Notes under the pieces: model-generated
The model's database searches: none
Seen by the model: only the letters and a program-made list of their open reading frames with translations
Told to the model about the DNA's origin: nothing
Made by a program: the position numbers and the translations under genes
NCBI RefSeq assembly: GCF_041435115.1
Contig: NZ_CP108046.1
Span: 372,001-436,000 of the forward strand
DNA: 64,000 nt
Direction: 5' to 3'
DNA from: Streptomyces sp. NBC_00289
GTDB lineage: Bacteria; Actinomycetota; Actinomycetes; Streptomycetales; Streptomycetaceae
Shown here: positions 1-64,000 of the stretch, piece by piece
Numbering within the stretch: the first letter of the stretch is position 1
Layout of the letters: each line of letters starts with the position of its first letter

Positions 1-834
1 ACTGTTCGCCGTGCTGGAGCGTGAGCTGGCCAAGGGGCCGGTGGCACACGGGTGGCCGGACCAGACCTGGACCCTGTCGCGGATCAGGACGCTGATCGGG
101 CGCCGCTTCCACAAGAGCTACACCGTGCAAGGGGTCGCCGCCCTGCTCAAGCGGCACGGTTGGAGCTGCCAGGTTCCCGCCCGGCGGGCGATCGAGCGGG
201 ACGAGAACGTGGTGGCCGGCTGGGTGAAGGAGACCTGGCCCCAGGTGGAAGGACCGTGGCGGCGCTCGACGCCTGGCTCGTCTTCGAGGACGAAGCCGGA
301 TTCTCGATGACGCCGCCGATCATCCGCACCTGGTCCCACCGCGGCCACACCCCTGTGGTCCGCGTCCGGGGCCGCTCCCGCCGCCGCTTATCGGTGGCCG
401 CCGTGGCCTGCTACAAGACCGGCGAACCCTCGCGGCTGATCTACCGGCCCTGCCCAGACGCCCGGCCCGATGGGCGCAAAAGCTTCTCCTGGAAGGACTA
501 CCGCGACCTGATCCAGACCGCCCACCAGCAGCTTGGCGGCCCGATCGTGCTGGTCTGGGACAACCTCAACACCCACCTCACCGCCGGCATGCGCCGCTAC
601 ATCGCCGACCGCGACTGGCTCACGGTCTTCCAACTCCCGCCCTACGCACCCGACCTCAACCCGGTCGAGGGCATCTGGTCCGTCCTGCGACGCACGACCA
701 CAGCCAACCGCGCCTTCGCCAACCCCGACGACCTGATCACTGCCGTCCGACGCGGCCTACGCCAGCTCCAGTACCGCCACGACGTCCTCGACGGCTGCCT
801 CACCGGCACCGGCCTCCGGCGCCAGCCACCATGA
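1..834 (+). CDS. IS630-family transposase, two frames, 5' end outside window
   Basis: The first frame (from the window edge to about base 260) carries the winged-helix part of an IS630 transposase, with the motif GWPDQTWTLSRIRTLIGRRF. The second frame, entered near base 255 by a -1 type shift, carries the DDE catalytic domain: FEDEAGF (first Asp), [10 protein letters not shown] (second Asp) and YAPDLNPVEGIWS (final Glu), ending at the TGA at 832-834. Two overlapping frames are normal in IS630 elements that use ribosomal frameshifting, so this may be active. No A-rich slippery run is visible at this junction, so a decay mutation is also possible. The start and left end lie outside the window. 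Confidence 0.85.
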
Positions 835-930
835 CGACATCACGCATTCAAGGTCAGTAGGTCTATCTCTACAGGACGCTAGAACCGGTGCCTTGACACT
901 GAGTATCGAGTGCTCAACTCGGGTTACTGC

Positions 931-2676
931 CCCTGGGAGCTGCCACACAATAACTCCTCGATCTTGGTGAGGATCACGGGGGTGTGAGGTCGTGCCCGGC
1001 GATCTCGGCGAGCTGTTGGGCCGTGGTCATGGTGAGGGCGCCGGTCGAGACGGTGTGCCCGAGCGCGGCGAGAACGGGGGTGGTCTCCCGGAGGGTCGCG
1101 CCGATCCTGCTCTTGGGCAGGCCGGTTGCCTCGGCGAGCGGTGCCTGGTCCATGGACCAGCGCTTCTTGAGGAGGAAGACGATCAGCTGGTCGGCGACGG
1201 AGAGCCGTCTGCCGCCGGCGCCGGGGCCGCCGGCGGGGCGCTTCCGGGCAGAAAGATCGGCGGGTGCTCGGTGCACCAGCTTGGTAGCGGGCGGTGAGCT
1301 CGTCGAAGGCGGCGGGCTCGAGTCCGGTGAGGCTGGGGTGCCGCAGCCAGGCAGGCAGCTTGTCACCGGCCGGGAAACGCCCGAACTCGGCACCGGGCGG
1401 GGGTGGTTCAGGGGCGAGGGGTTCGGGGCGCAGGGTGTAGTTCCACGTGCCGTGCCAGTCGTGCGGCGTGAGGGGCAGGCGGTCCATGACACTGTCAGGG
1501 ACGGTGCCCCCGGTGGGGTAAGTGCCAGGGTCGAAGTCGGCGTGGACGACAGTCCGTTGCGTGTGGTGGTCGCTCCGATGGTGCTGACGACGACTTCGTG
1601 GCTGGTCAGGGGCCTGCCGCGCCAGTTGATGCTGATCTGCGAGAACAGCCGGTGCTCTATTTTGTTCCACTTCGAAGTTCCCGGCAGAAAGTGACAGACC
1701 GTCACATCAACGCCCGTCTCATAGGCGAAGTCCGCGAGTTCCTTCTTCCAGGCGCGCACACGGTAGCCGTTGGAGCCTCCGGCGTCGGCGGTGACCAACA
1801 GGCGGGAAGCGTGCGGGTAGCGGCGTCGCCCCTCACCGTTCCACCAGCGGCGCAAGGTGGCCACGGCGAAGGCGGAGGTGTCCCCGTCGCAGCCCACCGA
1901 CACCCAGCCGGCGTCCGCGCCGATGTCGTAGATTCCGTAGGGCACCGCCTTCTGGGCGCCCTTCTCGGGAAAATCATGCGCGCGGACCTGCACCGGCTGC
2001 CCGGCGCGGTGCCATTCGCGTCCGATGACCGCGTAGCTGCCCAGCGTCTCCTTCTTCTTGGCGTCCACGCTGATGACCGGCTGCCCGTCGGCGAGGTATG
2101 CCGTGACCTGATCGTTGATGTAACGGAACTGGGCGTCCTGTCCGGGTGCCGGGCTCCCCCGGTGGTCCTCGAGGTGCCCTGCAGGGAGAACCCCTCCGCC
2201 TTCAGCAGTGAGGCCCACCGTGTCCGAGCCGACCCGGCGCCCCTGCCGAGTCAGCTCGGCCGCCAGATTCCGGGTGGACTTCACCGTCCACAGCAGCGGA
2301 GATTCCGGGTCGCCCCGCTGGTCCGGCTCGACCAGCGCCAGCAACGCGGGCACCAGCCCCGGATCCACCTCCCGCAAGGACCTCCGCCCCGCGCCCGGCG
2401 CCCGGACCCGACCCGCAGACTCCTCCTTGTCCTCCAGCTCCCGCTTCCCGCGCGACACCGTGGACTCAGCCACCCCGGCCGCCTGGGCCACCCTGCGAAT
2501 CCCTCCATGGCCCAGAACACGGGCCGCCGCCGCACCCAGCGTCAGACGCTGCTGCCGCTCATCGAGATGTGGCAGCAACAGCCCGAACACATCCACCAGT
2601 TCTGCCTTCGTCCCCTCCGACACCACCGCATCCAGCCCATGAATACCGAGGAGTTATTGTTCGGCAGCTCCCAGGG
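931..2676. mobile_element. ISAzo13-family insertion sequence with 30-base terminal inverted repeats
   Basis: Bases 931-960 (starting CCCTGGGAGCTGCC) and 2647-2676 are inverted copies of each other with two mismatches. They bracket the transposase gene on both sides. I see no clear target duplication. The element is about 1.75 kb. Confidence 0.8.
974..2626 (-). pseudogene. ISAzo13-family transposase, degraded by frameshifts
   Basis: The N-terminal helix-turn-helix region and the DDE core (ISVDAKKKE, then VTADAGGSNGYR, then GTSKWNKIEHRLFSQIS) are typical of the ISAzo13 (Rhodopirellula-type) family. The family sequence moves between frames. A stretch near 2145-2205 (AEGFSLQGTS) and the C-terminal block near 1270-1560 (PGTYPTGG, then LPAWLRHPSLTGLEP) lie in another frame from the core, so two pairs of compensating shifts are needed to rebuild the protein. 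I treat the gene as inactive unless the shifts are sequencing errors. Confidence 0.75.
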
Positions 2677-2802
2677 CTTCGGTGTAGTCGTCGGGTGTCT
2701 GGTTCATGACGGTTCGCCTGGTTGATCGGTCAGGGAGAGCGGAACAGGCACGGCTTCCAAGATCATGGAGTTCTCGACGCCCCGTGACCTGCCTGGAAGA
2801 CC

Positions 2803-3502
2803 GTGCCTGCCGAAGCATCATCGCTGATCCCGCCTGCCCTTGACCAACTCCGCGAGCATCCAGGACTCGCGCCGGAAGAAGTGCCCGGACTGCTGGGCCG
2901 CCTCGCCCAGGTGCCCGATCCGCGTGATCCCCGTGGAGTGCGCCACTGTCTGGTCGGCGTCCTTGCCCTGGCCGCCTGCGCGGTACTGGCGGGGGCGACG
3001 TCGCTGCTGGCGGTCGGCGAATGGATCACCGACGCTCCGCCCCACGTGCTGGAACACGTCGGCGTGCGACTCGACCCCCTTCTCCCCAAACGGGCCCTGC
3101 CTGCGGAAACGACAGTCCGACGACTGCTGGCCCGGATCGACGGCGACGCATTGGACCCGGCGGTCGGCCGCTGGCTGTCCGACCGCCGCAACCAAACCCA
3201 GGGCCGGCCGAGCGGCTTGGCGGTCGACGGCAAAAGCCTTCGCGGAGCGGCCAGGGCCAACGGCCACAGGATCCACCTGCTCGCAGCCCTGGACCACACC
3301 ACCGGCCTGGTCCTGACCCAGCTGGACGTCGCTGAGAAGACGAACGAGATCACCTGCTTCCAGCCGTTGCTGGAGACCATCACAGACCTGGCCGGGGTGG
3401 TCGTCACCAGCGACGCCATGCACACCAACGCGAGCACGCCGACTACCTCCTCGGCCACGAAGCCCACTACATCGTGATCGTCAAAGACAACCAGAAGAAG
3501 CT
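2803..3502 (+). pseudogene. ISAs1-family transposase, 3' truncated
   Basis: The N-terminal two thirds of an ISAs1 (H repeat-associated type) transposase is present: LARLSxLPDPRxxRG-like start, [29 protein letters not shown] and [11 protein letters not shown] one-base shift near 3425 moves the continuation ([20 protein letters not shown]) to another frame, and similarity stops at about 3502 where IS3 sequence begins. A GC-rich hairpin with arms at about 2749 and 2808 precedes the gene, as also seen before the ISAs1 copy at 38,064. Confidence 0.8.
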
Positions 3503-3958
3503 CGGGCCTTGACCCGGAAACTTCCCGCCGTCCAGCGGGAGATACGTGATGTCGCCGACGTACTTGGTGTTCGGATCGGTCGCGGTGAAGTCGCGGCCGA
3601 TCAGGTCCGGGGCCTTCGCCGCGGCCGGATCCGTAACAGTGGTGCGGTGCCTGCGGCGCAAGCGCACGCCTGCCAGGCCGATGCTCCGCATCACGCGCGC
3701 GATTCGCTTGTGGTTGATGCGCTCGCCCGTCTCGCGGAGTTCGGCGGTGATCCGCGGGACGCCGTAGGTGCCGTCCGAGTCGCGGTGCACGGCCCGTATC
3801 CGGGCGGCGAGTCGGGCGTCGGCCATCTGCCGGGCGGCCCGGTCCGCGGCCGTCGCACGCCAGTAGTAGAAGCTGGAGCGGGCGATGCCCAGGATGGTGC
3901 ACAGCCGCTTCACGCCGTAGCGGCGGTGGTGGTCGGCAACGAACTGGAAGCGGTTCAC
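3503..3958 (-). pseudogene. IS3-family transposase orfB, N-terminal part only
   Basis: The reading frame starts with the usual orfB opening (FQFVADHHRRYGVKRLCTIL), then the HTH_21-type region (TYGVPRITAELRE) and the first catalytic block (TKYVGDITYLPLDGGKF). It ends abruptly after the first Asp block. The rest of the integrase core is missing here and a C-terminal piece lies on the opposite strand at 4316-4651. The start overlaps the orfA stop, as in intact IS3 elements. Confidence 0.8.
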
Positions 3959-4260
3959 CAGCGCGTCTCCCCGGCGAAATACTTCGCCGCCTTGCGCAGG
4001 ATCTCGCGTTCCTCCTCCAGCTCGCGGACCTTCTTGCGCAGAGCAGCGTTCTCCGCCTCCAACGGGGTCGGCGGCTCGGTCGGCGCCTCTGCCCGTCGTC
4101 CCCGCGGCCGGCTCGCACCGGCTGCCCGGACCCAGTTGCGCAGCGTCTCGGGATTGATCCCCAGATCGGCAGCGACCTGCCGGATCGTCGCCTCGGGCCG
4201 CGACTGGTACAGCGCGACGGCGTCCGCCTTGAACTGCGGCGGATAGTTCTTCATGACCAC
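3955..4260 (-). CDS. IS3-family transposase orfA (helix-turn-helix protein)
   Basis: A 101-residue protein opens with KNYPPQFKADAVALYQSRP, a HTH_Tnp_1 domain that binds the element ends, and ends with a leucine-zipper-like coiled coil (LEAENAALRKKVRELEEER) used for orfA-orfAB pairing. Length and architecture are normal for IS3 orfA. Its partner orfB is broken, so the element cannot move by itself. Confidence 0.8.
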   Translation of the reverse strand: MVMKNYPPQFKADAVALYQSRPEATIRQVAADLGINPETLRNWVRAAGASRPRGRRAEAPTEPPTPLEAENAALRKKVRELEEEREILRKAAKYFAGETRW

Positions 4261-4315
4261 GAGATGTCCGTTCTCAGATCCTCAGGATCCAGTGTCTCGT
4301 GTGTCCAAGATCAAG

Positions 4316-4651
4316 GGTCAAGGCCCGTGCGTTGAACTCGCCCAATACACGGCGTTCACCTTCACCGCCCACCTGATGGCAGCAGGTCTGGACGCGTCCA
4401 TCGGCACCGTCGGTGATGTGTATGACAACGCCCTGATGGAGTCCATGATCGGCCTCTACAAGACCGAGCTCATCGAGCGGGCCGGTCCGTGGCGGACCCT
4501 CACGGACGTCGAGTTCGCGACCGCTGAGTGGGTCGACTGGTACAACAACCGCCGCCTCCACACCAAGATCGGAGATATCCCACCCGCCGAGCACGAGGAC
4601 AACTACTACGCTGAACACCACCCCACGACCGGGGACCCAGCCAAGAACTGA
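4316..4651 (+). pseudogene. IS3-family transposase orfB, C-terminal part
   Basis: Translation gives the C-terminal catalytic block of an IS3 integrase domain: IGTVGDVYDNALMESMIGLYKTE (shown by its parts GDVYDNALMES and IGLYKTELIE), then the final Glu region FATAEWVDWYNNRRLHTKIG. It is on the opposite strand from orfA and the orfB N-terminus at 3503-4260, and about 70 residues of the middle of the domain are absent from both pieces. Confidence 0.8.
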
Positions 4652-4666
4652 AGTCTCTACGAAACC

Positions 4667-4815
4667 CAGCGCGGTTCATGCTGACCGACGGCCCGCATCT
4701 TCACATAGTGGGCCACCGTGTGGTGGTCGCACCCGGCCAGCTCGGCCGCGGCACGGTAACTGCCTGTGAGGTCGTATGCCTCAAGGATCTCCATGATCTC
4801 CCTGCTGTTCTTCAC
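4667..4815 (-). pseudogene. IS21-family IstA, N-terminal remnant
   Basis: About 50 codons from a GTG at 4815 read VKNSREIMEILEAYDLTGS followed by YRAAAELAGCDHHTVAHYV, the start of IS21 IstA transposases (helix-turn-helix). The frame then runs into foreign sequence and stops. No other IS21 sequence is seen nearby. Confidence 0.65.
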
Positions 4816-4916
4816 CCGCTCCAGCGTCGCCGAGCGGGGCTACTCGGGGCGAGCGGGGAGAAAACTGGCCGTACGCGGGGAAACCCGTGGCCATCAGTGG
4901 GGCGGTAAATGGCCGC

Positions 4917-5090
4917 CTATGGGGAGCTTGCCACGGCCGCCGTCAGGCGTCCGGTACGAGTCATGATCCCAACCATCGGCGCACTGCAGCCGATCTCACG
5001 GGCGATATCAACCAGCCGCCACCCCTGCGCGTGCAATCTGAGCGCCAGCCGCTTCTGCTCCCGGCTGAGATGACCACGCCTGCCTTGCAT
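4917..5090 (-). pseudogene. Helix-turn-helix remnant, probably IS30-type transposase start
   Basis: A short frame from the ATG at 5090 reads MQGRRGHLSREQKRLALRLH, then WRLVDIAREIGCSAPMVG, an HTH typical of the first 45 residues of IS30-like transposases. It stops after about 57 codons with no catalytic domain. It lies between IS debris and the end of the biosynthetic cluster. Confidence 0.45.
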
Positions 5091-5113
5091 CCGGCTCCTC
5101 CTGTGATCAGCGG

Positions 5114-5695
5114 CTACGCCATCTCACAGGACTCTTTGCGCTGACCGGTTGAATCCGCCGCAGCGAAAGAGGCTAGGAGTTCCCTATACCGCGTCGCGGC
5201 GGTGGCTAGGCCCTCATCGGAGAGGCCGAAGACAGTGCCGTACAGCTTGACCATCGGCTGGATGTCAAACTGGCACAGCCTCAGGGTCGCTTCCCAGCTG
5301 CTGAGGAAAGTCTCGAGAGTGGCCCTGTTCATGCCTTCGGGGGTGTAGCGCTCGGCAGGGACGCCGGCGGTGACGGCGACAACAGCCTTTTTGCCCGCCA
5401 GCTGCGAGGTAGAGCCGTCCATGGTGAAGGCCCAGCCGAGAGTGAAAACCTTGTCCTGCCACTGCTTGAACAAAGGAGTGGTGTTGTACCAGTACACCGG
5501 GTGCTGGAAGACGATCACTTCGTGTTCGGCCAAGAGCGTCCGCTCAGCATCGGCGTCGATCTGGAAGTCGGGGTAGGCGGCGTAGAGGTCGTGCACGGTG
5601 ACATGGGCCAAGTCACGGACGGCGTCCACGAGCGCCGCATTGGCCTTCGACCGAGACAGGTCGGGGTGACCTAGGACAAGGAGAACCTTGGACAT
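5114..5695 (-). CDS. NAD(P)H-dependent flavodoxin-fold oxidoreductase (KefF/MdaB-like)
   Basis: The 193-residue protein has the Flavodoxin_2 fold of NAD(P)H quinone reductases: LVLGHPDLSRSKANAAL near the N-terminus (phosphate-binding loop for FMN/FAD), FQHPVYWYNTTPLFKQWQDK (flavin-contacting PxYWYxxP loop) and the AVVAVTAGVP strand. Such enzymes pass hydride from NAD(P)H to flavin and then to quinones, azo or nitro groups. It is the last gene of the cluster, separated from the PPTase gene by about 175 bases with no reading frame I can support. A GAAGG-type ribosome site precedes the ATG. In this setting it could reduce a nitro, azo or diazonium intermediate, but a stress role is equally possible. 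Confidence 0.75.
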   Translation of the reverse strand: MSKVLLVLGHPDLSRSKANAALVDAVRDLAHVTVHDLYAAYPDFQIDADAERTLLAEHEVIVFQHPVYWYNTTPLFKQWQDKVFTLGWAFTMDGSTSQLAGKKAVVAVTAGVPAERYTPEGMNRATLETFLSSWEATLRLCQFDIQPMVKLYGTVFGLSDEGLATAATRYRELLASFAAADSTGQRKESCEMA

Positions 5696-5871
5696 GATGA
5701 GGAACCTTCAATCTGAGTGAAATAGATGAATGGATGAGGGTTGGTCGAGTGTGACGGATCAGGGGAGCGCCATCAGTCCTTGAACAGGGTCGCCCGCGGT
5801 GAACTAGCTATTTGTGAAGCTGACGTGCCAAGTAGATCCCCAGACATCCATGCCGTGGCTGACACTGCTCC

Positions 5872-6642
5872 TCAGTCGGCGACTTTCATGCGGACGCGAA
5901 TCCCGCAGCCGGCCTGCGCTCGTACCGCGGTGGCCACGACATGCCCCGGGGTCACCAGCGGATCCGCCAGCATCAGCGTCGGCTCCCAGGGCAAGACCCT
6001 CAGCTGCGGCCCGGCGAGAGGGGGTGGCCAGGTCCCAGGTGTGGGGATGCGGCGGCCTACCCCGCCGCCCCGCAGCCCGTTCCCCTCTGCCTTGCCGAGG
6101 GCTTCCTTGCTGCTCCAGAGCCAGAGAAACGCAGCGGGTCGCTCATGCGCGGACAGTCCGTGCAGCCACTCCGCCTCGCGGCGGTCGAAGTACCTGCGGG
6201 CCAGCGCCAGAGCGGGCAGGGGTCTGATCATCTCCACATCGACTCCGACGGGACAGGTCCGGCTGAACGCCACCGCGACCACTCCCTGTCCGTGGCTGAT
6301 GCTCACATGGACGTGCTCACTCCCCCGCAGGATCGGCTGCCCGCCTGGCGCGTGATCGATCCGGAGGCCCGCGACCGGGATGTTCATGGATCTTGCGATT
6401 GCCCGCAGCAGCAGTCCGCGGGCTGCTTCCCGTTCGTTGCCGCGCACCGGTGCGACGACTACGCTCACCACGTCCGGCGCAGGGCTCCGCCCTGTCGTAG
6501 CCCCGCGCGGCGGCCAGCCGCTGCATGGCTGTTGCTGGCTGTCGGCACCAGCCACGATCTGTTTGACTGGTGCCGACGAGCGTGCTGAGTGGGTCCCCGC
6601 GTCAGGGCTTGGCTCCGCGGTGTCACCTGGTGGAGAGGGCAC
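5872..6642 (-). CDS. Sfp-type 4'-phosphopantetheinyl transferase
   Basis: The conserved pair of ACPS-domain motifs is present: GVDVE (residues 133-137 from the ATG at 6642) and WSSKEALGK (176-184), which bind Mg2+ and CoA. The enzyme loads the phosphopantetheine arm from CoA onto carrier-protein serines, here presumably the ACP at 17710-17973. The first 57 residues are low-complexity and not family-like, so translation may instead start at the GTG codons near 6471; the longer start overlaps the end of the aminotransferase gene by 20 bases. A dedicated PPTase supports the cluster acting as a self-contained pathway. Confidence 0.88.
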   Translation of the reverse strand: MPSPPGDTAEPSPDAGTHSARSSAPVKQIVAGADSQQQPCSGWPPRGATTGRSPAPDVVSVVVAPVRGNEREAARGLLLRAIARSMNIPVAGLRIDHAPGGQPILRGSEHVHVSISHGQGVVAVAFSRTCPVGVDVEMIRPLPALALARRYFDRREAEWLHGLSAHERPAAFLWLWSSKEALGKAEGNGLRGGGVGRRIPTPGTWPPPLAGPQLRVLPWEPTLMLADPLVTPGHVVATAVRAQAGCGIRVRMKVAD

Positions 6643-7939
6643 GCAGGCTCCGGACGATGACGTCCACGATCCGGTCCAGGTCCGCGTCGCTGTGCGCGGT
6701 GCTGAGGAACCACGGCTCGAGGGGGTTGGGGTGGAAGTACAGTCCCAGACGCTGGCAGTGAAGCTGGAACCGCCGGTGGGTGGGGAAATCGATTGCGTTC
6801 ATCGCCGCGTCGTAGGCTTCCAGGCCTTGCTGAGGGCTGTTCAGGAGGGCTACGGACATGACCGATCCGGCTCGGGCGATCCGCACGCCGTAGCCTGCCT
6901 CTGCGAAGACGGAGCGCAGACTCTTCTCCAGGAAGGCGCAGGATCGTTCGAGGTCGTCGTAGGCGGAGTCGTGTCCCTGGATCTTCTGCAGCATGCTGAC
7001 CACGGCCTGCATGGCCGCGTGATTGCCACTGTAGACGCCGCCGTGGAACGCCTGGTTCGAGGCGAGTGGCCGCATCAGGCGACGGCTGCCGCCGAAGGCG
7101 GCCACCGGGAATCCGCCCCCGAGGACCTTGGACACGATCGTGAGGTCGGGGCGAACACCGAGCAGCTCCTGGGCCCCACCCCGTGAGACACGGAACCCGG
7201 TGATCACCTCATCGAAGATCAGGAGCGCGCCGTGTTCGGCCGTGAGGTCCGCCAGTCGCTCGAGGAACCCGGGCAGCGGGTGCACCAGGCCCGCGTTGGC
7301 GCAGATGGGCTCGCAGATCACAGCGGCGATGTCGGACCCGTGTTCGGTGAAGACCGCGGTGAGGGCATCGACGTCGTTCCAGGGGAGTTGGACGGTGTGA
7401 TGCAGTGCCTCGGGGATCATTCCCGGAGCACCGCGCAGTCCGTCCCGCTCTCCTTCGGAATCGGTGGTGATCGGGTCGCGCAGGACGGTTTCGCTCCAGC
7501 CGTGGTAGTGGCCCTCGAAGGTCACGATGAGGTTCCGGCCGGTGGTGAAGCGGGCCAGGCGGAGTGCGGAGGTGATCGCCTCGGTGCCGGAGTTGGCGAA
7601 GCGGACCTGTTCGATCGAGGGGATCAGCGCGGAGATGAGTTCTCCCGCCTGGTGATCGAGCCGGTGGATGATTCCGGTCATCGCTCCAAGCCGCAGCCGC
7701 TCGGCGACCGGCTCGACGACGTCGGGGTCGGCAAAGCCGAAGAGGTGAGGGCCATATCCCATATTCACATCGATGAGTTCGTTGCCCTCGATGTCCCAGA
7801 TACGCGCGCCCTGGGCCCGATCGATGACGAGGGGGTCCTGGATGCCGAGGTTGCGCATGTTGCTGCTGCTGCCTCCGGCGATGACGGTCCGTGTCGCCTC
7901 AAGCAGCTCGGTGTTGGTGGAGGGGGCGTGTGCGGGCAT
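6623..7939 (-). CDS. Class III PLP aminotransferase / glutamate-1-semialdehyde aminomutase-like
   Basis: The 438-residue protein is a full-length fold-type I PLP enzyme close to glutamate-1-semialdehyde 2,1-aminomutases: NSGTEA (116-121) for the phosphate, FDEVITGFR with Asp243, and the Schiff-base lysine K271 in VSKVLGGGFP. It starts at an ATG with GAGGAG upstream at good spacing. Haem synthesis seems an unlikely role for a copy buried in a biosynthetic operon, so an amino transfer or 1,2-amino shift on a pathway intermediate is more likely. The substrate cannot be read from the sequence. Confidence 0.82.
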   Translation of the reverse strand: MPAHAPSTNTELLEATRTVIAGGSSSNMRNLGIQDPLVIDRAQGARIWDIEGNELIDVNMGYGPHLFGFADPDVVEPVAERLRLGAMTGIIHRLDHQAGELISALIPSIEQVRFANSGTEAITSALRLARFTTGRNLIVTFEGHYHGWSETVLRDPITTDSEGERDGLRGAPGMIPEALHHTVQLPWNDVDALTAVFTEHGSDIAAVICEPICANAGLVHPLPGFLERLADLTAEHGALLIFDEVITGFRVSRGGAQELLGVRPDLTIVSKVLGGGFPVAAFGGSRRLMRPLASNQAFHGGVYSGNHAAMQAVVSMLQKIQGHDSAYDDLERSCAFLEKSLRSVFAEAGYGVRIARAGSVMSVALLNSPQQGLEAYDAAMNAIDFPTHRRFQLHCQRLGLYFHPNPLEPWFLSTAHSDADLDRIVDVIVRSLRALSTR

Positions 7940-8099
7940 GACTCTGGTTCTCCTCAGTAAAAGCTGGTGGAAAGATGTTTCGGTCGATGTTCGAACCGCC
8001 GCTGGACTGCTTCTGACGGGCTGCCGGCGGCGGACCGCGGAACGGCAGTGGCCGCGTCAGAGCCGACATGGTTTGATCAGGCCGCTCGGTGCCGCGTCC

Positions 8100-9563
8100 T
8101 CATTCCCGGGCGACGTGTGCGCGGGAGCTGTAGTGCTCGAGCGCGCGGTCGACGAAGTGCTTTGCTGCTCCCAGGTACTGCGCCGGATCGAGCAGGTCGT
8201 CGATCTCCCCGGCCGAGAGGACATCGCTGATCCCGGGTATCTCCAGAAGGACGGCCGGCAGTGGCCGCCCGCTGGCCTGAGCATCCCGGCAGGCTTGTGC
8301 GACAACCGACTTGGCCGACCGGCCGGGAAGCCGGCGGCCGAGGACTGCGGAGAGCCTCTCGGAGACGATCAGTGCGCCGGTGGATGCTAGGTTGGCGCGC
8401 ATCCGGGCGGCGTCGACCATCATGCCGCTGCAGAGGTCGGCTGCGGTGCTGGCGGCGCCGCCGACCAGGCGCAGGCTCTCGCGCAGCGGCATCCACTCGG
8501 CGTGCCACGCGCCGGCGGGGCGTTCGTCTTCCGAGGCCATGCTCTGCACCAGCGTCAAAGTGAGCGGCGGGACTTGCAGGGCGGCTGTTCTGATGAGGGT
8601 GGCCAGCGCGGGGTTCTGTTTTTGCGGCATCGCCGAGGAGGCACCGTTTCCGTGTCCGGCAGGCTCGGCGATCTCGGCTACTTCGGTGCGGGCCAGGCTG
8701 AGGACGTCAAGCGCGATCTTGCCGAGGGCTCCTACGGTGACGTTCAATCCATGGGCCAGGTCCGCCATCGGGCTGCGCCGGGTGTGCCAGGGCAGGACCG
8801 GCTCGGCGAGGCCGAGTTCGGTTGCGAAGGCCCGGGTCAGTTCCGTGGTGTACGTACTGGCCTGGGGCGGGGGGACATCGTGGGCTTGCAGGTACGCGGC
8901 CATGGTGCCCGCCGCGCCCCCGAGCTGCACTGGAAGACGGGTGCCGAGCAGTTCCTCCAGTCGGTCCCGGGCATCGAGGAGCCCCATGAGCCACCCTGCG
9001 GCCTTCAGACCGAAGGTGGTCGGGGTGGCGTGCTGGGTCAGAGTCCGTCCCGCCATGGCGTCTTCCCGATGGCGGGAAGCGAGCGCTGCCAGCGCTTCGG
9101 CCGCCTGGTCCAGGTGCTGGACGATCAGTGTGATGCCGCGCACCGCCACGAGCATGGCGGCGGTGTCCAGGATGTCCTGGCTGGTGGAGCCCAGGTGGAC
9201 GAAGCGTGCTGCGTCTGGATCCCGGTCCCGGACGGCCGCCGCCAGCTCCTCGACAAGCGGAACCACCGGATTCGCGGCAGCTCGGGCTCTGCGGGCAAGG
9301 CCGCGAAGATCGAACGTGTGGGCTCGGACGGTCGCGGAGATTGCCTCGGCTGCGAAAGCCGGCACCGTACCGAGCCGCGCCTGAGCACGGGCGAGGGCGG
9401 CTTCGGTCTCCAGCATGGCCTGCAGCCACGCGCGGTCCGAGACCACGTCCTCGATGGGCGCCCCGACCCGGACGGGCGTCAGCAGTCCAGTGTCGTGCAG
9501 GTTTGTGACCTGTTGCCCGTGCGGGCAGGAGCAGGCATCAGGTGCCTGCGTCTGAGCATTCAC
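8100..9563 (-). CDS. creD: CreD-like nitrosuccinate lyase (fumarase/aspartase superfamily)
   Basis: The protein belongs to the adenylosuccinate lyase / PcaB group: GSTSQD (125-130), TLTQHATPTT with His178, and the flexible signature loop SSAMPQKQNP (309-318). By itself this could be a cycloisomerase. Its start GTG overlaps the stop of the CreE-like gene (GTGA), and that pairing is the known signature of the aspartate-nitrosuccinate pathway, in which CreD splits nitrosuccinate into fumarate and nitrous acid. The first 20 residues include a Cys-rich CSCPH segment not typical of the family. The assignment as lyase is firm; nitrosuccinate as substrate rests on the neighbour. Confidence 0.82.
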   Translation of the reverse strand: MNAQTQAPDACSCPHGQQVTNLHDTGLLTPVRVGAPIEDVVSDRAWLQAMLETEAALARAQARLGTVPAFAAEAISATVRAHTFDLRGLARRARAAANPVVPLVEELAAAVRDRDPDAARFVHLGSTSQDILDTAAMLVAVRGITLIVQHLDQAAEALAALASRHREDAMAGRTLTQHATPTTFGLKAAGWLMGLLDARDRLEELLGTRLPVQLGGAAGTMAAYLQAHDVPPPQASTYTTELTRAFATELGLAEPVLPWHTRRSPMADLAHGLNVTVGALGKIALDVLSLARTEVAEIAEPAGHGNGASSAMPQKQNPALATLIRTAALQVPPLTLTLVQSMASEDERPAGAWHAEWMPLRESLRLVGGAASTAADLCSGMMVDAARMRANLASTGALIVSERLSAVLGRRLPGRSAKSVVAQACRDAQASGRPLPAVLLEIPGISDVLSAGEIDDLLDPAQYLGAAKHFVDRALEHYSSRAHVARE

Positions 9564-11611
9564 GATGTGGTGGCCTCGCTGATGGTAGGGGTGGCGAGTT
9601 GAGGTGACTGCGGCATGAGACTGCTCCTCGGGGCGTAGCCCTCTTCAGGGCGGGCAAGCGCCGCTCGATCCTGCTTGATGCGGTCGAGGACGGCGCGGGC
9701 GACTGCGTCGGCGTCGGCCAAGGTCACCGAGTTCACACCAGGTCGGGCGCCAGCGGCGGTGCCCCAGTGGATGCCCTCGGTGGGAACGCCGAAGGCGAGC
9801 CGGCGAGGATGCTCGCCGCCGTTGGGCAGTACGACCCGATAGGACCTGGCCGACACCTGCAGGCCACCCGTGTCGTAGGCGCTGCCTTCGGGGTCGCGGA
9901 TCTCGTAGGAGGCGCACTGGCCCGTGTTCAGCAGGTGGGTCAGCAGCGGATCTGCGGTGCGCCGCAGGTCCGGTGCCGGCAAGCGGGCTTCGATCAGTGC
10001 CGTGGCGGTATGGAGCGAGCCTGGCACGGACGGCGACCGGAGTGTGAACGTGCCCTGCTGGTCCGAGCAGTCCACCTGTGCATCTGGTCCGACCACTTCT
10101 AGAAGTCCCGCCCGGACAAGTGCTTCCACCTCTTCGATACGCTGGATGGGCGGTCCTATGGACAAGAAGGCGTTCAGCGGTGTGAACCAGCGGTCAAGGT
10201 CCTCACGATGTGAACATGCGGCCAGACCCGCGTGGTCGACGGTGAGGCGGACCTCGTTCCGCAGGTCCCGCAGGACATCCAGGGCCGCCTTGGTCGGCCC
10301 GCTGACGTTACCCAATGATGCCAGTGCGATGTCCTGCGTCAGGTGTTCCAGCAGCCAGTGCCGGAAGTCGGCGGGACCCGTGAAGGTCCGGTCGCGGTAG
10401 GGGGCAGCGAGAGTCCGCCAGTCCCAGGTTCGCCCCTGCGGAATACCGAATTCCCTGCGCAGGGCAGCCTCGCCCTTGCTGCCCCATGGCTCAGTCAGGT
10501 AGCGGCGCCGGAAGAGGACCATGGTTTCCGCGGACGCTTGCTGTTCGACGATCCGCGCGTAGTAGACGGTTTCGACTTCCTTGGCGATCAATGGCCAGAT
10601 CTCGCGTCTGAAGTTCAGCCCCGCCGCACCGGTACGCGCGCTGCGCAACCACTCGGCGAACGTGGCTGTCAGGACTAGTGGCTCGTGCCGACCGTGCGGC
10701 CCTTTCTCGTTGACGGCGCGGGCGTGATACGGGATCCCGCGCCGGGACCCGGCCACCATCACCGGTTCACGCCCGGACGGATGGTAGACCAGTCGACCGT
10801 TACGTCGGACAAACTCCCCGCCCCGTCCGTCGGTTAGCAGCGCCAGGTAATCGAAGAAGCACAGCCCGAGTCCGACCAGCGCCACCGGCTGGCCCGGGGC
10901 GATCATTGAGAGGTCGGCATCGGCGGGACTACCAGGTGGAACGTAGATCAAGCCATGCCGTCGGGCGAAGCGTTCCCGTTCGCGTTCGCGGAAGTCAGGT
11001 CTTACGGGCAGGTGCCCCTGTGTCAGTACGACTGTGCTCAGGTCATTCAGGACAGTTCCGTTCTCCAACGGCACCCGTTGCCGGGGGGTGTCGCGGAAGC
11101 GCTCACCGGTGGTCCCGGGTACAGCAGAGTCGTCGAGCCGGACCGCTCTAGAGCGATGCACGACGACGTGCATGTACGGCGACGCCGCGGCGACCGTCTT
11201 GCGGAAAACCCAGCCCAGATATGTGCCGTAGAACCGGCGGCTGGGGTAGGTATCGCCGGTGAGTCTATGTGCCTCCTGGCTGCAGGCGCTGTCGACACCG
11301 AAGTCTTCGGGCGCGGAGGCCACCTCCTGAGCCCATTCCCACAGGCTCGGGCCGGTCACGAGGGGGCCTTGCATGACGACGGTCTCATCCGGAAACACCG
11401 TGATCTGGGAGGCCACGGTGTTCATGAGGAGGCAGTCGGGCTGGTCGGACCGCCAGATCCGACCGGAACCTGGGGGGTAGGGGTCCACCACATGGACCGC
11501 GACAGGCGAGTCGGGTGGATGGATGCAAAGGTTCGCGTGCAGGCGCAGCAGGACACCCAAGCCTCGTGGTCCCATCCCGACAATGCACACATTGTCTTGA
11601 CGATGACTCAT
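9560..11611 (-). CDS. creE: CreE-like FAD-dependent L-aspartate N-monooxygenase
   Basis: The 683-residue protein has the FAD/NAD(P)-binding domain of the family that includes cremeomycin CreE: an N-terminal dinucleotide loop GMGPRG (12-17), the PGSGRIWRSDQPDCLLMNT segment and a second nucleotide-binding loop near residue 240 (ALVGLGLCFFDYL). CreE oxidises the amino group of L-aspartate to nitrosuccinate with NADPH and O2. It begins at an ATG with AAAGGA upstream and overlaps the lyase gene by 4 bases, so the two enzymes are probably made together. The DAHP synthase gene lies upstream across a gap of about 80 bases. The pair makes nitrous acid, the nitrogen donor for diazo and N-N chemistry. 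Family membership is clear; activity is inferred. Confidence 0.83.
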   Translation of the reverse strand: MSHRQDNVCIVGMGPRGLGVLLRLHANLCIHPPDSPVAVHVVDPYPPGSGRIWRSDQPDCLLMNTVASQITVFPDETVVMQGPLVTGPSLWEWAQEVASAPEDFGVDSACSQEAHRLTGDTYPSRRFYGTYLGWVFRKTVAAASPYMHVVVHRSRAVRLDDSAVPGTTGERFRDTPRQRVPLENGTVLNDLSTVVLTQGHLPVRPDFRERERERFARRHGLIYVPPGSPADADLSMIAPGQPVALVGLGLCFFDYLALLTDGRGGEFVRRNGRLVYHPSGREPVMVAGSRRGIPYHARAVNEKGPHGRHEPLVLTATFAEWLRSARTGAAGLNFRREIWPLIAKEVETVYYARIVEQQASAETMVLFRRRYLTEPWGSKGEAALRREFGIPQGRTWDWRTLAAPYRDRTFTGPADFRHWLLEHLTQDIALASLGNVSGPTKAALDVLRDLRNEVRLTVDHAGLAACSHREDLDRWFTPLNAFLSIGPPIQRIEEVEALVRAGLLEVVGPDAQVDCSDQQGTFTLRSPSVPGSLHTATALIEARLPAPDLRRTADPLLTHLLNTGQCASYEIRDPEGSAYDTGGLQVSARSYRVVLPNGGEHPRRLAFGVPTEGIHWGTAAGARPGVNSVTLADADAVARAVLDRIKQDRAALARPEEGYAPRSSLMPQSPQLATPTISEATTS

Positions 11612-11689
11612 TTTTTGTCCTTTCGAGACCCGGGGGGGAGCGATGCGAGGCGCTGTGACAGCTCATTAAGGGAGGCGCGCGGGACGCGG

Positions 11690-12877
11690 CTACGTCACGG
11701 CGAGGAAGTGCCGTACGAGGGCGTCGGCCTGATCGGTATTCAAGCGGGGGTCGCAGGCGCTGGTGTAGCGGGCCGCCTGCGGTGAGCTGAGGTCGTCTGG
11801 GTGCCACGCGCATTCGACGACGTGATCGGGAGTGACCTCGATGTGCAGCCCCCCGGCCCATTGGCCGGCCCCGCGCAGGACAGCGACGAACGAAGTCACC
11901 TCCTGCATCATCGCGGGCATTAACCGGGTCTTTTGGCCTCGGGTTGTGGTGACGGTGTTGCCGTGCATGGGGTCGCACAGCCAGGTGACCGGAATCCCTT
12001 GCCGCGCCACGGCGGCGACGATGGGAGAAAGGGCGTATTCGACGGCAGCAGCGCCCATGCGGACGATCAGGGTAAGTCTCCCGGGTTCTGCAAGGGGGTT
12101 GAGCCGTGCCACCAGTCGGGCCACGTCTGCAGGGGCAGCCGTGGGACCGATCTTGACGCCGACGGGATTGCAGATGTTCTCCGCGAAGGAAACATGCCAT
12201 TCATCCAGAGCCCGGGTCCGATCCCCGATCCAGCCGAAGTGGCCCGAGCTGGCATAATGGGTCTCGTCCCATCCGCGCACCAAGGGAAGCTCGTAGTCTT
12301 TGAGTAGCAATTCGTGGGAGACGAAAACGTGCTCCTCAGGCGGCCATTCCCGCCAGGTGGCGCCGACGTGCTTCAGGACATGTCTCGCCCTGGCGTAGGC
12401 GATCAGCAGACGTCGGGGATCGTGCTGCCGGGCGGCCGGGTCGGCAGCAGCGCCATTGACAGCGTCTCCCCGATAGCTGGGGACGCTGCGACCGTCCGGA
12501 AGTCGCTCCTCCGCCTGCGACCGTGGCTTGGCGTACTGGCCGGCCAACCGACCGATCGTCACCACGGGCATCCCTGTGCCCGAACGGCAGGCATCCGACA
12601 GACGACGGAGCAGATCCAGTTTGCGGTTGACAGTCTCGACTCCGGCCTCCTGGAACAGCTCGGCGCAGTCGCCGCCCTGCAGCACCAGGGACCGACCGCT
12701 CTCAACCAGCTCCAGTCGGGATCTCAGCGTGTTGAGTTCTGCGACGGTTATCAAGGGCGCCAGGCTGCGGAGGGTGGCTCTGACGTCCTCCACCTGTGCG
12801 GGATCAGGCCAGCACGGTTGTTGTTGCGCGGTGAGGATCTCTAGGGGAGGAAGGCTCAGCACTTCCCTGACTCTCAT
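11690..12877 (-). CDS. Class II 3-deoxy-7-phosphoheptulonate (DAHP) synthase
   Basis: The enzyme condenses phosphoenolpyruvate and erythrose 4-phosphate, the entry step of the shikimate pathway. Class II hallmarks are present: QGGDCAELF with metal-ligand Cys71, GRLAGQYAKPRS (109-120), CDPMHGNT and a final CDPRLN block. At 395 residues it is shorter than housekeeping type II enzymes (about 460), as is usual for copies in secondary-metabolite clusters, which often lack the feedback-binding N-terminal part. Its presence points to an aromatic (shikimate-derived) building block and extra supply of precursor. No other shikimate gene is in the cluster. Confidence 0.9.
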   Translation of the reverse strand: MRVREVLSLPPLEILTAQQQPCWPDPAQVEDVRATLRSLAPLITVAELNTLRSRLELVESGRSLVLQGGDCAELFQEAGVETVNRKLDLLRRLSDACRSGTGMPVVTIGRLAGQYAKPRSQAEERLPDGRSVPSYRGDAVNGAAADPAARQHDPRRLLIAYARARHVLKHVGATWREWPPEEHVFVSHELLLKDYELPLVRGWDETHYASSGHFGWIGDRTRALDEWHVSFAENICNPVGVKIGPTAAPADVARLVARLNPLAEPGRLTLIVRMGAAAVEYALSPIVAAVARQGIPVTWLCDPMHGNTVTTTRGQKTRLMPAMMQEVTSFVAVLRGAGQWAGGLHIEVTPDHVVECAWHPDDLSSPQAARYTSACDPRLNTDQADALVRHFLAVT

Positions 12878-12990
12878 GAGGGATGGATGGGACGGAGCGC
12901 GGCAAGGCAGTCATCAGGTACGGCTGGGGACCGACTGGGGATCGGCTGTACAACGCTCGAAGGACCACCGTCGCGGTGCGGCTCATGCGG

Positions 12991-13704
12991 TCAGTTGCGG
13001 GCAGGCTCCGCGCCACGATGGCGCTTGAGTTCTCTGAAACCGCTGGTCAGCATCAAAGCGAACAATCCGTCCCATAGTCGGACCGCGTCGGCTCCGAGCG
13101 GCACTGTGTCGAGCACCGGTCCGAAGAATGTGGTTGCGGTTCGGCCTTCCTGGTGCAGACTGAGCAACGGGGTTCCCGCCTGGGCGCCGAAGGCGGCCAC
13201 CGCCTGCTCGTGGCTGACACGCAGGGCTTCGTCGTGGACGGTCGAGGTGGCGGTCTGCACCAGGTGCGGGGGCAGCTGTGCCTCTGTCAGGGCATCGCGC
13301 AGTGCGGAGGGCCCGCGGCGTACAGGTTTGTCGTGGAACCGCCGTGCCAGCGCCGGATAGAGGCGGGCCAGCGACTGCGGCCCGAAGTCCTGTTCAGCGG
13401 CGATACATAGGCGGGCCGGCCCCCATCCGTGCCGGGCGAGAAGGCGGTAGCGGGCGTCCACGTCAGTACGCCCCTCGTTGAGGAGGACAAGGCTCATCAC
13501 CCGAAATCTGAGGGCGAGTGGCCGGTATCGCCGTACCTCCAGCAGCCACTGCGCGGTCGTCCAAGCCCAGGGGCACACAGGATCGCACCACAAGTCGACC
13601 CTTGCGGGGCTACCGGAGATACCGTCTGCCGCGTCGCCCAGGACAGAGGCAACTTCGCCAAGCGTGTCCGAAGCGGCCAGCCGCGGCTGGACTCCCATGC
13701 TCAT
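12991..13704 (-). CDS. DsbA/Rv2466c-like thioredoxin-fold protein with CPWA motif
   Basis: The 237-residue protein resembles the mycothiol-dependent nitroreductase Rv2466c group of DsbA-fold proteins: DLWCDPVCPWAWTTAQWLLE, with the active-site motif C44-P-W-A47, and the LALRFRVMSLVLLNEGR strand that follows. In Rv2466c the motif is CPWC; here the second cysteine is alanine, so a monothiol or mycothiol-adduct mechanism would be needed. It overlaps the upstream DUF6125-like gene by 4 bases, so both are probably co-translated. In a nitrous-acid cluster a nitro/nitroso reductase or isomerase role is attractive but not shown. Confidence 0.7.
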   Translation of the reverse strand: MSMGVQPRLAASDTLGEVASVLGDAADGISGSPARVDLWCDPVCPWAWTTAQWLLEVRRYRPLALRFRVMSLVLLNEGRTDVDARYRLLARHGWGPARLCIAAEQDFGPQSLARLYPALARRFHDKPVRRGPSALRDALTEAQLPPHLVQTATSTVHDEALRVSHEQAVAAFGAQAGTPLLSLHQEGRTATTFFGPVLDTVPLGADAVRLWDGLFALMLTSGFRELKRHRGAEPARN

Positions 13705-14264
13705 CGGTCGGCACCTGCCGCGCCGTCAGTGCCGTCGTCGTTCACGCCGGGGCGGGTCACCTTCATGCGGAACCGGCACGCCTGCCCGCCTTCCAGCTCG
13801 CACTCCAGACGCTCGTCCTGCCCGCTGACCCCCACTGCCTCGAACCATCCCGAGCGCATGGCCATGCACGGGCACCGGTAGCCGTCGGTGGTTCCGGCTG
13901 CGCGCAGCATCCGCTTGGGGAAGATGTCCGTGATGGCCGTTTCCCATTCGCTGTCGCTCAGCAAAGTGTGCTGGATGCGCATATGGCGGTCGTCGGGGAA
14001 CATGATCTGCTGAATCAGGGCGAAGCGGGGCAGGAACTCTTCCAGCGGGCGATCGTCGAGCCGGATTCCGTAGCGCCGGGCGCACCATCGGCCCACGCGG
14101 CGGGCCATGAAGCGTGCGGCCTCTTCGTTGATCTCGTTGGCGGCATCGGGGCCGTACCGCTTGAGGACCCCTTGGTACCAACGGGCATCGTGAAGCCACC
14201 AAAACTGCAGGTAGGGAATGTCGTCGCCGACGGGGGAAGCGGGGTGAGTGTCTGTCATTTTCAT
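13701..14264 (-). CDS. DUF6125 / L-2-aminothiazoline-4-carboxylate hydrolase-like protein
   Basis: The 187-residue protein opens with an all-helical segment (FWWLHDARWYQGVLKRYG, then ANEINEEAARFMARRVGRW) like the DUF6125 family, which is distantly related to ATC hydrolase-type proteins. A second half with CPCMAMRSGWFEAVG and a C-terminal CELEGGQACRFRM segment contains several cysteines that could bind a metal or haem-like cofactor. I cannot assign a reaction. Its 4-base overlap with the CPWA protein gene suggests that the two act together. Confidence 0.5.
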   Translation of the reverse strand: MKMTDTHPASPVGDDIPYLQFWWLHDARWYQGVLKRYGPDAANEINEEAARFMARRVGRWCARRYGIRLDDRPLEEFLPRFALIQQIMFPDDRHMRIQHTLLSDSEWETAITDIFPKRMLRAAGTTDGYRCPCMAMRSGWFEAVGVSGQDERLECELEGGQACRFRMKVTRPGVNDDGTDGAAGADR

Positions 14265-14340
14265 TCTCTGGGCATGTCAGGGGGCAGGGGACGGGCGGGT
14301 GACGGACTTGGCGCGCAGGGAGGCGTGGGCCAGTGATGCC

Positions 14341-15936
14341 TCAGGCGCGGAGGGTGAATTTGCGGACCTTCCCGGTCGTTCCGACGGGGATCTTGTCCGG
14401 GGGGACGACGCTCACTTGGCGCACCGTGCGGGCTGCCGAAGGATCGAGTACACCCAGGATGTGGGTCTCGTAGTCCAGCTCGATGTCGCTGTAGGCGGAG
14501 GGCTGCAGTCTCAGCAGGATCTCGGTGTGGTACTCACCGTCGGCGTGCGAGACGACTGCGCTGCAGTCCAGTACTGCAGGGCAGGCGGCGAGGATCTGTT
14601 CCTCGATGACGGTCGTATAGATACGAGTGCCGTCCGCCCGGTCGAGCGCATCAGCCACACGGTCGACGTGGTAGTAGTAGCCGCCGCTGTCGCGGTAGCC
14701 GAGATCGCCGGTGAGGAAGAACCCGTCACTCCGGGCCTGATAGGTCTTGGCGGAGTCGTTCCAGTAACCGGGGGACAAGGTGGGCGAACAGATCGCGAGT
14801 TGGCCTACGCTGCCGTCCGGAAGTGGGTTCCCCTCGGGGTCGAGAACGCGGACCTCGGTGAATGCGTGCGGGCGTCCGATGCACCGGTTGTAGTGGTCGG
14901 TGTCCTGGTGATGGGTGATGGAGAATTGTGAATGCCCCATCTCGGATGAGCCGAATCCGTCGATGAACAGCGATCCCTCAACAGTGTGGCGCCCGTGGGC
15001 GGTGGCTTGCTGGCGCTGCCCGAAGGCTACTAGGGCGCGGATGTGGGGTTCGTGGGCGCTGTCGCCGGTGTTCCACCAGGCGCGTACCGAACGCAGCCGG
15101 GAGGGGGACGGGTTCAGGCTGAGCAGGTCCACCCAGGTTTTTGGGAAGCCGTAGACACCGTGCGGCTGCCACGCCTCGATCGCCTCCAGCACTGACGTGC
15201 CGTCCTGCGTTGACAACTGAAGGAACGCCGAACGGTTGCACAGCGCGGAGAGCACGGCCGCAATCATCGAGTTGTGCATCGGCAGTGCGCTGAGCATCCG
15301 CTCACTGCCCTGCGCCCGAGGCAGCGTCAGCCAGTGGCGCAGGCCGGCGAACAGGCTGCTGTGGGTGGAGATCACAGCCTTCGGCATGCCGGTTGTTCCG
15401 GAGGAGTGTGTGATGGCGACGGGATCGTCCGCGTGGTGGCAGTACGGTGCGATAGTGCGGGTGGGGTCGCCGTCCGCACATTCCTCCAGAGCGCGCAGCG
15501 ACGGGGTCCCGATGTCGTGCTGAGCCCAGGAGGCCAGCTGGTCCCGCTCGACCAAGACGAGTGACGGCCCGAGACCGCGCACGTAGGCCGTGCGGGTCTC
15601 CTCGTCGAGGAGGTAATTGACGAAGGCGGGAATGGCACCGATGCGGTTGGCGGCGAAGTAAGTCAGAACGTAGTCGACAGCGCGCCGGGAGCACACGACG
15701 ATGACGTCCCTGGGTCGTATGCCGTGCCCGTGCAGCCAGGCGGCCCGTACGGCGACCAGGCGGTCCAGCTCGCCGAGAGACAGTTCATGTGTCCCCTCGG
15801 AGTGGCTGTCGGCGGAGGTGTCGAAGGTGAGTGCGGGATCCTCCGGAGGAACTCCGTGAGCCAAAAGGCGTTCAATGACGTTGCCTGCCCCCAGGAGAGG
15901 GTCGCGGGCCAGTGTTCCGCGGGTCGTGCCATTCAT
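14341..15936 (-). CDS. Class I adenylate-forming ligase (candidate nitrite-activating enzyme)
   Basis: The full ANL-superfamily set is present in 531 residues: the P-loop HSSGTTGMPK (177-186), GSSEMG, FLTGDLGYRD and the C-terminal catalytic lysine in PVGTTGKVRK. Enzymes of this family in nitrous-acid clusters (CreM, AvaA6) use ATP to activate nitrite for diazotisation, while others load carboxylates onto CoA or ACP. Lying between the short KS-like gene and the DUF6125-like gene, and less like standard benzoate ligases than the copy at 18144-19628, it is my preferred candidate for the nitrite-using ligase. That choice is inference only. Confidence 0.78.
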   Translation of the reverse strand: MNGTTRGTLARDPLLGAGNVIERLLAHGVPPEDPALTFDTSADSHSEGTHELSLGELDRLVAVRAAWLHGHGIRPRDVIVVCSRRAVDYVLTYFAANRIGAIPAFVNYLLDEETRTAYVRGLGPSLVLVERDQLASWAQHDIGTPSLRALEECADGDPTRTIAPYCHHADDPVAITHSSGTTGMPKAVISTHSSLFAGLRHWLTLPRAQGSERMLSALPMHNSMIAAVLSALCNRSAFLQLSTQDGTSVLEAIEAWQPHGVYGFPKTWVDLLSLNPSPSRLRSVRAWWNTGDSAHEPHIRALVAFGQRQQATAHGRHTVEGSLFIDGFGSSEMGHSQFSITHHQDTDHYNRCIGRPHAFTEVRVLDPEGNPLPDGSVGQLAICSPTLSPGYWNDSAKTYQARSDGFFLTGDLGYRDSGGYYYHVDRVADALDRADGTRIYTTVIEEQILAACPAVLDCSAVVSHADGEYHTEILLRLQPSAYSDIELDYETHILGVLDPSAARTVRQVSVVPPDKIPVGTTGKVRKFTLRA

Positions 15937-16523
15937 GGTGATGTCGTCTTGTCTGTGATGTCGTCGGTGGAAGTGCCGGAGTTCGGTGCGGTCAGTAGGA
16001 AGGCGGCCGCCTCGTACGGCTCGCCGGTGCCATTGACCGGGTCAATCAAGATCAACAGTGAGTGGTCCGATTCGCCGTCCTTCACCAGCTGGGCGGCCAG
16101 CTGCATTCCTTCAGCGAGCGGTTGGCCGATCGGGCTGGTGCAGATCACCGGCCCGGTCAGGCCCCATCGGGCGGAGATATGCCCGATCACGGAATTCGGG
16201 ACGGACATGAAGAACAACTGAGGCGAGATACGCTCACCCCGATCCACCGCCGAGGCGACCGCCTGTGCGGTAGAGACATCACCGAGCACGCTGACCAGGA
16301 GGACCGCGGTACGGGTCCCGCCTGACGGCTCGTCGGGCGCCCGTCCGGTCAGGCATGCGGTGGCGGCAGCGGCCGCCACCGCGCTGAAACTGGACCCTGT
16401 GAAGCCACGCAGACCAGGGAGGGGCTCGTCGGGCACCGGCGCTTGCCCGCGGGCTACAACGGTCAGACCCGCTGCGGCAGCGGCCTGGTCGGCCGCATCC
16501 ACACAAAACTCTCTGTCCGTCAT
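15933..16523 (-). CDS. Short beta-ketoacyl synthase-like protein (partner of the KS)
   Basis: A 196-residue protein starting at the ATG that overlaps the KS stop (ATGA). It covers only a thiolase-fold half similar to 'ketoacyl synthase N-terminal-like' proteins: TAVLLVSVLGDVSTAQAVA, MSVPNSVIGHISARWGL and VICTSPIGQPLAEG with Cys128 at the nucleophile position. There is no His-His half, so it cannot act as an ordinary condensing enzyme. It sits where a chain-length factor normally sits in a type II PKS operon, so a structural or gatekeeping partner of the KS is likely. Its stop overlaps the start of the second ligase gene. Confidence 0.7.
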   Translation of the reverse strand: MTDREFCVDAADQAAAAAGLTVVARGQAPVPDEPLPGLRGFTGSSFSAVAAAAATACLTGRAPDEPSGGTRTAVLLVSVLGDVSTAQAVASAVDRGERISPQLFFMSVPNSVIGHISARWGLTGPVICTSPIGQPLAEGMQLAAQLVKDGESDHSLLILIDPVNGTGEPYEAAAFLLTAPNSGTSTDDITDKTTSP

Positions 16524-17713
16524 GCGCGTCCCACCACCAGTGCGGTATTGGCGCCCCCAAAGGCCGCGTTGAGACTCAGCGCGTAGCGGATGTCCGATGC
16601 TGCCTGAGACTGGCTCAGCACCAGATTGAGCCCGCACTGCTCGTCCGCTCCCAGGTATCCGGCGTTGACTGGAAGCTGCCCGGACTGCAACGCAAGCACC
16701 GTCGTGATGAGTTCGAGCATGCCCGAGGCCTCCAATGCGTGTCCGTGCACGGATTTGCTGGAACTGACGGCGACGTGCGCCGAATGGCTGCCCAGTGCCC
16801 GGTGCAGGGCGGCGCTTTCGGCTGCGTCGTTGTGGGTCGTGCCGGTGCCGTGCGCGTTGACGTAGTCGATGGCCTGGGGATCGAGACCGGCACGGTCGAG
16901 CGCGCTGGTGATCGCGCGAGCCAGGCCCGCGCCGGCGGGGTGCGGCCGGCAGACGTGGTGAGCGTCACCGGACAGTGCCCAGCTCATCAGGGCTGCCTGT
17001 GCCCGTCCGCCGGCCCGTCCCGCCTTCTCCAGGACCACCGCGCCGACGGCGTCGCCGAGCAGCAGGCCCCGTCGGCCGCTGCTGAACGGTCGGACATGCT
17101 GATCGTCGCTCAGGGCGCCGCCGGCCGAGAAAAGCGCGAACCGTTCGGCATCCACAAGGTAGCCGCTCGCAACGACGGCACACTCGGTACTACCGGACGC
17201 GATCATCGAAGCGGCCTCGGCCAGTGCGGTACTGGCAGCCGTGCAGGCGTTGGTGTAGACGCGCCTCGGGTACAGCCCGCATCTGGCAGCCACCTCGACG
17301 GCCGAGGCACGGGCGCCGTGCACCCGGAAGTCGACGGCCGACTGACGGGCTACCTCACGGTCTGCCTGGATTGCCAGGAACAGCGGTGTCGCCGCCCGCT
17401 CCGCCTTCGTCAGACCTGCCATCGCGCAGGCCTCGGTGACGGAGGAGGTCAACTCCTCGGGCAGGCTACGGGCGTCGTGGTGGACCGCTCCGAGGTCGGT
17501 GCGACTACCGGAGCCGACGGCGAAGCGGCGCACCGACCGGAAGGCGGGGGCGCCTATCGAGACGCCCCGAAGAAGCGGGGCTGTGCCGCGTCCGAAGCCC
17601 GACAGTACAGCCATGCCCGTGACCGCGACCGGCATCTGGGGCGTTGCTGTCCGGCGCCGCTGCTCCCGTACCGGCGCAGGTGTTTCCTCGAAACTTTGGT
17701 GACGGGACATCAT
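16520..17713 (-). CDS. Beta-ketoacyl-ACP synthase (FabF-like, type II PKS/FAS)
   Basis: The complete catalytic triad is present: Cys157 in TNACTAASTA, His288 in NAHGTGTTHND and His325 in KSVHGHALEASG, with Lys320. It therefore can condense malonyl-ACP with an acyl primer. Length (397) is normal for FabF-type enzymes. Translation begins within the stop region of the ACP gene, giving an ACP-KS-KS-like block that is tightly coupled. A ketoreductase lies at the head of the operon, but no dehydratase or acyltransferase gene is seen, so malonyl loading must come from primary metabolism and chain reduction would stop at hydroxyl unless another enzyme acts. Confidence 0.87.
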   Translation of the reverse strand: MMSRHQSFEETPAPVREQRRRTATPQMPVAVTGMAVLSGFGRGTAPLLRGVSIGAPAFRSVRRFAVGSGSRTDLGAVHHDARSLPEELTSSVTEACAMAGLTKAERAATPLFLAIQADREVARQSAVDFRVHGARASAVEVAARCGLYPRRVYTNACTAASTALAEAASMIASGSTECAVVASGYLVDAERFALFSAGGALSDDQHVRPFSSGRRGLLLGDAVGAVVLEKAGRAGGRAQAALMSWALSGDAHHVCRPHPAGAGLARAITSALDRAGLDPQAIDYVNAHGTGTTHNDAAESAALHRALGSHSAHVAVSSSKSVHGHALEASGMLELITTVLALQSGQLPVNAGYLGADEQCGLNLVLSQSQAASDIRYALSLNAAFGGANTALVVGRA

Positions 17714-17973
17714 GCCGACGTCGGCTCGGGCACGGAACGGGCCGTCAGGGCGCTCACGAACTCCCCCACGGTCAAACCCGCCAGCCGCTCGGTCTCGTCC
17801 TCGTCCACGTGGACGCCGAACTGCTCCTCGATGAGCATCAGGACTTCGGCGAGAGTGAGAGACTCCAGGTCCAGACCGTCGGGGCCCAGCGGAGTCTCGT
17901 CGCTGACACCGTCGACGTCGTAGTTGAGGGACTGCAGGGCATCGAGAAGGAACTTACTCGTCAGCACGCTCAT
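17710..17973 (-). CDS. Acyl carrier protein
   Basis: An 87-residue acidic protein with the carrier fold. The attachment serine lies in GLDLESLTLAEVLMLIEEQF, the usual D-S-L site appearing here as E-S-L. It carries acyl intermediates on phosphopantetheine and would be the partner of the KS, KR, ligase and PPTase of this cluster. It precedes the KS with overlapping start/stop codons. About 170 bases without a gene separate it from the ligase gene upstream. Confidence 0.9.
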   Translation of the reverse strand: MSVLTSKFLLDALQSLNYDVDGVSDETPLGPDGLDLESLTLAEVLMLIEEQFGVHVDEDETERLAGLTVGEFVSALTARSVPEPTSA

Positions 17974-18143
17974 GATGGGTGATCTCCTATGGGATGGTTC
18001 GTCAGGACTGTTCGACAGGCGGGCGATGGGCGTGGGTTCCCGGGCCGCTGAGGGCTGGTGAGCTCGTGGCGCAGCCCCCGCCCGGCCGATCAGGGGCGGG
18101 AGCAGGGCGGAGGACTGAGGACCGGGGCGGGGTGGGCGAACGG

Positions 18144-19628
18144 CTACGGCGAGGAAGGGTTGTCCGCGGCGGCGGCCCTGAGCACCGCAAGATCGCGAAC
18201 CAGCTTCCCGGTCGAGGTACGCGGGAGACTGGACAGCAGATGCAGGCGCCGTGGGCGTTTGAAAGCGGCTAGGCGAGACCGCATCTCACTGCGGAGGTGC
18301 GCGGCGCCGGTGCCGGGCGCCACCGTCAGATACGCCACGATGTGTCCGGCGAAGACGACGACGGCCTCGTGGACTCCCGGAAGGGCGGCCAGGACCTGTT
18401 CCACCTCGGTCAGGTCGACCTTCAAACCGCCTACGGAGACCTGCGAGTCCAGTCGTCCTGTGACGGTCAACACCTCTGTGTCGGCGTCGAGGGCGGCGGC
18501 GTCCCGAGTACGCAGCCAGCCGTCCGTCCAGCGGCTGGCGTCCGTCGTGCTGAGATAGGGGTTCTCCGGAGCGCGGACCAGCAACTCCCCCTTTTCCACC
18601 CGCACAGCGACACCGGGGGCGACAGGGCCGAGGGCCGGCCGGTGTCGGCCGAAGAAGTCCAACGCGATGAAGCCGGTCTCGGTCATTCCGTAGCATTCGC
18701 CCAGCGGAATGCCGTATTGCTCGGTGAACTGCTCCGCGACCTCTGGGCGGATCTTCTCACCGCCGCTAACTGCCCGGGCCAGCTGTGGAGCCCCGGCCTT
18801 TGGGGTGCGCGTGGTGAGCAGGCCGTAGTGGAAGGGCACCCCGAGCAGGGTGGCCGACTCAGTTCGAGAAGTCACCGCGTCCAATATTGAGGCGGCGCTG
18901 AACTGTTTGGGCAGTGTCATCAGCACTCCCGCGTGCAAGCTGTGCAGGAGCCCGCCCACCAGTCCGAAGGAATGGGCGATAGAACTTAGCTGTACTACCC
19001 GCTCACCCCGACCGGGCATGCCGTCCGTCTGCCGGTACCGGTCGATCTCCCTGAGCAGATCGTGCACGCCACGTCCGATGATCTTCGGGTTTCCGGTCGA
19101 TCCTGAGCTCAGTTGGAGCAGCGCGTGAGCAGTGCGTGCCGGGGTCCCAGCCCTCAGCGCATAGCGGGCCGTGACCTCGACGTAGCCCCGCAACATGGTC
19201 GTGACCTCGGTCTTGGGGGAGACGACGACCTGAGGATCGATCCGCTTCACCGCCTCGGCGGCCTCATGCTCGGTCAGCCTGTGGTCGAGAACGGTGACCT
19301 GTGCACCGATCCTCCATGAGGCGAGCAGGTGGCCGACATAGCACAGCGACGGCGGGAGTCGCAGCGCGACTGTTCCGCCAGAGGTTAGCCCGGCCTTCTC
19401 CAGCCGGCGCTGGCATTCCTGAACGATGCGGCGCAGGTCGGCCCGGTCCACGACTCGATCGAGTTGCAGGCAGGGCTGGCGGGATGGCCCGGCCAGCAGT
19501 AGGTCGTCCACCCATGCCGATTGCCGTTGTTCCGGGTGCGCGGGAGGCAGCGGGGTCGTCATCCCGGGTGCATCGGCTGTTCGTGGTTGGGTGGCGGCGT
19601 CCCCGGCTTCTGTGGTCAGGGGGTCCAT
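18144..19628 (-). CDS. Adenylate-forming acyl/benzoate-type ligase
   Basis: A 494-residue ANL enzyme related to benzoate-CoA/ACP ligases: P-loop LSSGSTGNPK (173-182), GECYGMTETGFIALDFF, the hinge block VTGRLDSQVSVGGLKV and the C-terminal STGKLVRD lysine motif. It would adenylate a carboxylic acid and pass it to CoA or to the ACP encoded just downstream. The first 30 residues are low complexity, so a later start is possible. It overlaps the end of the UbiD gene by 13 bases. Its primer acid is unknown; an aromatic acid fits both the family and the DAHP synthase in the cluster. Confidence 0.8.
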   Translation of the reverse strand: MDPLTTEAGDAATQPRTADAPGMTTPLPPAHPEQRQSAWVDDLLLAGPSRQPCLQLDRVVDRADLRRIVQECQRRLEKAGLTSGGTVALRLPPSLCYVGHLLASWRIGAQVTVLDHRLTEHEAAEAVKRIDPQVVVSPKTEVTTMLRGYVEVTARYALRAGTPARTAHALLQLSSGSTGNPKIIGRGVHDLLREIDRYRQTDGMPGRGERVVQLSSIAHSFGLVGGLLHSLHAGVLMTLPKQFSAASILDAVTSRTESATLLGVPFHYGLLTTRTPKAGAPQLARAVSGGEKIRPEVAEQFTEQYGIPLGECYGMTETGFIALDFFGRHRPALGPVAPGVAVRVEKGELLVRAPENPYLSTTDASRWTDGWLRTRDAAALDADTEVLTVTGRLDSQVSVGGLKVDLTEVEQVLAALPGVHEAVVVFAGHIVAYLTVAPGTGAAHLRSEMRSRLAAFKRPRRLHLLSSLPRTSTGKLVRDLAVLRAAAADNPSSP

Positions 19629-21079
19629 GTCCTGACCACCTCCTGCTGAAGGTCGGCCGGGTACCCGTGCTGGAAGGAACTTCTGACCAGTCGTCCTTGG
19701 CCGGGTTCTGGCAGGAGGCAGTCATAGACGCCCTTCGGGCCGCTGGCGGACGCCTGCTCGGCTGGCGAATAGCATGCTAGCAATGGGACGATGGGCCCGG
19801 TCCGGACGTGATGACCCTCGGTGGGGTGCCAGCGAGTGGCCAGGGCCCATATCAGCTCGCTGATGTTGCTCGGATCGATGTCGTCGTCGAGGACGAAGGT
19901 CCGGGTCAACAGCACGTAAGCGCGGCAGGTGGCAAGGGCATCTTTAATTCGTTCCACCAGTTCGCCCGATGTCAGACCAGGCAACTGCTCCCGCCAGGTT
20001 CCTGACACGGTGATGGCCGTCCAGTGGGTGGCGCTCTCGAAGGGCGCCCAGACGGTGCTCACTGGCAGTCCCGCCGCACGCAGGTGCGAGAGAATCTCTG
20101 CGGCCAACGAGATCCCAGAGGCGGTATGAAACTCGTCCACCGGCTGACCCTCCACAACGTGAGGCCAGATCGGGTCATGGCGGTGAGTGACAGCCTCGAC
20201 GGTGTACGAGGGCTGTTTACTGCCGTGTTGGGGGATATAGCCGGTGAACTCCCCCATCGGCCCTTCGTCGGCGTCCGGGGAGGTCGACAGATACCCTTCA
20301 ATCACAATCTCGGCGTTCGCGGGCACCATCAGGTCGACCGTCTCGCAGCGCACGACCTCCACCGGCTTGCCCGTCAGAGCACCGAGGAAGCCAGCTTCCT
20401 CCACTCCGTCCGGCAGGGGCATGCCGGCGACGAAGGGAAGCGCCGGGTCCCCTCCCTGGACCAAGGCATAAGGCATGGGTCTGCCTAGTTCGGCCCATTG
20501 ACGCCAAACCTTGTGCAGGTGCTGGCCAGGGGCGACCAGGCCGGTCAGGCGCTTCTCGTCGATCATCATGATCCGCGCGATGGACCAGTTCGTGAACGTG
20601 CCGTCGGGCGTACACGCGACGATGGTTCCCCAAGTGTTGATGTACCTGCCGCCGTCGCCGAGGTGCAGCAGAGGAGCGGGGAATCCCTCCAGCGAGGCCC
20701 GCGGCCCGACGCGGATGTTCTCCTTGCAGGGACCGGTCGCCACCTCAACAGGGGGCACTGTTGGTCGCCGCCGCGCCTCAGCTATGTGTTCGACGATCTG
20801 ACGACCGGTCACCTCCGCAGGCAGTCCAAGGGACAGTGCGACGCGGGCGAGTGGTCGCCGGGGATCGGAGCTGAGCGCGGCCGGAGCACCGAGTACGCGA
20901 TGCCCGGCAGCAACGCCGGTGAGACGGGTGAACAGCGGAGCCGGCGAGCGTGTCTCATAGCTCCTGCGAATGATCGCACCCATTTCGAGACACGGATCCA
21001 CCAGGCGGTCGACGCAGATCACATCGCCACATTCGGCGAGTGCATCCACGTATTCCCGCAAGTCATTCGGGCGAGTCAT
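19616..21079 (-). CDS. ubiD: UbiD-family prenyl-FMN-dependent decarboxylase
   Basis: The protein has the UbiD fold and its conserved segments: ENIRVGPRASLEGFPAPLLH, INTWGTIVACTPDGTFTNW, the MPLPDGVEEA loop and DEGPMGEFTGYIP, which holds the paired glutamates of the active site. UbiD enzymes remove or add CO2 on aromatic, heteroaromatic or alpha,beta-unsaturated acids by cycloaddition to prenylated FMN. I prefer the ATG at 21079 (MTRPNDLREYVDAL), which has GAAGG upstream, to the ATG at 21094. It follows its cofactor-making partner UbiX. A decarboxylase inside a nitrous-acid cluster suggests removal of the carboxyl group from an arene or enoate. Confidence 0.87.
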   Translation of the reverse strand: MTRPNDLREYVDALAECGDVICVDRLVDPCLEMGAIIRRSYETRSPAPLFTRLTGVAAGHRVLGAPAALSSDPRRPLARVALSLGLPAEVTGRQIVEHIAEARRRPTVPPVEVATGPCKENIRVGPRASLEGFPAPLLHLGDGGRYINTWGTIVACTPDGTFTNWSIARIMMIDEKRLTGLVAPGQHLHKVWRQWAELGRPMPYALVQGGDPALPFVAGMPLPDGVEEAGFLGALTGKPVEVVRCETVDLMVPANAEIVIEGYLSTSPDADEGPMGEFTGYIPQHGSKQPSYTVEAVTHRHDPIWPHVVEGQPVDEFHTASGISLAAEILSHLRAAGLPVSTVWAPFESATHWTAITVSGTWREQLPGLTSGELVERIKDALATCRAYVLLTRTFVLDDDIDPSNISELIWALATRWHPTEGHHVRTGPIVPLLACYSPAEQASASGPKGVYDCLLPEPGQGRLVRSSFQHGYPADLQQEVVRTWTP

Positions 21080-21139
21080 CCCAGGACCTTCCATGAACAG
21101 TCATCGCAGCGATCGCTACGACATCTGGACGGGGCGCTG

Positions 21140-21802
21140 TCACCGCACTCCGTCCGCTTCGCGGGGGGCACCGCTCCACCGAGGGGCAATTTCGGACTCG
21201 ATGCCGAACTGATCCAACACTCTCATCACGATATGGTCGACCATGTCAGAAATACTTGTCGGCCTATTGTAGAAAGCTGGCATTGGCGGCAGGATTGTCG
21301 CACCCATCCTGGAAAGCGCCAACATGTTCTCAAGATGAATATCCGACAGCGGAGTCTCGCGCGCCACCAATACCAGTCGGCGCCGCTCCTTCAAAGTCAC
21401 GTCTGCGGCACGGGCAATCAGGTCACCGCCGTATCCGGCGCGAACAGCAGCGAGCGTCTTCATGCTGCACGGCACTACCACCATGCCCTGCACCGGAAAC
21501 GATCCGCTGGCGATGGGAGCCGCCTGATCCGCCGAAGAATATGAGAAGTCTGCCATATCGGCGACTTCGCGCACCGAATAGCAGGTCTCCATGGCAAGTG
21601 TGGCCCGCGCCCACTTTGTCATCACCAGGTGGGTCTCAAGCCCCGGATGCTTCCTCGCGACTTCCAGAAGCCTGACACCGATCGCAACACCGGTGGCGCC
21701 TGTCATGCCGACGACCAAGCGTGTCGTCGCCCCTTGCGACATATCGGTGGCTGGGAGCCGGAGAATGTTCGAGTGGGTCCCCTGCTGCGTTTCCTGTGCC
21801 AT
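21140..21802 (-). CDS. ubiX: UbiX-family flavin prenyltransferase
   Basis: The N-terminal half carries the flavoprotein fold of UbiX (VVGMTGATGVAIGVRLLE, THLVMTKWARATLAMET), followed by the VQGMVVVPCSMKTLAAVRAG block and the basic RRLVLVARETPLSDIHLENM segment that binds the prenyl phosphate. UbiX attaches a dimethylallyl unit to FMN to make the UbiD cofactor. The start ATG lies three bases after the ketoreductase stop. The paired ubiX-ubiD genes make the decarboxylase independent of a housekeeping UbiX. Confidence 0.88.
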   Translation of the reverse strand: MAQETQQGTHSNILRLPATDMSQGATTRLVVGMTGATGVAIGVRLLEVARKHPGLETHLVMTKWARATLAMETCYSVREVADMADFSYSSADQAAPIASGSFPVQGMVVVPCSMKTLAAVRAGYGGDLIARAADVTLKERRRLVLVARETPLSDIHLENMLALSRMGATILPPMPAFYNRPTSISDMVDHIVMRVLDQFGIESEIAPRWSGAPREADGVR

Positions 21803-21804
21803 CC

Positions 21805-22509
21805 TCAGTGCCCCATGCCCAGTCCACCGTCCACGGGCAGAACAGCTCCCGTGATGTAACCGCTCTCCTCTGCGGCCAGCCAGGTCACGGCACTGGCGAC
21901 GTCGCGGACACTCCCGGGCCGCCCGAGCGGGATCTCCTCAAGGACCTTTGCTCGGTGGGCGCTCGGCAGCGCGGCTGTCATCTCGGTGTCGATCCATCCC
22001 GGCGCCACGACGTTTGTCGTGATATTCCGAGGCCCGAGTTCCCGCACCATCGACCGGGCAATGCCGACCAGCCCCGATTTACTGGCCGCGTAGTTGGTCT
22101 GCCCCGCTCCCCCGGAATATGCGGACACCGAAGACATGAATATCACGCGGCCCCAACGCGCCCGAACCATGGGCCGAACAGCGCGGCGCGCACACCGCCA
22201 GGCACCGTACAGATTCGTATCCAACACCCGACTGAACTGCTCGTCCCCCATACGCATCAACAGCGAGTCCTCGGTGATCCCGGCATTCGCCACAAGAATC
22301 TCCACCGGCCCGATCTCCTCCTCCACAGCAGTGAAGGCGCGATCGACCCCTCTCGGATCTGTGACATCGCAGGCAACGTTGAAGAAACCGTCCGGCGCAG
22401 CCGAGTCGCGACGAGTGACTGCGACTCTGTACCCCTTTTCTTGAAATGCCTCGGCCACGGCGAGACCAATACCACGGCTCCCTCCTGTCACAAGCACGGT
22501 ACGGGGCAC
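21805..22509 (-). CDS. 3-oxoacyl-ACP reductase (FabG-type ketoreductase)
   Basis: A 234-residue short-chain dehydrogenase with TGGSRGIG (8-15) for NADPH, NAG (75-77) and the catalytic Ser127, Tyr140 and Lys144 in MSSVSAYSGGAGQTNYAASK. It would reduce the 3-oxo group formed by the KS on the ACP. It is the first gene of the operon, starting at a GTG with a TGAGG ribosome site about 8 bases upstream. The promoter for the whole cluster should lie in 22510-22800. Confidence 0.88.
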   Translation of the reverse strand: MPRTVLVTGGSRGIGLAVAEAFQEKGYRVAVTRRDSAAPDGFFNVACDVTDPRGVDRAFTAVEEEIGPVEILVANAGITEDSLLMRMGDEQFSRVLDTNLYGAWRCARRAVRPMVRARWGRVIFMSSVSAYSGGAGQTNYAASKSGLVGIARSMVRELGPRNITTNVVAPGWIDTEMTAALPSAHRAKVLEEIPLGRPGSVRDVASAVTWLAAEESGYITGAVLPVDGGLGMGH

Positions 22510-22807
22510 AGCAAAAGCCTCACAAGTTAGAGAATAGACCGTTAAACACCACCTGGATCAGAATCTACGGCACGGTAAGTTGAAGGAGCAACCCATTGCG
22601 TTGAGTAATTGCTACTCCAAAACTGTAAGAAGTCGTTCTCGATGTTTCACCTGGAAATAAGCATTTCATCCCGTCGGATCAGCCGCCGACGCCACCGGCG
22701 CCTGCCCCACCACCCCAGCCACCAACACCGCCGCCACAACCGGCGACAACGCATCAACCCAACCAGGTCTCAGCAGACCACCCAGGGCTGTTCCAAAGTC
22801 CTGCCGG
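22510..22807. promoter_or_regulatory. Leader region of the biosynthetic operon with a short palindrome
   Basis: No gene is visible. Bases 22510-22640 are AT-rich for this genome and lie directly upstream of the first cluster gene. A perfect inverted repeat GAGTA-ATTGC-TACTC occurs at 22603-22617, about 95 bases before the start codon, which is a plausible operator or promoter-proximal site. I could not pick out convincing -35/-10 boxes. The rest (22660-22800) is proline-codon-like debris next to an ISAs1 remnant. Confidence 0.3.
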
Positions 22808-23640
22808 GTGGGTGAAGGTGCTGGTCACAGGGTGGTGACGATGTCGGCGGGGGTCGCTACGAACAGATCGAGGCTCCCGTTGTGGGCGGATGGCCTGCCA
22901 GTCACCGTTCAAAAACCGGAGCCTCATGTGCCGTCAGTCTGCCACCGTCTGTCTCGTCAAGTCGCCTTCGTTGGAAGGGTGTTCGGGCTGTCGTTGGCGG
23001 AGCGGCTGGTCAGACTCCCAGACCCGCGGCATCGCCGGGGCGTACGTCACCCGTTCGTGGCGGTGCTGCTGATCGCTGCGTCCGCCGTGGTGGCGGGCGC
23101 GCGGTCGTACACGGCGATCGGGCAGTGGGCCCGCAGTGCGCCGCAGCGGACACTGGCCCGGCTCGGCGCACGCCTGCTGACCTCGCTGAACGTGTGGATC
23201 GCGCCGAGCAGGTCGACACTCCGGAGGATCGTTTCCACCGTCTGTCCAGGTGGTCTGGCTGACTTGACCGGGGAGGTCCCGGCCGGGGTGGAGTCGGTGG
23301 CCGCGGACGGCAAGAGCGCCCGCGGGTCCCGCCATGGCCAGACCCCGGCCGCGCATCTGCTCGCTGCCATGACCAGCGACGGCCAGACCATCACCCAGCC
23401 ACCCAGCTACGCGTACCGGACAGGACGAATGAAATCACCTGCTTCGCCGCCCTGCTGGCCCCCTTCGGGCTGGCCGGGATCGTGGTGACCGCTGATGCCT
23501 TACACACGCAGCGTGACCACGCTGCCTTCCTCGTCGAGACGAAGAAGGCACACTACGCGTTCACCGTGAAGAAGAACCAGCCCACGCTGCACGAGCGGCT
23601 GCGCACGCTGCCCTGGGGACGGGCGACCGCGAACCGCCCT
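22808..23640 (+). pseudogene. ISAs1-family transposase, frameshifted and 3' truncated
   Basis: The N-terminal part (LAERLVRLPDPRHRRGVRHP, SVAADGKSARGSRHGQTPAA) is in one frame to about 23,400. The continuation (NEITCFAALLAPFGLAGIVV, TADALHTQRDHAAFL, TVKKNQPTLHERLRTLPWG) is in another frame to about 23,640. The C-terminal third is missing and replaced by another transposase fragment. Confidence 0.8.
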
Positions 23641-23905
23641 GCCCCCGCTCCGCCACGACATCAGCCATGTCCTGCACTGGTCCGCCTGGCGACGCCGACA
23701 CCAGGCCATCGCGCAAGCCTGCCACCAAGCCGCGGTTGTGGCTCGGCATGCTGGAACGCGCGCTGGCGGCGGGGCTGCCGTTCGCGCGACCGCCGATTCC
23801 GGCTACGGACGCGACCCGGGACTGCGGGCCTGGCTGCACGCCGGCCGGCTGCGCTACGTGCTGGCGGTCCCGGTGGACCTGCCGCTTTCCGGCGCAGCTC
23901 GAGCT
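23641..23905 (+). pseudogene. IS701-type transposase fragments
   Basis: Bases 23641-23745 encode a tail segment (HVLHWSAWRRRHQAIAQACH type) that recurs nearly unchanged at about 58226-58320. The following bases encode an internal piece reading ADSGYGRDPGLRAWLHAGRL then RYVLAVPVDLPLSG, typical of IS701-like transposases. The order of the pieces is wrong for one gene, so this is a patchwork. Confidence 0.55.
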
Positions 23906-24935
23906 CGGCGATCGGCCGGCCGGTGGTGTTGGTCGCGAAGCATGTGATCCGCATGCCGTCCGCGTCCGTGATCCTCAACTGGGCGCCAGGATGAGGCCGT
24001 TCCTTGCGGACGATGAGCCGCATGCCCTTGGGCCAGCCGTCCAGGAGCTTACCGGTGAGCTCGGCGACCCAGGCCCCGTCCCGCGCCTCACCGTCGGTCT
24101 CGATGGCCGGGGTCCAGGCCGAGGCGGGGACCTTCAGCACGTGTTCGTGGATGGCTTCGCTGACCGTCATGCCGACCGAGTAGGACAGCCATCGGCCCCG
24201 CTTCGCGAGCCAGGACACGAAGTCGTGGGTGCCGCCGGCGGAGTCCGTGCGGATCAGCGTCTGCCGTCCTCGTCGGTATCGCTTGGGCAGTTGGGCCAGG
24301 GCGAGTTGGGCGGTGGTGATGTGGTCGGCAGCGGTGTTGGAGCCCGCGTTTCCCGGTCTGAGGAGGGTGGCGACCGGCTCTCCGGTTCCGCCCGGTCCCT
24401 GGTCGACGAAGGCCGTCAGCGGGTGATGGCCGTAGGTCTTCTTCCACGTTGGCGCCGCGTCCTGCTTGTCGGAGTGGGCGATCACGAGGACGCCGTCGAG
24501 GTCGACGGTGACCTGACCGTCGGCGTCCGGGGCGTTCTCGCCGGCCAACGACCAGGCACGATGGCGGACTTCGGAGCGTGCGGACCGGATGGCCTGCAGG
24601 GCTTTCTCGCCGGACGCGGCGAGGGTGTCGATCAGGCGGGAGACGGTCGGATCGGAGGCGACCGGGCCGAAGATGGCCCGCTCACACCGCAGCATCGCGA
24701 CGTCCGCGAGGCAGTCCCCGCCCAGTGCGACCGCCAGGGCAACGTCCAGGAGGATCTTGCCGGGATCGTGGACGGCCCGCGGTTTGCGCCACGGCGCCAG
24801 AGCTGCGGATATCGCCTGGTCAAGGCCCGTCTTGCGGACCGTCTCCAGCAGCAGGACCGCACCGGCCTGCGAGACCACCTGCCGACCGTCTCCCCGGACA
24901 CGGACATGTGGGTACGACGAGATAGGCTCTCTCAC
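23906..24935 (-). pseudogene. IS1380-family transposase, 3' truncated
   Basis: The N-terminal and central parts of an IS1380 transposase are intact: DPTVSRLIDTLAASGEKAL, VTVDLDGVLVIAHSDKQ (first Asp), RTDSAGGTHDFVSWLAKRGR (second Asp) and RPHPGAQLRITDADG. Similarity ends at IAELELR near 23906, where IS701-type sequence begins, so roughly the last 100 residues including the terminal Glu region are missing. It is the best-preserved of the IS1380 pieces in the window. Confidence 0.8.
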
Positions 24936-25058
24936 CTGGAAAGTGCTCTTTTCCTTGCAGCCAACAGGACCCTCAGCAAGTCCTATCGTTGCAGGTCAAG
25001 GGCACTTTCCGTGTTTCTGATCAACGCTTGGACAGCCTCTCGCCGTCGCCCGAATCCT

Positions 25059-26793
25059 GGTTCTGGATCACTTTCAGTGCTAGGGCCACGGAGGGTCACC
25101 GAAACCGCGATCATGAACGGCATCGCGCGGTGAGGAGGACCCGTTTGCGGAGCAGGTCGAAGTTGGCTCGGCCGAACATCTGCCGCTTCAACATCTTGAT
25201 CTTGTTGTTCTGACCCTCGACCGCGCCGGAGCTGTAGCGAAGGCTGAGGCCGGCGACGACGGCATCGAGATCCTGGCCGAGACCGGTGACGAAGGTATGA
25301 AGGGCTGGCAGGTCCTCGGCCCGGACGCTCGTGATCCACTTGTTCAGGTCCCGGCCCTGACGGTTGTTCATGAGCTCGGCAAACGTGCGGACGTGGTGGG
25401 CGGTGCGGTCGAGCGCGGGGCAGCGAGCCAGGATCGCTTTGAGCTGCTGGGTCTGGTCCTCGGTGAGGCGGTCGGGATGGCGGGTGAGCCAGCTGGTCAC
25501 ATTCCGCACGGACGGCGTCTTGTGGGGCGGGTCGTGCGGAAAGTTCTCGCGGAGTTTGGCCACGTAGACCTTCACCACGTTCTCGCCGCCGGGGTAGCCA
25601 CGTTCGCGTACTTCCTCGAACAGGCGGCGGGCGACGGTGCAGCCCTCCGCCCACCGCTGGTGCAGGTAAGGCTTGTAGGGGTCGAGAATGCTGGCTCGGC
25701 CGGTCCACCGGCCAACCAGGAGTTCGTCCGCGCTTGCCGCGTTGGCGAAGCGGCGGACGGTATGCGGGCCAGCCCCTGTTGGCGGGCGATCGCGCGCAGT
25801 CCGATGCCCTGCTCGAGGAGAGCGTGGATAGCCGCGTGCTGTTCCCGGATGCGGTCGGAGAGTCGGCCGGTTGTCCGCGGCCCTCTGGGAGAGGGCGGAT
25901 CGAGGTTCGTGTTCTCCGTGTCCGCGACGGCCTGGGCCGTGGCGGCGTCGTGCGGCTCACGTAGCAGAGCGCGGTGTTGAACGACTGTCTTCTCGACGGC
26001 CTCAGTCAGGTTCGACCAGATGTGCCATCGGTCCGCGACGTGGATGGCGTTCGGGGCGCCGAGCCGTCCGGCCTCGGCATAGGCGGTGGAGCGGTCCCGA
26101 CAGATCACCTCGATGCCGGGATGGTCGGCGAGCCACTTGGCGACCGTCGACGTCGTCCGGTCCGGCAGCAGGTCGATGGGCTGACGGGTTTCGATGTCGA
26201 TCAGGATCGTGCCGTACTTGTGGCCCTTGCGCAGCGCGAAGTCGTCCACCCCGAGCACCCGCGGTGTCGAGGTCTCGGGCTCCGGCAGGCGACGGATCAA
26301 CCGCAGCAGTGTCGACCTGCTCACCCCGGCGGCCAGAGTCTGGGAGAGGCGGGCACCGGCACGGCCGGCCAGCATCACCGCCACACGCTCCAGCACTGTC
26401 TGCAGCCCGGCGCTGCGTCGGCCGTGCCGGACGGTCAGTCCGTCGACCTGCTCGGCGAACGTCGCCTGTCTGCACAAACGTTGGCCGCAGCGGAACCGCC
26501 GCACCTGTAACTCGATCAGCACCGGACGCCCTCTGACCGAGCTGTCGGCGAGCCGCCGTACGTACCGGCTGTGCACCCGAGACGACAGCGTCCCGCACGC
26601 TGGACATACGACCCGCTCCGCAACCGCCCGGGCCCGCACGGCCACCAACTCGCCGTCAGGCACAACGTTTTCGATCACGACACCTTGGACCTGGTGGAAC
26701 CACAGGTTCTGGAGGAGAACATCACCCACGACCGTTCATGATCGCGGTTTCGGTGACCCTCCGTGGCCCCAGCACTGAAAGTGATCCAGAACC
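25059..26793. mobile_element. ISL3-family insertion sequence with 62-base inverted repeats
   Basis: Bases 25059-25120 and 26732-26793 are inverted copies differing at about one position (they begin GGTTCTGGATCACTTTCAGT and end in ATGAACGG). They enclose a single transposase gene. The repeats are longer than the 15-40 bases usual for ISL3 elements. The element is about 1.73 kb. Confidence 0.85.
25111..26729 (-). pseudogene. ISL3-family transposase, one frameshift
   Basis: The N-terminal zinc-finger region (VCPACGTLSSRVHSRYVRRL), the DDE start (VLGVDDFALRKGHKYGTILI), IEVICRDRSTAYAEA and the C-terminal YSSGAVEGQNNKIKMLKRQ block (final Glu) are all present. The frame changes by one base near 25,765, between QQGLARI and TVRRFANAASADELLVGRW. 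Otherwise the gene is complete, so a single-base deletion or sequencing error separates it from a functional transposase. Confidence 0.82.
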
Positions 26794-26883
26794 CAGGTTC
26801 AGCCGACGCCGACACAGCCCACCTCGTGAAAGCGCGAGGCTAAGGAATCCCACGTCGAGGCGCACCACTACCTCGACGCTGAC

Positions 26884-27158
26884 ATGCCCTGGCTGGAGCG
26901 CATGCACCACAAGCGCCGCCGGATCCTCGAACGCCGCCGCTTTGCCGCCACCTCTCCCGGCCAGCTGCCCCAGCCGCCCTCCCGCCCCGTCGTCATCGCC
27001 CGCCGCCGACCAGATCCCGCACCAGCCGCGGCGAACCCGCCGGTGCCACAGGTACGGCAGTGGGCCAAGGACCAGGGCATGGTGTGCCTGATCGAGGCCC
27101 ACTCCGCACCGACATCTGGGATGCTTGGCATGCGGCCCGCGCCCAGCCGGTCGGCTGA
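26884..27158 (+). pseudogene. Degraded Lsr2-like DNA-binding domain protein
   Basis: A frame beginning near 26884 ends with VPQVRQWAKDQGMVC, and after a one-base shift near 27,090 continues DRGPLRTDIWDAWHAARAQP then stop. This matches the layout of the Lsr2 C-terminal domain (AxRxWAxxxGxxVSDRGRxxxxVxxAY). The proline/arginine-rich N-terminal part is not recognisable. I regard it as a broken small nucleoid-protein gene; the match is modest. Confidence 0.4.
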
Positions 27159-27206
27159 TCCATCATCACGGCCCGACCAGTCGCTCGAGTCGCCGGGTAG
27201 CCCCGC

Positions 27207-27428
27207 TCAGCCGGTGTGTCCTACATGCTCAATGTGCAGCGTGCTGTTCTGGACGTCGATGCGGTACAGGATCCTCCACGGGCCGCTGTGCAGACGCCGG
27301 TGGCCGCTTCCCCACGCGCGAGAGCCTTCGGGGGCCGGATCGTCCGCGAGCCGGTCCGTGGCATGCAACAGTGCGTCCACGCCGGCGGAATCGGCCTTCA
27401 GAAGGCCGGCTGCCTCGTTGAGCGCTGT
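27207..27428 (-). pseudogene. RelE/ParE-family toxin, C-terminal remnant
   Basis: Read from about 27428 to the stop at 27207, the frame gives ALNEAAGLLKADSAGVDALL, HATDRLADDP, RRLHSGPWRILYRIDVQN and HIEHVGHTG. These are the helix, RLxxGxxRILYxID strand and HIEHVG end of RelE/ParE mRNA-interferase-type toxins. The first 15 or so residues and any antitoxin gene, which would lie upstream, are replaced by reverse-transcriptase sequence. Confidence 0.6.
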
Positions 27429-27765
27429 GGGCCACCTCGAAAATCGGCTCCAGCACCAGCTTCAAGGCCGCCTGGACCACCCGGTCGGCCACGGTCGGGA
27501 TGCCCAGTCGGCGCCGCTCGCGCGACCCCGGCTTGGGGTCATCCGCTCCCTGACCGGCACTGGGCGGAAACTGCGGGACGTCAACTGCTCCCGCAGACCG
27601 GCGAGGAACTGAGCCTCGCCCATCCGTTCCCGGACGAAGGTGACGGTCATGCCGTCCACTCCCGCCGAGCGTGCGCCCTTGTTCCCCGCGACCCGCTCCC
27701 AGGCCACGGCCAGGAACGCGGGATCACAGACGAGGTGGCGCCGTCGGCTGACGACGTGCCTGTCC
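27429..27765 (-). pseudogene. Group II intron reverse transcriptase, N-terminal fragment
   Basis: The frame reads LVCDPAFLAVAWERVAGNKG, ARSAGVDGMTV and FRPVPVRERM; after a frame change near 27,520 it continues RRRLGIPTVADRVVQAALKL and VLEPIFEV. These are the RT-0/RT-1 blocks of group II intron maturases. The polymerase core with YxDD is absent and the sequence runs directly into the toxin remnant. Confidence 0.65.
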
Positions 27766-27949
27766 TTCCGCCGCACTGGCTGCGCGAGGCGAGGACGACA
27801 CCGGACGGTTCCCACGTTCACCTGAAAGGCGATCGACGGGTGAGGCGCCCGGCACACCTTCCTCGCGCCTGAACGGTCAAGGTGGCACCTGGAGAAAATG
27901 GGTGCCTCCACGAGATTCAACGAGGCCCCCAGGAAGAGGATCCGGCCGG

Positions 27950-28056
27950 GTGGCAGCAGTGCGTACTCCATGGGGGTGAGCATGCCCAGCGCGGAGTGTT
28001 TGCGCTGGCGGTTGTGGAAGATTTCGAGGTACTCCAAGAGCGCTCCGCACCCCACT
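27950..28056 (-). pseudogene. IS3-family transposase, extreme C-terminal fragment
   Basis: About 35 codons read LLEYLEIFHNRQRKHSALGM then LTPMEY, the invariable end of many IS3 orfB proteins. Nothing else of this IS3 copy is adjacent. Confidence 0.6.
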
Positions 28057-28215
28057 ACCCAACTCGGGACAGCCCGCCGCCTACAACAAACCCGGGGCGG
28101 TTCAGTACACGTGAACAGGCTCGACAAAACCGCCCCCTCCTGCGAAGCGGCGGTTTGGCTGGTCGATACTGCTTTGGTCAAGATCCCTCAAGCTGCGGGA
28201 TCTCGTTGCTTCAGC

Positions 28216-28557
28216 CTACTTGGCCTTCTCGTACGCCTCACGCACCGAGGCGGACACACGGCCTCGATCGCTGACCTCATGGCCGTTTTCCCGAGCCCAA
28301 GCTCGGATCGCGGAAGAGTCGGCCTTCCTGTCTGCGGGCATCCTGGGCTGCCCCTTCGACTTAGTCCCGCCACGGATCCTGCGGGTACCGTCAGCGTGAA
28401 GATAAGGATTCAGCAGCTCGAGGAGTTTTTCGTAGTTTTCGTCCGTAAGATCGATTTCGACCCCCGCTCCATCAATAAGGATGCTGTGAGTGGAGATGTC
28501 CTGCGACTGTTCGCCGGTCAAGTCGTCCACAAATGTCGTGATCACCTTCTGGGCCAT
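28216..28557 (-). CDS. lsr2: Lsr2 nucleoid-associated protein
   Basis: The 113-residue protein is a full-length Lsr2: N-terminal dimerisation domain (MAQKVITTFVDDLTGEQ, GVEIDLTDENYEKL) and C-terminal DNA-binding domain (AIRAWARENGHEVSDRGRVS) with the RGR minor-groove hook. Lsr2 bridges AT-rich DNA and silences horizontally acquired genes in actinomycetes. This copy lies alone among IS remnants; the region upstream of its ATG is AT-rich (ATATCG and similar) and may hold its promoter. It is probably an accessory paralogue that could act on islands such as this one. Confidence 0.9.
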   Translation of the reverse strand: MAQKVITTFVDDLTGEQSQDISTHSILIDGAGVEIDLTDENYEKLLELLNPYLHADGTRRIRGGTKSKGQPRMPADRKADSSAIRAWARENGHEVSDRGRVSASVREAYEKAK

Positions 28558-29044
28558 GTAAACGATATTAGCGCATCTCGAGTTTCACAGCATCCGAAAC
28601 CTGCTCACGCTCTGCTGGGTCGCACCGCAATCTTGAAATCGGCACTTGCGACGCTACCTCTGCAGGTCATGGGATCTGGCGGAAAGTCGGGGGAGGGTAC
28701 GGGAAGTTCCAGATCAATCAGCGCATTCATGAGACGATCAGGATGCGCCCGCTGCATGCAACGAAGACATCAGGTGAGGAAGTCCAGTCGCCCTGCTTCC
28801 TCATTGGCCAGGGTGTTACCCGCCGCACAACTTCGCCATTCCCCCGATGAGCCAGCCCAGTAACTGTCAGGCGATGGTGAACCGTGACCATCAAGAGTCT
28901 TTTCAGGAATCTTTACCTCACCAATACATTCCCGTTGCACCACGCTCGCCGTCGTCCCCCATCAAGCGGCCTGGATGTCACCCATCCCATAACGGAGGGG
29001 TGCGCGATTGAGGTTGGGGCGTGCTGGCCTGGCGGGTTGGCTGG
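28558..29044. other. No recognisable gene between lsr2 and the ISL3 end
   Basis: This stretch contains the lsr2 upstream region (AT-rich, 28558-28600) and then sequence with no reading frame showing family-like composition. It ends at the outer edge of the interrupted ISL3 element near 29045. Confidence 0.5.
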
Positions 29045-29144
29045 AGGTTGATCATTCATGGCTATGGCAAGATTTCCGTAGGCGGAGATCATCTGGGTGT
29101 CATGGTCGGCCGGTCCGCGTAACGGCGGCGGAGGTGGGCGATCA

Positions 29145-30268
29145 GAGCTCTTGCAAAGTTGCCGTGATCTTGTGAGTGGGCTGGTCAGGTGAGGTGTGAC
29201 CAGACATGCCGAAGCTCCGTTGATGTGGGTGAGCAACCAACTCGCCTGCAAACAACGGAGCTTCGGTGATTCGTGAGTCTGCCATGCCTGCGTTCGTCCT
29301 GTCGCGTGCCGTCCTCCCGACGGGTGATGCGGTGGAGGCTGTCGATCCGCGTGATCGTCGGGGACGCGGTATCCGCTGGTCGCGCTGGTGAGAGCGGCGG
29401 CCTGCGCGGTGGCGGCCGGGGCGCGTTCGCACACGGCGATCGGGCACTGGCTGCGGCGGGCGCCTCAGGACACCCTGGGCCGGCTGGGTTTCCCGGTCCG
29501 TGGCGTTTGGGGGTGCGGCCGGCCGCGTCGATGGATACCGTCCGCCGGGTCGTCGAGCGGCTGCACCCCGACGGCCTGGCCGTGCTGCTGCGACCCGCAG
29601 GTGCAGAGCGTGACCGTCCCGTGCGGTTGGCGGCGGACGGCAAGAGCGCCCGGGGCTCGCGCACCCGGACACGGACCGCGGCTCACCTCCTGGCCGTCAT
29701 CGACCAGGACGACCAGGTCATCGCCCAGTTACGGGTCCCCGACAAGTCCAACGAAGTCCCCTGGCTGCGCGAGTTGCCCGGCCCGCTGGACATCGAGGGC
29801 GCGTGGGTGAGCGCGGATGCACTGCACACGCAGCGTGAGACCGCCCGGTTCCTGGTCCAGGACAAGAAGGCCCATTACCTGCTCACCGTCAAGCTCAACC
29901 AGCCCACCCTGTACGCCCGGTGTCACCACCTTCCCTGGGAGAAGGCCGACCTGTCCTCACGCCAGGCGAATCCCCAGGACATCGCCCTGGCCCTGCGCGG
30001 TCACTGGCACATCGAGAACAAGATCCACTACGTGCGGGACAGCCTCTGGGACGAGGACCGCTCGCAGATCCGCACCGGCCACGGCCCGGAGAACATGGCC
30101 ACCCTGCGCAACACCGCCCTCAATCGGCTCCGCGCCACCGAGGCCACCAACATGACCGAAGCCGTCCGTGACCTGTCCTACGAACCCTTCACCGCACCAC
30201 TCGACCTCCTCGGCATCCCCCGCGGACCAGCACAGACGTCAGAGAAATTCGACTTTGCAAGAGCCCTG
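29145..30268. mobile_element. ISAs1-family insertion in the ISL3 gene
   Basis: The ends share an inverted GCTCTTGCAAAGT (29147-29159 and 30252-30264). A direct repeat GGTGGGCGATCA flanks the element (29133-29144 and 30269-30280), consistent with a target duplication inside the ISL3 gene, although 12 bases is longer than usual for the family. A strong stem-loop (arms GAAGCTCCGTTG and CAACGGAGCTTC) lies between 29200 and 29265, before the transposase. Confidence 0.75.
29273..30232 (+). pseudogene. ISAs1-family transposase with internal deletion and frameshifts
   Basis: Family blocks present are ARSHTAIGHWLRRAPQDTLG, VRLAADGKSARGSRTRTRT, VSADALHTQRETARFLVQDK and the C-terminal LRGHWHIENKIHYVRDSLWD. 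The N-terminal blocks lie in a different frame from the rest, and about 70 residues are missing between HLPWEKADLSS and QDIALALRGH. The gene is inactive. Confidence 0.8.
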
Positions 30269-31066
30269 GGTGGGCGATCAGGACGACGCGGTGGCGCAGG
30301 AGCGGAACGCCGGCGCGTCCTGCCATCAGGCGTTTCTGGAGTTTGACGTCGGTGATGCGGCCTTCGTTGACGCCAGAGTCGTAGGTGGTGGAGATCCCCT
30401 GGGCGACGGCGTGCTGGTCTTCGCGCAGGGCTCCGGCGATACCGGAAAGTGGCGGCAGTCCGCTGTGGGAGAGCTCGTCGAGCCAGGACGGCAGGGGTGC
30501 GGCGTCGCGGTTGGCGAGCATGGCGGCGAACCGGCGGAACAGGTCGTGGGCGTGCTTGAGTTCCGGACAGTGCTCGAGGAGCCGGTGCAGGCGGTGGGTG
30601 ACGTGGAGGCCGCGGCGGTCCGGGTGGGTGGCGATCCAGCGGGCGGTCTCGCGTGGGGACGGCGGGCGCTCGCGGGGCTGGTCCAGCGGCAGCCCGCGTC
30701 GCAGGGGCGCGATGGCCACCTTCACGCGCTGGTGGTGCCCGAGGTAGCCCTTGGTGCGGAGTTCCTGATGGAGGACCATCGCATTGTGTTCGCCCTCGTC
30801 CCAGCGTTGCTGCAGGTAGTCGCGGTAGGGATCCAGGGCGGAGGGCTTGCGGGGTGGGCGGCGCACGATCTCCTGCCAGGTGCGGGCGCGGGCATACTTG
30901 CCCACGGTCCGGCGGACCAGGCCGCCACGGCGCTGTAGCCGGCCGGATCCGGTCAGGGTGTGCACGGCCTGGAACAGCCTCTTGGCATGTTGCCCTGCTC
31001 GTGTGTCCGCCGCGGTGTCCTCGGTGGTGGTTGCCTCGGCCGACTCTGCTGCGCAATTGGTGAGGT

Positions 31067-32813
<1,747 letters not shown>

Positions 32814-33511
32814 CTCCCCCGCAGCCGCACGGCAGGAAAGCGGCCACGGGCACGATCACCTCGTCAACACGCCACTCTTCGCAGCAAATTGCGCAGCAGA
32901 GTCTCGGCCGGCGCCAAAGCGGCCTCTTCGGACGGCGGGAGGGCTGCGGGCAGGCAGCCCCGGTGGGCGACAGCGATGTCCTGAACGCGACGGGACAGCC
33001 CCTGCCACAGGTGGAAGCGATCGCTGACCTGCACGGCCCCGGGGACGCCGGCGGCGATGCCCTGCCGGTAGGTCAGCGAACCGTCACAGCAGACGATCTC
33101 GACGCTGGGATGCTCACGCAGCCAGCGGCTGAGCTGTTCGGCATCCCGGCCCTCCCAGAGCGTGAGGGGCAGACGGGTGATGGCATCGACCAGCAGGGTT
33201 CCGTAGGTGTCGCCGTAGAGGGCGAAGTCGTCCACGCCCAGAACCCGCGGAGTGATCAGGGGCGGCAGCGGCATCCGCATCAGCTCCGACAAGACGGTAC
33301 ACCGCGAGAGCGTGACGTTCAGGACCTGCAGCATCCGGGCGCCACCCCGGCCCGCCAGCAGCGCCCCCGCTGCCTCGACCACCTGCTGCAGCAGCGGCGT
33401 GCGGCGTTGATAACGCACGGTCAAACCCGGTGCCTGCTCGGCGAACGTCACCTTTGCGCAGGCGCTGTTCTCGCAGTACAGACGGCGCACGCTCAGCTCG
33501 ACACCGGACGA

Positions 33512-33885
33512 TGGACTGGCTGCACGAGATACGAGAACGGCTCGAGCAGCAGGTCTTCGACTCCGCCGCGAACCTGCTGAACCTCGAAGTCAGCCTGCTA
33601 TTCTTCGACACCACCTCCACCTACTTCGAAGTCGAGGACGCCGACACCCCCATCACCCGGGACGCGGCGGGCCGCCCGCTCCCCGAACACGACGGCGACG
33701 GCGTGACCGGCCGGGTTCCGGACGTGGGGCAAGTCGAAGGACTCGCGCGACGATCTGCCGCAGATCGGGATGGCCGTCACGCGGGACGGGATCCCGGTCA
33801 GGGTGTGGTGCTGGCAGGGAACACTGCCGATTCGGCGCTGATTAGGCAGGTCAAGGACGAGATGCGGGACTGGACCCGTGGGCGG
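33512..33885 (+). pseudogene. IS1634-type transposase, internal fragment
   Basis: The frame reads MDWLHEIRERLEQQVFDSAA, LEVSLLFFDTTSTYFEVED (first Asp block), then after a shift FRTWGKSKDSRDDLPQIGMA and VTRDGIPVRVW, then in the first frame again AGNTADSALIRQVKDEMRDW. Two compensating shifts and loss of both ends make it inactive. Confidence 0.7.
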
Positions 33886-34807
33886 CAGCCTTGGGAAGCT
33901 TGGCCTCCAGCGCGTCCAGGACGTACCGTATCTGGGCTTTCACCGCGTCGGTGTCGGGCTGTTCGAAGACCGTCCGCAGGAGCGTCGCGGCCCAGGGTTG
34001 GGCCGATTTCGGAACCTGGCTCAGCAAGTTTCGGGCGTAGTGAGTTCGGCAGCGTTGCCACGATGAGACGGGCAGAACCGCACCGATGGCGGCCACCAGT
34101 CCGGTGTGTGCGTCGGAGATGACGAGCTGGACGCCGGACAAGCCGCGGGCGATCAATGAGCGCAGGAGGCGAGCCAGCCGGCGCCGTCCTCGCTGGAGGC
34201 GACGTCGATGCCGAGGATCTCGCGGTGGCCGTCGGCGTTCACGCCGACCGCGATCAGCGCGTGGCGTTGATGATGCGGCCGCCCTCGCGGACCTTCTGGG
34301 TCAGGGCGTCGACCCAGACGAATGCGTAAGGGCCTTGGTCCAGGGGTCGGTTGCGGAATGCGGCGACCTGTTCGTCCAGGTGCTTGGCCATCGTACTGAC
34401 CTGGGACTCGACAGTTGGGTGACGCCGAGGGGCTCGGCGAGTTTCTCGACCCGGCGCGTACGGACACCGAGCAGGTAGGCGGTGGCGACCACTGAGATCA
34501 GGGCTTGCTCAGCCCGCCGACGTCGCTCCAGCAGCCAGTGCGGGAAGTAGCTCCCGGACCTGAGCTTGGGGATGGCGAGTTCGACGGTGCCGGCGCGGGT
34601 GTCCCACTCGCGCGGGTGATATCCGTTGCGGTGGTTGACGCGTTCGTCGCTGACCTGCCCGTATTCGGCGTTGCAGAGGGCATCGGCCTCGGCGGACATG
34701 AGCGCGTCAGTGAACGTCTTGACCATCGCGCGCAGCAGATCGGGGCTCGCCGCGGCGAGATTGTCCTCGGCGAGGGCGTGCAGGGGCACACTGTCAGGTG
34801 CGGTCAT
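33886..34807 (-). pseudogene. IS256 (mutator-type) transposase, frameshifted and truncated
   Basis: The start at 34807 reads MTAPDSVPLHALAEDNLAAA and continues RNGYHPREWDTRAGTVELAI and LRSGSYFPHWLLERRRRAEQ. After frame changes near 34,410 and 34,170 it continues VSSWQRCRTHYARNLLSQVP and VFEQPDTDAVKAQIRYVLDA. The C-terminal quarter is missing; it meets the IS1634 fragment at about 33886. Confidence 0.78.
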
Positions 34808-35019
34808 CGTGCTGATCTCCTTCGAGGCTGCGACACTTCGAAGATCAGCCGGTGGCCGTTCATCTATACGGGCACCATCCCGATGCCGGAGCAAACCCCC
34901 GGACCAGGTCGAACCCGTACACCACTTCTCTGGACGCAACCCGACGGCATCGCCGCCGATGCAGAAGGCGGGCAAGGGACTGGGATACTGGTGACCGGCT
35001 GTCCCCTACGATCGGTGGG

Positions 35020-37455
35020 GTGAAGAGCACAACTGCCCTGAAGAACTGGCTTGCCGGGCGTACCCTCGCGCAGCTGACCGCGCTGCTGGAGCTGAGGTCG
35101 CTGCCGCAGGCCGCCGGATACGGGCAGGGCCCACGCACTTTGGACCAGCTCGCCGACCACCTGCTGTCCGATGCGTCCGTCAGCCGCGCTCTCGGCTCGC
35201 TGCACGCCGGTGATCTGCGGCTGCTGACCGCCATCGCCCAGCTCGCTGATGCCGAGCACGGGCCCCTCCCGCGGCAGATCCCGCCTGCCCAGTCCTGGAC
35301 GCCCAGGCAGGACCCCGTACTTGAACCGGCGAGTCGTGCCATCTCACGCGCCGTGGTCCTGGACAAGCTCGCACCCGGCAAGGCGGCGCGGGCCGCCGTT
35401 GAGGAAGCACTGGAACGCCTGGCTGAGCAGGCGCTGGTCCTGCCCCCGCACACGGACAAGATCATCGTCCCGGCACTGCTGCACCGCGGCTCGGCCGCCC
35501 TCCAGCACTACGGCCGCCCCCTCGATGTGCTGCTTACCGACGCCTTCAACGCCCCCGAGGTGCATGCAATCACCGACCGGCTGGGACTGGGCAGGGGCAC
35601 CACACGCGACGCCTCCCAGCAGAAGATCGTCGCATTCCTCCAGGACGCGGGCAACGTGCGCAAGCTGGCCGCTCAGGCCCCGCCCGCGGCCCGTGACCTG
35701 CTCGACGAACTGGTGCCCGGGCCGCCACTGCTGCGCACCCATTGTTTCGTGACGCGCTACGGCTACTACGCCGGCTCGAACAGCAAGTTCACGTTGCGCC
35801 CCGGTGGTTCCGGCGATCCGGGGACCGACTGGCTGGCCGGACGCGGCATGGTACTGCCCGCAGGCCAGGACCTCGCCGAACTCCCTTACGAGATCGCCCA
35901 CGCCCTGCGCGATGACACCACTCCCGCTGTGCACCTCACGCCGCCGGTCCTCACCCGGACGGAGCCGATACCCGCCAGCGCCGATGGCCAGGCCCAGGCA
36001 GCGGCTGCCTCTGCTGCCTGGCATGCCGAACTCGTCCTGCGCACGGTGGCCGCTCAGCCGCTCGCGATCCGCAAAGCGGGCGGCATCGCTGTCCGCGACA
36101 CCAAACGGGTCGCCAAGGACGCCTCGATCAGCGAGGAACAGGCCCGTCTGTGGCTCGACCTGGCCGCCAACGCCGACCTGCTCCGGCCCCACCAGGAACC
36201 TATGAACCTGCCCGCACCGCGTGGCCGACGCCGCAGCCGCACCCCGGTTCCCCAGGCGTCGGCACGCCTACTGCCCACTCTCGGCTACGACACCTGGATC
36301 ACCGCAACTCCCGCCCGCCGCCTTGTGCCGCTGCTGGCCACCTGGGGCGTGGTACCTGAGATCTTCACCTACTGGCCCGCCGACGACGACCAGAGCCCCG
36401 TCGCGCTGGTCTCACCCACCGACCCGATGGCCACCGTGCTGCGCCGAGGCATCCTCGACGCACTGACCACCCTCCCCACCGGGCATGCCATGGCCCCCGG
36501 CTCACTCGACGAACTGCTCACTTGCGCGGCCTGGTTCCGCCCCGCGCTCACCGAATTCCTGGACACAGACGACCTCCGTGCGCGCGCGACGGCCACCCTC
36601 GCCGAGGCCGAACTCCTCGGCGTCACCGCCCACGGCGCCCTCACCACCGCCGGCCACGCCCTGCACGCCCTGCTGTGCGCCGGGGCCGAGCGCTACTTCC
36701 CGGCCGTTCCCGGCGCAGGCCCCGACCTGGCCGACCACCCCCGACTCGCCGACGCCACCACCCACTTGCGGGCAGCACTCGATGCGATGCTGCCCGCCCC
36801 GCGCACCACCGCCCGTTTCCAGGCCGACCTGACCGCCACCGTCACCGGCGCCGCCGCCCCCGACCTCAGCGACCTCCTCACCACTGTCGCCGACCGCGAA
36901 TCCGAAGGACACGCCATCGTCTGGCGGATCACCCCCGGCTCACTACGCCGAGCCTTCGACACCGGACTGGACGCCGCCACCGTGCTCGAACGCCTGAGGG
37001 CGGTCAGCGAAGGCGGCACCGAACTGCCCCAGCCACTGACCTACACCATCAAGGACGTCGCCCGCACCCACGGCCGCCTACGCGTGGTCCGCTCGGCCTG
37101 CTGCATCCGAAGCGACGACGAACACCTCATCACCGAGGTCGCCGCCACCCGCTCCCTCACAAAACTCGGCCTGCGCAAGATTGCCCCCACCGTACTGATC
37201 AGCACCGCACCCCCCAAGGACACACTCATCGCACTGCGCACCGCCGGATACACCCCGGTACTGGAAGCCGAGACCGGCACGACCGTACTCGAACGAACCC
37301 CCAGCGAACGCGCCGAGTCCCAGATGCCCCCACTCGCCCAGGCCCACCCCCACCACGGCCCGGGACCAGCAACCGCCACCGCCCTAGCCGCAGCACTCCT
37401 GCGCCCCTCCACCGCGACAGCCAAGCCGACCGCACGCAGCAGCAAAGTTTCTTGA
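35020..37455 (+). CDS. Helicase-associated (XPB/Ssl2-like C-terminal domain) protein
   Basis: An 811-residue protein from the GTG at 35020 (VKSTTALKNWLAGRTLAQLT). It matches the actinobacterial 'helicase C-terminal / helicase-associated' family, which carries repeated winged-helix regions and an XPB/Ssl2-like C-terminal domain (ITPGSLRRAFDTGLDAATVL, LIALRTAGYTPVLEAETG) but no helicase motor motifs of its own. Proteins of this family are conserved in Streptomyces and thought to act in DNA transactions. It is intact, with codon use like the host chromosome, unlike the broken elements on both sides. The following small gene starts about 120 bases downstream on the same strand. Confidence 0.78.
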   Translation: MKSTTALKNWLAGRTLAQLTALLELRSLPQAAGYGQGPRTLDQLADHLLSDASVSRALGSLHAGDLRLLTAIAQLADAEHGPLPRQIPPAQSWTPRQDPVLEPASRAISRAVVLDKLAPGKAARAAVEEALERLAEQALVLPPHTDKIIVPALLHRGSAALQHYGRPLDVLLTDAFNAPEVHAITDRLGLGRGTTRDASQQKIVAFLQDAGNVRKLAAQAPPAARDLLDELVPGPPLLRTHCFVTRYGYYAGSNSKFTLRPGGSGDPGTDWLAGRGMVLPAGQDLAELPYEIAHALRDDTTPAVHLTPPVLTRTEPIPASADGQAQAAAASAAWHAELVLRTVAAQPLAIRKAGGIAVRDTKRVAKDASISEEQARLWLDLAANADLLRPHQEPMNLPAPRGRRRSRTPVPQASARLLPTLGYDTWITATPARRLVPLLATWGVVPEIFTYWPADDDQSPVALVSPTDPMATVLRRGILDALTTLPTGHAMAPGSLDELLTCAAWFRPALTEFLDTDDLRARATATLAEAELLGVTAHGALTTAGHALHALLCAGAERYFPAVPGAGPDLADHPRLADATTHLRAALDAMLPAPRTTARFQADLTATVTGAAAPDLSDLLTTVADRESEGHAIVWRITPGSLRRAFDTGLDAATVLERLRAVSEGGTELPQPLTYTIKDVARTHGRLRVVRSACCIRSDDEHLITEVAATRSLTKLGLRKIAPTVLISTAPPKDTLIALRTAGYTPVLEAETGTTVLERTPSERAESQMPPLAQAHPHHGPGPATATALAAALLRPSTATAKPTARSSKVS

Positions 37456-37578
37456 AGCTCGTCCGACCCCGTCCGTAAGGCGAACCAAAACGCCTGACCG
37501 CGATCATTGTCGCGTCTGTGGCGCTGATCGAATACAGTTTCGCCCCACGTGCCGAGCCCAATATCGACGAGGACAGAT

Positions 37579-37827
37579 ATGCACTCAGGCGGATCCCCCT
37601 CGTTTGAAGGAGAGGCATGGACCGTCGACCGGCTGAGGCGGGCACTGGCCGACATTCCCGACGAAACCCCGCTGGTTCTCTTCGCCGAGTACGAGCCCGG
37701 AGAAGCAGAGGAGTACGTCGTCGTGGAGGGAAACCTCCTGAGTGAGGCCGTGACCCCGCGGATCGCACCGACCGGTGATGAGTTCACCCTGCTCTGCCGC
37801 TTGCGAGACGATGACGCGCAGGACTGA
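37579..37827 (+). CDS. DUF6225-family small acidic protein
   Basis: An 82-residue acidic protein (MHSGGSPSFEGEAWTVDRL, RRALADIPDETPLVLFAEYE) that matches the DUF6225 pattern WTxxRLRxALxDxPDxTPxxV and the end-block EFTLLCRL. The function is unknown. I chose the ATG at 37579; an upstream in-frame ATG at 37549 would add 10 residues. From here to 38063 I see no gene, only debris before an ISAs1 end. Confidence 0.65.
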   Translation: MHSGGSPSFEGEAWTVDRLRRALADIPDETPLVLFAEYEPGEAEEYVVVEGNLLSEAVTPRIAPTGDEFTLLCRLRDDDAQD

Positions 37828-38063
37828 CGAAACCCAGTCAAGAAGTGTGCCCGCCTGGCGGTCGAGCCGACCCGACCGAACCACTCCAGCGGGGCCAATA
37901 TCTTCTTGCGCCGCCTGTTCTCACCCCGGAGGTTCTCGCCCGGGATCGACAGCGTCACCCCTGCACCTCTTCCAGGGCTCCGTCGTTCTCGCGGTTGGCG
38001 CCAGAGCCGGGGGTATGGACCTGATGCCCCAAGTGGGCAGTTGATGGCGGGCGGCCGATACGC

Positions 38064-38945
38064 GTGCAGGCACGGCTTCCGGTGATCATCGTGCCTGCTG
38101 CGCCAGCATCGCTCATCCCCGTCGGGCTGGGCCAACTCGCGGGCTGCAATCCGGCCTCCCCCGACGAACTGCCCGCCCTTCTGGCCCGGCTGTCTCGCTT
38201 GCCCGACCCGCGCCGCCGCCCGGGCCGTTGTCACCCGCTGCCGTATGTCCTGGCGGTCGCCGCCTGCGCGGTCCTGGCCGGAGCGAAGTCCCTCACCGCG
38301 ATCGCGGAGTGGGCTGCCGATGCCTGTGACCGGCTGCTGTTGTGCTGCGGGGCCGCGCTGCGTGATCCGGACCGACCTTGCCGGGCGCCCAGCGAAGCCA
38401 CCGTGCGCCGGGTACTGCAGCGCATCGACGGCGACGCGTTCGACGCGGCGATCGGCGGCTGGCTCACCGGTCGTGCCGCCGCCTCCCGCGCCGCGGCCAG
38501 GACAGACACCCACCGGACAGTCCGGCGCGGGCAGGTTGCGGTGGACGGCAAGTCCCTGCGCGGAGCCATTCGCGCCAACGGCCGCTGCGTCCACCTGATC
38601 TCCGCTCTGCGTGACGACAGCATCGTGCTGGCCCAGCGTAAGGTCCACGCCAAGAGCAACGAGATCACCGCGTTCCGGCCCCTGCTGAACCCGCTGGACC
38701 TGACCGGCGCGGTGGTGACCTTCGACGCGCTGCTGCCCCAGACCGACCACGCGAAGTTCCTGGCCGAGGAGAAGGGAGCGCACTACATCGCCGTACTCAA
38801 GGGCAACCATCCGAGCCTGCACGCGCTGGTGAAGAACCTGCCGTGGAAGGAGGTTCCGCTGCTGGACCGTACCCGGGCCACCGCGCACGGCCGTGACGAG
38901 ATCCGCCGGCTCAAGGCCGCCACCGTGCCGGGACTGAGGTTGGTT
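38064..38945 (+). pseudogene. ISAs1-family transposase, C-terminally truncated
   Basis: A long single frame holds the N-terminal [60 protein letters not shown] and the KGNHPSLHALVKNLPW block, up to RLKAATVPGLRL. The C-terminal GHWxIEN region is missing because an IS3 element begins at about 38946. The family's VVTFDAL replaces the usual VVTxDAL(H/Q)TQ by VVTFDALLPQTDH. Confidence 0.82.
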
Positions 38946-38995
38946 CCCCGGGAGTGGACACCGGGTTTCATACGGCGAGTGACAGCGTATGTGAT

Positions 38996-39905
38996 GTGAT
39001 CAGTTGCTGTTCGGACTCGGCTGGTGTGAGGTAGCCGAGGGCGGAGTGCCGTCGGCGCTGGTGGTAGTACGACAGCCAGCGGAACAGCTCGAGCCGTGTC
39101 TGCGCCTTCGGGGCCAGTGCCTCCCGTGGAGCAGCTCGCGCTTGAGGCCTTGGAAGAACGACTCGGTGAGGGCGGTGTCATAGCTTGAGCCGACCCGGCC
39201 GATGCTGCGCCGGATGCCGTGCCGGCCGCACACCCCGGCGAAGGCGGCCGCACTGTATTGGGCGAGTTCAACCAGTCGTTGCAACACCGGGCTGTTGCAG
39301 CGAGCGTAGCTGTTCTTCGAAGACCTCGGCCGGCGTCCGCCAACCCAGGACTTTGCGGGGCCGGCGATCGCGTCGGTGACCAGCGAGGTGCGCAGGTGGT
39401 CCGCGATCGACCAGTCCACCACCTTCCTCGAGCAGATGTCGATCACCGTGGCGCGGTAGAGCCATGTCGCGCCAACGGCTGTGTAAGTGATGTCGCCGCA
39501 CCACCGGGTATTCAGCGTGTCCGCGGTCACGTCGCGCATCACCAGGTCCGGCGCGGGCGGCGCGGTCCTGTTCGCGATCGTCGTCCGCTTCTTCTTTCGC
39601 AGGTGTCGGCCGACGATGTGGTTGATCCGCATCAGCCGGGTCACGCGCTTGCGGTTGATCTTCCGTCCCCTCGCACGCAGCTCGGCATGGACACGTGGGG
39701 CGCCGTAGGCGCCTTGGTGCCCGGCGTGGACAGCGCGGATCTCGCTCACGGTCCGTTTCTCCTCGGCCTGGCGCTCGGCGCGGGCCTGCCCGGCCGCCAG
39801 GTGCCGGTAGTAGCCGGCGCGGGATACTCCAAGGACGCGGCAGATCCGCTTGACGCCGAAGCCGGCACGGTTGTCGGAGATGAAGTCCCAGCGGTGGGGG
39901 CTCAC
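38996..39905 (-). pseudogene. IS3-family transposase orfB with an inserted IS30 fragment
   Basis: From the GTG at 39905 (overlapping the orfA stop) the frame gives FGVKRICRVLGVSRAGYYRH, YGAPRVHAELRARGRKINRK, RWCGDITYTAVGATWLYRAT and ATVIDICSRKVVDWSIADHL. Between 39370 and 39277 about 30 codons of an IS30 transposase C-terminus (PRKVLGWRTPAEVFEEQL, with stop in its own frame) replace the second Asp region. A later frame change (near 39,110) moves the end block WLSYYHQRRRHSALGYLT. It is inactive. Confidence 0.75.
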
Positions 39906-40216
39906 TTCACCTCCCGAGCGAAATAGGCGGCTGCCCGGCGCAGGATCCCGCGCTCCAGATGCCACTCCTTCTCGGCCTTGAGCAGCCGGGCGTTCTCCGC
40001 CCGCAACCGGGCCAGCTCCTCCGCCACGCTCCCGCCCGCGTCACGGTGTCCGGGCACGGCCTGGGCCTCGTCCCTGCGCACCCACGTCCGCAGCGACTCC
40101 GCGGTGATGCCGAGATCCGCGGCCACCGCCGCGTACGTCCGCTTGCCAGCCGCGGCGCGGTAGAGCACAACCGCGTCCTTCCTGAACCCCTCCGGATACG
40201 GAGACTTGCGTCCCAC
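39902..40216 (-). CDS. IS3-family transposase orfA
   Basis: A 104-residue helix-turn-helix protein from the GTG at 40216: GRKSPYPEGFRKDAVVLYRA, YAAVAADLGITAESLRTWV and a coiled coil (VAEELARLRAENARLLKAEK). It is normal for IS3 orfA and overlaps orfB by 4 bases. It appears intact, although its orfB is not. Confidence 0.78.
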   Translation of the reverse strand: MGRKSPYPEGFRKDAVVLYRAAAGKRTYAAVAADLGITAESLRTWVRRDEAQAVPGHRDAGGSVAEELARLRAENARLLKAEKEWHLERGILRRAAAYFAREVK

Positions 40217-40322
40217 CCGGACACCCCTCCCCGGACCATCAAGACCCATTGGGTGCCCACTCCAAAGGATCAGCCTCAGCTCAGCGGTGCCCCGCTGCAG
40301 GACCCCAGGAAGTAGGACGGGG

Positions 40323-40444
40323 ACCGCGAGCAGGTGGACGTGGTCGCCTTTGCCATTGAACTCGCGCAGCTCGGCCCCGAAGGCCTGGCACACGTCCCGC
40401 ATGATCGCCTACCAGCGCGTCAGCATCTCGCGGTTGAAGGTCTC
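40323..40444 (-). pseudogene. IS200/IS605 TnpA remnant
   Basis: The frame reads TFNREMLTRW, a stop, then IMRDVCQAFGAELREFNGKG and DHVHLL, the central HUH-family block of IS200 TnpA (His-x-His with hydrophobic neighbours). Only about 40 codons remain and the catalytic Tyr is absent. Confidence 0.65.
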
Positions 40445-40743
40445 ACTACGTCGTCCGGCCGTTCCAGGAGCCTCACCCGACGCGCTCCGGCCGGCGGCGC
40501 AGCCGCCCACGCGTCCGGCGCCACGCTGGACGCGAAGGGCGGTGACTTCCTGCTCGCCGCGCACCCCGGCCCCTCCGCGAAGTCCGGGATGTCTCCAGCG
40601 CGTCGGGCCTCGGACCGGCCGCCCGATCAGGCGGAGAACAAGTACGCCCTGCGGCCCTGGGCGCAGCCCCGGAACGCGACTGCTCGCATCACAGGCCGAG
40701 CGGCCACGGCACCACCGAGCCTCACCAGCAGTCGGACCGGCTA
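40445..40743. other. No recognisable gene before IS630 copy 1
   Basis: I see no family-like frame in this 299-base stretch. It is the left flank of the first IS630 copy, ending at the TA dinucleotide at 40742-40743. Confidence 0.5.
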
Positions 40744-41997
40744 GTAGGCTGTCGCGACTAAGTGTCTTCCTGGTTGGTGGAGTTGGCCGAGCGAGCGTCA
40801 CTTGTCGCTTCCGTTCGGCCGGGCAGGGGTGCCGTGTCCTCGCAGAAGAAGTATCCGGTCGCGTTGTGTGCCGAAGATCGTCGGGCTTTGGAGCGCGTGA
40901 CGACGACGGGGTCCGCAGCGCGTCGATGATCAGGCGGGCGCGGGTGCTGCTCGCGTTGGACACCTCGGCCGGCGCGGTCGCTCCGCGGGTGGTGATCGCG
41001 GACCGGGTCGGGGTCTCGTGCGATACGGTCCGCCTGATCTCGAAGCGGTACGCGGAGACCGGTGGTGATGTGTGGGCCACGGTCGGCCGGAAGGCACGCG
41101 CACTCCCGCCGGTACCCTCCGCAGTGACCGGCGAGGTCGAGGCGCGGTTGATCGCACTGGCCTGCTCGACGCCGCCCAAGGGACACGCCAGGTGGTCGCT
41201 GCGCCTGCTGGAGAAGCACGTCGCGCTGGTCGAGGACATCCCGGACCTGGACCACTCCACGATCGGCCGGGTGTTAAAAAACGGAATTGCGTCCTCATGT
41301 GAAGAAGTGCTGGACCATCCCGCCGGCTGCGAATGCGGCTTTCGCCGCGGCGATGGAGGACGTCCTGGCGGTCTACCGCCGACCCTTCGATCCGGCGCGC
41401 CCGGTGGTGTGCATGGATGAGAAGCCGTACCAGCCGCTCGGTCACGTCCGCGATCCGCTTCCCGCACGGCCGGGCCGTGACCGGCGCGAGGACAACGAGT
41501 ACGTCCGCTCGGGGACCTGCTCGATCTTCTGCTGGGTCGAGCCGCTGCGCGGATGGCGGCGCGTGGACGCGCAGTCCCGCCGGACCAGGGTCGACTGGGC
41601 GCACCAGGTCGAGCACCTGCTGACCGTGGACTACCCCGACGCCGCCACGGTCGTGCTGGTCATGGACAACCTCAACACCCACACCACAGCCTCGCTCTAT
41701 GAGGCGTTCGACCCGGCGAGGGCCTTCGCGCTCGCCCAGCGCCTGGAGATCCACCACACACCCAAACACGGTTCCTGGCTCAACATCGCCGAGATCGAGT
41801 TGTCCGCACTCACCCGCCAGTGCCTGGACCGCCGCATCCACGACCTCGCCGTGCTCAACACCGAACTCGCCGCCTGGCAGCAGTACACCAACAGCAACCA
41901 GCGCCAAGTCGACTGGCACTTCACCACCGACGACGCACGCGTGAAACTGCGCCACCTCTACCCAACAACACAGAGAAATTAAGGCGCGACAGTCTAC
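40744..41997. mobile_element. IS630-family element, copy 1
   Basis: The 1,254-base element is bounded by imperfect inverted ends (GTAGGCTGTCGCG at left, inverted CGCGACAGTCTAC at right) and flanked on both sides by TA, the duplication typical of IS630. By eye it is identical along its whole length to 60292-61545, which is in the same orientation. Its right TA is shared with the next IS630 element starting at 42000. Confidence 0.9.
40926..41982 (+). CDS. IS630-family transposase, frameshift at an A6 run (copy 1)
   Basis: The N-terminal HTH region ([38 protein letters not shown]) runs to GRVLKN; at the run of six A (about 41,276-41,281) the family sequence continues in another frame as [11 protein letters not shown], with [13 protein letters not shown] (first Asp), [12 protein letters not shown] (second Asp) and [17 protein letters not shown] (final Glu region). 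An upstream short frame from the GTG at 40834 (SSQKKYPVALCAEDRRALER) encodes the usual extreme N-terminus and ends at a TGA overlapping the ATG at 40926. Frameshifting on the A-run may make the full enzyme. Both copies share exactly this structure. Confidence 0.82.
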
Positions 41998-41999
41998 TA

Positions 42000-43156
42000 G
42001 AGATCTTCAATCGCCGAGGTTACGGCGGTTGGAAGTCGAGGCCGGTCTTGGCGATGAGGCCGTCGATGAGGCCAGGGCGGTACTGCATCCGTTTGAGCCG
42101 GTTCTTCACCAGCGTGGTGAGCTGGTCGAGGCTGTGTTTGGTGAGGTTGGCCAGGGACCGCTTCAGGTGCGACCACACGCCCTCGACCGGGTTGAACTCG
42201 GGCGCGTACGCGGGGAGTTGGTAAACGGTCAGCCATAATCGGGCGTCGATCAGCTCCCGCATGGTGCGGCTGACGTGCGTGTTCAGATTGTCCCAGACCA
42301 GGACGATCGGGCCGCCGAGTTGCTGGTGTGCGGCGTCGAGCAGGCGAGCGTAGTCGGTCTCGGTGAAGCCCTTGCGCCGGCCTTTGGCGGGGCCGCGGTC
42401 GAGATGAATGCGGTAGATCAGCCGGGCCCGGTGGCCGGACTTGGTGCAGATCAGTGCCGCCATGGAGATGCGCTTGGTGCCCGCCGCGGTGACGCGCACG
42501 ACGGGCGTGTGGCCTCGTCGGCCCCAGGTTCGGCCTTTGGGCGGCCTCAGCCCCTGGCCAGCTTCGTCCTCGAAGCAGAGCCAGGCGCCCAGGTCCGCCG
42601 CCGTCTTTTTATGACGGGCCACTGCTCGTCCTTCCAGGCGGCGACCTTCGCCTCGTCGCGCTCGGTGGCCTTGCGGGAGGGGACCTGCACGCTCCAGCCG
42701 ATGCGGTGCAGCAGCAGGTCCATCCCGGCCAGGGTGTACTCCACGCCGAACCGTCGGCGCACGACCTCGGCGATCCTCGCCAGAGTCCAGCACTGGTCGC
42801 TCCAGCCGGCGGCGGCCGGCCCAGCGTCCAACACCGCTTCCAGCGCACGCAGTTGGCGCGCATCAAGCTTGCAGCGGGCACCGCCCGGGCCCTTGGAGAC
42901 CAGTGCCTGCCGACCACCCGAAGCCAACCCCCGACGCCAGCGGTTCGCTGACATCCGGGTCACCCTGAACCGCCGGGCCACCTCCCGGTCACTGGCCCCC
43001 GCCTCGATCAGATCAGCGGCCGCCAACCGGACCCGCTCACGCCGAACCCGCTCCTCAGCCGTCAGCCCTCCGCCATCGGGATACCTCATCCCTCCGGCAT
43101 AGCGCGGCCTACGACAGCCGTCACGACCCCACGTAACCCACACCCTTAAAGATCTC
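42000..43156. mobile_element. IS630-family element of a second type
   Basis: Inverted ends start GAGATCTT on both sides (42000 inward and 43156 inward) and TA lies at 41998-41999 and 43157-43158. The element therefore abuts IS630 copy 1 with one TA between them. On its right it has split an IS1380 transposase gene in a leucine codon. Confidence 0.85.
42020..43089 (-). CDS. IS630-family transposase with -1 frameshift site
   Basis: The first frame starts at 43089 ([20 protein letters not shown]) and gives two HTH regions ([38 protein letters not shown]) up to WPVIKRR. The second frame gives [20 protein letters not shown] (first Asp), [11 protein letters not shown] and [15 protein letters not shown] (final Glu). 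The switch occurs at ATAAAAAG (42605-42612 on the complementary strand), a classical A5G slippery site for -1 frameshifting, so the two-frame layout is probably functional, not decay. Confidence 0.88.
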
Positions 43157-43158
43157 TA

Positions 43159-43544
43159 GCTTGCAGACGTGTTCGCGGACATGGGCCCGTGAGGTGCGGA
43201 TCGCAGCCAGGGCCTTCCGGCCCGGCCGAGGCGAGGACATCGATGAGGCGGGAGACAGTGGGATCTGAGGCCACCCGACCGAACACGGCAGATTCGGCCC
43301 GCAGCATCCCCACGTCCGCGAGACAGTCCCCGCCGAGCGCGACCGCCAGGGCCTCATCCAGCGGGACCTTCCCCGGATCGTGCACTGCCCGCGCCTTGCA
43401 CCACGGCGTCAGAGCCGCAGATATCGCCTGGCCCAACCCAATCTTCCTTGCCGTCTCCAGCAGGACGCCTCCCGCCTGCGAAACCACCGCCCGGCCACCA
43501 CCCTCGAAGCGGACACGCGGGTAGAACCCGATACGCTTCTTCAC
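43159..43544 (-). pseudogene. IS1380-family transposase, N-terminal half
   Basis: The frame reads KKRIGFYPRVRFEGGGRAVV, PWCKARAVHDPGKVPLDEAL and VASDPTVSRLIDVLAS; after a one-base shift near 43,220 it continues ALAAIRTSRAHVREHVCKL and is cut at the TA of the IS630 element. The C-terminal continuation (AGQ, then GGQVIVDIDGVLVLAHSEKQ) is found at 59930-60289, next to the other IS630 copy. Confidence 0.8.
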
Positions 43545-43638
43545 CTGGGAAGTGCCTCCGACGGTGGCAGGAACAAGGACCTCGACAATCCTCATTCTTG
43601 CTGGTCAGAGGGTGACTACTTAGGTGTTTGATTACGCG

Positions 43639-43790
43639 TGAGCGGGCGGCAGCCAGACGTTTCCGGCGAAGAGGTCGCGGAGGACGTTCATGGGGTTGAG
43701 GCCGTGTTTGCGGGCGGTGGAGGGGGAGGAGCGCACGAGGAGCCAGCGGTTGGCGCTGTCGGGGGTGCGCCAGCCGCGGAGATGTTCATC
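43639..43790 (-). pseudogene. IS66-like transposase, C-terminal fragment
   Basis: About 50 codons read LRGWRTPDSANRWLLVRSSP, STARKHGLNPMNVLRDLFAG and NVWLPPAHA then stop, resembling the C-terminal domain of IS66-like transposases (STARKHGxNxxxxLxxLFxGxPWLPP). No other part of that gene is adjacent. Confidence 0.5.
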
Positions 43791-43792
43791 TA

Positions 43793-44016
43793 AGGTGCGG
43801 GCGCGGGTACGCCGGCACGTGTGGTCGCTGCTGCATCTGCGGCCGGGCGGCTTCCCCTGGCTGACGGTCGCCGGGAAGCGGCTGCATGGCTGGGTAGTGA
43901 TCGATATGGACGCGACGATCATCACGGCGGCGTCGAAGAAGTAGGGCGCTACGGCGACCTGGAAGAAGCCGTTCGGGTTTCATCCGCTGGCCGCGTGGTG
44001 CGCGAACACGTGTGAT
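43793..44016 (+). pseudogene. IS1380-family transposase, internal fragment
   Basis: The frame reads VWSLLHLRPGGFPWLTVAGK, RLHGWVVIDMDATIITAASK (first Asp), a stop, then GATATWKKPFGFHPLAAWC. It represents a different IS1380 subtype from the copy at 23906-24935. Both ends are missing. Confidence 0.65.
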
Positions 44017-44017
44017 C

Positions 44018-44711
44018 GGCGGTGAGCGCGACCCTCAGGTTCTGGCCCGGCTCGCCGTCGGAACCCTGAAGGACAAGGAAGCCCAACTGGTTTAGGCGTT
44101 GACCGGATTCTTCACCGATCACCACGCTTTCCTGGCCCGCACCATGCTGGATCGCATTGACGCCGCCACAGCCACCGTCAAAGGGCTCACCGCCGAGACC
44201 GCCGTCTTGAGCCCTACCGGCGCCAGCTGGAGCTGCTGGTGACCATCCCGGGAATCAGTCGCACCGCAGCCCAGGTCGTGGTTGCGGAGATCGGGGTCGG
44301 CAGGGGGCGCTTCCCCACTGCCGGCCACCTCGCTTCCTGGGCCGGGTCTGCCTGGGCAACCACGAATCCGCCGGCAAGGTCACCAGCGGACGCACCCGCC
44401 ACGGTGACGCCTGGCTCAAGGGAGTCCTGGGCAACGCTGCCGCGGCAGCGGCCCGCTCGAAGAACACCTATCTCGCCGCCTAGTTCCGGCGCCTGGTCGG
44501 CCACCGGGGCAAGAAACGCGCGCTCGTCGCCCTCGAGAACTCGATCCGCGTCGCCGTCTGGCACATCCTCACCAGGGACACTCCCTACCAGGACCTCGGC
44601 GCCGACCACTTCATCAACCGCATCCGCAAGTCCGGGCACACCCGCAGACTCGTTGGCCAGCTCACCCGGCTCGGCTACGACGTATCTCTCGAACCCCGCA
44701 CCAACGGCTGA
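44018..44711 (+). pseudogene. IS110-family transposase, degraded
   Basis: The C-terminal Transposase_20 region is recognisable in pieces: ELLVTIPGISRTAAQVVVAE, GRGRFPTAGHLASWAG, after a shift NHESAGKVTSGRTRHGDAWL, KGVLGNAAAAAARSKNTYLA, a stop, and LVGHRGKKRALVALENSIRV. Serine-nucleophile context is present but the N-terminal DEDD domain is reduced to a short, stop-containing stretch. Confidence 0.72.
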
Positions 44712-45071
44712 TCAGGCGGGGATTTTCAGAGCAGATCGAGGCTAATGCCCTAACTCGCCGGCATTGCAGGTCAACGGGGCCTTTCTGCTATCGGGACGTC
44801 GGATCACCTAATCCCGCTGAATATCCAGGGTTCAACCTTGCGGCGGCTGGACGTCATCGTATGCCGAGGCTGAGCCTGGCCGCCGGGACCTGGCCGCGGA
44901 CAACGGCCGTCGATCACGGAACTCGCACCCATCTCGGCGACGGGCCCACGCGATGGACGTTGGCTGGCCAGGGAGCAGTTCCCAAAGCCGCTGTGCCGTG
45001 TGGCTGCCTCGGCCGCCTGACATTGCAGACGTCGGGAGCTGGTGTTCATTACTACGGCACCGCAATTGTGG
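44712..45071. other. No recognisable gene
   Basis: This 360-base stretch between the IS110 remnant and the GPP34-like gene has no reading frame I can support on either strand. Confidence 0.5.
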
Positions 45072-45791
45072 TCAGTCACCACCTTCCATTTCTCTTCTAT
45101 GACGCCAGGACTGCATCATGTCCACCACTTCCCGCGCAGGCGTGGGGAGCTCGTGCACGCGTGCCAGCAGCTGTCTCCTGGCTCTCCGACGGCTGACTGC
45201 GGGGACTACATGGGGGAGCACGTTCTGGGCATCCAGGAGAAGCGTGAGGGCTACGTCCGATTGGTTGCCTCGACCCTCGACAGCGTCCAGCACCCGTTGA
45301 AGCGCGTGGCGGTGAGCTTGCGTGTCGTCGATGTCCATGCCGAAGTCGTTGACGAGCCGGGCCCGCCAGTCCCTGGGAGTGCATCGGTGCGCTACTCCGG
45401 CCGTCTCGAGTTCGCGGCAGACCAGGTCTGGAGCGAAGACAGCCGCGCGCTCCAGCCAAGTCCACACCGTACCCAGTGTTGCCTCGTGGACCCGGCGAGC
45501 CAAATCCCGCACGGCCTGATCCGGCGCCAAGGCAGGGTTCATATCGCCCGGATGCACGGTAACGGTCCGCCTGAACCAGCCCTGCCGTTGCACGGAGAAT
45601 GCCCCCGTCAGTGCCCCGTCCAGCAGCAATCCTGCCGAGGGCAGCACCTCTGTGGCCTGATCTCCGTGCCATCCCCCGGATGATTTGGCTGCCAGCAGCA
45701 TCGCCGCACCGCGCACAGTGTGATGGGGGCGGGTGGCGTGCAGGCGCTCCTGTCCAGCGGCATTCACTGTGCGGACCCATGGCGGACCCAC
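45072..45791 (-). CDS. GPP34 (GOLPH3-like) family protein
   Basis: The 239-residue protein fits the bacterial GPP34 layout: an N-terminal strand-helix (NAAGQERLHATRPHHTVRGA), LPSAGLLLDGALTGAF, a helical middle (WTWLERAAVFAPDLVCRELE) and an end-block LTLLLDAQNVLPHVVPAVSR with the basic RRRARRQLLARV helix. Eukaryotic members bind phosphatidylinositol 4-phosphate; the role of the actinobacterial proteins is unknown, though they are common in Streptomyces. The start is uncertain: the first 10 residues are not family-like and no clear ribosome site precedes the ATG. It is intact but isolated among IS sequence. Confidence 0.55.
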   Translation of the reverse strand: MGPPWVRTVNAAGQERLHATRPHHTVRGAAMLLAAKSSGGWHGDQATEVLPSAGLLLDGALTGAFSVQRQGWFRRTVTVHPGDMNPALAPDQAVRDLARRVHEATLGTVWTWLERAAVFAPDLVCRELETAGVAHRCTPRDWRARLVNDFGMDIDDTQAHRHALQRVLDAVEGRGNQSDVALTLLLDAQNVLPHVVPAVSRRRARRQLLARVHELPTPAREVVDMMQSWRHRREMEGGD

Positions 45792-45954
45792 CCAACGCCC
45801 ACCGTGATACGAAGGGCGGTTAGAAAGCGCAGGTCAGCGAAATCCCAGGGCGTGTCCATTAGTGAGCTCCGATTGAACTGTATACCAGCGGCAGACTGTT
45901 TGTAAATTCGCGCAAGTGGTCACTCCGAAAACAGGTGGACTAACGGAGAATAGA

Positions 45955-46140
45955 ATGAACTCTCCTCTGAAGCCCGTCGTGGACGCCATTCACTAGGAGA
46001 ACGATGACCGGAATCCGGCATTCCAGGCACTGGATGATGAACTTCCTAGACTGCCCAGTCCGGGGATGGAGGTGGAAACGCTGAGCCACGACAGGAAGCT
46101 GCCACTAGTGCCACCGCAGCCCCGATTCGGAAATTCCTGA
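45955..46140 (+). other. Short reading frame interrupted by an in-frame TAG
   Basis: An ATG at 45955 has GGAG six bases upstream and encodes MNSPLKPVVDAIH, then TAG (45994-45996). The same frame continues ENDDRNPAFQALDDELPRLP, SPGMEVETLSHDRK, LPLVPPQPRFGNS and stops at 46138. The part after TAG has protein-like composition and no further stops. I do not recognise the family. It is most likely a small gene inactivated by a nonsense mutation; read-through or a start after the TAG are alternatives. Confidence 0.4.
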
Positions 46141-46305
46141 TCCCTGGCTTATCTCTGTCAAAGTTGAGTACTGGCTTCTCGGAGGATCAGCTGGCTTGCT
46201 TCCCGCCTTACATCCCCTGATCTGATCTGCACCAGAATGACGTCATAACCTTTCCTGGCTTTGGATATTCCGCGGCTCGAACTGCTTCGTCCACGATTCC
46301 GTTCT

Positions 46306-46367
46306 CGGAGCAGGACGGTGTCTCCGTGCCACAGGGTGTGGGTCTGGAGCAGTTGGTCCGCTCGCAT
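46306..46367 (-). pseudogene. STAS-domain anti-sigma antagonist, truncated copy
   Basis: From the ATG at 46367 the frame reads MRADQLLQTHTLWHGDTVLL, identical to the intact gene at 62614, and leaves the repeat at 46306 into unrelated sequence (RERNRG...). Only the first 20 residues remain, without the phosphorylation loop. Confidence 0.85.
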
Positions 46368-46461
46368 GGCCGCCTCCGGAGATGTTCGGGTGGGCCAGGG
46401 CTGGCTGGCTTCCTGGTGCTCCCGCGTGTGGGGCGGGGTTCTTCCAGGATGCCTGGTGGGG

Positions 46462-46956
46462 TCAGGCGGCGCCGAGGTCGGCCCAGTGGTCGATGAGACC
46501 GTCGGTGTCGGTGTTGGTGTCGTTGTCGTTGTTGGTGTTGGGGGTGGTGCCGGTGTGGTGGGCGAGGGTGGTGATGATGGTGGTGCCGCGGCCGTGTTCG
46601 TCTGTGGGGCGGGTGGTGGCCCAGCTGGTGGTGGGGGAGGCGGTGTGGGGGCCGCCGTCGCTGACGTGGACTTGGACGCGGCCTGGGCCGTTGGTGGTGG
46701 TGTGCAGGTGCAGGGCGACGGGGGGCAGGGCGTGGGTGACGGCGTTGGTGACCAGTTCGGAGATGACCAGCAGGGCGTCGTAGAGCTGGTTCTCATCTAG
46801 TCCCCAGGAGGCCAGGATGGGGCGGGCGGCACGGCGGGCGGTGGCCGGTGCGAGCGGTCCGTGTTCCAGTGGCAGGCTGAACACGCGCGCACCGGCCGCG
46901 GCGGCGTGCGGCGCGGGGCGCTGCTGCCGGCTGCGGGAGATCGTGGTGGTCGTCAT
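46462..46956 (-). CDS. Anti-sigma-type serine kinase / HATPase_c_2 protein (intact copy)
   Basis: The 164-residue protein starts MTTTTISRSRQQRPAPHAAA and contains a GHKL ATPase domain of the RsbW/SpoIIAB-like class: N-box ELVTNAVTHA (67-76), G1-like VSDGGPHT and the EHGRGTTIITTLA lid. Such proteins phosphorylate STAS antagonists or bind sigma factors, and are abundant in Streptomyces. A C-terminal Asn/Thr/Asp-rich tail is unusual. Its normal partner, the STAS gene about 95 bases downstream, is truncated in this copy, so it may act on other STAS proteins. Confidence 0.82.
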   Translation of the reverse strand: MTTTTISRSRQQRPAPHAAAAGARVFSLPLEHGPLAPATARRAARPILASWGLDENQLYDALLVISELVTNAVTHALPPVALHLHTTTNGPGRVQVHVSDGGPHTASPTTSWATTRPTDEHGRGTTIITTLAHHTGTTPNTNNDNDTNTDTDGLIDHWADLGAA

Positions 46957-47089
46957 CAAGATCACTGCCTGTCCGGAAGGGGGCCGGAATGCTTCTTCTG
47001 GTACTTCCAGCACACTCCCGTCGAGCGCAGGCTCCCTGAGTAGACGATACCCAAAACATAAAAATCGGGCAATCGGCCCGTCCGGCCCT

Positions 47090-47260
47090 GGGATGACGGG
47101 TGGAGTTCGTCCGCGCGGACGACGGTGAGGAGGCATGGGCGGGCGAGAGGGACCCGGCAGTGCCAGGACGTCCCGTATCTGACCTGATGTTCGTCCAGCC
47201 CGGTCAGGTCCTTGCCGGACTGGAAGGACTCCTCGATCGTCCCTGTGTCTGGTGATCCGT
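47090..47260 (-). pseudogene. IS701-type transposase C-terminal fragment (in repeat arm 1)
   Basis: The frame reads TIEESFQSGKDLTGLDEHQV then RYGTSWHCRVPLARPCLLTV, matching the VExxFQxAKxxxGLDEHQVRxxxSWxR region before the end of IS701-like transposases. The same fragment occurs in the second arm at about 61720-61890. Confidence 0.65.
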
Positions 47261-47441
47261 ACCAGGGTGGACAGTGGAACTCGGGTCACCGGCAGCGGTT
47301 GTAGAAGTGGTTGCGGCGCGGTCAGAAAAGGGTTGGCTGATGAGCGCCGTCCGGGCCGCGTAGGGGCGTCGTTGCCTTTGTCTCTAAAGCGTGTTGCACA
47401 ACGCCGTGATGTTGCAGGTCAGGTCCCGACCACGGCTCTAG

Positions 47442-48962
47442 CCTCAATACCAGTGACTTAGGGTGGTGGCTGGTAGGGTGCGTGGCGGGGAGGTGCCGGG
47501 ATGCCACGGCCGGGTCAGGTGAAGCCGGAGACGGACGAGCGGTTGTCGGATCGCATCGCGGTCGGGCTGTTGACGCGGTCGTTCCCGCCGGAGCTGGTGG
47601 ATCGGGTGGTGGCCCAGTGCGGGAGGTCCGGGCAGCGTAACCGGCTGCTGCCGCCGCGCGTGGTGGTCTACTTCGTGCTGGCGATGTGCTTGTTCTCCGG
47701 CCAGGGCTACGAAGAGGTCGCTCGGCTGCTGACGCATGGGCTGACCTGGGCGAAGCGCTGGTCGGGGTCGTGGCAGGTACCGACCACGGGGGCGATCTCG
47801 AGAGCGCGCGCGAAACTCGGTCCAGAACCGCTGAAGGCCCTGTTCGCCTCGGTGGCCCGGCCGTTGGCCACGGAATCGACACCGGGTGCCTTCTACGGCC
47901 GGTGGCGGCTGATGGCCATCGACGGCACAGTCTTCGACGTTCCGGACAGCCAGGAGAACGTGGCGCACTTCGGGCGCCCGAAGACCCACCGCACCCAGCG
48001 GTGTGCGTATCCGCAGGTGCGGGTGGTCGCGCTGGCCGAGTGCGGCACCCATGCCATCACCACGGCGGCTCTCGGCCCATGCACCACGTCCGAACTCGTG
48101 CTGGCCCGCGAGCTGTTCGGTCACCTGGGCGAGGACGATCTGCTGCTGGCCGACCGCGGCTTCACCGGCCTGGAGCTGTGGCGGGCGGCCTCGGCCGGCG
48201 GTGCGGACCTGCTGTGGCGCATCCGTTCCCACCAGGTGCTGCCGGTCCGCGAAGAGCTGCCCGACGGCTCGTACTTGTCAGAGATCGTCGCGGCCAGAGA
48301 CCACCGCAAGCGTGCCGACCCGGAAATGGTGCGGGTGATCGAGTACACCCTGGACGATCCCGGGCAGGACGCCCCTTACCGGCTGATCACCACGGTCCTC
48401 GATCCCGATGCCGCCCCGGCCACCGAGCTGGCCGCCCTCTACCACCAGCGGTGGGAGTTCGAGAACACGCTGGACGAGCTGAAGACCCATCAACGCGGAC
48501 CTGCCCAGGTCCTGCGCTCCCGCTCACCCGAAGGCGTCGAGCAGGAGGTCTGGGCACACCTGCTGGTCCACCACGCCATCCGCACCCTGATGCACGACGC
48601 CGCCGAGCAGGCCGGCCTCGACCCCGACAGGCTCTCCTTCACCCGGAGCATCCGCCTCGCACGACGCCAGGTCACCGCGCAGGCGGCCTTTCCCCCTGAC
48701 CGTCTGACCGCCGCCCTCACCGACGAACTCCGCGAGATCACCGCGCGCCTGTTACCCACCCGCCGCAGACGCTCCAACCCGCGCGTGGTCAAACGCAAGA
48801 TGTCCAACTTCGGCGTCAAACGCGACGAGCACTACACCTGGCCTCAGCCCACCCGGGACCCAGCAGACGCCAGTGACCATCGCCCCGCACTGGCGCACCG
48901 CCCCGATCAACCCGTCAACCAAAGCCCGACGAAGCTAGGTCACTAAGTCACTGGTATTGAGG
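47442..48962. mobile_element. IS4-family insertion sequence
   Basis: The terminal inverted repeats CCTCAATACCAGTGACTTAG are perfect over 20 bases (47442-47461 and 48943-48962 inverted). The element contains one intact transposase gene. I see no clean target duplication. Confidence 0.9.
47501..48946 (+). CDS. IS4-family transposase
   Basis: The 481-residue protein is complete: an N-terminal IS4 domain (PPRVVVYFVLAMCLFSGQGY), the first Asp in LMAIDGTVFDVPDS, the second in LLLADRGFTGLELW and the Y-(2)-R-(3)-E signature in YHQRWEFENTLDELK. It catalyses DDE transposition of its element. Intact ends and gene make this one of the few potentially active elements in the window. Confidence 0.9.
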   Translation: MPRPGQVKPETDERLSDRIAVGLLTRSFPPELVDRVVAQCGRSGQRNRLLPPRVVVYFVLAMCLFSGQGYEEVARLLTHGLTWAKRWSGSWQVPTTGAISRARAKLGPEPLKALFASVARPLATESTPGAFYGRWRLMAIDGTVFDVPDSQENVAHFGRPKTHRTQRCAYPQVRVVALAECGTHAITTAALGPCTTSELVLARELFGHLGEDDLLLADRGFTGLELWRAASAGGADLLWRIRSHQVLPVREELPDGSYLSEIVAARDHRKRADPEMVRVIEYTLDDPGQDAPYRLITTVLDPDAAPATELAALYHQRWEFENTLDELKTHQRGPAQVLRSRSPEGVEQEVWAHLLVHHAIRTLMHDAAEQAGLDPDRLSFTRSIRLARRQVTAQAAFPPDRLTAALTDELREITARLLPTRRRRSNPRVVKRKMSNFGVKRDEHYTWPQPTRDPADASDHRPALAHRPDQPVNQSPTKLGH

Positions 48963-49384
48963 TTAGCGCTCGTTCGCACCGTCGCTCCCGAACTCCTCGT
49001 GCTGCAGGGCATCGGGCCCATCAGTGCCGCTCAGATCCTGATCAGCTGGTCGCACTCCGGCCGCTTTCGGTCCGAGGCAGCGTTCGCGGCCTTCGCAGGC
49101 GTCGCTCCAATCCCCGCTTCGTCAGGGCTGACCAACCGGCACAGGCTCAACCGCAGCGGAGACCGGCAGCTCAACCGGGCCCTCCATACGATCACCTTGA
49201 TCCGCATCCGTCTCGATCCGATCACCCGTGCCTACGTTGCCCGCCGAATCAGCGAGGGGAAGACCGCGAGGGACGCCCAGCGCTGCCTCAAGCGCGCAAT
49301 CTGCCGACAGCTCTTCAAGCTCCTCGAACGAGGAGATCAGCCCACACGGCAGATCGCTGCTGATGGTCTCCCTCAAGCAGCTTG
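48963..49384 (+). pseudogene. IS110-family transposase, C-terminal fragment
   Basis: The frame reads LLVLQGIGPISAAQILISWS, FAAFAGVAPIPASSGLTNRH and LNRSGDRQLNRALHTITLIR, the Transposase_20 domain with the serine block (PASSG). The N-terminal DEDD domain is missing; the IS4 element lies directly at its broken edge. Confidence 0.78.
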
Positions 49385-49428
49385 ACTTGATATAGCAGCC
49401 TCGGGGCGACCTTGCAGGTCCGAGCCCC

Positions 49429-49868
49429 GTGGACCGGGGTAAGCCAGGTTCCAAGATGCATGTCCTGTCCGACGCGAACGGACTGCCCTTACGGGTCGGG
49501 CTCTCCGCGGCCAACCCCCACGACAGTCTCGCGCTGAAGCCGATGCTGTCCCATTTCCACGTGGGACACGAATCCCACGCGGCCGACTCCAAACCCGTGC
49601 GTCTTCATGCAGACAAGGCGTACGACATCCCCCACCTGCGGCGATGGCTGTGGGGCAAACGCATTGGCGTCCGTATCGCCCGCAAGGGCATTGACTCCAG
49701 CGAGCGGCTCGGCCGTCGCAGGTGGGGCATCGAGCGCACCATGTCCTGGCTGACGGGCTACCGCCGTCTCAACCACCGCTACGAGTGGAAGCCAGGCACC
49801 TACCTGGCCTTTCTCGGCCTGGCATCCGCTCTCTGCTGCTACAAGCGGTTCCTCAAACTGACCATGTA
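49429..49868 (+). pseudogene. IS5-family transposase, C-terminal fragment
   Basis: The frame reads VDRGKPGSKMHVLSDANGLP, HADKAYDIPHLRRWLWGKRI and RRWGIERTMSWLTGYRRLNH, the second half of an IS5 (IS427-like) transposase including the final Glu block. The first half is missing, and a complete IS5-type element of another group abuts it. Confidence 0.78.
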
Positions 49869-50769
49869 GGACACTGAGGATTTTCAGCAGTAGCTCTCAA
49901 GGGTGAGGACGGCTTTGGCTGCGGTGGTGAGCCAGGTGGGGCTGCAGCGGGCTTTGCGGAAGATCCGCCAGGTCTTCAATCGGGCCATGCCGCGCTCGAC
50001 CGGGTAGCGCAGGCGGGCATGAGCCCTGTTCAGCGATAGCTGCCGGCGGTTGAGTTCTTTGCCGGGAGAACGTCGGATCGGGGTGGTGATGGTGCCGCCG
50101 GCACCGAGGTAGCCGAGGTCGGCCAGGACCGGGATACCGAGTCTGCGGCAGGTGTCGATGATCCGGTGGGTGCGGGCGGCGGTGAGGTCGTGGGTGCGAC
50201 CGGGCAGCGCCTTCGAGATCCATACGATGGTGCCGTCCGGATCGGTGACGACCTGCAGGTTCACACCGTGACGCCGGTGCTTTCCCGAGTAGTCCCCGCG
50301 GCCGTCACCGACCCGGTCGCACTCCGCGAGGGTGCCGTCCACCAGCACGTATTCCGCCCGGGCCTTCACTTCACGCAGGGCCCGCGTCAGCCCCGGAGCC
50401 CGGCGCGCCAGCAGGCCCACCACGGAGCGGACATAGGCGTGCGCGGTCCCGACGCTGATGCGGAAACCAGCGGCGATCTGGGCCAGCGTGGTGTGCTGGC
50501 GCAAGTACACGAGCGCGACAACCGCACGCGCGGACGGACGGAGCTTGCACCGGCGGTCACCCTCACGAAGGACGATCAGCATCGTGACCGTCTCCACGAG
50601 GGCATGCGGGAGGTCGAGTGCGGCAGGATACGTAATCAACGGGGCTCCCCGGCAACCGAGATCGCATGTCAGATACCTCTCTCAACTGCCTGGGAGCCTC
50701 GTCCGTTGCCCTGCCAGCCATCCCCTTGCATCACTCGATCAGTGGCCACCCTGAAAACGCTCACTGTCT
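49869..50769. mobile_element. IS5-type element that truncates a pterin dehydratase gene
   Basis: Imperfect inverted ends (GACACTGAGGATTTTCAG at left; inverted GACAGTGAGCGTTTTCAG at right) enclose one transposase gene. The right end lies within the 5' part of the gene downstream of phenylalanine hydroxylase. Confidence 0.75.
49884..50639 (-). CDS. IS5-family transposase (DDE_Tnp_4 type)
   Basis: The 251-residue protein has an N-terminal HTH region ([20 protein letters not shown]) and the DDE core: [14 protein letters not shown] (first Asp), [14 protein letters not shown] (second Asp) and [20 protein letters not shown] (final Glu). It appears intact and complete, matching the transposase-family protein group common in Streptomyces. 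Confidence 0.85.
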
Positions 50770-50853
50770 AAGCTGGCCGTCTTCGAGCCGCCAGTCCGGC
50801 AGATCCGCCATAGCCTCGCCGATTTCCCAGGGTGCAAGCCGTTCGCGCTTCAC
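50761..50853 (-). pseudogene. Pterin-4a-carbinolamine dehydratase, N-terminal remnant
   Basis: A GTG overlapping the hydroxylase stop (GTGA) starts KRERLAPWEIGEAMADLPDW then RLEDGQLRQ and stop. The LADLPGWxxxDGxL pattern is the start of PCD/DCoH proteins, which regenerate the tetrahydropterin cofactor used by phenylalanine hydroxylase. The last codons come from the IS5 element end, so only about 27 of some 100 residues remain. Confidence 0.75.
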
Positions 50854-51728
50854 GCTGCTTCCAGCCGGGCGATCGAATCGTCATCACACTCAGCCCAGAA
50901 GGTGCCCACCACATTCTCCAGGTGCTCGACAGAATCTGCGCAGAATAGCAGTTCCTGGTATTTTGTAATGTCATACTGGAAAGTGCCCATAGCTCGAAGG
51001 TCCAGGGGGCGAATGTGCATCGTCCTGAATTTTTCAATCTCACCGCAGGAAGATAGGATCCCTGCACCGTATGCCCGCAATTCGCCGCTCTCTTTCATCA
51101 CGCCAAATTCCAGAGTGAACCAGAATATTTTGGATATAAACTCCAGAGCGGACTGGGTCTGGACCCTCCTGGCTGCCTCACCAGCCAGCCGGTATAGTCG
51201 GGCGAAACGGTCGGACGCGAGCATGTTCGCATGACCGATGACCTCGTGGATAACATCCGGCTCGGGTGTATAGAACGGCATGCTGATGTGCCGTATGTAC
51301 TGCGTGGAGTGGAAGTATCCATCGGCGAGAACCTCGTAGAACTCGCGGAGCGGCACCAGTCCTGCGGCTGGCAGATATCGGAAGCCCGTCAAAGGCTCCA
51401 GCGCCTCGCTGACTTCCTGAAGCTGGGGAATCCTGTGCGCAGGAAGCCCCAGCCGCTCCGTCCCCTGCAGGAATTCTTCAACAGCGTACTTCTGATGCTT
51501 AGGGGAGAGTTCCTTACTGACATGGGCCCAAAGGGCATCCTCAAGGGCGGTGTACTCGACCACCGGAACCGGCTGCTCCCTTGCGTGCCCGAGCGTCAAG
51601 GCCGCGATGTCGTTGCGGCGCGCTCGGTACACTGGATCGCCGAAGCCCGGGTCGCTCTGCGCGAGTTCCACCACAACACCGCCGACCGTCTGCGAGACGG
51701 GCGCGAAATACTGCGCTTCTTCAAACAT
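50850..51728 (-). CDS. phhA: Phenylalanine 4-monooxygenase (pterin-dependent)
   Basis: The 292-residue protein is a full-length bacterial aromatic amino acid hydroxylase. The iron ligands are His161 and His166 in PDVIHEVIGHANML and Glu207 in WFTLEFGV; the pterin/substrate regions LEPLTGFRYLPAAGLVPLRE and FHSTQYIRH are conserved. It hydroxylates phenylalanine to tyrosine with O2 and tetrahydropterin. The ATG start (MFEEAQYFAPVS) matches the family N-terminus, though I see no good ribosome site. It was evidently in an operon with the pterin dehydratase, now cut by an IS5 element. A role in supplying tyrosine to a secondary pathway is possible. Confidence 0.9.
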   Translation of the reverse strand: MFEEAQYFAPVSQTVGGVVVELAQSDPGFGDPVYRARRNDIAALTLGHAREQPVPVVEYTALEDALWAHVSKELSPKHQKYAVEEFLQGTERLGLPAHRIPQLQEVSEALEPLTGFRYLPAAGLVPLREFYEVLADGYFHSTQYIRHISMPFYTPEPDVIHEVIGHANMLASDRFARLYRLAGEAARRVQTQSALEFISKIFWFTLEFGVMKESGELRAYGAGILSSCGEIEKFRTMHIRPLDLRAMGTFQYDITKYQELLFCADSVEHLENVVGTFWAECDDDSIARLEAA

Positions 51729-51824
51729 GTACCCGATGAGAACATCTCGCGACGTCGATAGGCAATCGCGGCACCGTACAGTAGAGCTCGACCAACGGCA
51801 TTCCCCGTGCTGGCGTCGTCAGCT

Positions 51825-52510
51825 TCACGTTCCTGGCAGGGGTGGGCTGTCGGTGGTGTCCCGGATCCAGATGGCGTGTTCGGGTGTGTCCCGGATCGCT
51901 GGGGTGGTCTTGGCGATGTTATCCGCTTCCAGCGGCCGCAGTCTGCCGAGGGCCAGGTTCCGCAGAGCGGCCATTGCCCGCGGCGCGCTGCCGGTGTGGA
52001 CGGTGGAGGCGTCCTTGGCGAACACCACATCTCTGACATGGTGGCTGGAATTTTTGATTGCCCGGTGCCCGCGCACGTATCCGCCCAGCTGGGCAGGGCT
52101 GGCCTGGTGGGTATCGAGGCTGGTGACGGCGTAGATCGTCTCCCGGGTGTGCCGCTTGCCGCTCTCTTGTCGGCGCTGGTGGATGCGTAGGGCCGTGCCG
52201 TGCTTGCGGGAAGGCGATCGGGTCCAGGTTCGCCGCGGTGGCCGTGGTCTTGGCCGAGTGGGATTCCCGCTGCCCGTGCCCGGTGCCGGAGACGGTGTGC
52301 GCTACGGGCATCTGTTCCCACGGCAGGGCTTTGACCTGGGCCGACGCGGTCGGCTGGGTTCCCTTGATCGGGTGAGGGCGGGGGCGTGGGTGACGGCGGA
52401 CAGCAGGTGCCGGTGGCGCTGCTGCCGGTGCGCGGAGCCGGACAGTGCCTTGCCGTCCACCGCGATCGCCGGCCGCGCTTTCCCGTGCAGCAGATGCGTA
52501 CCTGCGCGGG
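51825..52510 (-). pseudogene. ISAs1-family transposase, deleted and frameshifted
   Basis: Blocks present are RPAIAVDGKALSGSAHRQQR, HLLSAVTHAPALT, then in another frame TRETIYAVTSLDTHQASPAQ, GYVRGHRAIKNSSHHVRDVV and ASTVHTGSAPRAMAALRNLA (the C-terminal GHWxIEN-type region). The N-terminus is replaced at about 52510 by an IS3 piece on the other strand. Confidence 0.7.
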
Positions 52511-52927
52511 AGTAACCACGCCGGGCTTCTACCACTGGAGATCGAGGCCGATGTCGGCCACCGCGAAGCGCCGTGCGGAGCTGAGGGCAGTCATCCTCCA
52601 GGTCTTCTCCGACTCGCATGAGACCTACGGCTACCGGCGTGTCCACGCCGCGCTCCAGCGAATGAACGTGCAGCCGAAGCGGAACTGGTCCGTGCGCTGA
52701 TGCGCGAGCTCGGCCCGGTGCCATGCCAGCCGCGGCCCCGGCGGGCGACCACGATCGCCGATGATACGGCGCCAGCCACCCCCGGCCTGCTGGCCCGTGA
52801 ATTCACCGCTGACGCGCCCGGACACAAACTGGTCAGCGACATCACCTACGTTCACACCCGGGCCGGGTTCCCGTAGCGCGCGACCGTCATCGACTGCCAC
52901 ACCAAAGCAGTGGCCGGCTGGGCGATG
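52511..52927 (+). pseudogene. IS3-family transposase orfB, internal fragment
   Basis: The frame reads GFYHWRSRPMSATAKRRAEL, TYGYRRVHAALQR, then after a shift LVRALMRELGPVPCQPRPRR, APGHKLVSDITYVHTRAGF, a stop, and RATVIDCHTKAVAGWAMA. Start and C-terminal half are absent. Confidence 0.72.
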
Positions 52928-53215
52928 GCCGTCTTCATGAGTTTCCGCAGGAAGCGCCTGGCCGCGGGCTCGTCGCGGCGGTTCTGCAGCAGGATGTCGA
53001 GCACGTTGCCGTCCTGGTCCAGGGCCCGCCACAGGTACCGCTGCCGTCCCTGGATCGTGACGAAGACCTCGTCGAGATGCCACTTGTCGCCCGGCTTCGG
53101 GCGCCAGCAGCGCAGCGCGTTGGCGTACGCGGGGCCGAATCGGCGGGTCAACTGGTGGATCGTCTCGTAAGACGGGTCTTCGACGTTAAAGTGGTGCAGG
53201 TCGCCTTTCGCCCTG
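52928..53215 (-). pseudogene. IS6-family transposase, internal fragment
   Basis: The frame gives SYETIHQLTRRFGPAYANAL, GDKWHLDEVFVTIQGRQRYL (first Asp) and DQDGNVLDILLQNRRDEPAA, RRFLRKLMKTA. The second Asp and Glu are missing. It is joined tail to tail with the IS3 fragment at 52927. Confidence 0.72.
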
Positions 53216-53335
53216 ACCGGTCGTCACGTCCGTGACTGTTGGGCTGTTTGTTCGTCCCTGGATGCGGGGCGCCCGTGGTCCTGGGTGATCATTTCTGTTC
53301 TTGACGCAGAACGATCATCTGGGGAGCCACGGGCG

Positions 53336-54632
53336 TGGTCAACGATACGAGGTTGTTGCTGGACCTGGCCGGGGTGTCCGTCGTCCGGGTCGAGCGGTTG
53401 GAGGACGGTGGGCGCCGGGTCCATCTGGCCACGGCAGACGAGACGGCCAGGGCGTGCCCGGTGCGCGGGTCTTTTCCTCCCGGGCGAGAGGGCCGGTGAC
53501 CACCCGGCCGCGCGACCTTCCGTACGGCGAGAGCGGGCTGGAGTTCTTCTGGCACAAGCGCCGGTGGTGGTGCGGGGAGGTAACCTGTCCGCACAAGTCG
53601 TTCACCGAGCAGGTTCCGAAGATACCGGCCGGATCTGGATCACGACGCAGCTGCGGGCCTGGGCCGGACGCCGGGTGCGGGACGCCGGTTCCACGGTCGT
53701 GCAGGCCGGCCGTGACCTGGGCCTGTCCTGGCCGGTGGTGATGGGCGCCTTCCGTACCACGGCTTTGATGGTGGTCGAGGCGCCGCTGCCCGAGGTCGAG
53801 GTGCTGGGCATCGACGAGACCCGGCGCGGTGGCACCCGCTGGGAGCAGGATCCCGACACAGGGAAGTGGAAGCTCACGCGGGATGGGTGGCATACGGGGT
53901 TCGTCGACGCGCTCGGCACCGGTGGGCTGCTCGGCCAAATCGAGGGCCGCAGTGCCGCCGACGTCCTGGCTGTCCACTCCGCCCCTGGCCTGGCGCAAGA
54001 GCATCCGGTGCGTGGCCTTCGACATGTCGGCCACCTACCGGGCCGCGATCCGCACCGGACTCCCGGGCGCTGTGAGCGTGGTCGACCACTTCCACGTCGT
54101 CCAACGCGCGAACAAGGTGCTCTCCACCGTGCGGCGTCGCACCACCGCCGGGGTCCGGGGCCGGCGCGGACGGGCCACCGACCCAGAATGGACAGCCCGC
54201 CGACGGCTGCTCCGCAACCGCGAGAACCTCACCGACGAGCAGTTCGCGAAGATGTGGAACCCGCTGCTGAACGAGGGACCGATCGGGCAGAGACTGCTGA
54301 CCGTGTGGATCGCCAGGGAAAGCCTGCGTACCCTCCTCGCCCTGGCCCGCACCGGCGCCGACCGTGAGCAAGCAGGCCATGCCCGGTGGAAGTTCCTTAC
54401 CTGGTGCGCCGACTCCGGCATCCCCGCGCTCGCCATCACCGTCGACCGCTGGTGGCCCGAGATCGCGGCGTTCATCGATAACCGGACACGCGCTAAGAGT
54501 GAAGGAATCAACCGCGTCATCAAGCTTGTCGCCCGCAACGCCCTTCGGCTTTCGCAACGCAGACAGTCAACGCCTACGCACACACGCTGCGTCACCACTC
54601 GTCGAGCCCGCGGACACCTCCGCACCGCTTAA
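53336..54632 (+). pseudogene. ISL3-family transposase with several frameshifts
   Basis: The N-terminus (VVNDTRLLLDLAGVSVVRVE) leads to KRRWWCGEVTCPHKSFTEQV, then in a second frame VLGIDETRRGGTRWEQDPDT and in a third SVVDHFHVVQRANKVLSTVR, LLTVWIARESLRTLLALART and NRTRAKSEGINRVIKLVARN (final Glu block). At least three one-base shifts separate it from an intact gene. It is of the ISL3 subgroup with the DETRRG first motif. Confidence 0.78.
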
Positions 54633-54639
54633 CTTCGAA

Positions 54640-55440
54640 AACCCCGTAGAACACCTCGATGCCGCGCTCGAGCGTCAACTCCTCGACGTCGCGCACACTC
54701 GGCCTGAAGCTGATCCGGGCCTGGCTGCGGATGGGAGTCTTGGAGGGCGGGGTGACGTCCCCCACCGGGGCCGGTACCCCGCAGGGCTCACCGGTTCCCC
54801 GTTGCTGGCGAATATCGCGCTGCACGTTCTCGATGAGGCGTGGCAGAACGAAGGCCGCCGGCTGGGGATGCTGGTGAGGTACTGCGATGATTTCGTAGTC
54901 CTCTCGCCGACGGAGCAACGGGCCCAACAGGCTCGCGAGTTAGCGGCACGAGTGCTGGAACAGCTCGGAATGCGATTGCACCCCGAGAAGACCGGCATCG
55001 TCTGCCTCACCCGAGGCGGGCAGGGTTTCGACTTCCTCGGCTTCCACCACCGGAAGATGGAATCGTGGAAATGGCGGGGCAAGTACTACTTGCAACGCTG
55101 GCCCTCGGCCAGAGCGATGAGGGTACTGCGGGACAAAGTCCGCGCGGCGACCGCTCGTTCGAAGGCTGAACGGCCGGTATCCGCCGTGGTAGCCGATCTC
55201 AACCCCGTGCTGCGGGGCTGGGCTGCGTACTTCCGTAACGGCAACTCCGGACGGAAGTTCAATGTGGTCGACGGCTATGTCCACGAGCGGCTGGCGATCT
55301 TTGCCAGCGGGAAACACAGACTTGCGGGCAGGAACTGGACCACCCGTTTTACCTGGGATGGATCACTCGGCTCGGTGTCTACCGTCTTACCGGAAACGTG
55401 CACAGGGCGACGGCGCATGCCAGCCGGTGAACGATGTCGG
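54640..55440 (+). pseudogene. Group II intron reverse transcriptase/maturase, C-terminal part
   Basis: After a degraded start (LKLIRAWLRMGVLEGGVTSP, TGAGTPQGSPV) and a frame change near 54,790, the main frame reads SPLLANIALHVLDEAWQ, LVRYCDDFVVLSPTEQRAQQ (YxDD polymerase motif), KTGIVCLTRGGQGFDFLGFH and a domain X region (LNPVLRGWAAYFRNGNSGRK). The N-terminal RT blocks are absent, so the protein cannot be functional as it stands. Confidence 0.8.
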
Positions 55441-55531
55441 AAAGCCGTGTGCGGGAGAACTGCATGCACGGTTTGAAGCGGCGGGGACTGGAAACGGGAG
55501 CATCAGCCGCCGCGCCAGTCCCCGACCCTAC
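55436..55531 (+). ncRNA. Group II intron 3' end: domain V and VI hairpins
   Basis: Directly after the maturase frame, GCCGTGTGCGGG pairs imperfectly with GCATGCACGGTT across a GAGAAC-type turn (about 55444-55474), the form of group II domain V. A second hairpin with arms GGGGACTGG and CCAGTCCCC follows (about 55482-55523), as expected for domain VI, and the intron would end near CGACCCTAC at 55531. The 5' intron sequence is not in the window. Confidence 0.55.
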
Positions 55532-55784
55532 TGCAGTTACACCTCCCTGCACCGGGCGCGCGCCAGCAGTCGACGAGCTGCGTTCCACATATTTGAGTAT
55601 GAGTTACCCGCTTCGCTTCGGCGTGAAGGGTGTGATTCTATGGTCGAGAATTTCCACACCTGAAATCCTGTGCTGTTTTGCAGATCGGCAGAGAGAAAGG
55701 CGTGGCCAACCTAAACGGCTGCGATGAATATTAGTGAACCGCTCTTCTTGAAGCGCCGCACCTTGGGGTCTTCCCAGCAGTCGG

Positions 55785-56765
55785 ATGATCGATTGGGATT
55801 TAGTGAATCAACGTCTAAAATTTCCCGCCATTTCTGTACGTATTTCAGCGGACCTAGAAAGGGCCCGGCAGCGTAATATCGCCTGGATGTGCGAGCACAG
55901 CTTGTTGGTAACCGCTGAAGAGATCAACGGCTTCAACTCATGGCGCTTGCCGGAGCTGATTGCATACGCTTTTCCGAAGGCCCACGGGAAGGAACTCGAC
56001 ATATTGGTTGACATGCTCGGATGGTATACATTTGTCGATGACTACTTCGATGGCCCGGTGGGTCACTCTCGGATCTCTTCGAAAAATATCATCAAACCCA
56101 TGATTGATACGCTGCATAATGACGCTTCGGACGTGGCAGGGGATATTTCCGTCCCAGTCCTTGCTGCTTGGGCGGATTTGTGGCATCGGCAGACGGAAGG
56201 TATGTCTACAGCCTGGAGAGGAAGGGCAGCAAAAGAATGGAAAGCATGCCTCGGGACATTTATAGATGAATCCTCTTACCGTGAGACGCGAAGCTTCATC
56301 AGCACAGAGGACTTGGTACCGCTACGCCGTCACGCCAGCTGCCTTTACCCTTTCATGAATATGCTTGAGCGCGTGTTGGGAGACGAGGTCCCCTCTCTTC
56401 TTCTCGATGACCGGGAAATGAAATATCTCCGTGCTCATACAGCCGATATCGCGACCTGTATAAATGACTTGTACTCCCTGGAGCGAGAGGAACGACAGGG
56501 GGAGCAGTTCAATATGGTGCTGAATTTGCAGCGAGTTCATGGCTGCGGTCGCGATGAGGCCATGGCGGCCACGCGTGCAAAAATTTATCAGCTTCTAGAC
56601 GAATGCGTTCAATTGTCATCCAGTATCACCCAGTCTTATCCATCGAGCCTGCGATACGTGGAGGGGATTCAGGCTATGGTCAATGGCATTTATCTCTGGA
56701 CTTCGAAGACGGATCGTTATGCACTTCCGGCGGATGTTGGGTTCGTCTCCGAGATATCAAAATAA
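55785..56765 (+). CDS. Class I terpene synthase
   Basis: The 326-residue protein has the single-domain fold of bacterial terpene cyclases. The Mg2+-binding DDYFD lies at residues 85-89, and the NSE triad N227-D228-x-x-S231-x-x-x-E235 is intact, followed by RxxxE residues. It would ionise and cyclise a prenyl diphosphate, probably farnesyl or geranylgeranyl diphosphate; the C-terminal RY motif is not obvious. The gene is clearly richer in A+T than its surroundings and lies alone, with a group II intron end upstream and an IS1182 remnant downstream. No P450 or prenyl synthase gene is adjacent. The product is unknown. Confidence 0.88.
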   Translation: MIDWDLVNQRLKFPAISVRISADLERARQRNIAWMCEHSLLVTAEEINGFNSWRLPELIAYAFPKAHGKELDILVDMLGWYTFVDDYFDGPVGHSRISSKNIIKPMIDTLHNDASDVAGDISVPVLAAWADLWHRQTEGMSTAWRGRAAKEWKACLGTFIDESSYRETRSFISTEDLVPLRRHASCLYPFMNMLERVLGDEVPSLLLDDREMKYLRAHTADIATCINDLYSLEREERQGEQFNMVLNLQRVHGCGRDEAMAATRAKIYQLLDECVQLSSSITQSYPSSLRYVEGIQAMVNGIYLWTSKTDRYALPADVGFVSEISK

Positions 56766-56949
56766 AGGGCATTGTCAGGTTCTATGAAGGACCTCTGCTC
56801 TGGGATGATCGTCGGGTTCGTTGATCATCAGGGAGGAGGGGAATCCACCCTGGGGCCTAACCTCAATACCGGGACTCTGTTGGTGATCTTGTTAGGGGTG
56901 CTGACAGGTCGTCTGTTCGGCGGTTCGCTGGTGTGTGGCGGGGTGGTTC

Positions 56950-58060
56950 CGGAGAGAGGGCCGTGTCCTTACGGGCGCGGGGTTACCAGCGGATTCCGAT
57001 GCGGGCGGCGTGGGCGGCGTGGGCGGCGTGTCCGAAGGGCACGCCGGGGATGCTGATGCGGGACCGGCTGGATGTGGTGTTCGAGGACGAGGGCTTCGCG
57101 GACCTGTACCCCAAGGACGGTCGGCGGGGCCTGTCGCCGGGACAGCTGGCGCTGGTGTCGGTGCTGCAGTTCGCGGAGAACCTGTCCGACCATACGGCCG
57201 CGAACGCGGTCCGCACCAGGATCGACTTGAAGTACGCGTTGCGCCTGGAACTGGGCGATCCCGACTTCGACCACTCGGTGCTGTGCGAGTTCCGGGCCTG
57301 GCTGGCCTGGGGCGACGCGGCCGACCGGCTGCTGCAGATGATGCTGCACCGGCTGACCGAGGCAGGACTGCTCACATCCGGTGGCTGGCAGCGCACCCGA
57401 TGCGACCCATGTGCTGGCGGCGGTGCGCACACTGAGCCGGCTGGAGCTGGTCGGCGAGAGCCTGCGGTCCGCCCTCGAACAGCTCGCCCAGGCGGCCCCG
57501 GACTGGCTGCTCGGGCTGGTGGAACCGGAGTGGGACGAGCGCTACGGGCGCAAGGTCGACATCGGTAAGGTCCCCGGCGGGAAGGCCGGGGTAACCGCCC
57601 TTGCCGAGGCCTTCGGCCAGGACGGACGCAAGGTCCTGGCTGCCGCGTGGGCGGCGACGCCCCGCCCAGGCACCGGACGCTGGCGCAGGTAGAGATCCTG
57701 CGGCAGGTCTGGGTGCACCACTACTACCGGGATGTCCGTGGGCGGCTGCGCTGGCGTGGCGTCAAACGGGACACCGCCTGGTACGGCTACCGCACCCTTC
57801 ACCGAAACGTGCACGTCACAGCTGCCGGAGGCAGTCGTGCACTTGGCCACCACGATCGCCCCGGTCCAGGACGGCGAACTCACCGCAAAGATCTACGACG
57901 ACCTTGTGCCAATCGACCTGGCCCCGGCTGAGCATGCGGTCGACGCCGCCTACGTCAGCCCGGCCCAGATCGAACGCGCCCACCGGGTGCACGGCATCAC
58001 CCTGCTCGGCCCTATCGTGCCGATGGGCCACCCGATACAACACCAGAAGGAGGCGCCAGC
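56950..58060 (+). pseudogene. IS1182-family transposase, multiple frameshifts
   Basis: Pieces in changing frames are LVSVLQFAENLSDHTAANAV, IDLKYALRLELGDPDFDHSV, THVLAAVRTLSRLELVGESL, VEILRQVWVHHYYRDVRGRL and HAVDAAYVSPAQIERAHRVH. The C-terminal catalytic half is missing after about 58060. A CCTCAATACC at 56861-56870, just upstream, matches the first bases of the IS4 terminal repeat. Confidence 0.75.
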
Positions 58061-58188
58061 ATCGGTCAGATCAGCCCGAACTCCTTCGAACAACGATCAG
58101 TTACGCTGACCACCGCCGCACGACAACCGGTGTCCACGATCCCGGGACAAGGCACCGCTCACCACGGCCGTCGGCCTCATCTCGGTCA

Positions 58189-58351
58189 GCGCACGCGAGC
58201 TGCTGACCATCCTGCGGGCAACCGCCCTGCCCCGGCTCCGCCACGACACGGCCATGTCCTGCACTGGTCCGCCTGGCGACGCCGACACCAGGCCATCGCG
58301 CAAGCCTGCCACCAGCGCTGGAACATCATCACCGCCGCCGCGACCACATGA
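58189..58351 (+). pseudogene. Transposase C-terminal tail (IS701-like)
   Basis: The frame contains LRHDTA...HVLHWSAWRRRHQAIAQACH then RWNIITAAATT and stop. About 100 bases of it are nearly the same as 23641-23745. No catalytic region is attached. Confidence 0.5.
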
Positions 58352-58390
58352 CCCCAGCCGCCTAACCAAGCGACATTGCTCTCAAGAGTG

Positions 58391-58420
58391 AGACGGCCCG
58401 TGGGACCCGCGGGCCGTCTC
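58391..58420. terminator. Rho-independent-type hairpin
   Basis: AGACGGCCCG and CGGGCCGTCT form a perfect 10-base stem around a short loop, followed by a T-rich stretch on the plus strand. It could end transcription arriving from the IS side, or on the minus strand end that of the secreted-protein gene about 130 bases upstream of it. Confidence 0.7.
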
Positions 58421-58550
58421 TTCTGTCTTGGTGCTTTCTCCCGAGATCAAGCCAACAGTACAAACGCGATGGGGTGGGGTTATCCATCGTGAAAGGGGCA
58501 CAGGGCTCAGGTTGTCAATCCCAGTGATCGCGGCGTTTCGTTCATGAATT

Positions 58551-59750
58551 CTATTGCTTGGTCAGAAACTGTAGGTTGAAGCCAGTGTCAACGTAGGAGC
58601 CGGATGGGTTCTTGCAAAACAGTGTGACCTGCTCGGTCATGTTACTGGTGCTGTAAGAGCCCATCACGGAGCAGCGTGCCGCAGACCCGTCAGCCGTAGC
58701 CATGACACTTGGCCGAGTAATTCCCAAGGCCTGTTTCGGAAGGTTGACTACGTACACCCCCGGGGCGTTGCGGTTGACTGTTACTGTAAGGTTTTCCAGG
58801 CCATAGATTTTATTGTATGCCTGATCTTTCGTAAGGGCGGTCCACCCAGTATTGGTCATTTTGGGTGCGGACATATACGCCTCCCCAAGGTTGGCCCGAC
58901 CGAGAATGTTCACGCCGCGAGCGTAGGTGACGCTCACTTTGGTATCGGCTGGCTGTCCCGTTACGGCGTCTGTGCAGGAAACGTCGACTCTGCGTGCCTG
59001 GCCGAGGCTTGTCTTCGCAATCGTCTTCTTGGTGACGCCACAGGTGACATCCCGTAGTTGCGTGCCGTACCACGGGCTGCCTGAGGCGAGCGCAGTGATT
59101 GCGAAGGTCTCCACTCCGGCGTTGCTCAGGTAGGGCAGGTCGAAACTATAGGCACCAGTACCAGAACGGTTGTAGGTTACGCTACCGGAGACGCTGGACT
59201 GCTGATATTGGGCAGTTCGCTGACCTGATGATGTAGCGAAGTCGTCATTGGTCAGGGCAGACACTACTTCGCCTGCAGTGTCAGATGCCCCTCCGGTATA
59301 GGTGATGGTGAACGGATTGTCAGCGTAGTGTCCGTTCGAGTCGAAGCAGACCACTGGTACGGCGACATAAGAGAGGCCATTGGCGTAGCCCTTGGTGACG
59401 GTGTGCTCGGGCACACAGTTGGCATCATTGATGGCTCGAACGTGTACCCCTACGGCTTTCATGGCCGTCGTCGCCGTGACCAGGCCTGGGAAACGGACCT
59501 GATAATACCCTGCTTTCACATGAAAGACGGATGCAGGGGGCCCTATTGGGTTGGCGCTGTTGTAAGCTGCGTTAGCTGACATGCCAATAAGCGATCCTAT
59601 CGGCTCGTTTCCGTCAATCACAGCAAATCCAGCCGCTACTTGACCGGAGGCTGCGGCTGGGGAGACAGCACCGAGGGACAGGCCGCCGAGGCTACTGATG
59701 GCTGCGGCTGCAACACCGATCCGTCGAATGGCAGAACGTCGGAAGAACAA
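58551..59750 (-). CDS. Secreted protein with three internal repeats and paired cysteines
   Basis: Translation from the TTG at 59750 (AAGGAG 7 bases upstream) gives 399 residues with a signal peptide: basic RRSAIRR, an Ala/Leu core to about residue 28 and an SPAAAS cleavage region near 35. The mature part has three related units of about 115-130 residues (roughly 40-152, 160-278 and 285-397). Each has a G-x-Y-x-V/F-x-L/F-P core (GYYQVRFPGL, GAYSFDLPYL, GVYVVNLPKQ), then two cysteines 19-23 residues apart (112/135, 237/259, 360/379) and a closing beta-strand (FTITY, VSVTY, FNLQFL). I do not recognise the family; disulphide-pinned beta domains on the cell surface or released are likely. It is A+T-richer than its neighbours. 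Confidence 0.75.
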   Translation of the reverse strand: MFFRRSAIRRIGVAAAAISSLGGLSLGAVSPAAASGQVAAGFAVIDGNEPIGSLIGMSANAAYNSANPIGPPASVFHVKAGYYQVRFPGLVTATTAMKAVGVHVRAINDANCVPEHTVTKGYANGLSYVAVPVVCFDSNGHYADNPFTITYTGGASDTAGEVVSALTNDDFATSSGQRTAQYQQSSVSGSVTYNRSGTGAYSFDLPYLSNAGVETFAITALASGSPWYGTQLRDVTCGVTKKTIAKTSLGQARRVDVSCTDAVTGQPADTKVSVTYARGVNILGRANLGEAYMSAPKMTNTGWTALTKDQAYNKIYGLENLTVTVNRNAPGVYVVNLPKQALGITRPSVMATADGSAARCSVMGSYSTSNMTEQVTLFCKNPSGSYVDTGFNLQFLTKQ

Positions 59751-59929
59751 GTGACACTCCTTACCGAGAAAAAACGATCTCCACTATGTCCCGGAGGACG
59801 ATCGCCTCACCCCTGGGGAGCTAGGTAGTTGATACCTCACTTGAAGTGAGCCTCCTCCTCGAGCCGGGGCGGTTGCAAGTTCCGGGATCGCATAGATCGT
59901 CGGTGTCGGCGGGAGCTGACGCAGCAAAC

Positions 59930-60289
59930 ACAGCCACCGGCCGCGTCTGGCCAGCCAGGCCACGAACTCGTGGGTGCCACCGCTGGAATCGTCCGGATCA
60001 GTGTGTGATGTCCGCGCCGGTACTTCTTCGGCAGCTGGGCCAGGGCGAGTTGGGCGGTGGTGATGTGGTCGGCGGCGGTGTTGCTGCCCACGTTGCCGGG
60101 CCGCAGCAAGCCCGCGACCGGTTCCCTGCTGCCGCCCCGGCCGTGATCGACGAAGGCCATGAGCGGGTGGTGTCCGAACGTCTTCCCTCCAGGTCGCGGT
60201 GGCGTCCTGTTTCTCGGAGTGGGCCAGGACGAGCACGCCGTCGATGTCCACGATCACCTGTCCGCCGACGTCCGGTGCGCTTGCCCGGC
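59930..60289 (-). pseudogene. IS1380-family transposase, middle part (continuation of the 43.2-kb half)
   Basis: Starting at the TA next to IS630 copy 2, the frame reads AGQ, then after a one-base loss PDVGGQVIVDIDGVLVLAHS (first Asp), HHPLMAFVDHGRGGSREPVA, GNVGSNTAADHITTAQLALA and GGTHEFVAWLARRGRW (second Asp). It stops at about 59930. Its first codon follows exactly from the last codon of the N-terminal half at 43159. Confidence 0.8.
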
Positions 60290-60291
60290 TA

Positions 60292-61545
60292 GTAGGCTGT
60301 CGCGACTAAGTGTCTTCCTGGTTGGTGGAGTTGGCCGAGCGAGCGTCACTTGTCGCTTCCGTTCGGCCGGGCAGGGGTGCCGTGTCCTCGCAGAAGAAGT
60401 ATCCGGTCGCGTTGTGTGCCGAAGATCGTCGGGCTTTGGAGCGCGTGACGACGACGGGGTCCGCAGCGCGTCGATGATCAGGCGGGCGCGGGTGCTGCTC
60501 GCGTTGGACACCTCGGCCGGCGCGGTCGCTCCGCGGGTGGTGATCGCGGACCGGGTCGGGGTCTCGTGCGATACGGTCCGCCTGATCTCGAAGCGGTACG
60601 CGGAGACCGGTGGTGATGTGTGGGCCACGGTCGGCCGGAAGGCACGCGCACTCCCGCCGGTACCCTCCGCAGTGACCGGCGAGGTCGAGGCGCGGTTGAT
60701 CGCACTGGCCTGCTCGACGCCGCCCAAGGGACACGCCAGGTGGTCGCTGCGCCTGCTGGAGAAGCACGTCGCGCTGGTCGAGGACATCCCGGACCTGGAC
60801 CACTCCACGATCGGCCGGGTGTTAAAAAACGGAATTGCGTCCTCATGTGAAGAAGTGCTGGACCATCCCGCCGGCTGCGAATGCGGCTTTCGCCGCGGCG
60901 ATGGAGGACGTCCTGGCGGTCTACCGCCGACCCTTCGATCCGGCGCGCCCGGTGGTGTGCATGGATGAGAAGCCGTACCAGCCGCTCGGTCACGTCCGCG
61001 ATCCGCTTCCCGCACGGCCGGGCCGTGACCGGCGCGAGGACAACGAGTACGTCCGCTCGGGGACCTGCTCGATCTTCTGCTGGGTCGAGCCGCTGCGCGG
61101 ATGGCGGCGCGTGGACGCGCAGTCCCGCCGGACCAGGGTCGACTGGGCGCACCAGGTCGAGCACCTGCTGACCGTGGACTACCCCGACGCCGCCACGGTC
61201 GTGCTGGTCATGGACAACCTCAACACCCACACCACAGCCTCGCTCTATGAGGCGTTCGACCCGGCGAGGGCCTTCGCGCTCGCCCAGCGCCTGGAGATCC
61301 ACCACACACCCAAACACGGTTCCTGGCTCAACATCGCCGAGATCGAGTTGTCCGCACTCACCCGCCAGTGCCTGGACCGCCGCATCCACGACCTCGCCGT
61401 GCTCAACACCGAACTCGCCGCCTGGCAGCAGTACACCAACAGCAACCAGCGCCAAGTCGACTGGCACTTCACCACCGACGACGCACGCGTGAAACTGCGC
61501 CACCTCTACCCAACAACACAGAGAAATTAAGGCGCGACAGTCTAC
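60292..61545. mobile_element. IS630-family element, copy 2
   Basis: The sequence appears identical to 40744-41997 (1,254 bases, same orientation), with TA at 60290-60291 and 61546-61547. On its left it interrupts an IS1380 gene; on its right, about 50 bases separate it from arm 2 of the inverted repeat. Confidence 0.9.
60474..61530 (+). CDS. IS630-family transposase, frameshift at an A6 run (copy 2)
   Basis: The gene is the same as in copy 1: N-terminal frame from ATG 60474 to GRVLKN, then the catalytic frame ([11 protein letters not shown] to the stop at 61530) reached at the A6 run near 60,824-60,829. The identity of the two copies indicates recent duplication and suggests that the two-frame layout supports transposition. 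Confidence 0.82.
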
Positions 61546-61719
61546 TAGCACCAGCAGCCAGGTTCCCTCACCGACCACAAAGAGTCCCCCGGCCTAGAGA
61601 CAAAGGCAACGACGCCCCTACGCGGCCCGGACGGCGCTCATCAGCCAACCCTTTTCTGACCGCGCCGCAACCACTTCTACAACCGCTGCCGGTGACCCGA
61701 GTTCCACTGTCCACCCTGG

Positions 61720-61890
61720 TACGGATCACCAGACACAGGGACGATCGAGGAGTCCTTCCAGTCCGGCAAGGACCTGACCGGGCTGGACGAACATCAGGTC
61801 AGATACGGGACGTCCTGGCACTGCCGGGTCCCTCTCGCCCGCCCATGCCTCCTCACCGTCGTCCGCGCGGACGAACTCCACCCGTCATCC
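61720..61890 (+). pseudogene. IS701-type transposase C-terminal fragment (in repeat arm 2)
   Basis: The same coding fragment as at 47090-47260: EESFQSGKDLTGLDEHQVRY and TSWHCRVPLARPCLLTVVRA. It lies upstream of the ATPase gene and shows that the repeat was copied after this IS701 piece had arrived. Confidence 0.65.
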
Positions 61891-62025
61891 CAGGGCCGGA
61901 CGGGCCGATTGCCCGATTTTTTATGTTTTGGGTATCGTCTACTCAGGGAGCCTGCGCTCGACGGGAGTGTGCTGGAAGTACCAGAAGAAGCATTCCGGCC
62001 CCCTTCCGGACAGGCAGTGATCTTG

Positions 62026-62519
62026 ATGACGACCACCACGATCTCCCGCAGCCGGCAGCAGCGCCCGCGCCGCACGCCGCCGCGGCCGGTGCGCGCGTGT
62101 TCAGCCTGCCACTGGAACACGGACCGCTCGCACCGGCCACCGCCCGCCGTGCCGCCCGCCCCATCCTGGCCTCCTGGGGACTAGATGAGAACCAGCTCTA
62201 CGACGCCCTGCTGGTCATCTCCGAACTGGTCACCAACGCCGTCACCCACGCCCTGCCCCCCGTCGCCCTGCACCTGCACACCACCACCAACGGCCCAGGC
62301 CGCGTCCAAGTCCACGTCAGCGACGGCGGCCCCCACACCGCCTCCCCCACCACCAGCTGGGCCACCACCCGCCCCACAGACGAACACGGCCGCGGCACCA
62401 CCATCATCACCACCCTCGCCCACCACACCGGCACCACCCCCAACACCAACAACGACAACGACACCAACACCGACACCGACGGTCTCATCGACCACTGGGC
62501 CGACCTCGGCGCCGCCTGA
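62026..62519 (+). pseudogene. Anti-sigma-type ATPase, frameshifted copy
   Basis: From the ATG at 62026 (MTTTTISRSRQQRP) one C is missing from a C4 run at codon 14 compared with arm 1, so the start frame leaves the HATPase domain and stops at about 62184. The domain itself (ELVTNAVTHA, EHGRGTTIITTLA) continues in another frame to the stop at 62519, without its own obvious start. It could be a sequencing error in a homopolymer; otherwise the copy is inactive. Confidence 0.7.
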
Positions 62520-62613
62520 CCCCACCAGGCATCCTGGAAGAACCCCGCCCCACACGCGGGAGCACCAGGAAGCCAGCCAGCCCTGGCCCACCCGAACATC
62601 TCCGGAGGCGGCC

Positions 62614-63003
62614 ATGCGAGCGGACCAACTGCTCCAGACCCACACCCTGTGGCACGGAGACACCGTCCTGCTCCGCCTGACCGGAGAACTCGACCTCGCC
62701 ACCACCCCACTCGTCCACCAAGCACTCACCACAGCACTGGCCGGACATCCCTGGCGCCTCCACCTGGATCTCACCAACCTCGTCTTCTGCGACGGAACCG
62801 GCCTACGCGCGCTGCAACATCTCACTGACACCGTCCACGCCACCAACACCACCCTCCACATCACCAGCCTCCACCCCAACATCCACCGCACCCTCACCCG
62901 CCTCGGAACAGCCTCCCCCTGGACCCCACCCTTGCTCCTTGGCCTGACACACGCCACCAGCCCACCAAACAACACCCGTGGCCACGCCCCGCAACGGGAC
63001 TGA
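62614..63003 (+). CDS. STAS-domain anti-sigma factor antagonist
   Basis: The 129-residue protein begins MRADQLLQTHTLWHGDTVLL with GGAGG upstream and holds a STAS domain: LRLTGELDLATTPLVHQALT, WRLHLDLTNLVFCDGTGLRA and VHATNTTLHITSL. The phosphorylation site is DGTG with Thr62 in place of the usual DSSG serine. STAS antagonists bind ATPase-type anti-sigma factors and free their sigma factor. The gene follows the ATPase gene by about 95 bases, the usual partner arrangement. A Pro/Thr/His-rich tail extends the C-terminus. Confidence 0.85.
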   Translation: MRADQLLQTHTLWHGDTVLLRLTGELDLATTPLVHQALTTALAGHPWRLHLDLTNLVFCDGTGLRALQHLTDTVHATNTTLHITSLHPNIHRTLTRLGTASPWTPPLLLGLTHATSPPNNTRGHAPQRD

Positions 63004-63049
63004 GAGCCACCAGACAGCGGTTATCCCGGCCTGCCGCCGATCAGAAAAC

Positions 63050-63290
63050 AGCCAGTGATCGTTCCCGGGAACGCGAGAGGGGCCAAGCCCTTCCCCAGCC
63101 CTTCGATCTTCCGCTCGAACGAGCCCTCCCGGTCACAGGGCACGGCAATCTCGACGGGTCCGACCTCGGTTCAGCACCGTTTCGGAGCGGGTTCCGTTGT
63201 GGGAGTTGCCCGTTCTTGCCCGCCGATCATGCCTGTCATTCCGAGGTGATCGGTGATCTCGCCCTCCAGAGCTGACACCAGACGCCCTGA
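63050..63290 (-). pseudogene. IS256-type transposase, N-terminal fragment
   Basis: In changing frames the minus strand reads LVSALEGEITDHLGM, GNSHNGTRSETVL and TEVGPVEIAVPCDREGSFER KIEG-type sequence, the conserved start of IS256 transposases (ALxxEhxxHLGY, RNGxxxKTVxTExGxVExxVPRDRxGxFEP). One internal stop and a frame change are present. Confidence 0.65.
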
Positions 63291-63451
63291 CGCACCGCCG
63301 GACGCCTCCACCCCCGACAAACGTGACAACGCTTCGCCGACTGGCCCACGCCCCGCTACAGCCGACCCCGTCGCCGCTCTCGTTGCGGCTCTCACCGACG
63401 CCACGCAGAACTGACGGATAAGCTGGCCAGGGACGCCCGAAGGAGGAGACG

Positions 63452-64000
63452 ATGACGACCGCGTGGGACGCGCTCCCGCCCTGGATGCTGCCGCCCCGTC
63501 CGAGTGGGTGGGAAGCTGACGACCTCGACAACGCACCCGATCTTCCCCGACACACTGAGCTGATCGATGGAGCGCTGATCTTCATGATGTCCCCGCAGCG
63601 GTCCTGGCACGCCCGCGTCGTCACTCGCCTTACGACGGCTCTGGACGATCAGGCCCCCGAGGGATTCATGATCGACCGGGAAATGACGGTCAAGCTGAAC
63701 GAGAAGAACCGGCCCGAGCCAGATGTCCTTGCTGTCACGGTCCCATACGAACCGGACCGTACGCGCTACCTCCCCGATCAGGTCGCTCTCGCCATCGAAG
63801 TCGTCTCAGACGAGTCCGCCGACCGGGACCGGTCGCTGAAGCCGTTCAAGTACGCGCAGGCGGGTATCGCGCACTACTGGCGTATTGAGGAGGAAAATGG
63901 CCTCCCCGTCATCCACACGTACGAGTTGGACGACACCACCCGCGCCTACGTCGCCACTGGCATTAACCGCGACCGCATGAAGACAGCGGCCCCTTTCGAC
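63452..64000 (+). CDS. Uma2-family (DUF820) putative nuclease, 3' end outside window
   Basis: From the ATG at 63452 (GGAGGAG 7 bases upstream) the open frame reaches the window edge. It shows the Uma2 pattern: TELIDGALIFMMSPQRSWHA, PEPDVLAVTVP (PxPDxxV) and LAIEVVSDESADRDRSLKPF KYA with AGIAHYWRIE, i.e. the PD-(D/E)xK-like core. Proteins of this family are very abundant in Streptomyces and of unknown role. At least 183 residues are present and only a few are expected to be missing. Confidence 0.85.
   Translation, partial: MTTAWDALPPWMLPPRPSGWEADDLDNAPDLPRHTELIDGALIFMMSPQRSWHARVVTRLTTALDDQAPEGFMIDREMTVKLNEKNRPEPDVLAVTVPYEPDRTRYLPDQVALAIEVVSDESADRDRSLKPFKYAQAGIAHYWRIEEENGLPVIHTYELDDTTRAYVATGINRDRMKTAAPFD

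Follow-up and report, generated by a model that had tools for sequence, protein, structure and literature searches.

The 16 genes between positions 5114 and 22509 of the window (the whole 64,000-nucleotide stretch of Streptomyces sp. NBC_00289 DNA that was analyzed) form, with a probability of about 0.85, a spinamycin-type biosynthetic gene cluster. Because the gene set closely matches the one that makes spinamycin, it is a slightly altered new member of a known pathway and not a new pathway. In agreement with the preliminary description of a 16-gene minus-strand block, all 16 ORFs were found on that strand, and 15 of the proteins gave a Pfam match of the kind described (E 0.01), the exception being the 187-aa DUF6125-like protein (13701–14264). 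The genes and their assignments are as follows.

5114–5695, minus strand, flavodoxin-fold NAD(P)H oxidoreductase (PF02525, 149 bits)
5872–6642, minus strand, Sfp-type phosphopantetheinyl transferase (PPTase; PF01648)
6623–7939, minus strand, PctV-type 3-aminobenzoate synthase with a class III aminotransferase fold (4zm3/4zm4)
8100–9563, minus strand, CreD nitrosuccinate lyase (NF052556; 5xny)
9560–11611, minus strand, CreE-type FAD monooxygenase (nitrosuccinate synthase; PF13454)
11690–12877, minus strand, extra class II DAHP synthase, shikimate feed (PF01474, 411 bits)
12991–13704, minus strand, Rv2466c-like DsbA-fold protein, in the place of AvaA7 (PF22234, 196 bits)
13701–14264, minus strand, AvaB-like helper, 187 aa, DUF6125-like (predicted V4R/phenol-sensor fold)
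14341–15936, minus strand, ATP-dependent diazotase, S. albospinus (SpiA7) clade (AvaA6 model; tree)
15933–16523, minus strand, half-size chain-length-factor (CLF) partner (Ketoacyl-synt_2, AmcG)
16520–17713, minus strand, ketosynthase (KS) of a highly-reducing type II PKS (PF02801/PF00109)
17710–17973, minus strand, acyl carrier protein (ACP; PF00550; Ser in LDLES)
18144–19628, minus strand, starter acyl-ACP ligase, AvaA1 counterpart (PF00501 and PF13193)
19616–21094, minus strand, UbiD decarboxylase (NF041219 BagN/FevL)
21140–21802, minus strand, UbiX flavin prenyltransferase, prFMN supply to UbiD (PF02441, BagM/FevK-like)
21805–22509, minus strand, FabG-type ketoreductase (KR), AvaA8 counterpart by family (PF13561/PF00106)

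Spinamycin comes from Streptomyces albospinus, in which its cluster was also identified; in the available text of a review, the spi cluster carries a natural CreE-CreD fusion, and SpiA7 diazotizes 3-aminocinnamic acid, which is an aniline lacking a hydroxyl group (PMC11705231). As the strain, the CreE-CreD fusion and the diazotase agree, we take the locus on S. albospinus NZ_BMRP01000010 to be the spi cluster. Its order is KR-UbiD-ligase-ACP-KS-CLF-diazotase-AvaB-Rv2466c-DAHPS-CreE:CreD-aminotransferase-PPTase. Counterparts of 15 of the 16 genes lie within 50 kb in S. albospinus JCM 3399, and for 14 of these both order and strand are conserved; identities are 50–75%. The earlier impression that no characterized nitrous-acid cluster has such a gene set therefore does not hold. 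Both clusters contain a diazotase of the same clade, a PctV-type aminotransferase, a DAHP synthase, an Rv2466c-like protein and a UbiD. In spi, however, a single fusion protein of 1275 aa comprises CreE and CreD, which are separate proteins in NBC_00289, and the UbiX gene is placed differently, ∼4 kb beyond the collinear genes. The NBC_00289 cluster adds the flavodoxin-fold gene, for which tblastn gave no match at E 1e-3 in the 50-kb S. albospinus stretch. Conversely, two proteins encoded in S. albospinus beside the PPTase and UbiX genes, one of 842 aa with an AAA domain and one luciferase-like, are not matched anywhere in the window. For the luciferase-like protein, a search of the NBC_00289 genome (without a positive control) also found no relative. 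The 842-aa protein has Pfam AAA- and ATPase-domain matches, both under the cut-offs; a LuxR-like identity was rejected, as Pfam shows no DNA-binding domain.

GC content at the third codon position lies between 0.70 and 0.85 in every one of the 16 genes. Over 5015 aligned codons from 15 genes, identity to S. albospinus at codon positions 1, 2 and 3 is 0.75, 0.80 and 0.50, the pattern of protein-coding selection. The cluster sits inside a terminal inverted repeat, whose arms match at all sampled points out to 605 kb; NBC_00289 therefore has two cluster copies per chromosome, unlike spi.

The nitrous-acid pair of a spinamycin-type cluster is present. The preliminary description had reported a CreE-type protein and a fumarase-superfamily lyase with a GTGA overlap, and this 4-base overlap of the CreE stop and CreD start was seen. 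Both identities stood up: CreD scores 632.7 bits with the nitrosuccinate lyase model NF052556 (slightly below the cut-off of 650) and 466 bits with the CreD crystal structure 5xny, and the sole solved relative of CreE is 8cp2 (640 bits). Against the CreE portion of the fused S. albospinus protein, CreE shows 62% identity; a protein search also returned an unfused 711-aa protein of Streptomyces sp. NPDC020096 that is 86% identical to this portion.

A SpiA7-clade diazotase is likewise found. Of the two adenylate-forming ligases proposed earlier, both ORFs exist, but the one at 14341–15936 encodes a diazotase relative and not an ordinary acyl ligase. Its top NCBIfam model is the AvaA6 diazotase, at 409 bits (far below the cut-off of 975), and it shares 67% identity with the S. 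albospinus diazotase that we regard as SpiA7. In a tree of 32 rows, the window protein, that of S. albospinus and that of Streptomyces sp. NBC_00133 (67% in a protein search) form a three-row clade with support of 100/100. Among 392 Streptomyces genomes, only the own genome and S. albospinus had a diazotase match above 60% identity, and among 395 relatives of S. albospinus, with which the first survey has many genomes in common, only S. albospinus itself had a match at E 1e-190. When 80 diazotase loci were compared with flanks of at most 10 kb per side, a UbiD, aminotransferase, DAHP synthase or Rv2466c match (E 1e-5) near the diazotase occurred at the S. albospinus locus only.

Genes for a 3-aminobenzoate starter are present as well, with a PctV relative in both the NBC_00289 and S. 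albospinus clusters. The aminotransferase is 57–58% identical to 4zm3 and 4zm4, both titled PctV, and the starter is therefore very probably 3-aminobenzoate. The enzyme is nearer to PctV (515 bits) than to glutamate-semialdehyde aminomutase (274 bits), and Lys271 aligns with the PLP lysine, which is Arg in 4zm4, titled as a K276R mutant. PctV presumably originates from the pactamycin pathway, whose gene context differs from that of the NBC_00289 cluster. The S. albospinus counterpart is 75% identical. A survey of 394 genomes from the class gave three with a match at E 1e-150, and the two other than the own genome (58–59%) showed just weak AMP-binding matches nearby. The sole TTA codon among the 16 genes is codon 319 of the DAHP synthase gene. 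This gene is distinct from a fuller-length homologue elsewhere in the genome (696 bits); PF01474 also identifies another DAHP synthase at C1:765559-766692. The starter ligase is 67% identical to its S. albospinus counterpart. DHQS (PF01959), which we take to be the AvaH/GriH family, has no match in the NBC_00289 genome or in that of S. albospinus; the positive controls were the ava-type genomes G027 and G361, in which (2 of 5 other genomes) a match lies within ∼5 kb of the diazotase. With no DHQS in the genome and no DeoC-type Pfam match among the 16 proteins, the 3,4-AHBA synthases AvaH and AvaI were not found.

A highly-reducing type II PKS is present, with a loading ligase, ACP, KS, CLF and KR. 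The KS retains Cys157, His288 and His323. Identities to S. albospinus are 69% for the KR, 63% for the KS, 58% for the ACP and 50% for the CLF, the least conserved PKS part; the PPTase is 51% identical. The 'short KS-like protein' noted earlier exists and can be specified as a half-size CLF partner (23.7 bits with Ketoacyl-synt_2, against a curated cut-off of 25 bits), likely starting with the ATG at 16523, which overlaps the KS stop, and not with the GTG at 16637. The KS and CLF also match the NCBIfam models AmcF (147.6 bits) and AmcG (31.6 bits), as would be seen in a cispentacin-like pathway to a five-membered beta-amino acid. Since these scores are far under the cut-offs of 325 and 80, such chemistry was dropped; their identities of 63% and 50% to the proteins of the S. 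albospinus locus, and the higher KS scores with FabF-type models than with AmcF, make this origin extremely improbable.

The AvaB-like protein is predicted by fold comparison to adopt a V4R/Bet3/H-NOX-like (V4R/phenol-sensor) fold. Only this comparison was informative, as a PDB sequence search with its alignment returned nothing useful (best E 0.21). The V4R-fold sensor domains of DmpR, MopR and PoxR share 9–12% sequence identity with it in fold alignments, but the AvaB-like protein stands alone. The Rv2466c-like protein is 64% identical to that of S. albospinus and reads CPWA, where three of four solved relatives read CPWC and the fourth CPWS. Loss of the second active-site Cys as a cluster-specific adaptation was rejected because the one further homologue identified in this genome also reads CPWAW.

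UbiD probably removes CO2 from a polyenoic acid. It scores 639 bits with the BagN/FevL model NF041219, far below the cut-off of 1000, and its best solved relative is 6da6 (560 bits), presumably TtnD of tautomycetin, followed by 7abo/4ip2 (385) and Fdc1 (340 and below); the BagN/FevL and 6da6 decarboxylases share the UbiD family with it. An EGPMGE motif lies at residues 277–282. Identity to S. albospinus is 74%; a survey of 394 genomes from the family gave 14 with a match at E 1e-150, the best outside the own genome at 62%, in a sample from which S. albospinus is evidently absent. UbiX is 51% identical to the UbiX encoded close to the S. albospinus cluster and 64% to another S. albospinus UbiX; by this comparison, the former is not its ortholog.

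From homology to these systems we infer the following pathway and product. The extra DAHP synthase would raise the supply of 3-dehydroshikimate, which the PctV-type enzyme would convert to 3-aminobenzoate, and the ligase would load this onto the ACP. Extension by KS/CLF and KR together with a host dehydratase, aided by the AvaB-like protein, would give a 3-aminophenyl polyenoic acid. CreE and CreD would act on aspartate to give nitrous acid. The SpiA7-type diazotase would convert the aryl amine to a reactive diazonium, and trapping would yield an aryl polyene with an N-N group (hydrazide or hydrazone). Before or after diazotization, UbiD, with prFMN from UbiX, would strip the chain carboxylate.

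The preliminary description had proposed an N-N, diazo or deaminated aryl-polyketide hybrid. An aryl polyketide made through diazonium chemistry fits our analysis, but a deaminated one is disfavored, with no relative of the AvaA7-place protein in the window. In a deaminating route of the avenalumate/p-coumarate type, hydride would replace the diazonium and UbiD would then give a nitrogen-free styrene or vinyl polyene. The order ligase-ACP-KS-CLF-diazotase-AvaB-x-CreE-CreD does resemble ava/cma in the available text on these clusters, although one ACP gene replaces two and the DAHP synthase gene is inserted (PMC10777205). The Rv2466c-like gene occupies the place of AvaA7, and the UbiD is of the BagN/FevL kind. 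However, the 306-aa AvaA7-place protein of the ava-type locus L148, our stand-in for the denitrification enzyme AvaA7, has no counterpart in either the window, where tblastn gave E 2.4 at best, or the S. albospinus stretch, where the best E was 0.69. Unlike ava/cma, which use 3,4-AHBA, the NBC_00289 cluster has genes for 3-aminobenzoate, and it carries extra DAHP synthase, UbiD, UbiX and Rv2466c-like genes. S. albospinus, with an Rv2466c-like gene in the same place, makes an N-N product according to the available text (PMC11705231). Deamination is thus improbable, and we abandoned plain styrene or cinnamic acid as the product because no AvaA7 counterpart was found in the window and the S. albospinus compound has an N-N bond. 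The window yielded no counterpart of the enzyme that deaminates in avenalumate-type clusters, which favors an N-N product.

Given the 50–75% identity, the missing and added genes, the non-orthologous UbiX and the scores under the diazotase and UbiD cut-offs, the exact product could differ from spinamycin. The flavodoxin-fold gene and the missing luciferase-like enzyme may change how the pathway ends, so that the product would be, for instance, a hydrazine or hydrazone and not a hydrazide; the accessory oxidoreductases differ from those of S. albospinus, and the CLF is the least conserved part of the PKS. This is a possible but less likely outcome, as the luciferase-like gene may not belong to the spinamycin pathway and the flavodoxin-fold gene is set apart by 176 bases and may be unrelated. 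More doubtful still is an N-N aryl polyene unlike spinamycin for which the flavodoxin-fold enzyme, in place of the luciferase-like one, would reduce or trap the unstabilized diazonium, and the AvaB-like component would be a zinc-bound V4R protein cradling the aryl starter or chain.

Conversion of the unstabilized aryl diazonium to the spinamycin hydrazide may be spontaneous or enzymatic, with no enzyme yet identified in the available text (PMC11705231). As a spinamycin-type cluster, the NBC_00289 locus is a second, diverged example that helps narrow the candidates for this step: the Rv2466c-like protein, AvaB-like protein, UbiD and KR are common to both clusters and stay in, whereas an essential role for the luciferase-like gene, missing in the NBC_00289 cluster, becomes less likely, provided that both clusters make one and the same product. 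The unfused CreE/CreD pair is available for comparison with the natural fusion. AvaB stimulates the PKS for a cause described as unexplained in the available text (PMC10777205), and the predicted V4R fold offers a structural lead.

The cluster consists of 16 ORFs, all on the minus strand, that fill positions 5114–22509, and base composition is coding-like in 16/16. The ORFs, their families and the GTGA overlap that joins CreE and CreD were all seen, in agreement with the preliminary description of this block. The gene order from the 5′ end is:

Genes 1–5, minus strand: FabG ketoreductase (KR), UbiX, UbiD, acyl ligase, ACP
Genes 6–10, minus strand: ketosynthase (KS), half-size chain-length factor (CLF), second AMP-forming enzyme (diazotase, 14341–15936), 187-aa protein with no Pfam match (13701–14264), Rv2466c-like protein
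Genes 11–16, minus strand: class II DAHP synthase (DAHPS), CreE, CreD, class III aminotransferase, phosphopantetheinyl transferase (PPTase), flavodoxin-fold oxidoreductase

For the CLF, a start at 16523 is better placed than one at 16637. The 187-aa protein is AvaB-like, with a predicted V4R/phenol-sensor fold and a putative zinc-like Cys/acid pattern (acid in 7/9 rows).

The closest relative of the diazotase (67%) is found in Streptomyces albospinus, a member of the host's genus that is named as the spinamycin producer in a review (PMC11705231). Within 50 kb around the S. albospinus diazotase, 15/16 cluster genes were found, and 14 of them are collinear, with order and strand as in the window: KR, UbiD, ligase, ACP, KS, CLF, diazotase, AvaB-like, Rv2466c-like, DAHPS, CreE, CreD, aminotransferase and PPTase. 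The novelty of the gene set implied earlier is thus not borne out. UbiX lies ∼4 kb beyond the PPTase-ending run, whereas in the window it is located between KR and UbiD, and at the S. albospinus locus CreE and CreD form a single 1275-aa ORF instead of two separate genes. A natural CreE-CreD fusion, SpiED, is described for the spinamycin (spi) cluster in the same review (PMC11705231). We take the S. albospinus locus to be the spi cluster and its diazotase to be SpiA7.

Among the best 80 of 327 diazotase loci in the named genome collection, some of which end at contig ends, CreE matched in 9 and CreD in 6, and only S. albospinus had a UbiD, aminotransferase, DAHPS or Rv2466c match. In a tree of 32 diazotases, those of the window, S. 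albospinus and NBC_00133 grouped with support of 100/100, although long branches meet in this tree, including that of this group with another. Three Micromonospora/Salinispora loci (L010, L023, L039) had no CreE/CreD match and apparently represent a different product class; downstream of the diazotase they share a gene set that looks dioxygenase-like by eye from translations.

A cousin locus (L149:5–14523, genome G790) holds CreE (truncated at the locus edge), ACP, diazotase (33%), PPTase, UbiD, UbiX, AvaB-like, CLF, KS and KR in a gene order different from that of the window. In L150:580–11717 (genome G762), DAHPS, ligase, PPTase, ACP, KS, CLF, AvaB-like, KR, UbiD and UbiX are clustered, with no diazotase or CreE/CreD match across 20 kb; it is possibly a vinyl-arene or aryl-polyene pathway. 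Besides S. albospinus, several Streptomyces have CreE-CreD fusions with both Pfam domains, as do many Nocardia and Rathayibacter (P0241, P0243–P0272), and in the ava-type locus L148 (6859–7788) one 309-aa ORF joins a CreE start to a CreD end, as if the middle were deleted.

We infer every catalytic step of the proposed pathway. The aminotransferase is 57–58% identical to 4zm3/4zm4, titled PctV 3-aminobenzoate synthase and PctV complex with 3-dehydroshikimate; glutamate-semialdehyde aminomutases reach about half the bit score of PctV, and the host genome contains only one other homologue at E 1e-30 (34% identical). The use of PctV, a 3-aminobenzoate synthase, on dehydroshikimate is described in PMC5879953. 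The extra DAHPS would fit a role in supporting flux. The 3,4-AHBA route of the avenalumate and p-coumarate (ava/cma) clusters is unlikely here, since the host genome has no match to the DHQS family (PF01959), whereas in two ava-type genomes such a match lies close to the diazotase gene (none in the other three of five, S. albospinus included). The review (PMC11705231) reports that SpiA7 works on an aniline that lacks a hydroxyl group, in keeping with 3-aminobenzoate-derived substrates.

Removal of nitrogen from the product would not be expected, as the 306-aa protein at AvaA7's place in L148, which represents AvaA7 by position only, has no counterpart within the window. UbiD probably decarboxylates an unsaturated chain, because its best relative of solved structure is 6da6 (560 bits), the tautomycetin enzyme TtnD, with lower scores for 7abo/4ip2 (385) and Fdc1 (340).

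The window (G000:C1:372001–436000 on the 10,626,179-bp chromosome contig) is 99.98% identical to a mirrored stretch at the opposite chromosome end (3 mismatches, 10 gap openings). The arms also match at the very ends (99.8%) and at 436–446, 460–470, 500–505 and 600–605 kb (99.95–100%), so the cluster lies inside a terminal inverted repeat (G000:C1 1–605000 and the mirrored right end, matched at sampled stretches and extending past 605 kb if continuous) and is present twice. Second-copy matches to the diazotase, aminotransferase, UbiD and Rv2466c-like protein are each 100% identical. Transposase genes flank the cluster (974–2626, 23661–24935, 25572–26729). Between 29 and 52 kb, 7/10 ORFs scanned are transposases, and this stretch includes a biopterin-dependent aromatic amino acid hydroxylase (50850–51728). 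The mirrored-arm comparison also revealed repeated segment pairs (40737–42000/60285–61548 and 46306–47386/61595–62675; 99.8–99.9%), probably insertion sequences and their neighbors.

At the S. albospinus locus, PPTase and UbiX have two neighbors with no match within the window: a protein of 842 aa with an AAA domain and a luciferase-like one of 390 aa. The window UbiX is 51% identical to the UbiX of that locus and 64% to a different S. albospinus UbiX, and no counterpart of the flavodoxin-fold gene was found in the 50-kb stretch. Given these differences, the exact product could differ from spinamycin; the product class proposed earlier, a nitrogen-nitrogen, diazo or deaminated aryl-polyketide hybrid, is reasonable, with the deaminated option disfavored. 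The gene set is already known in kind, and the cluster is a modestly altered further member of the spinamycin type.
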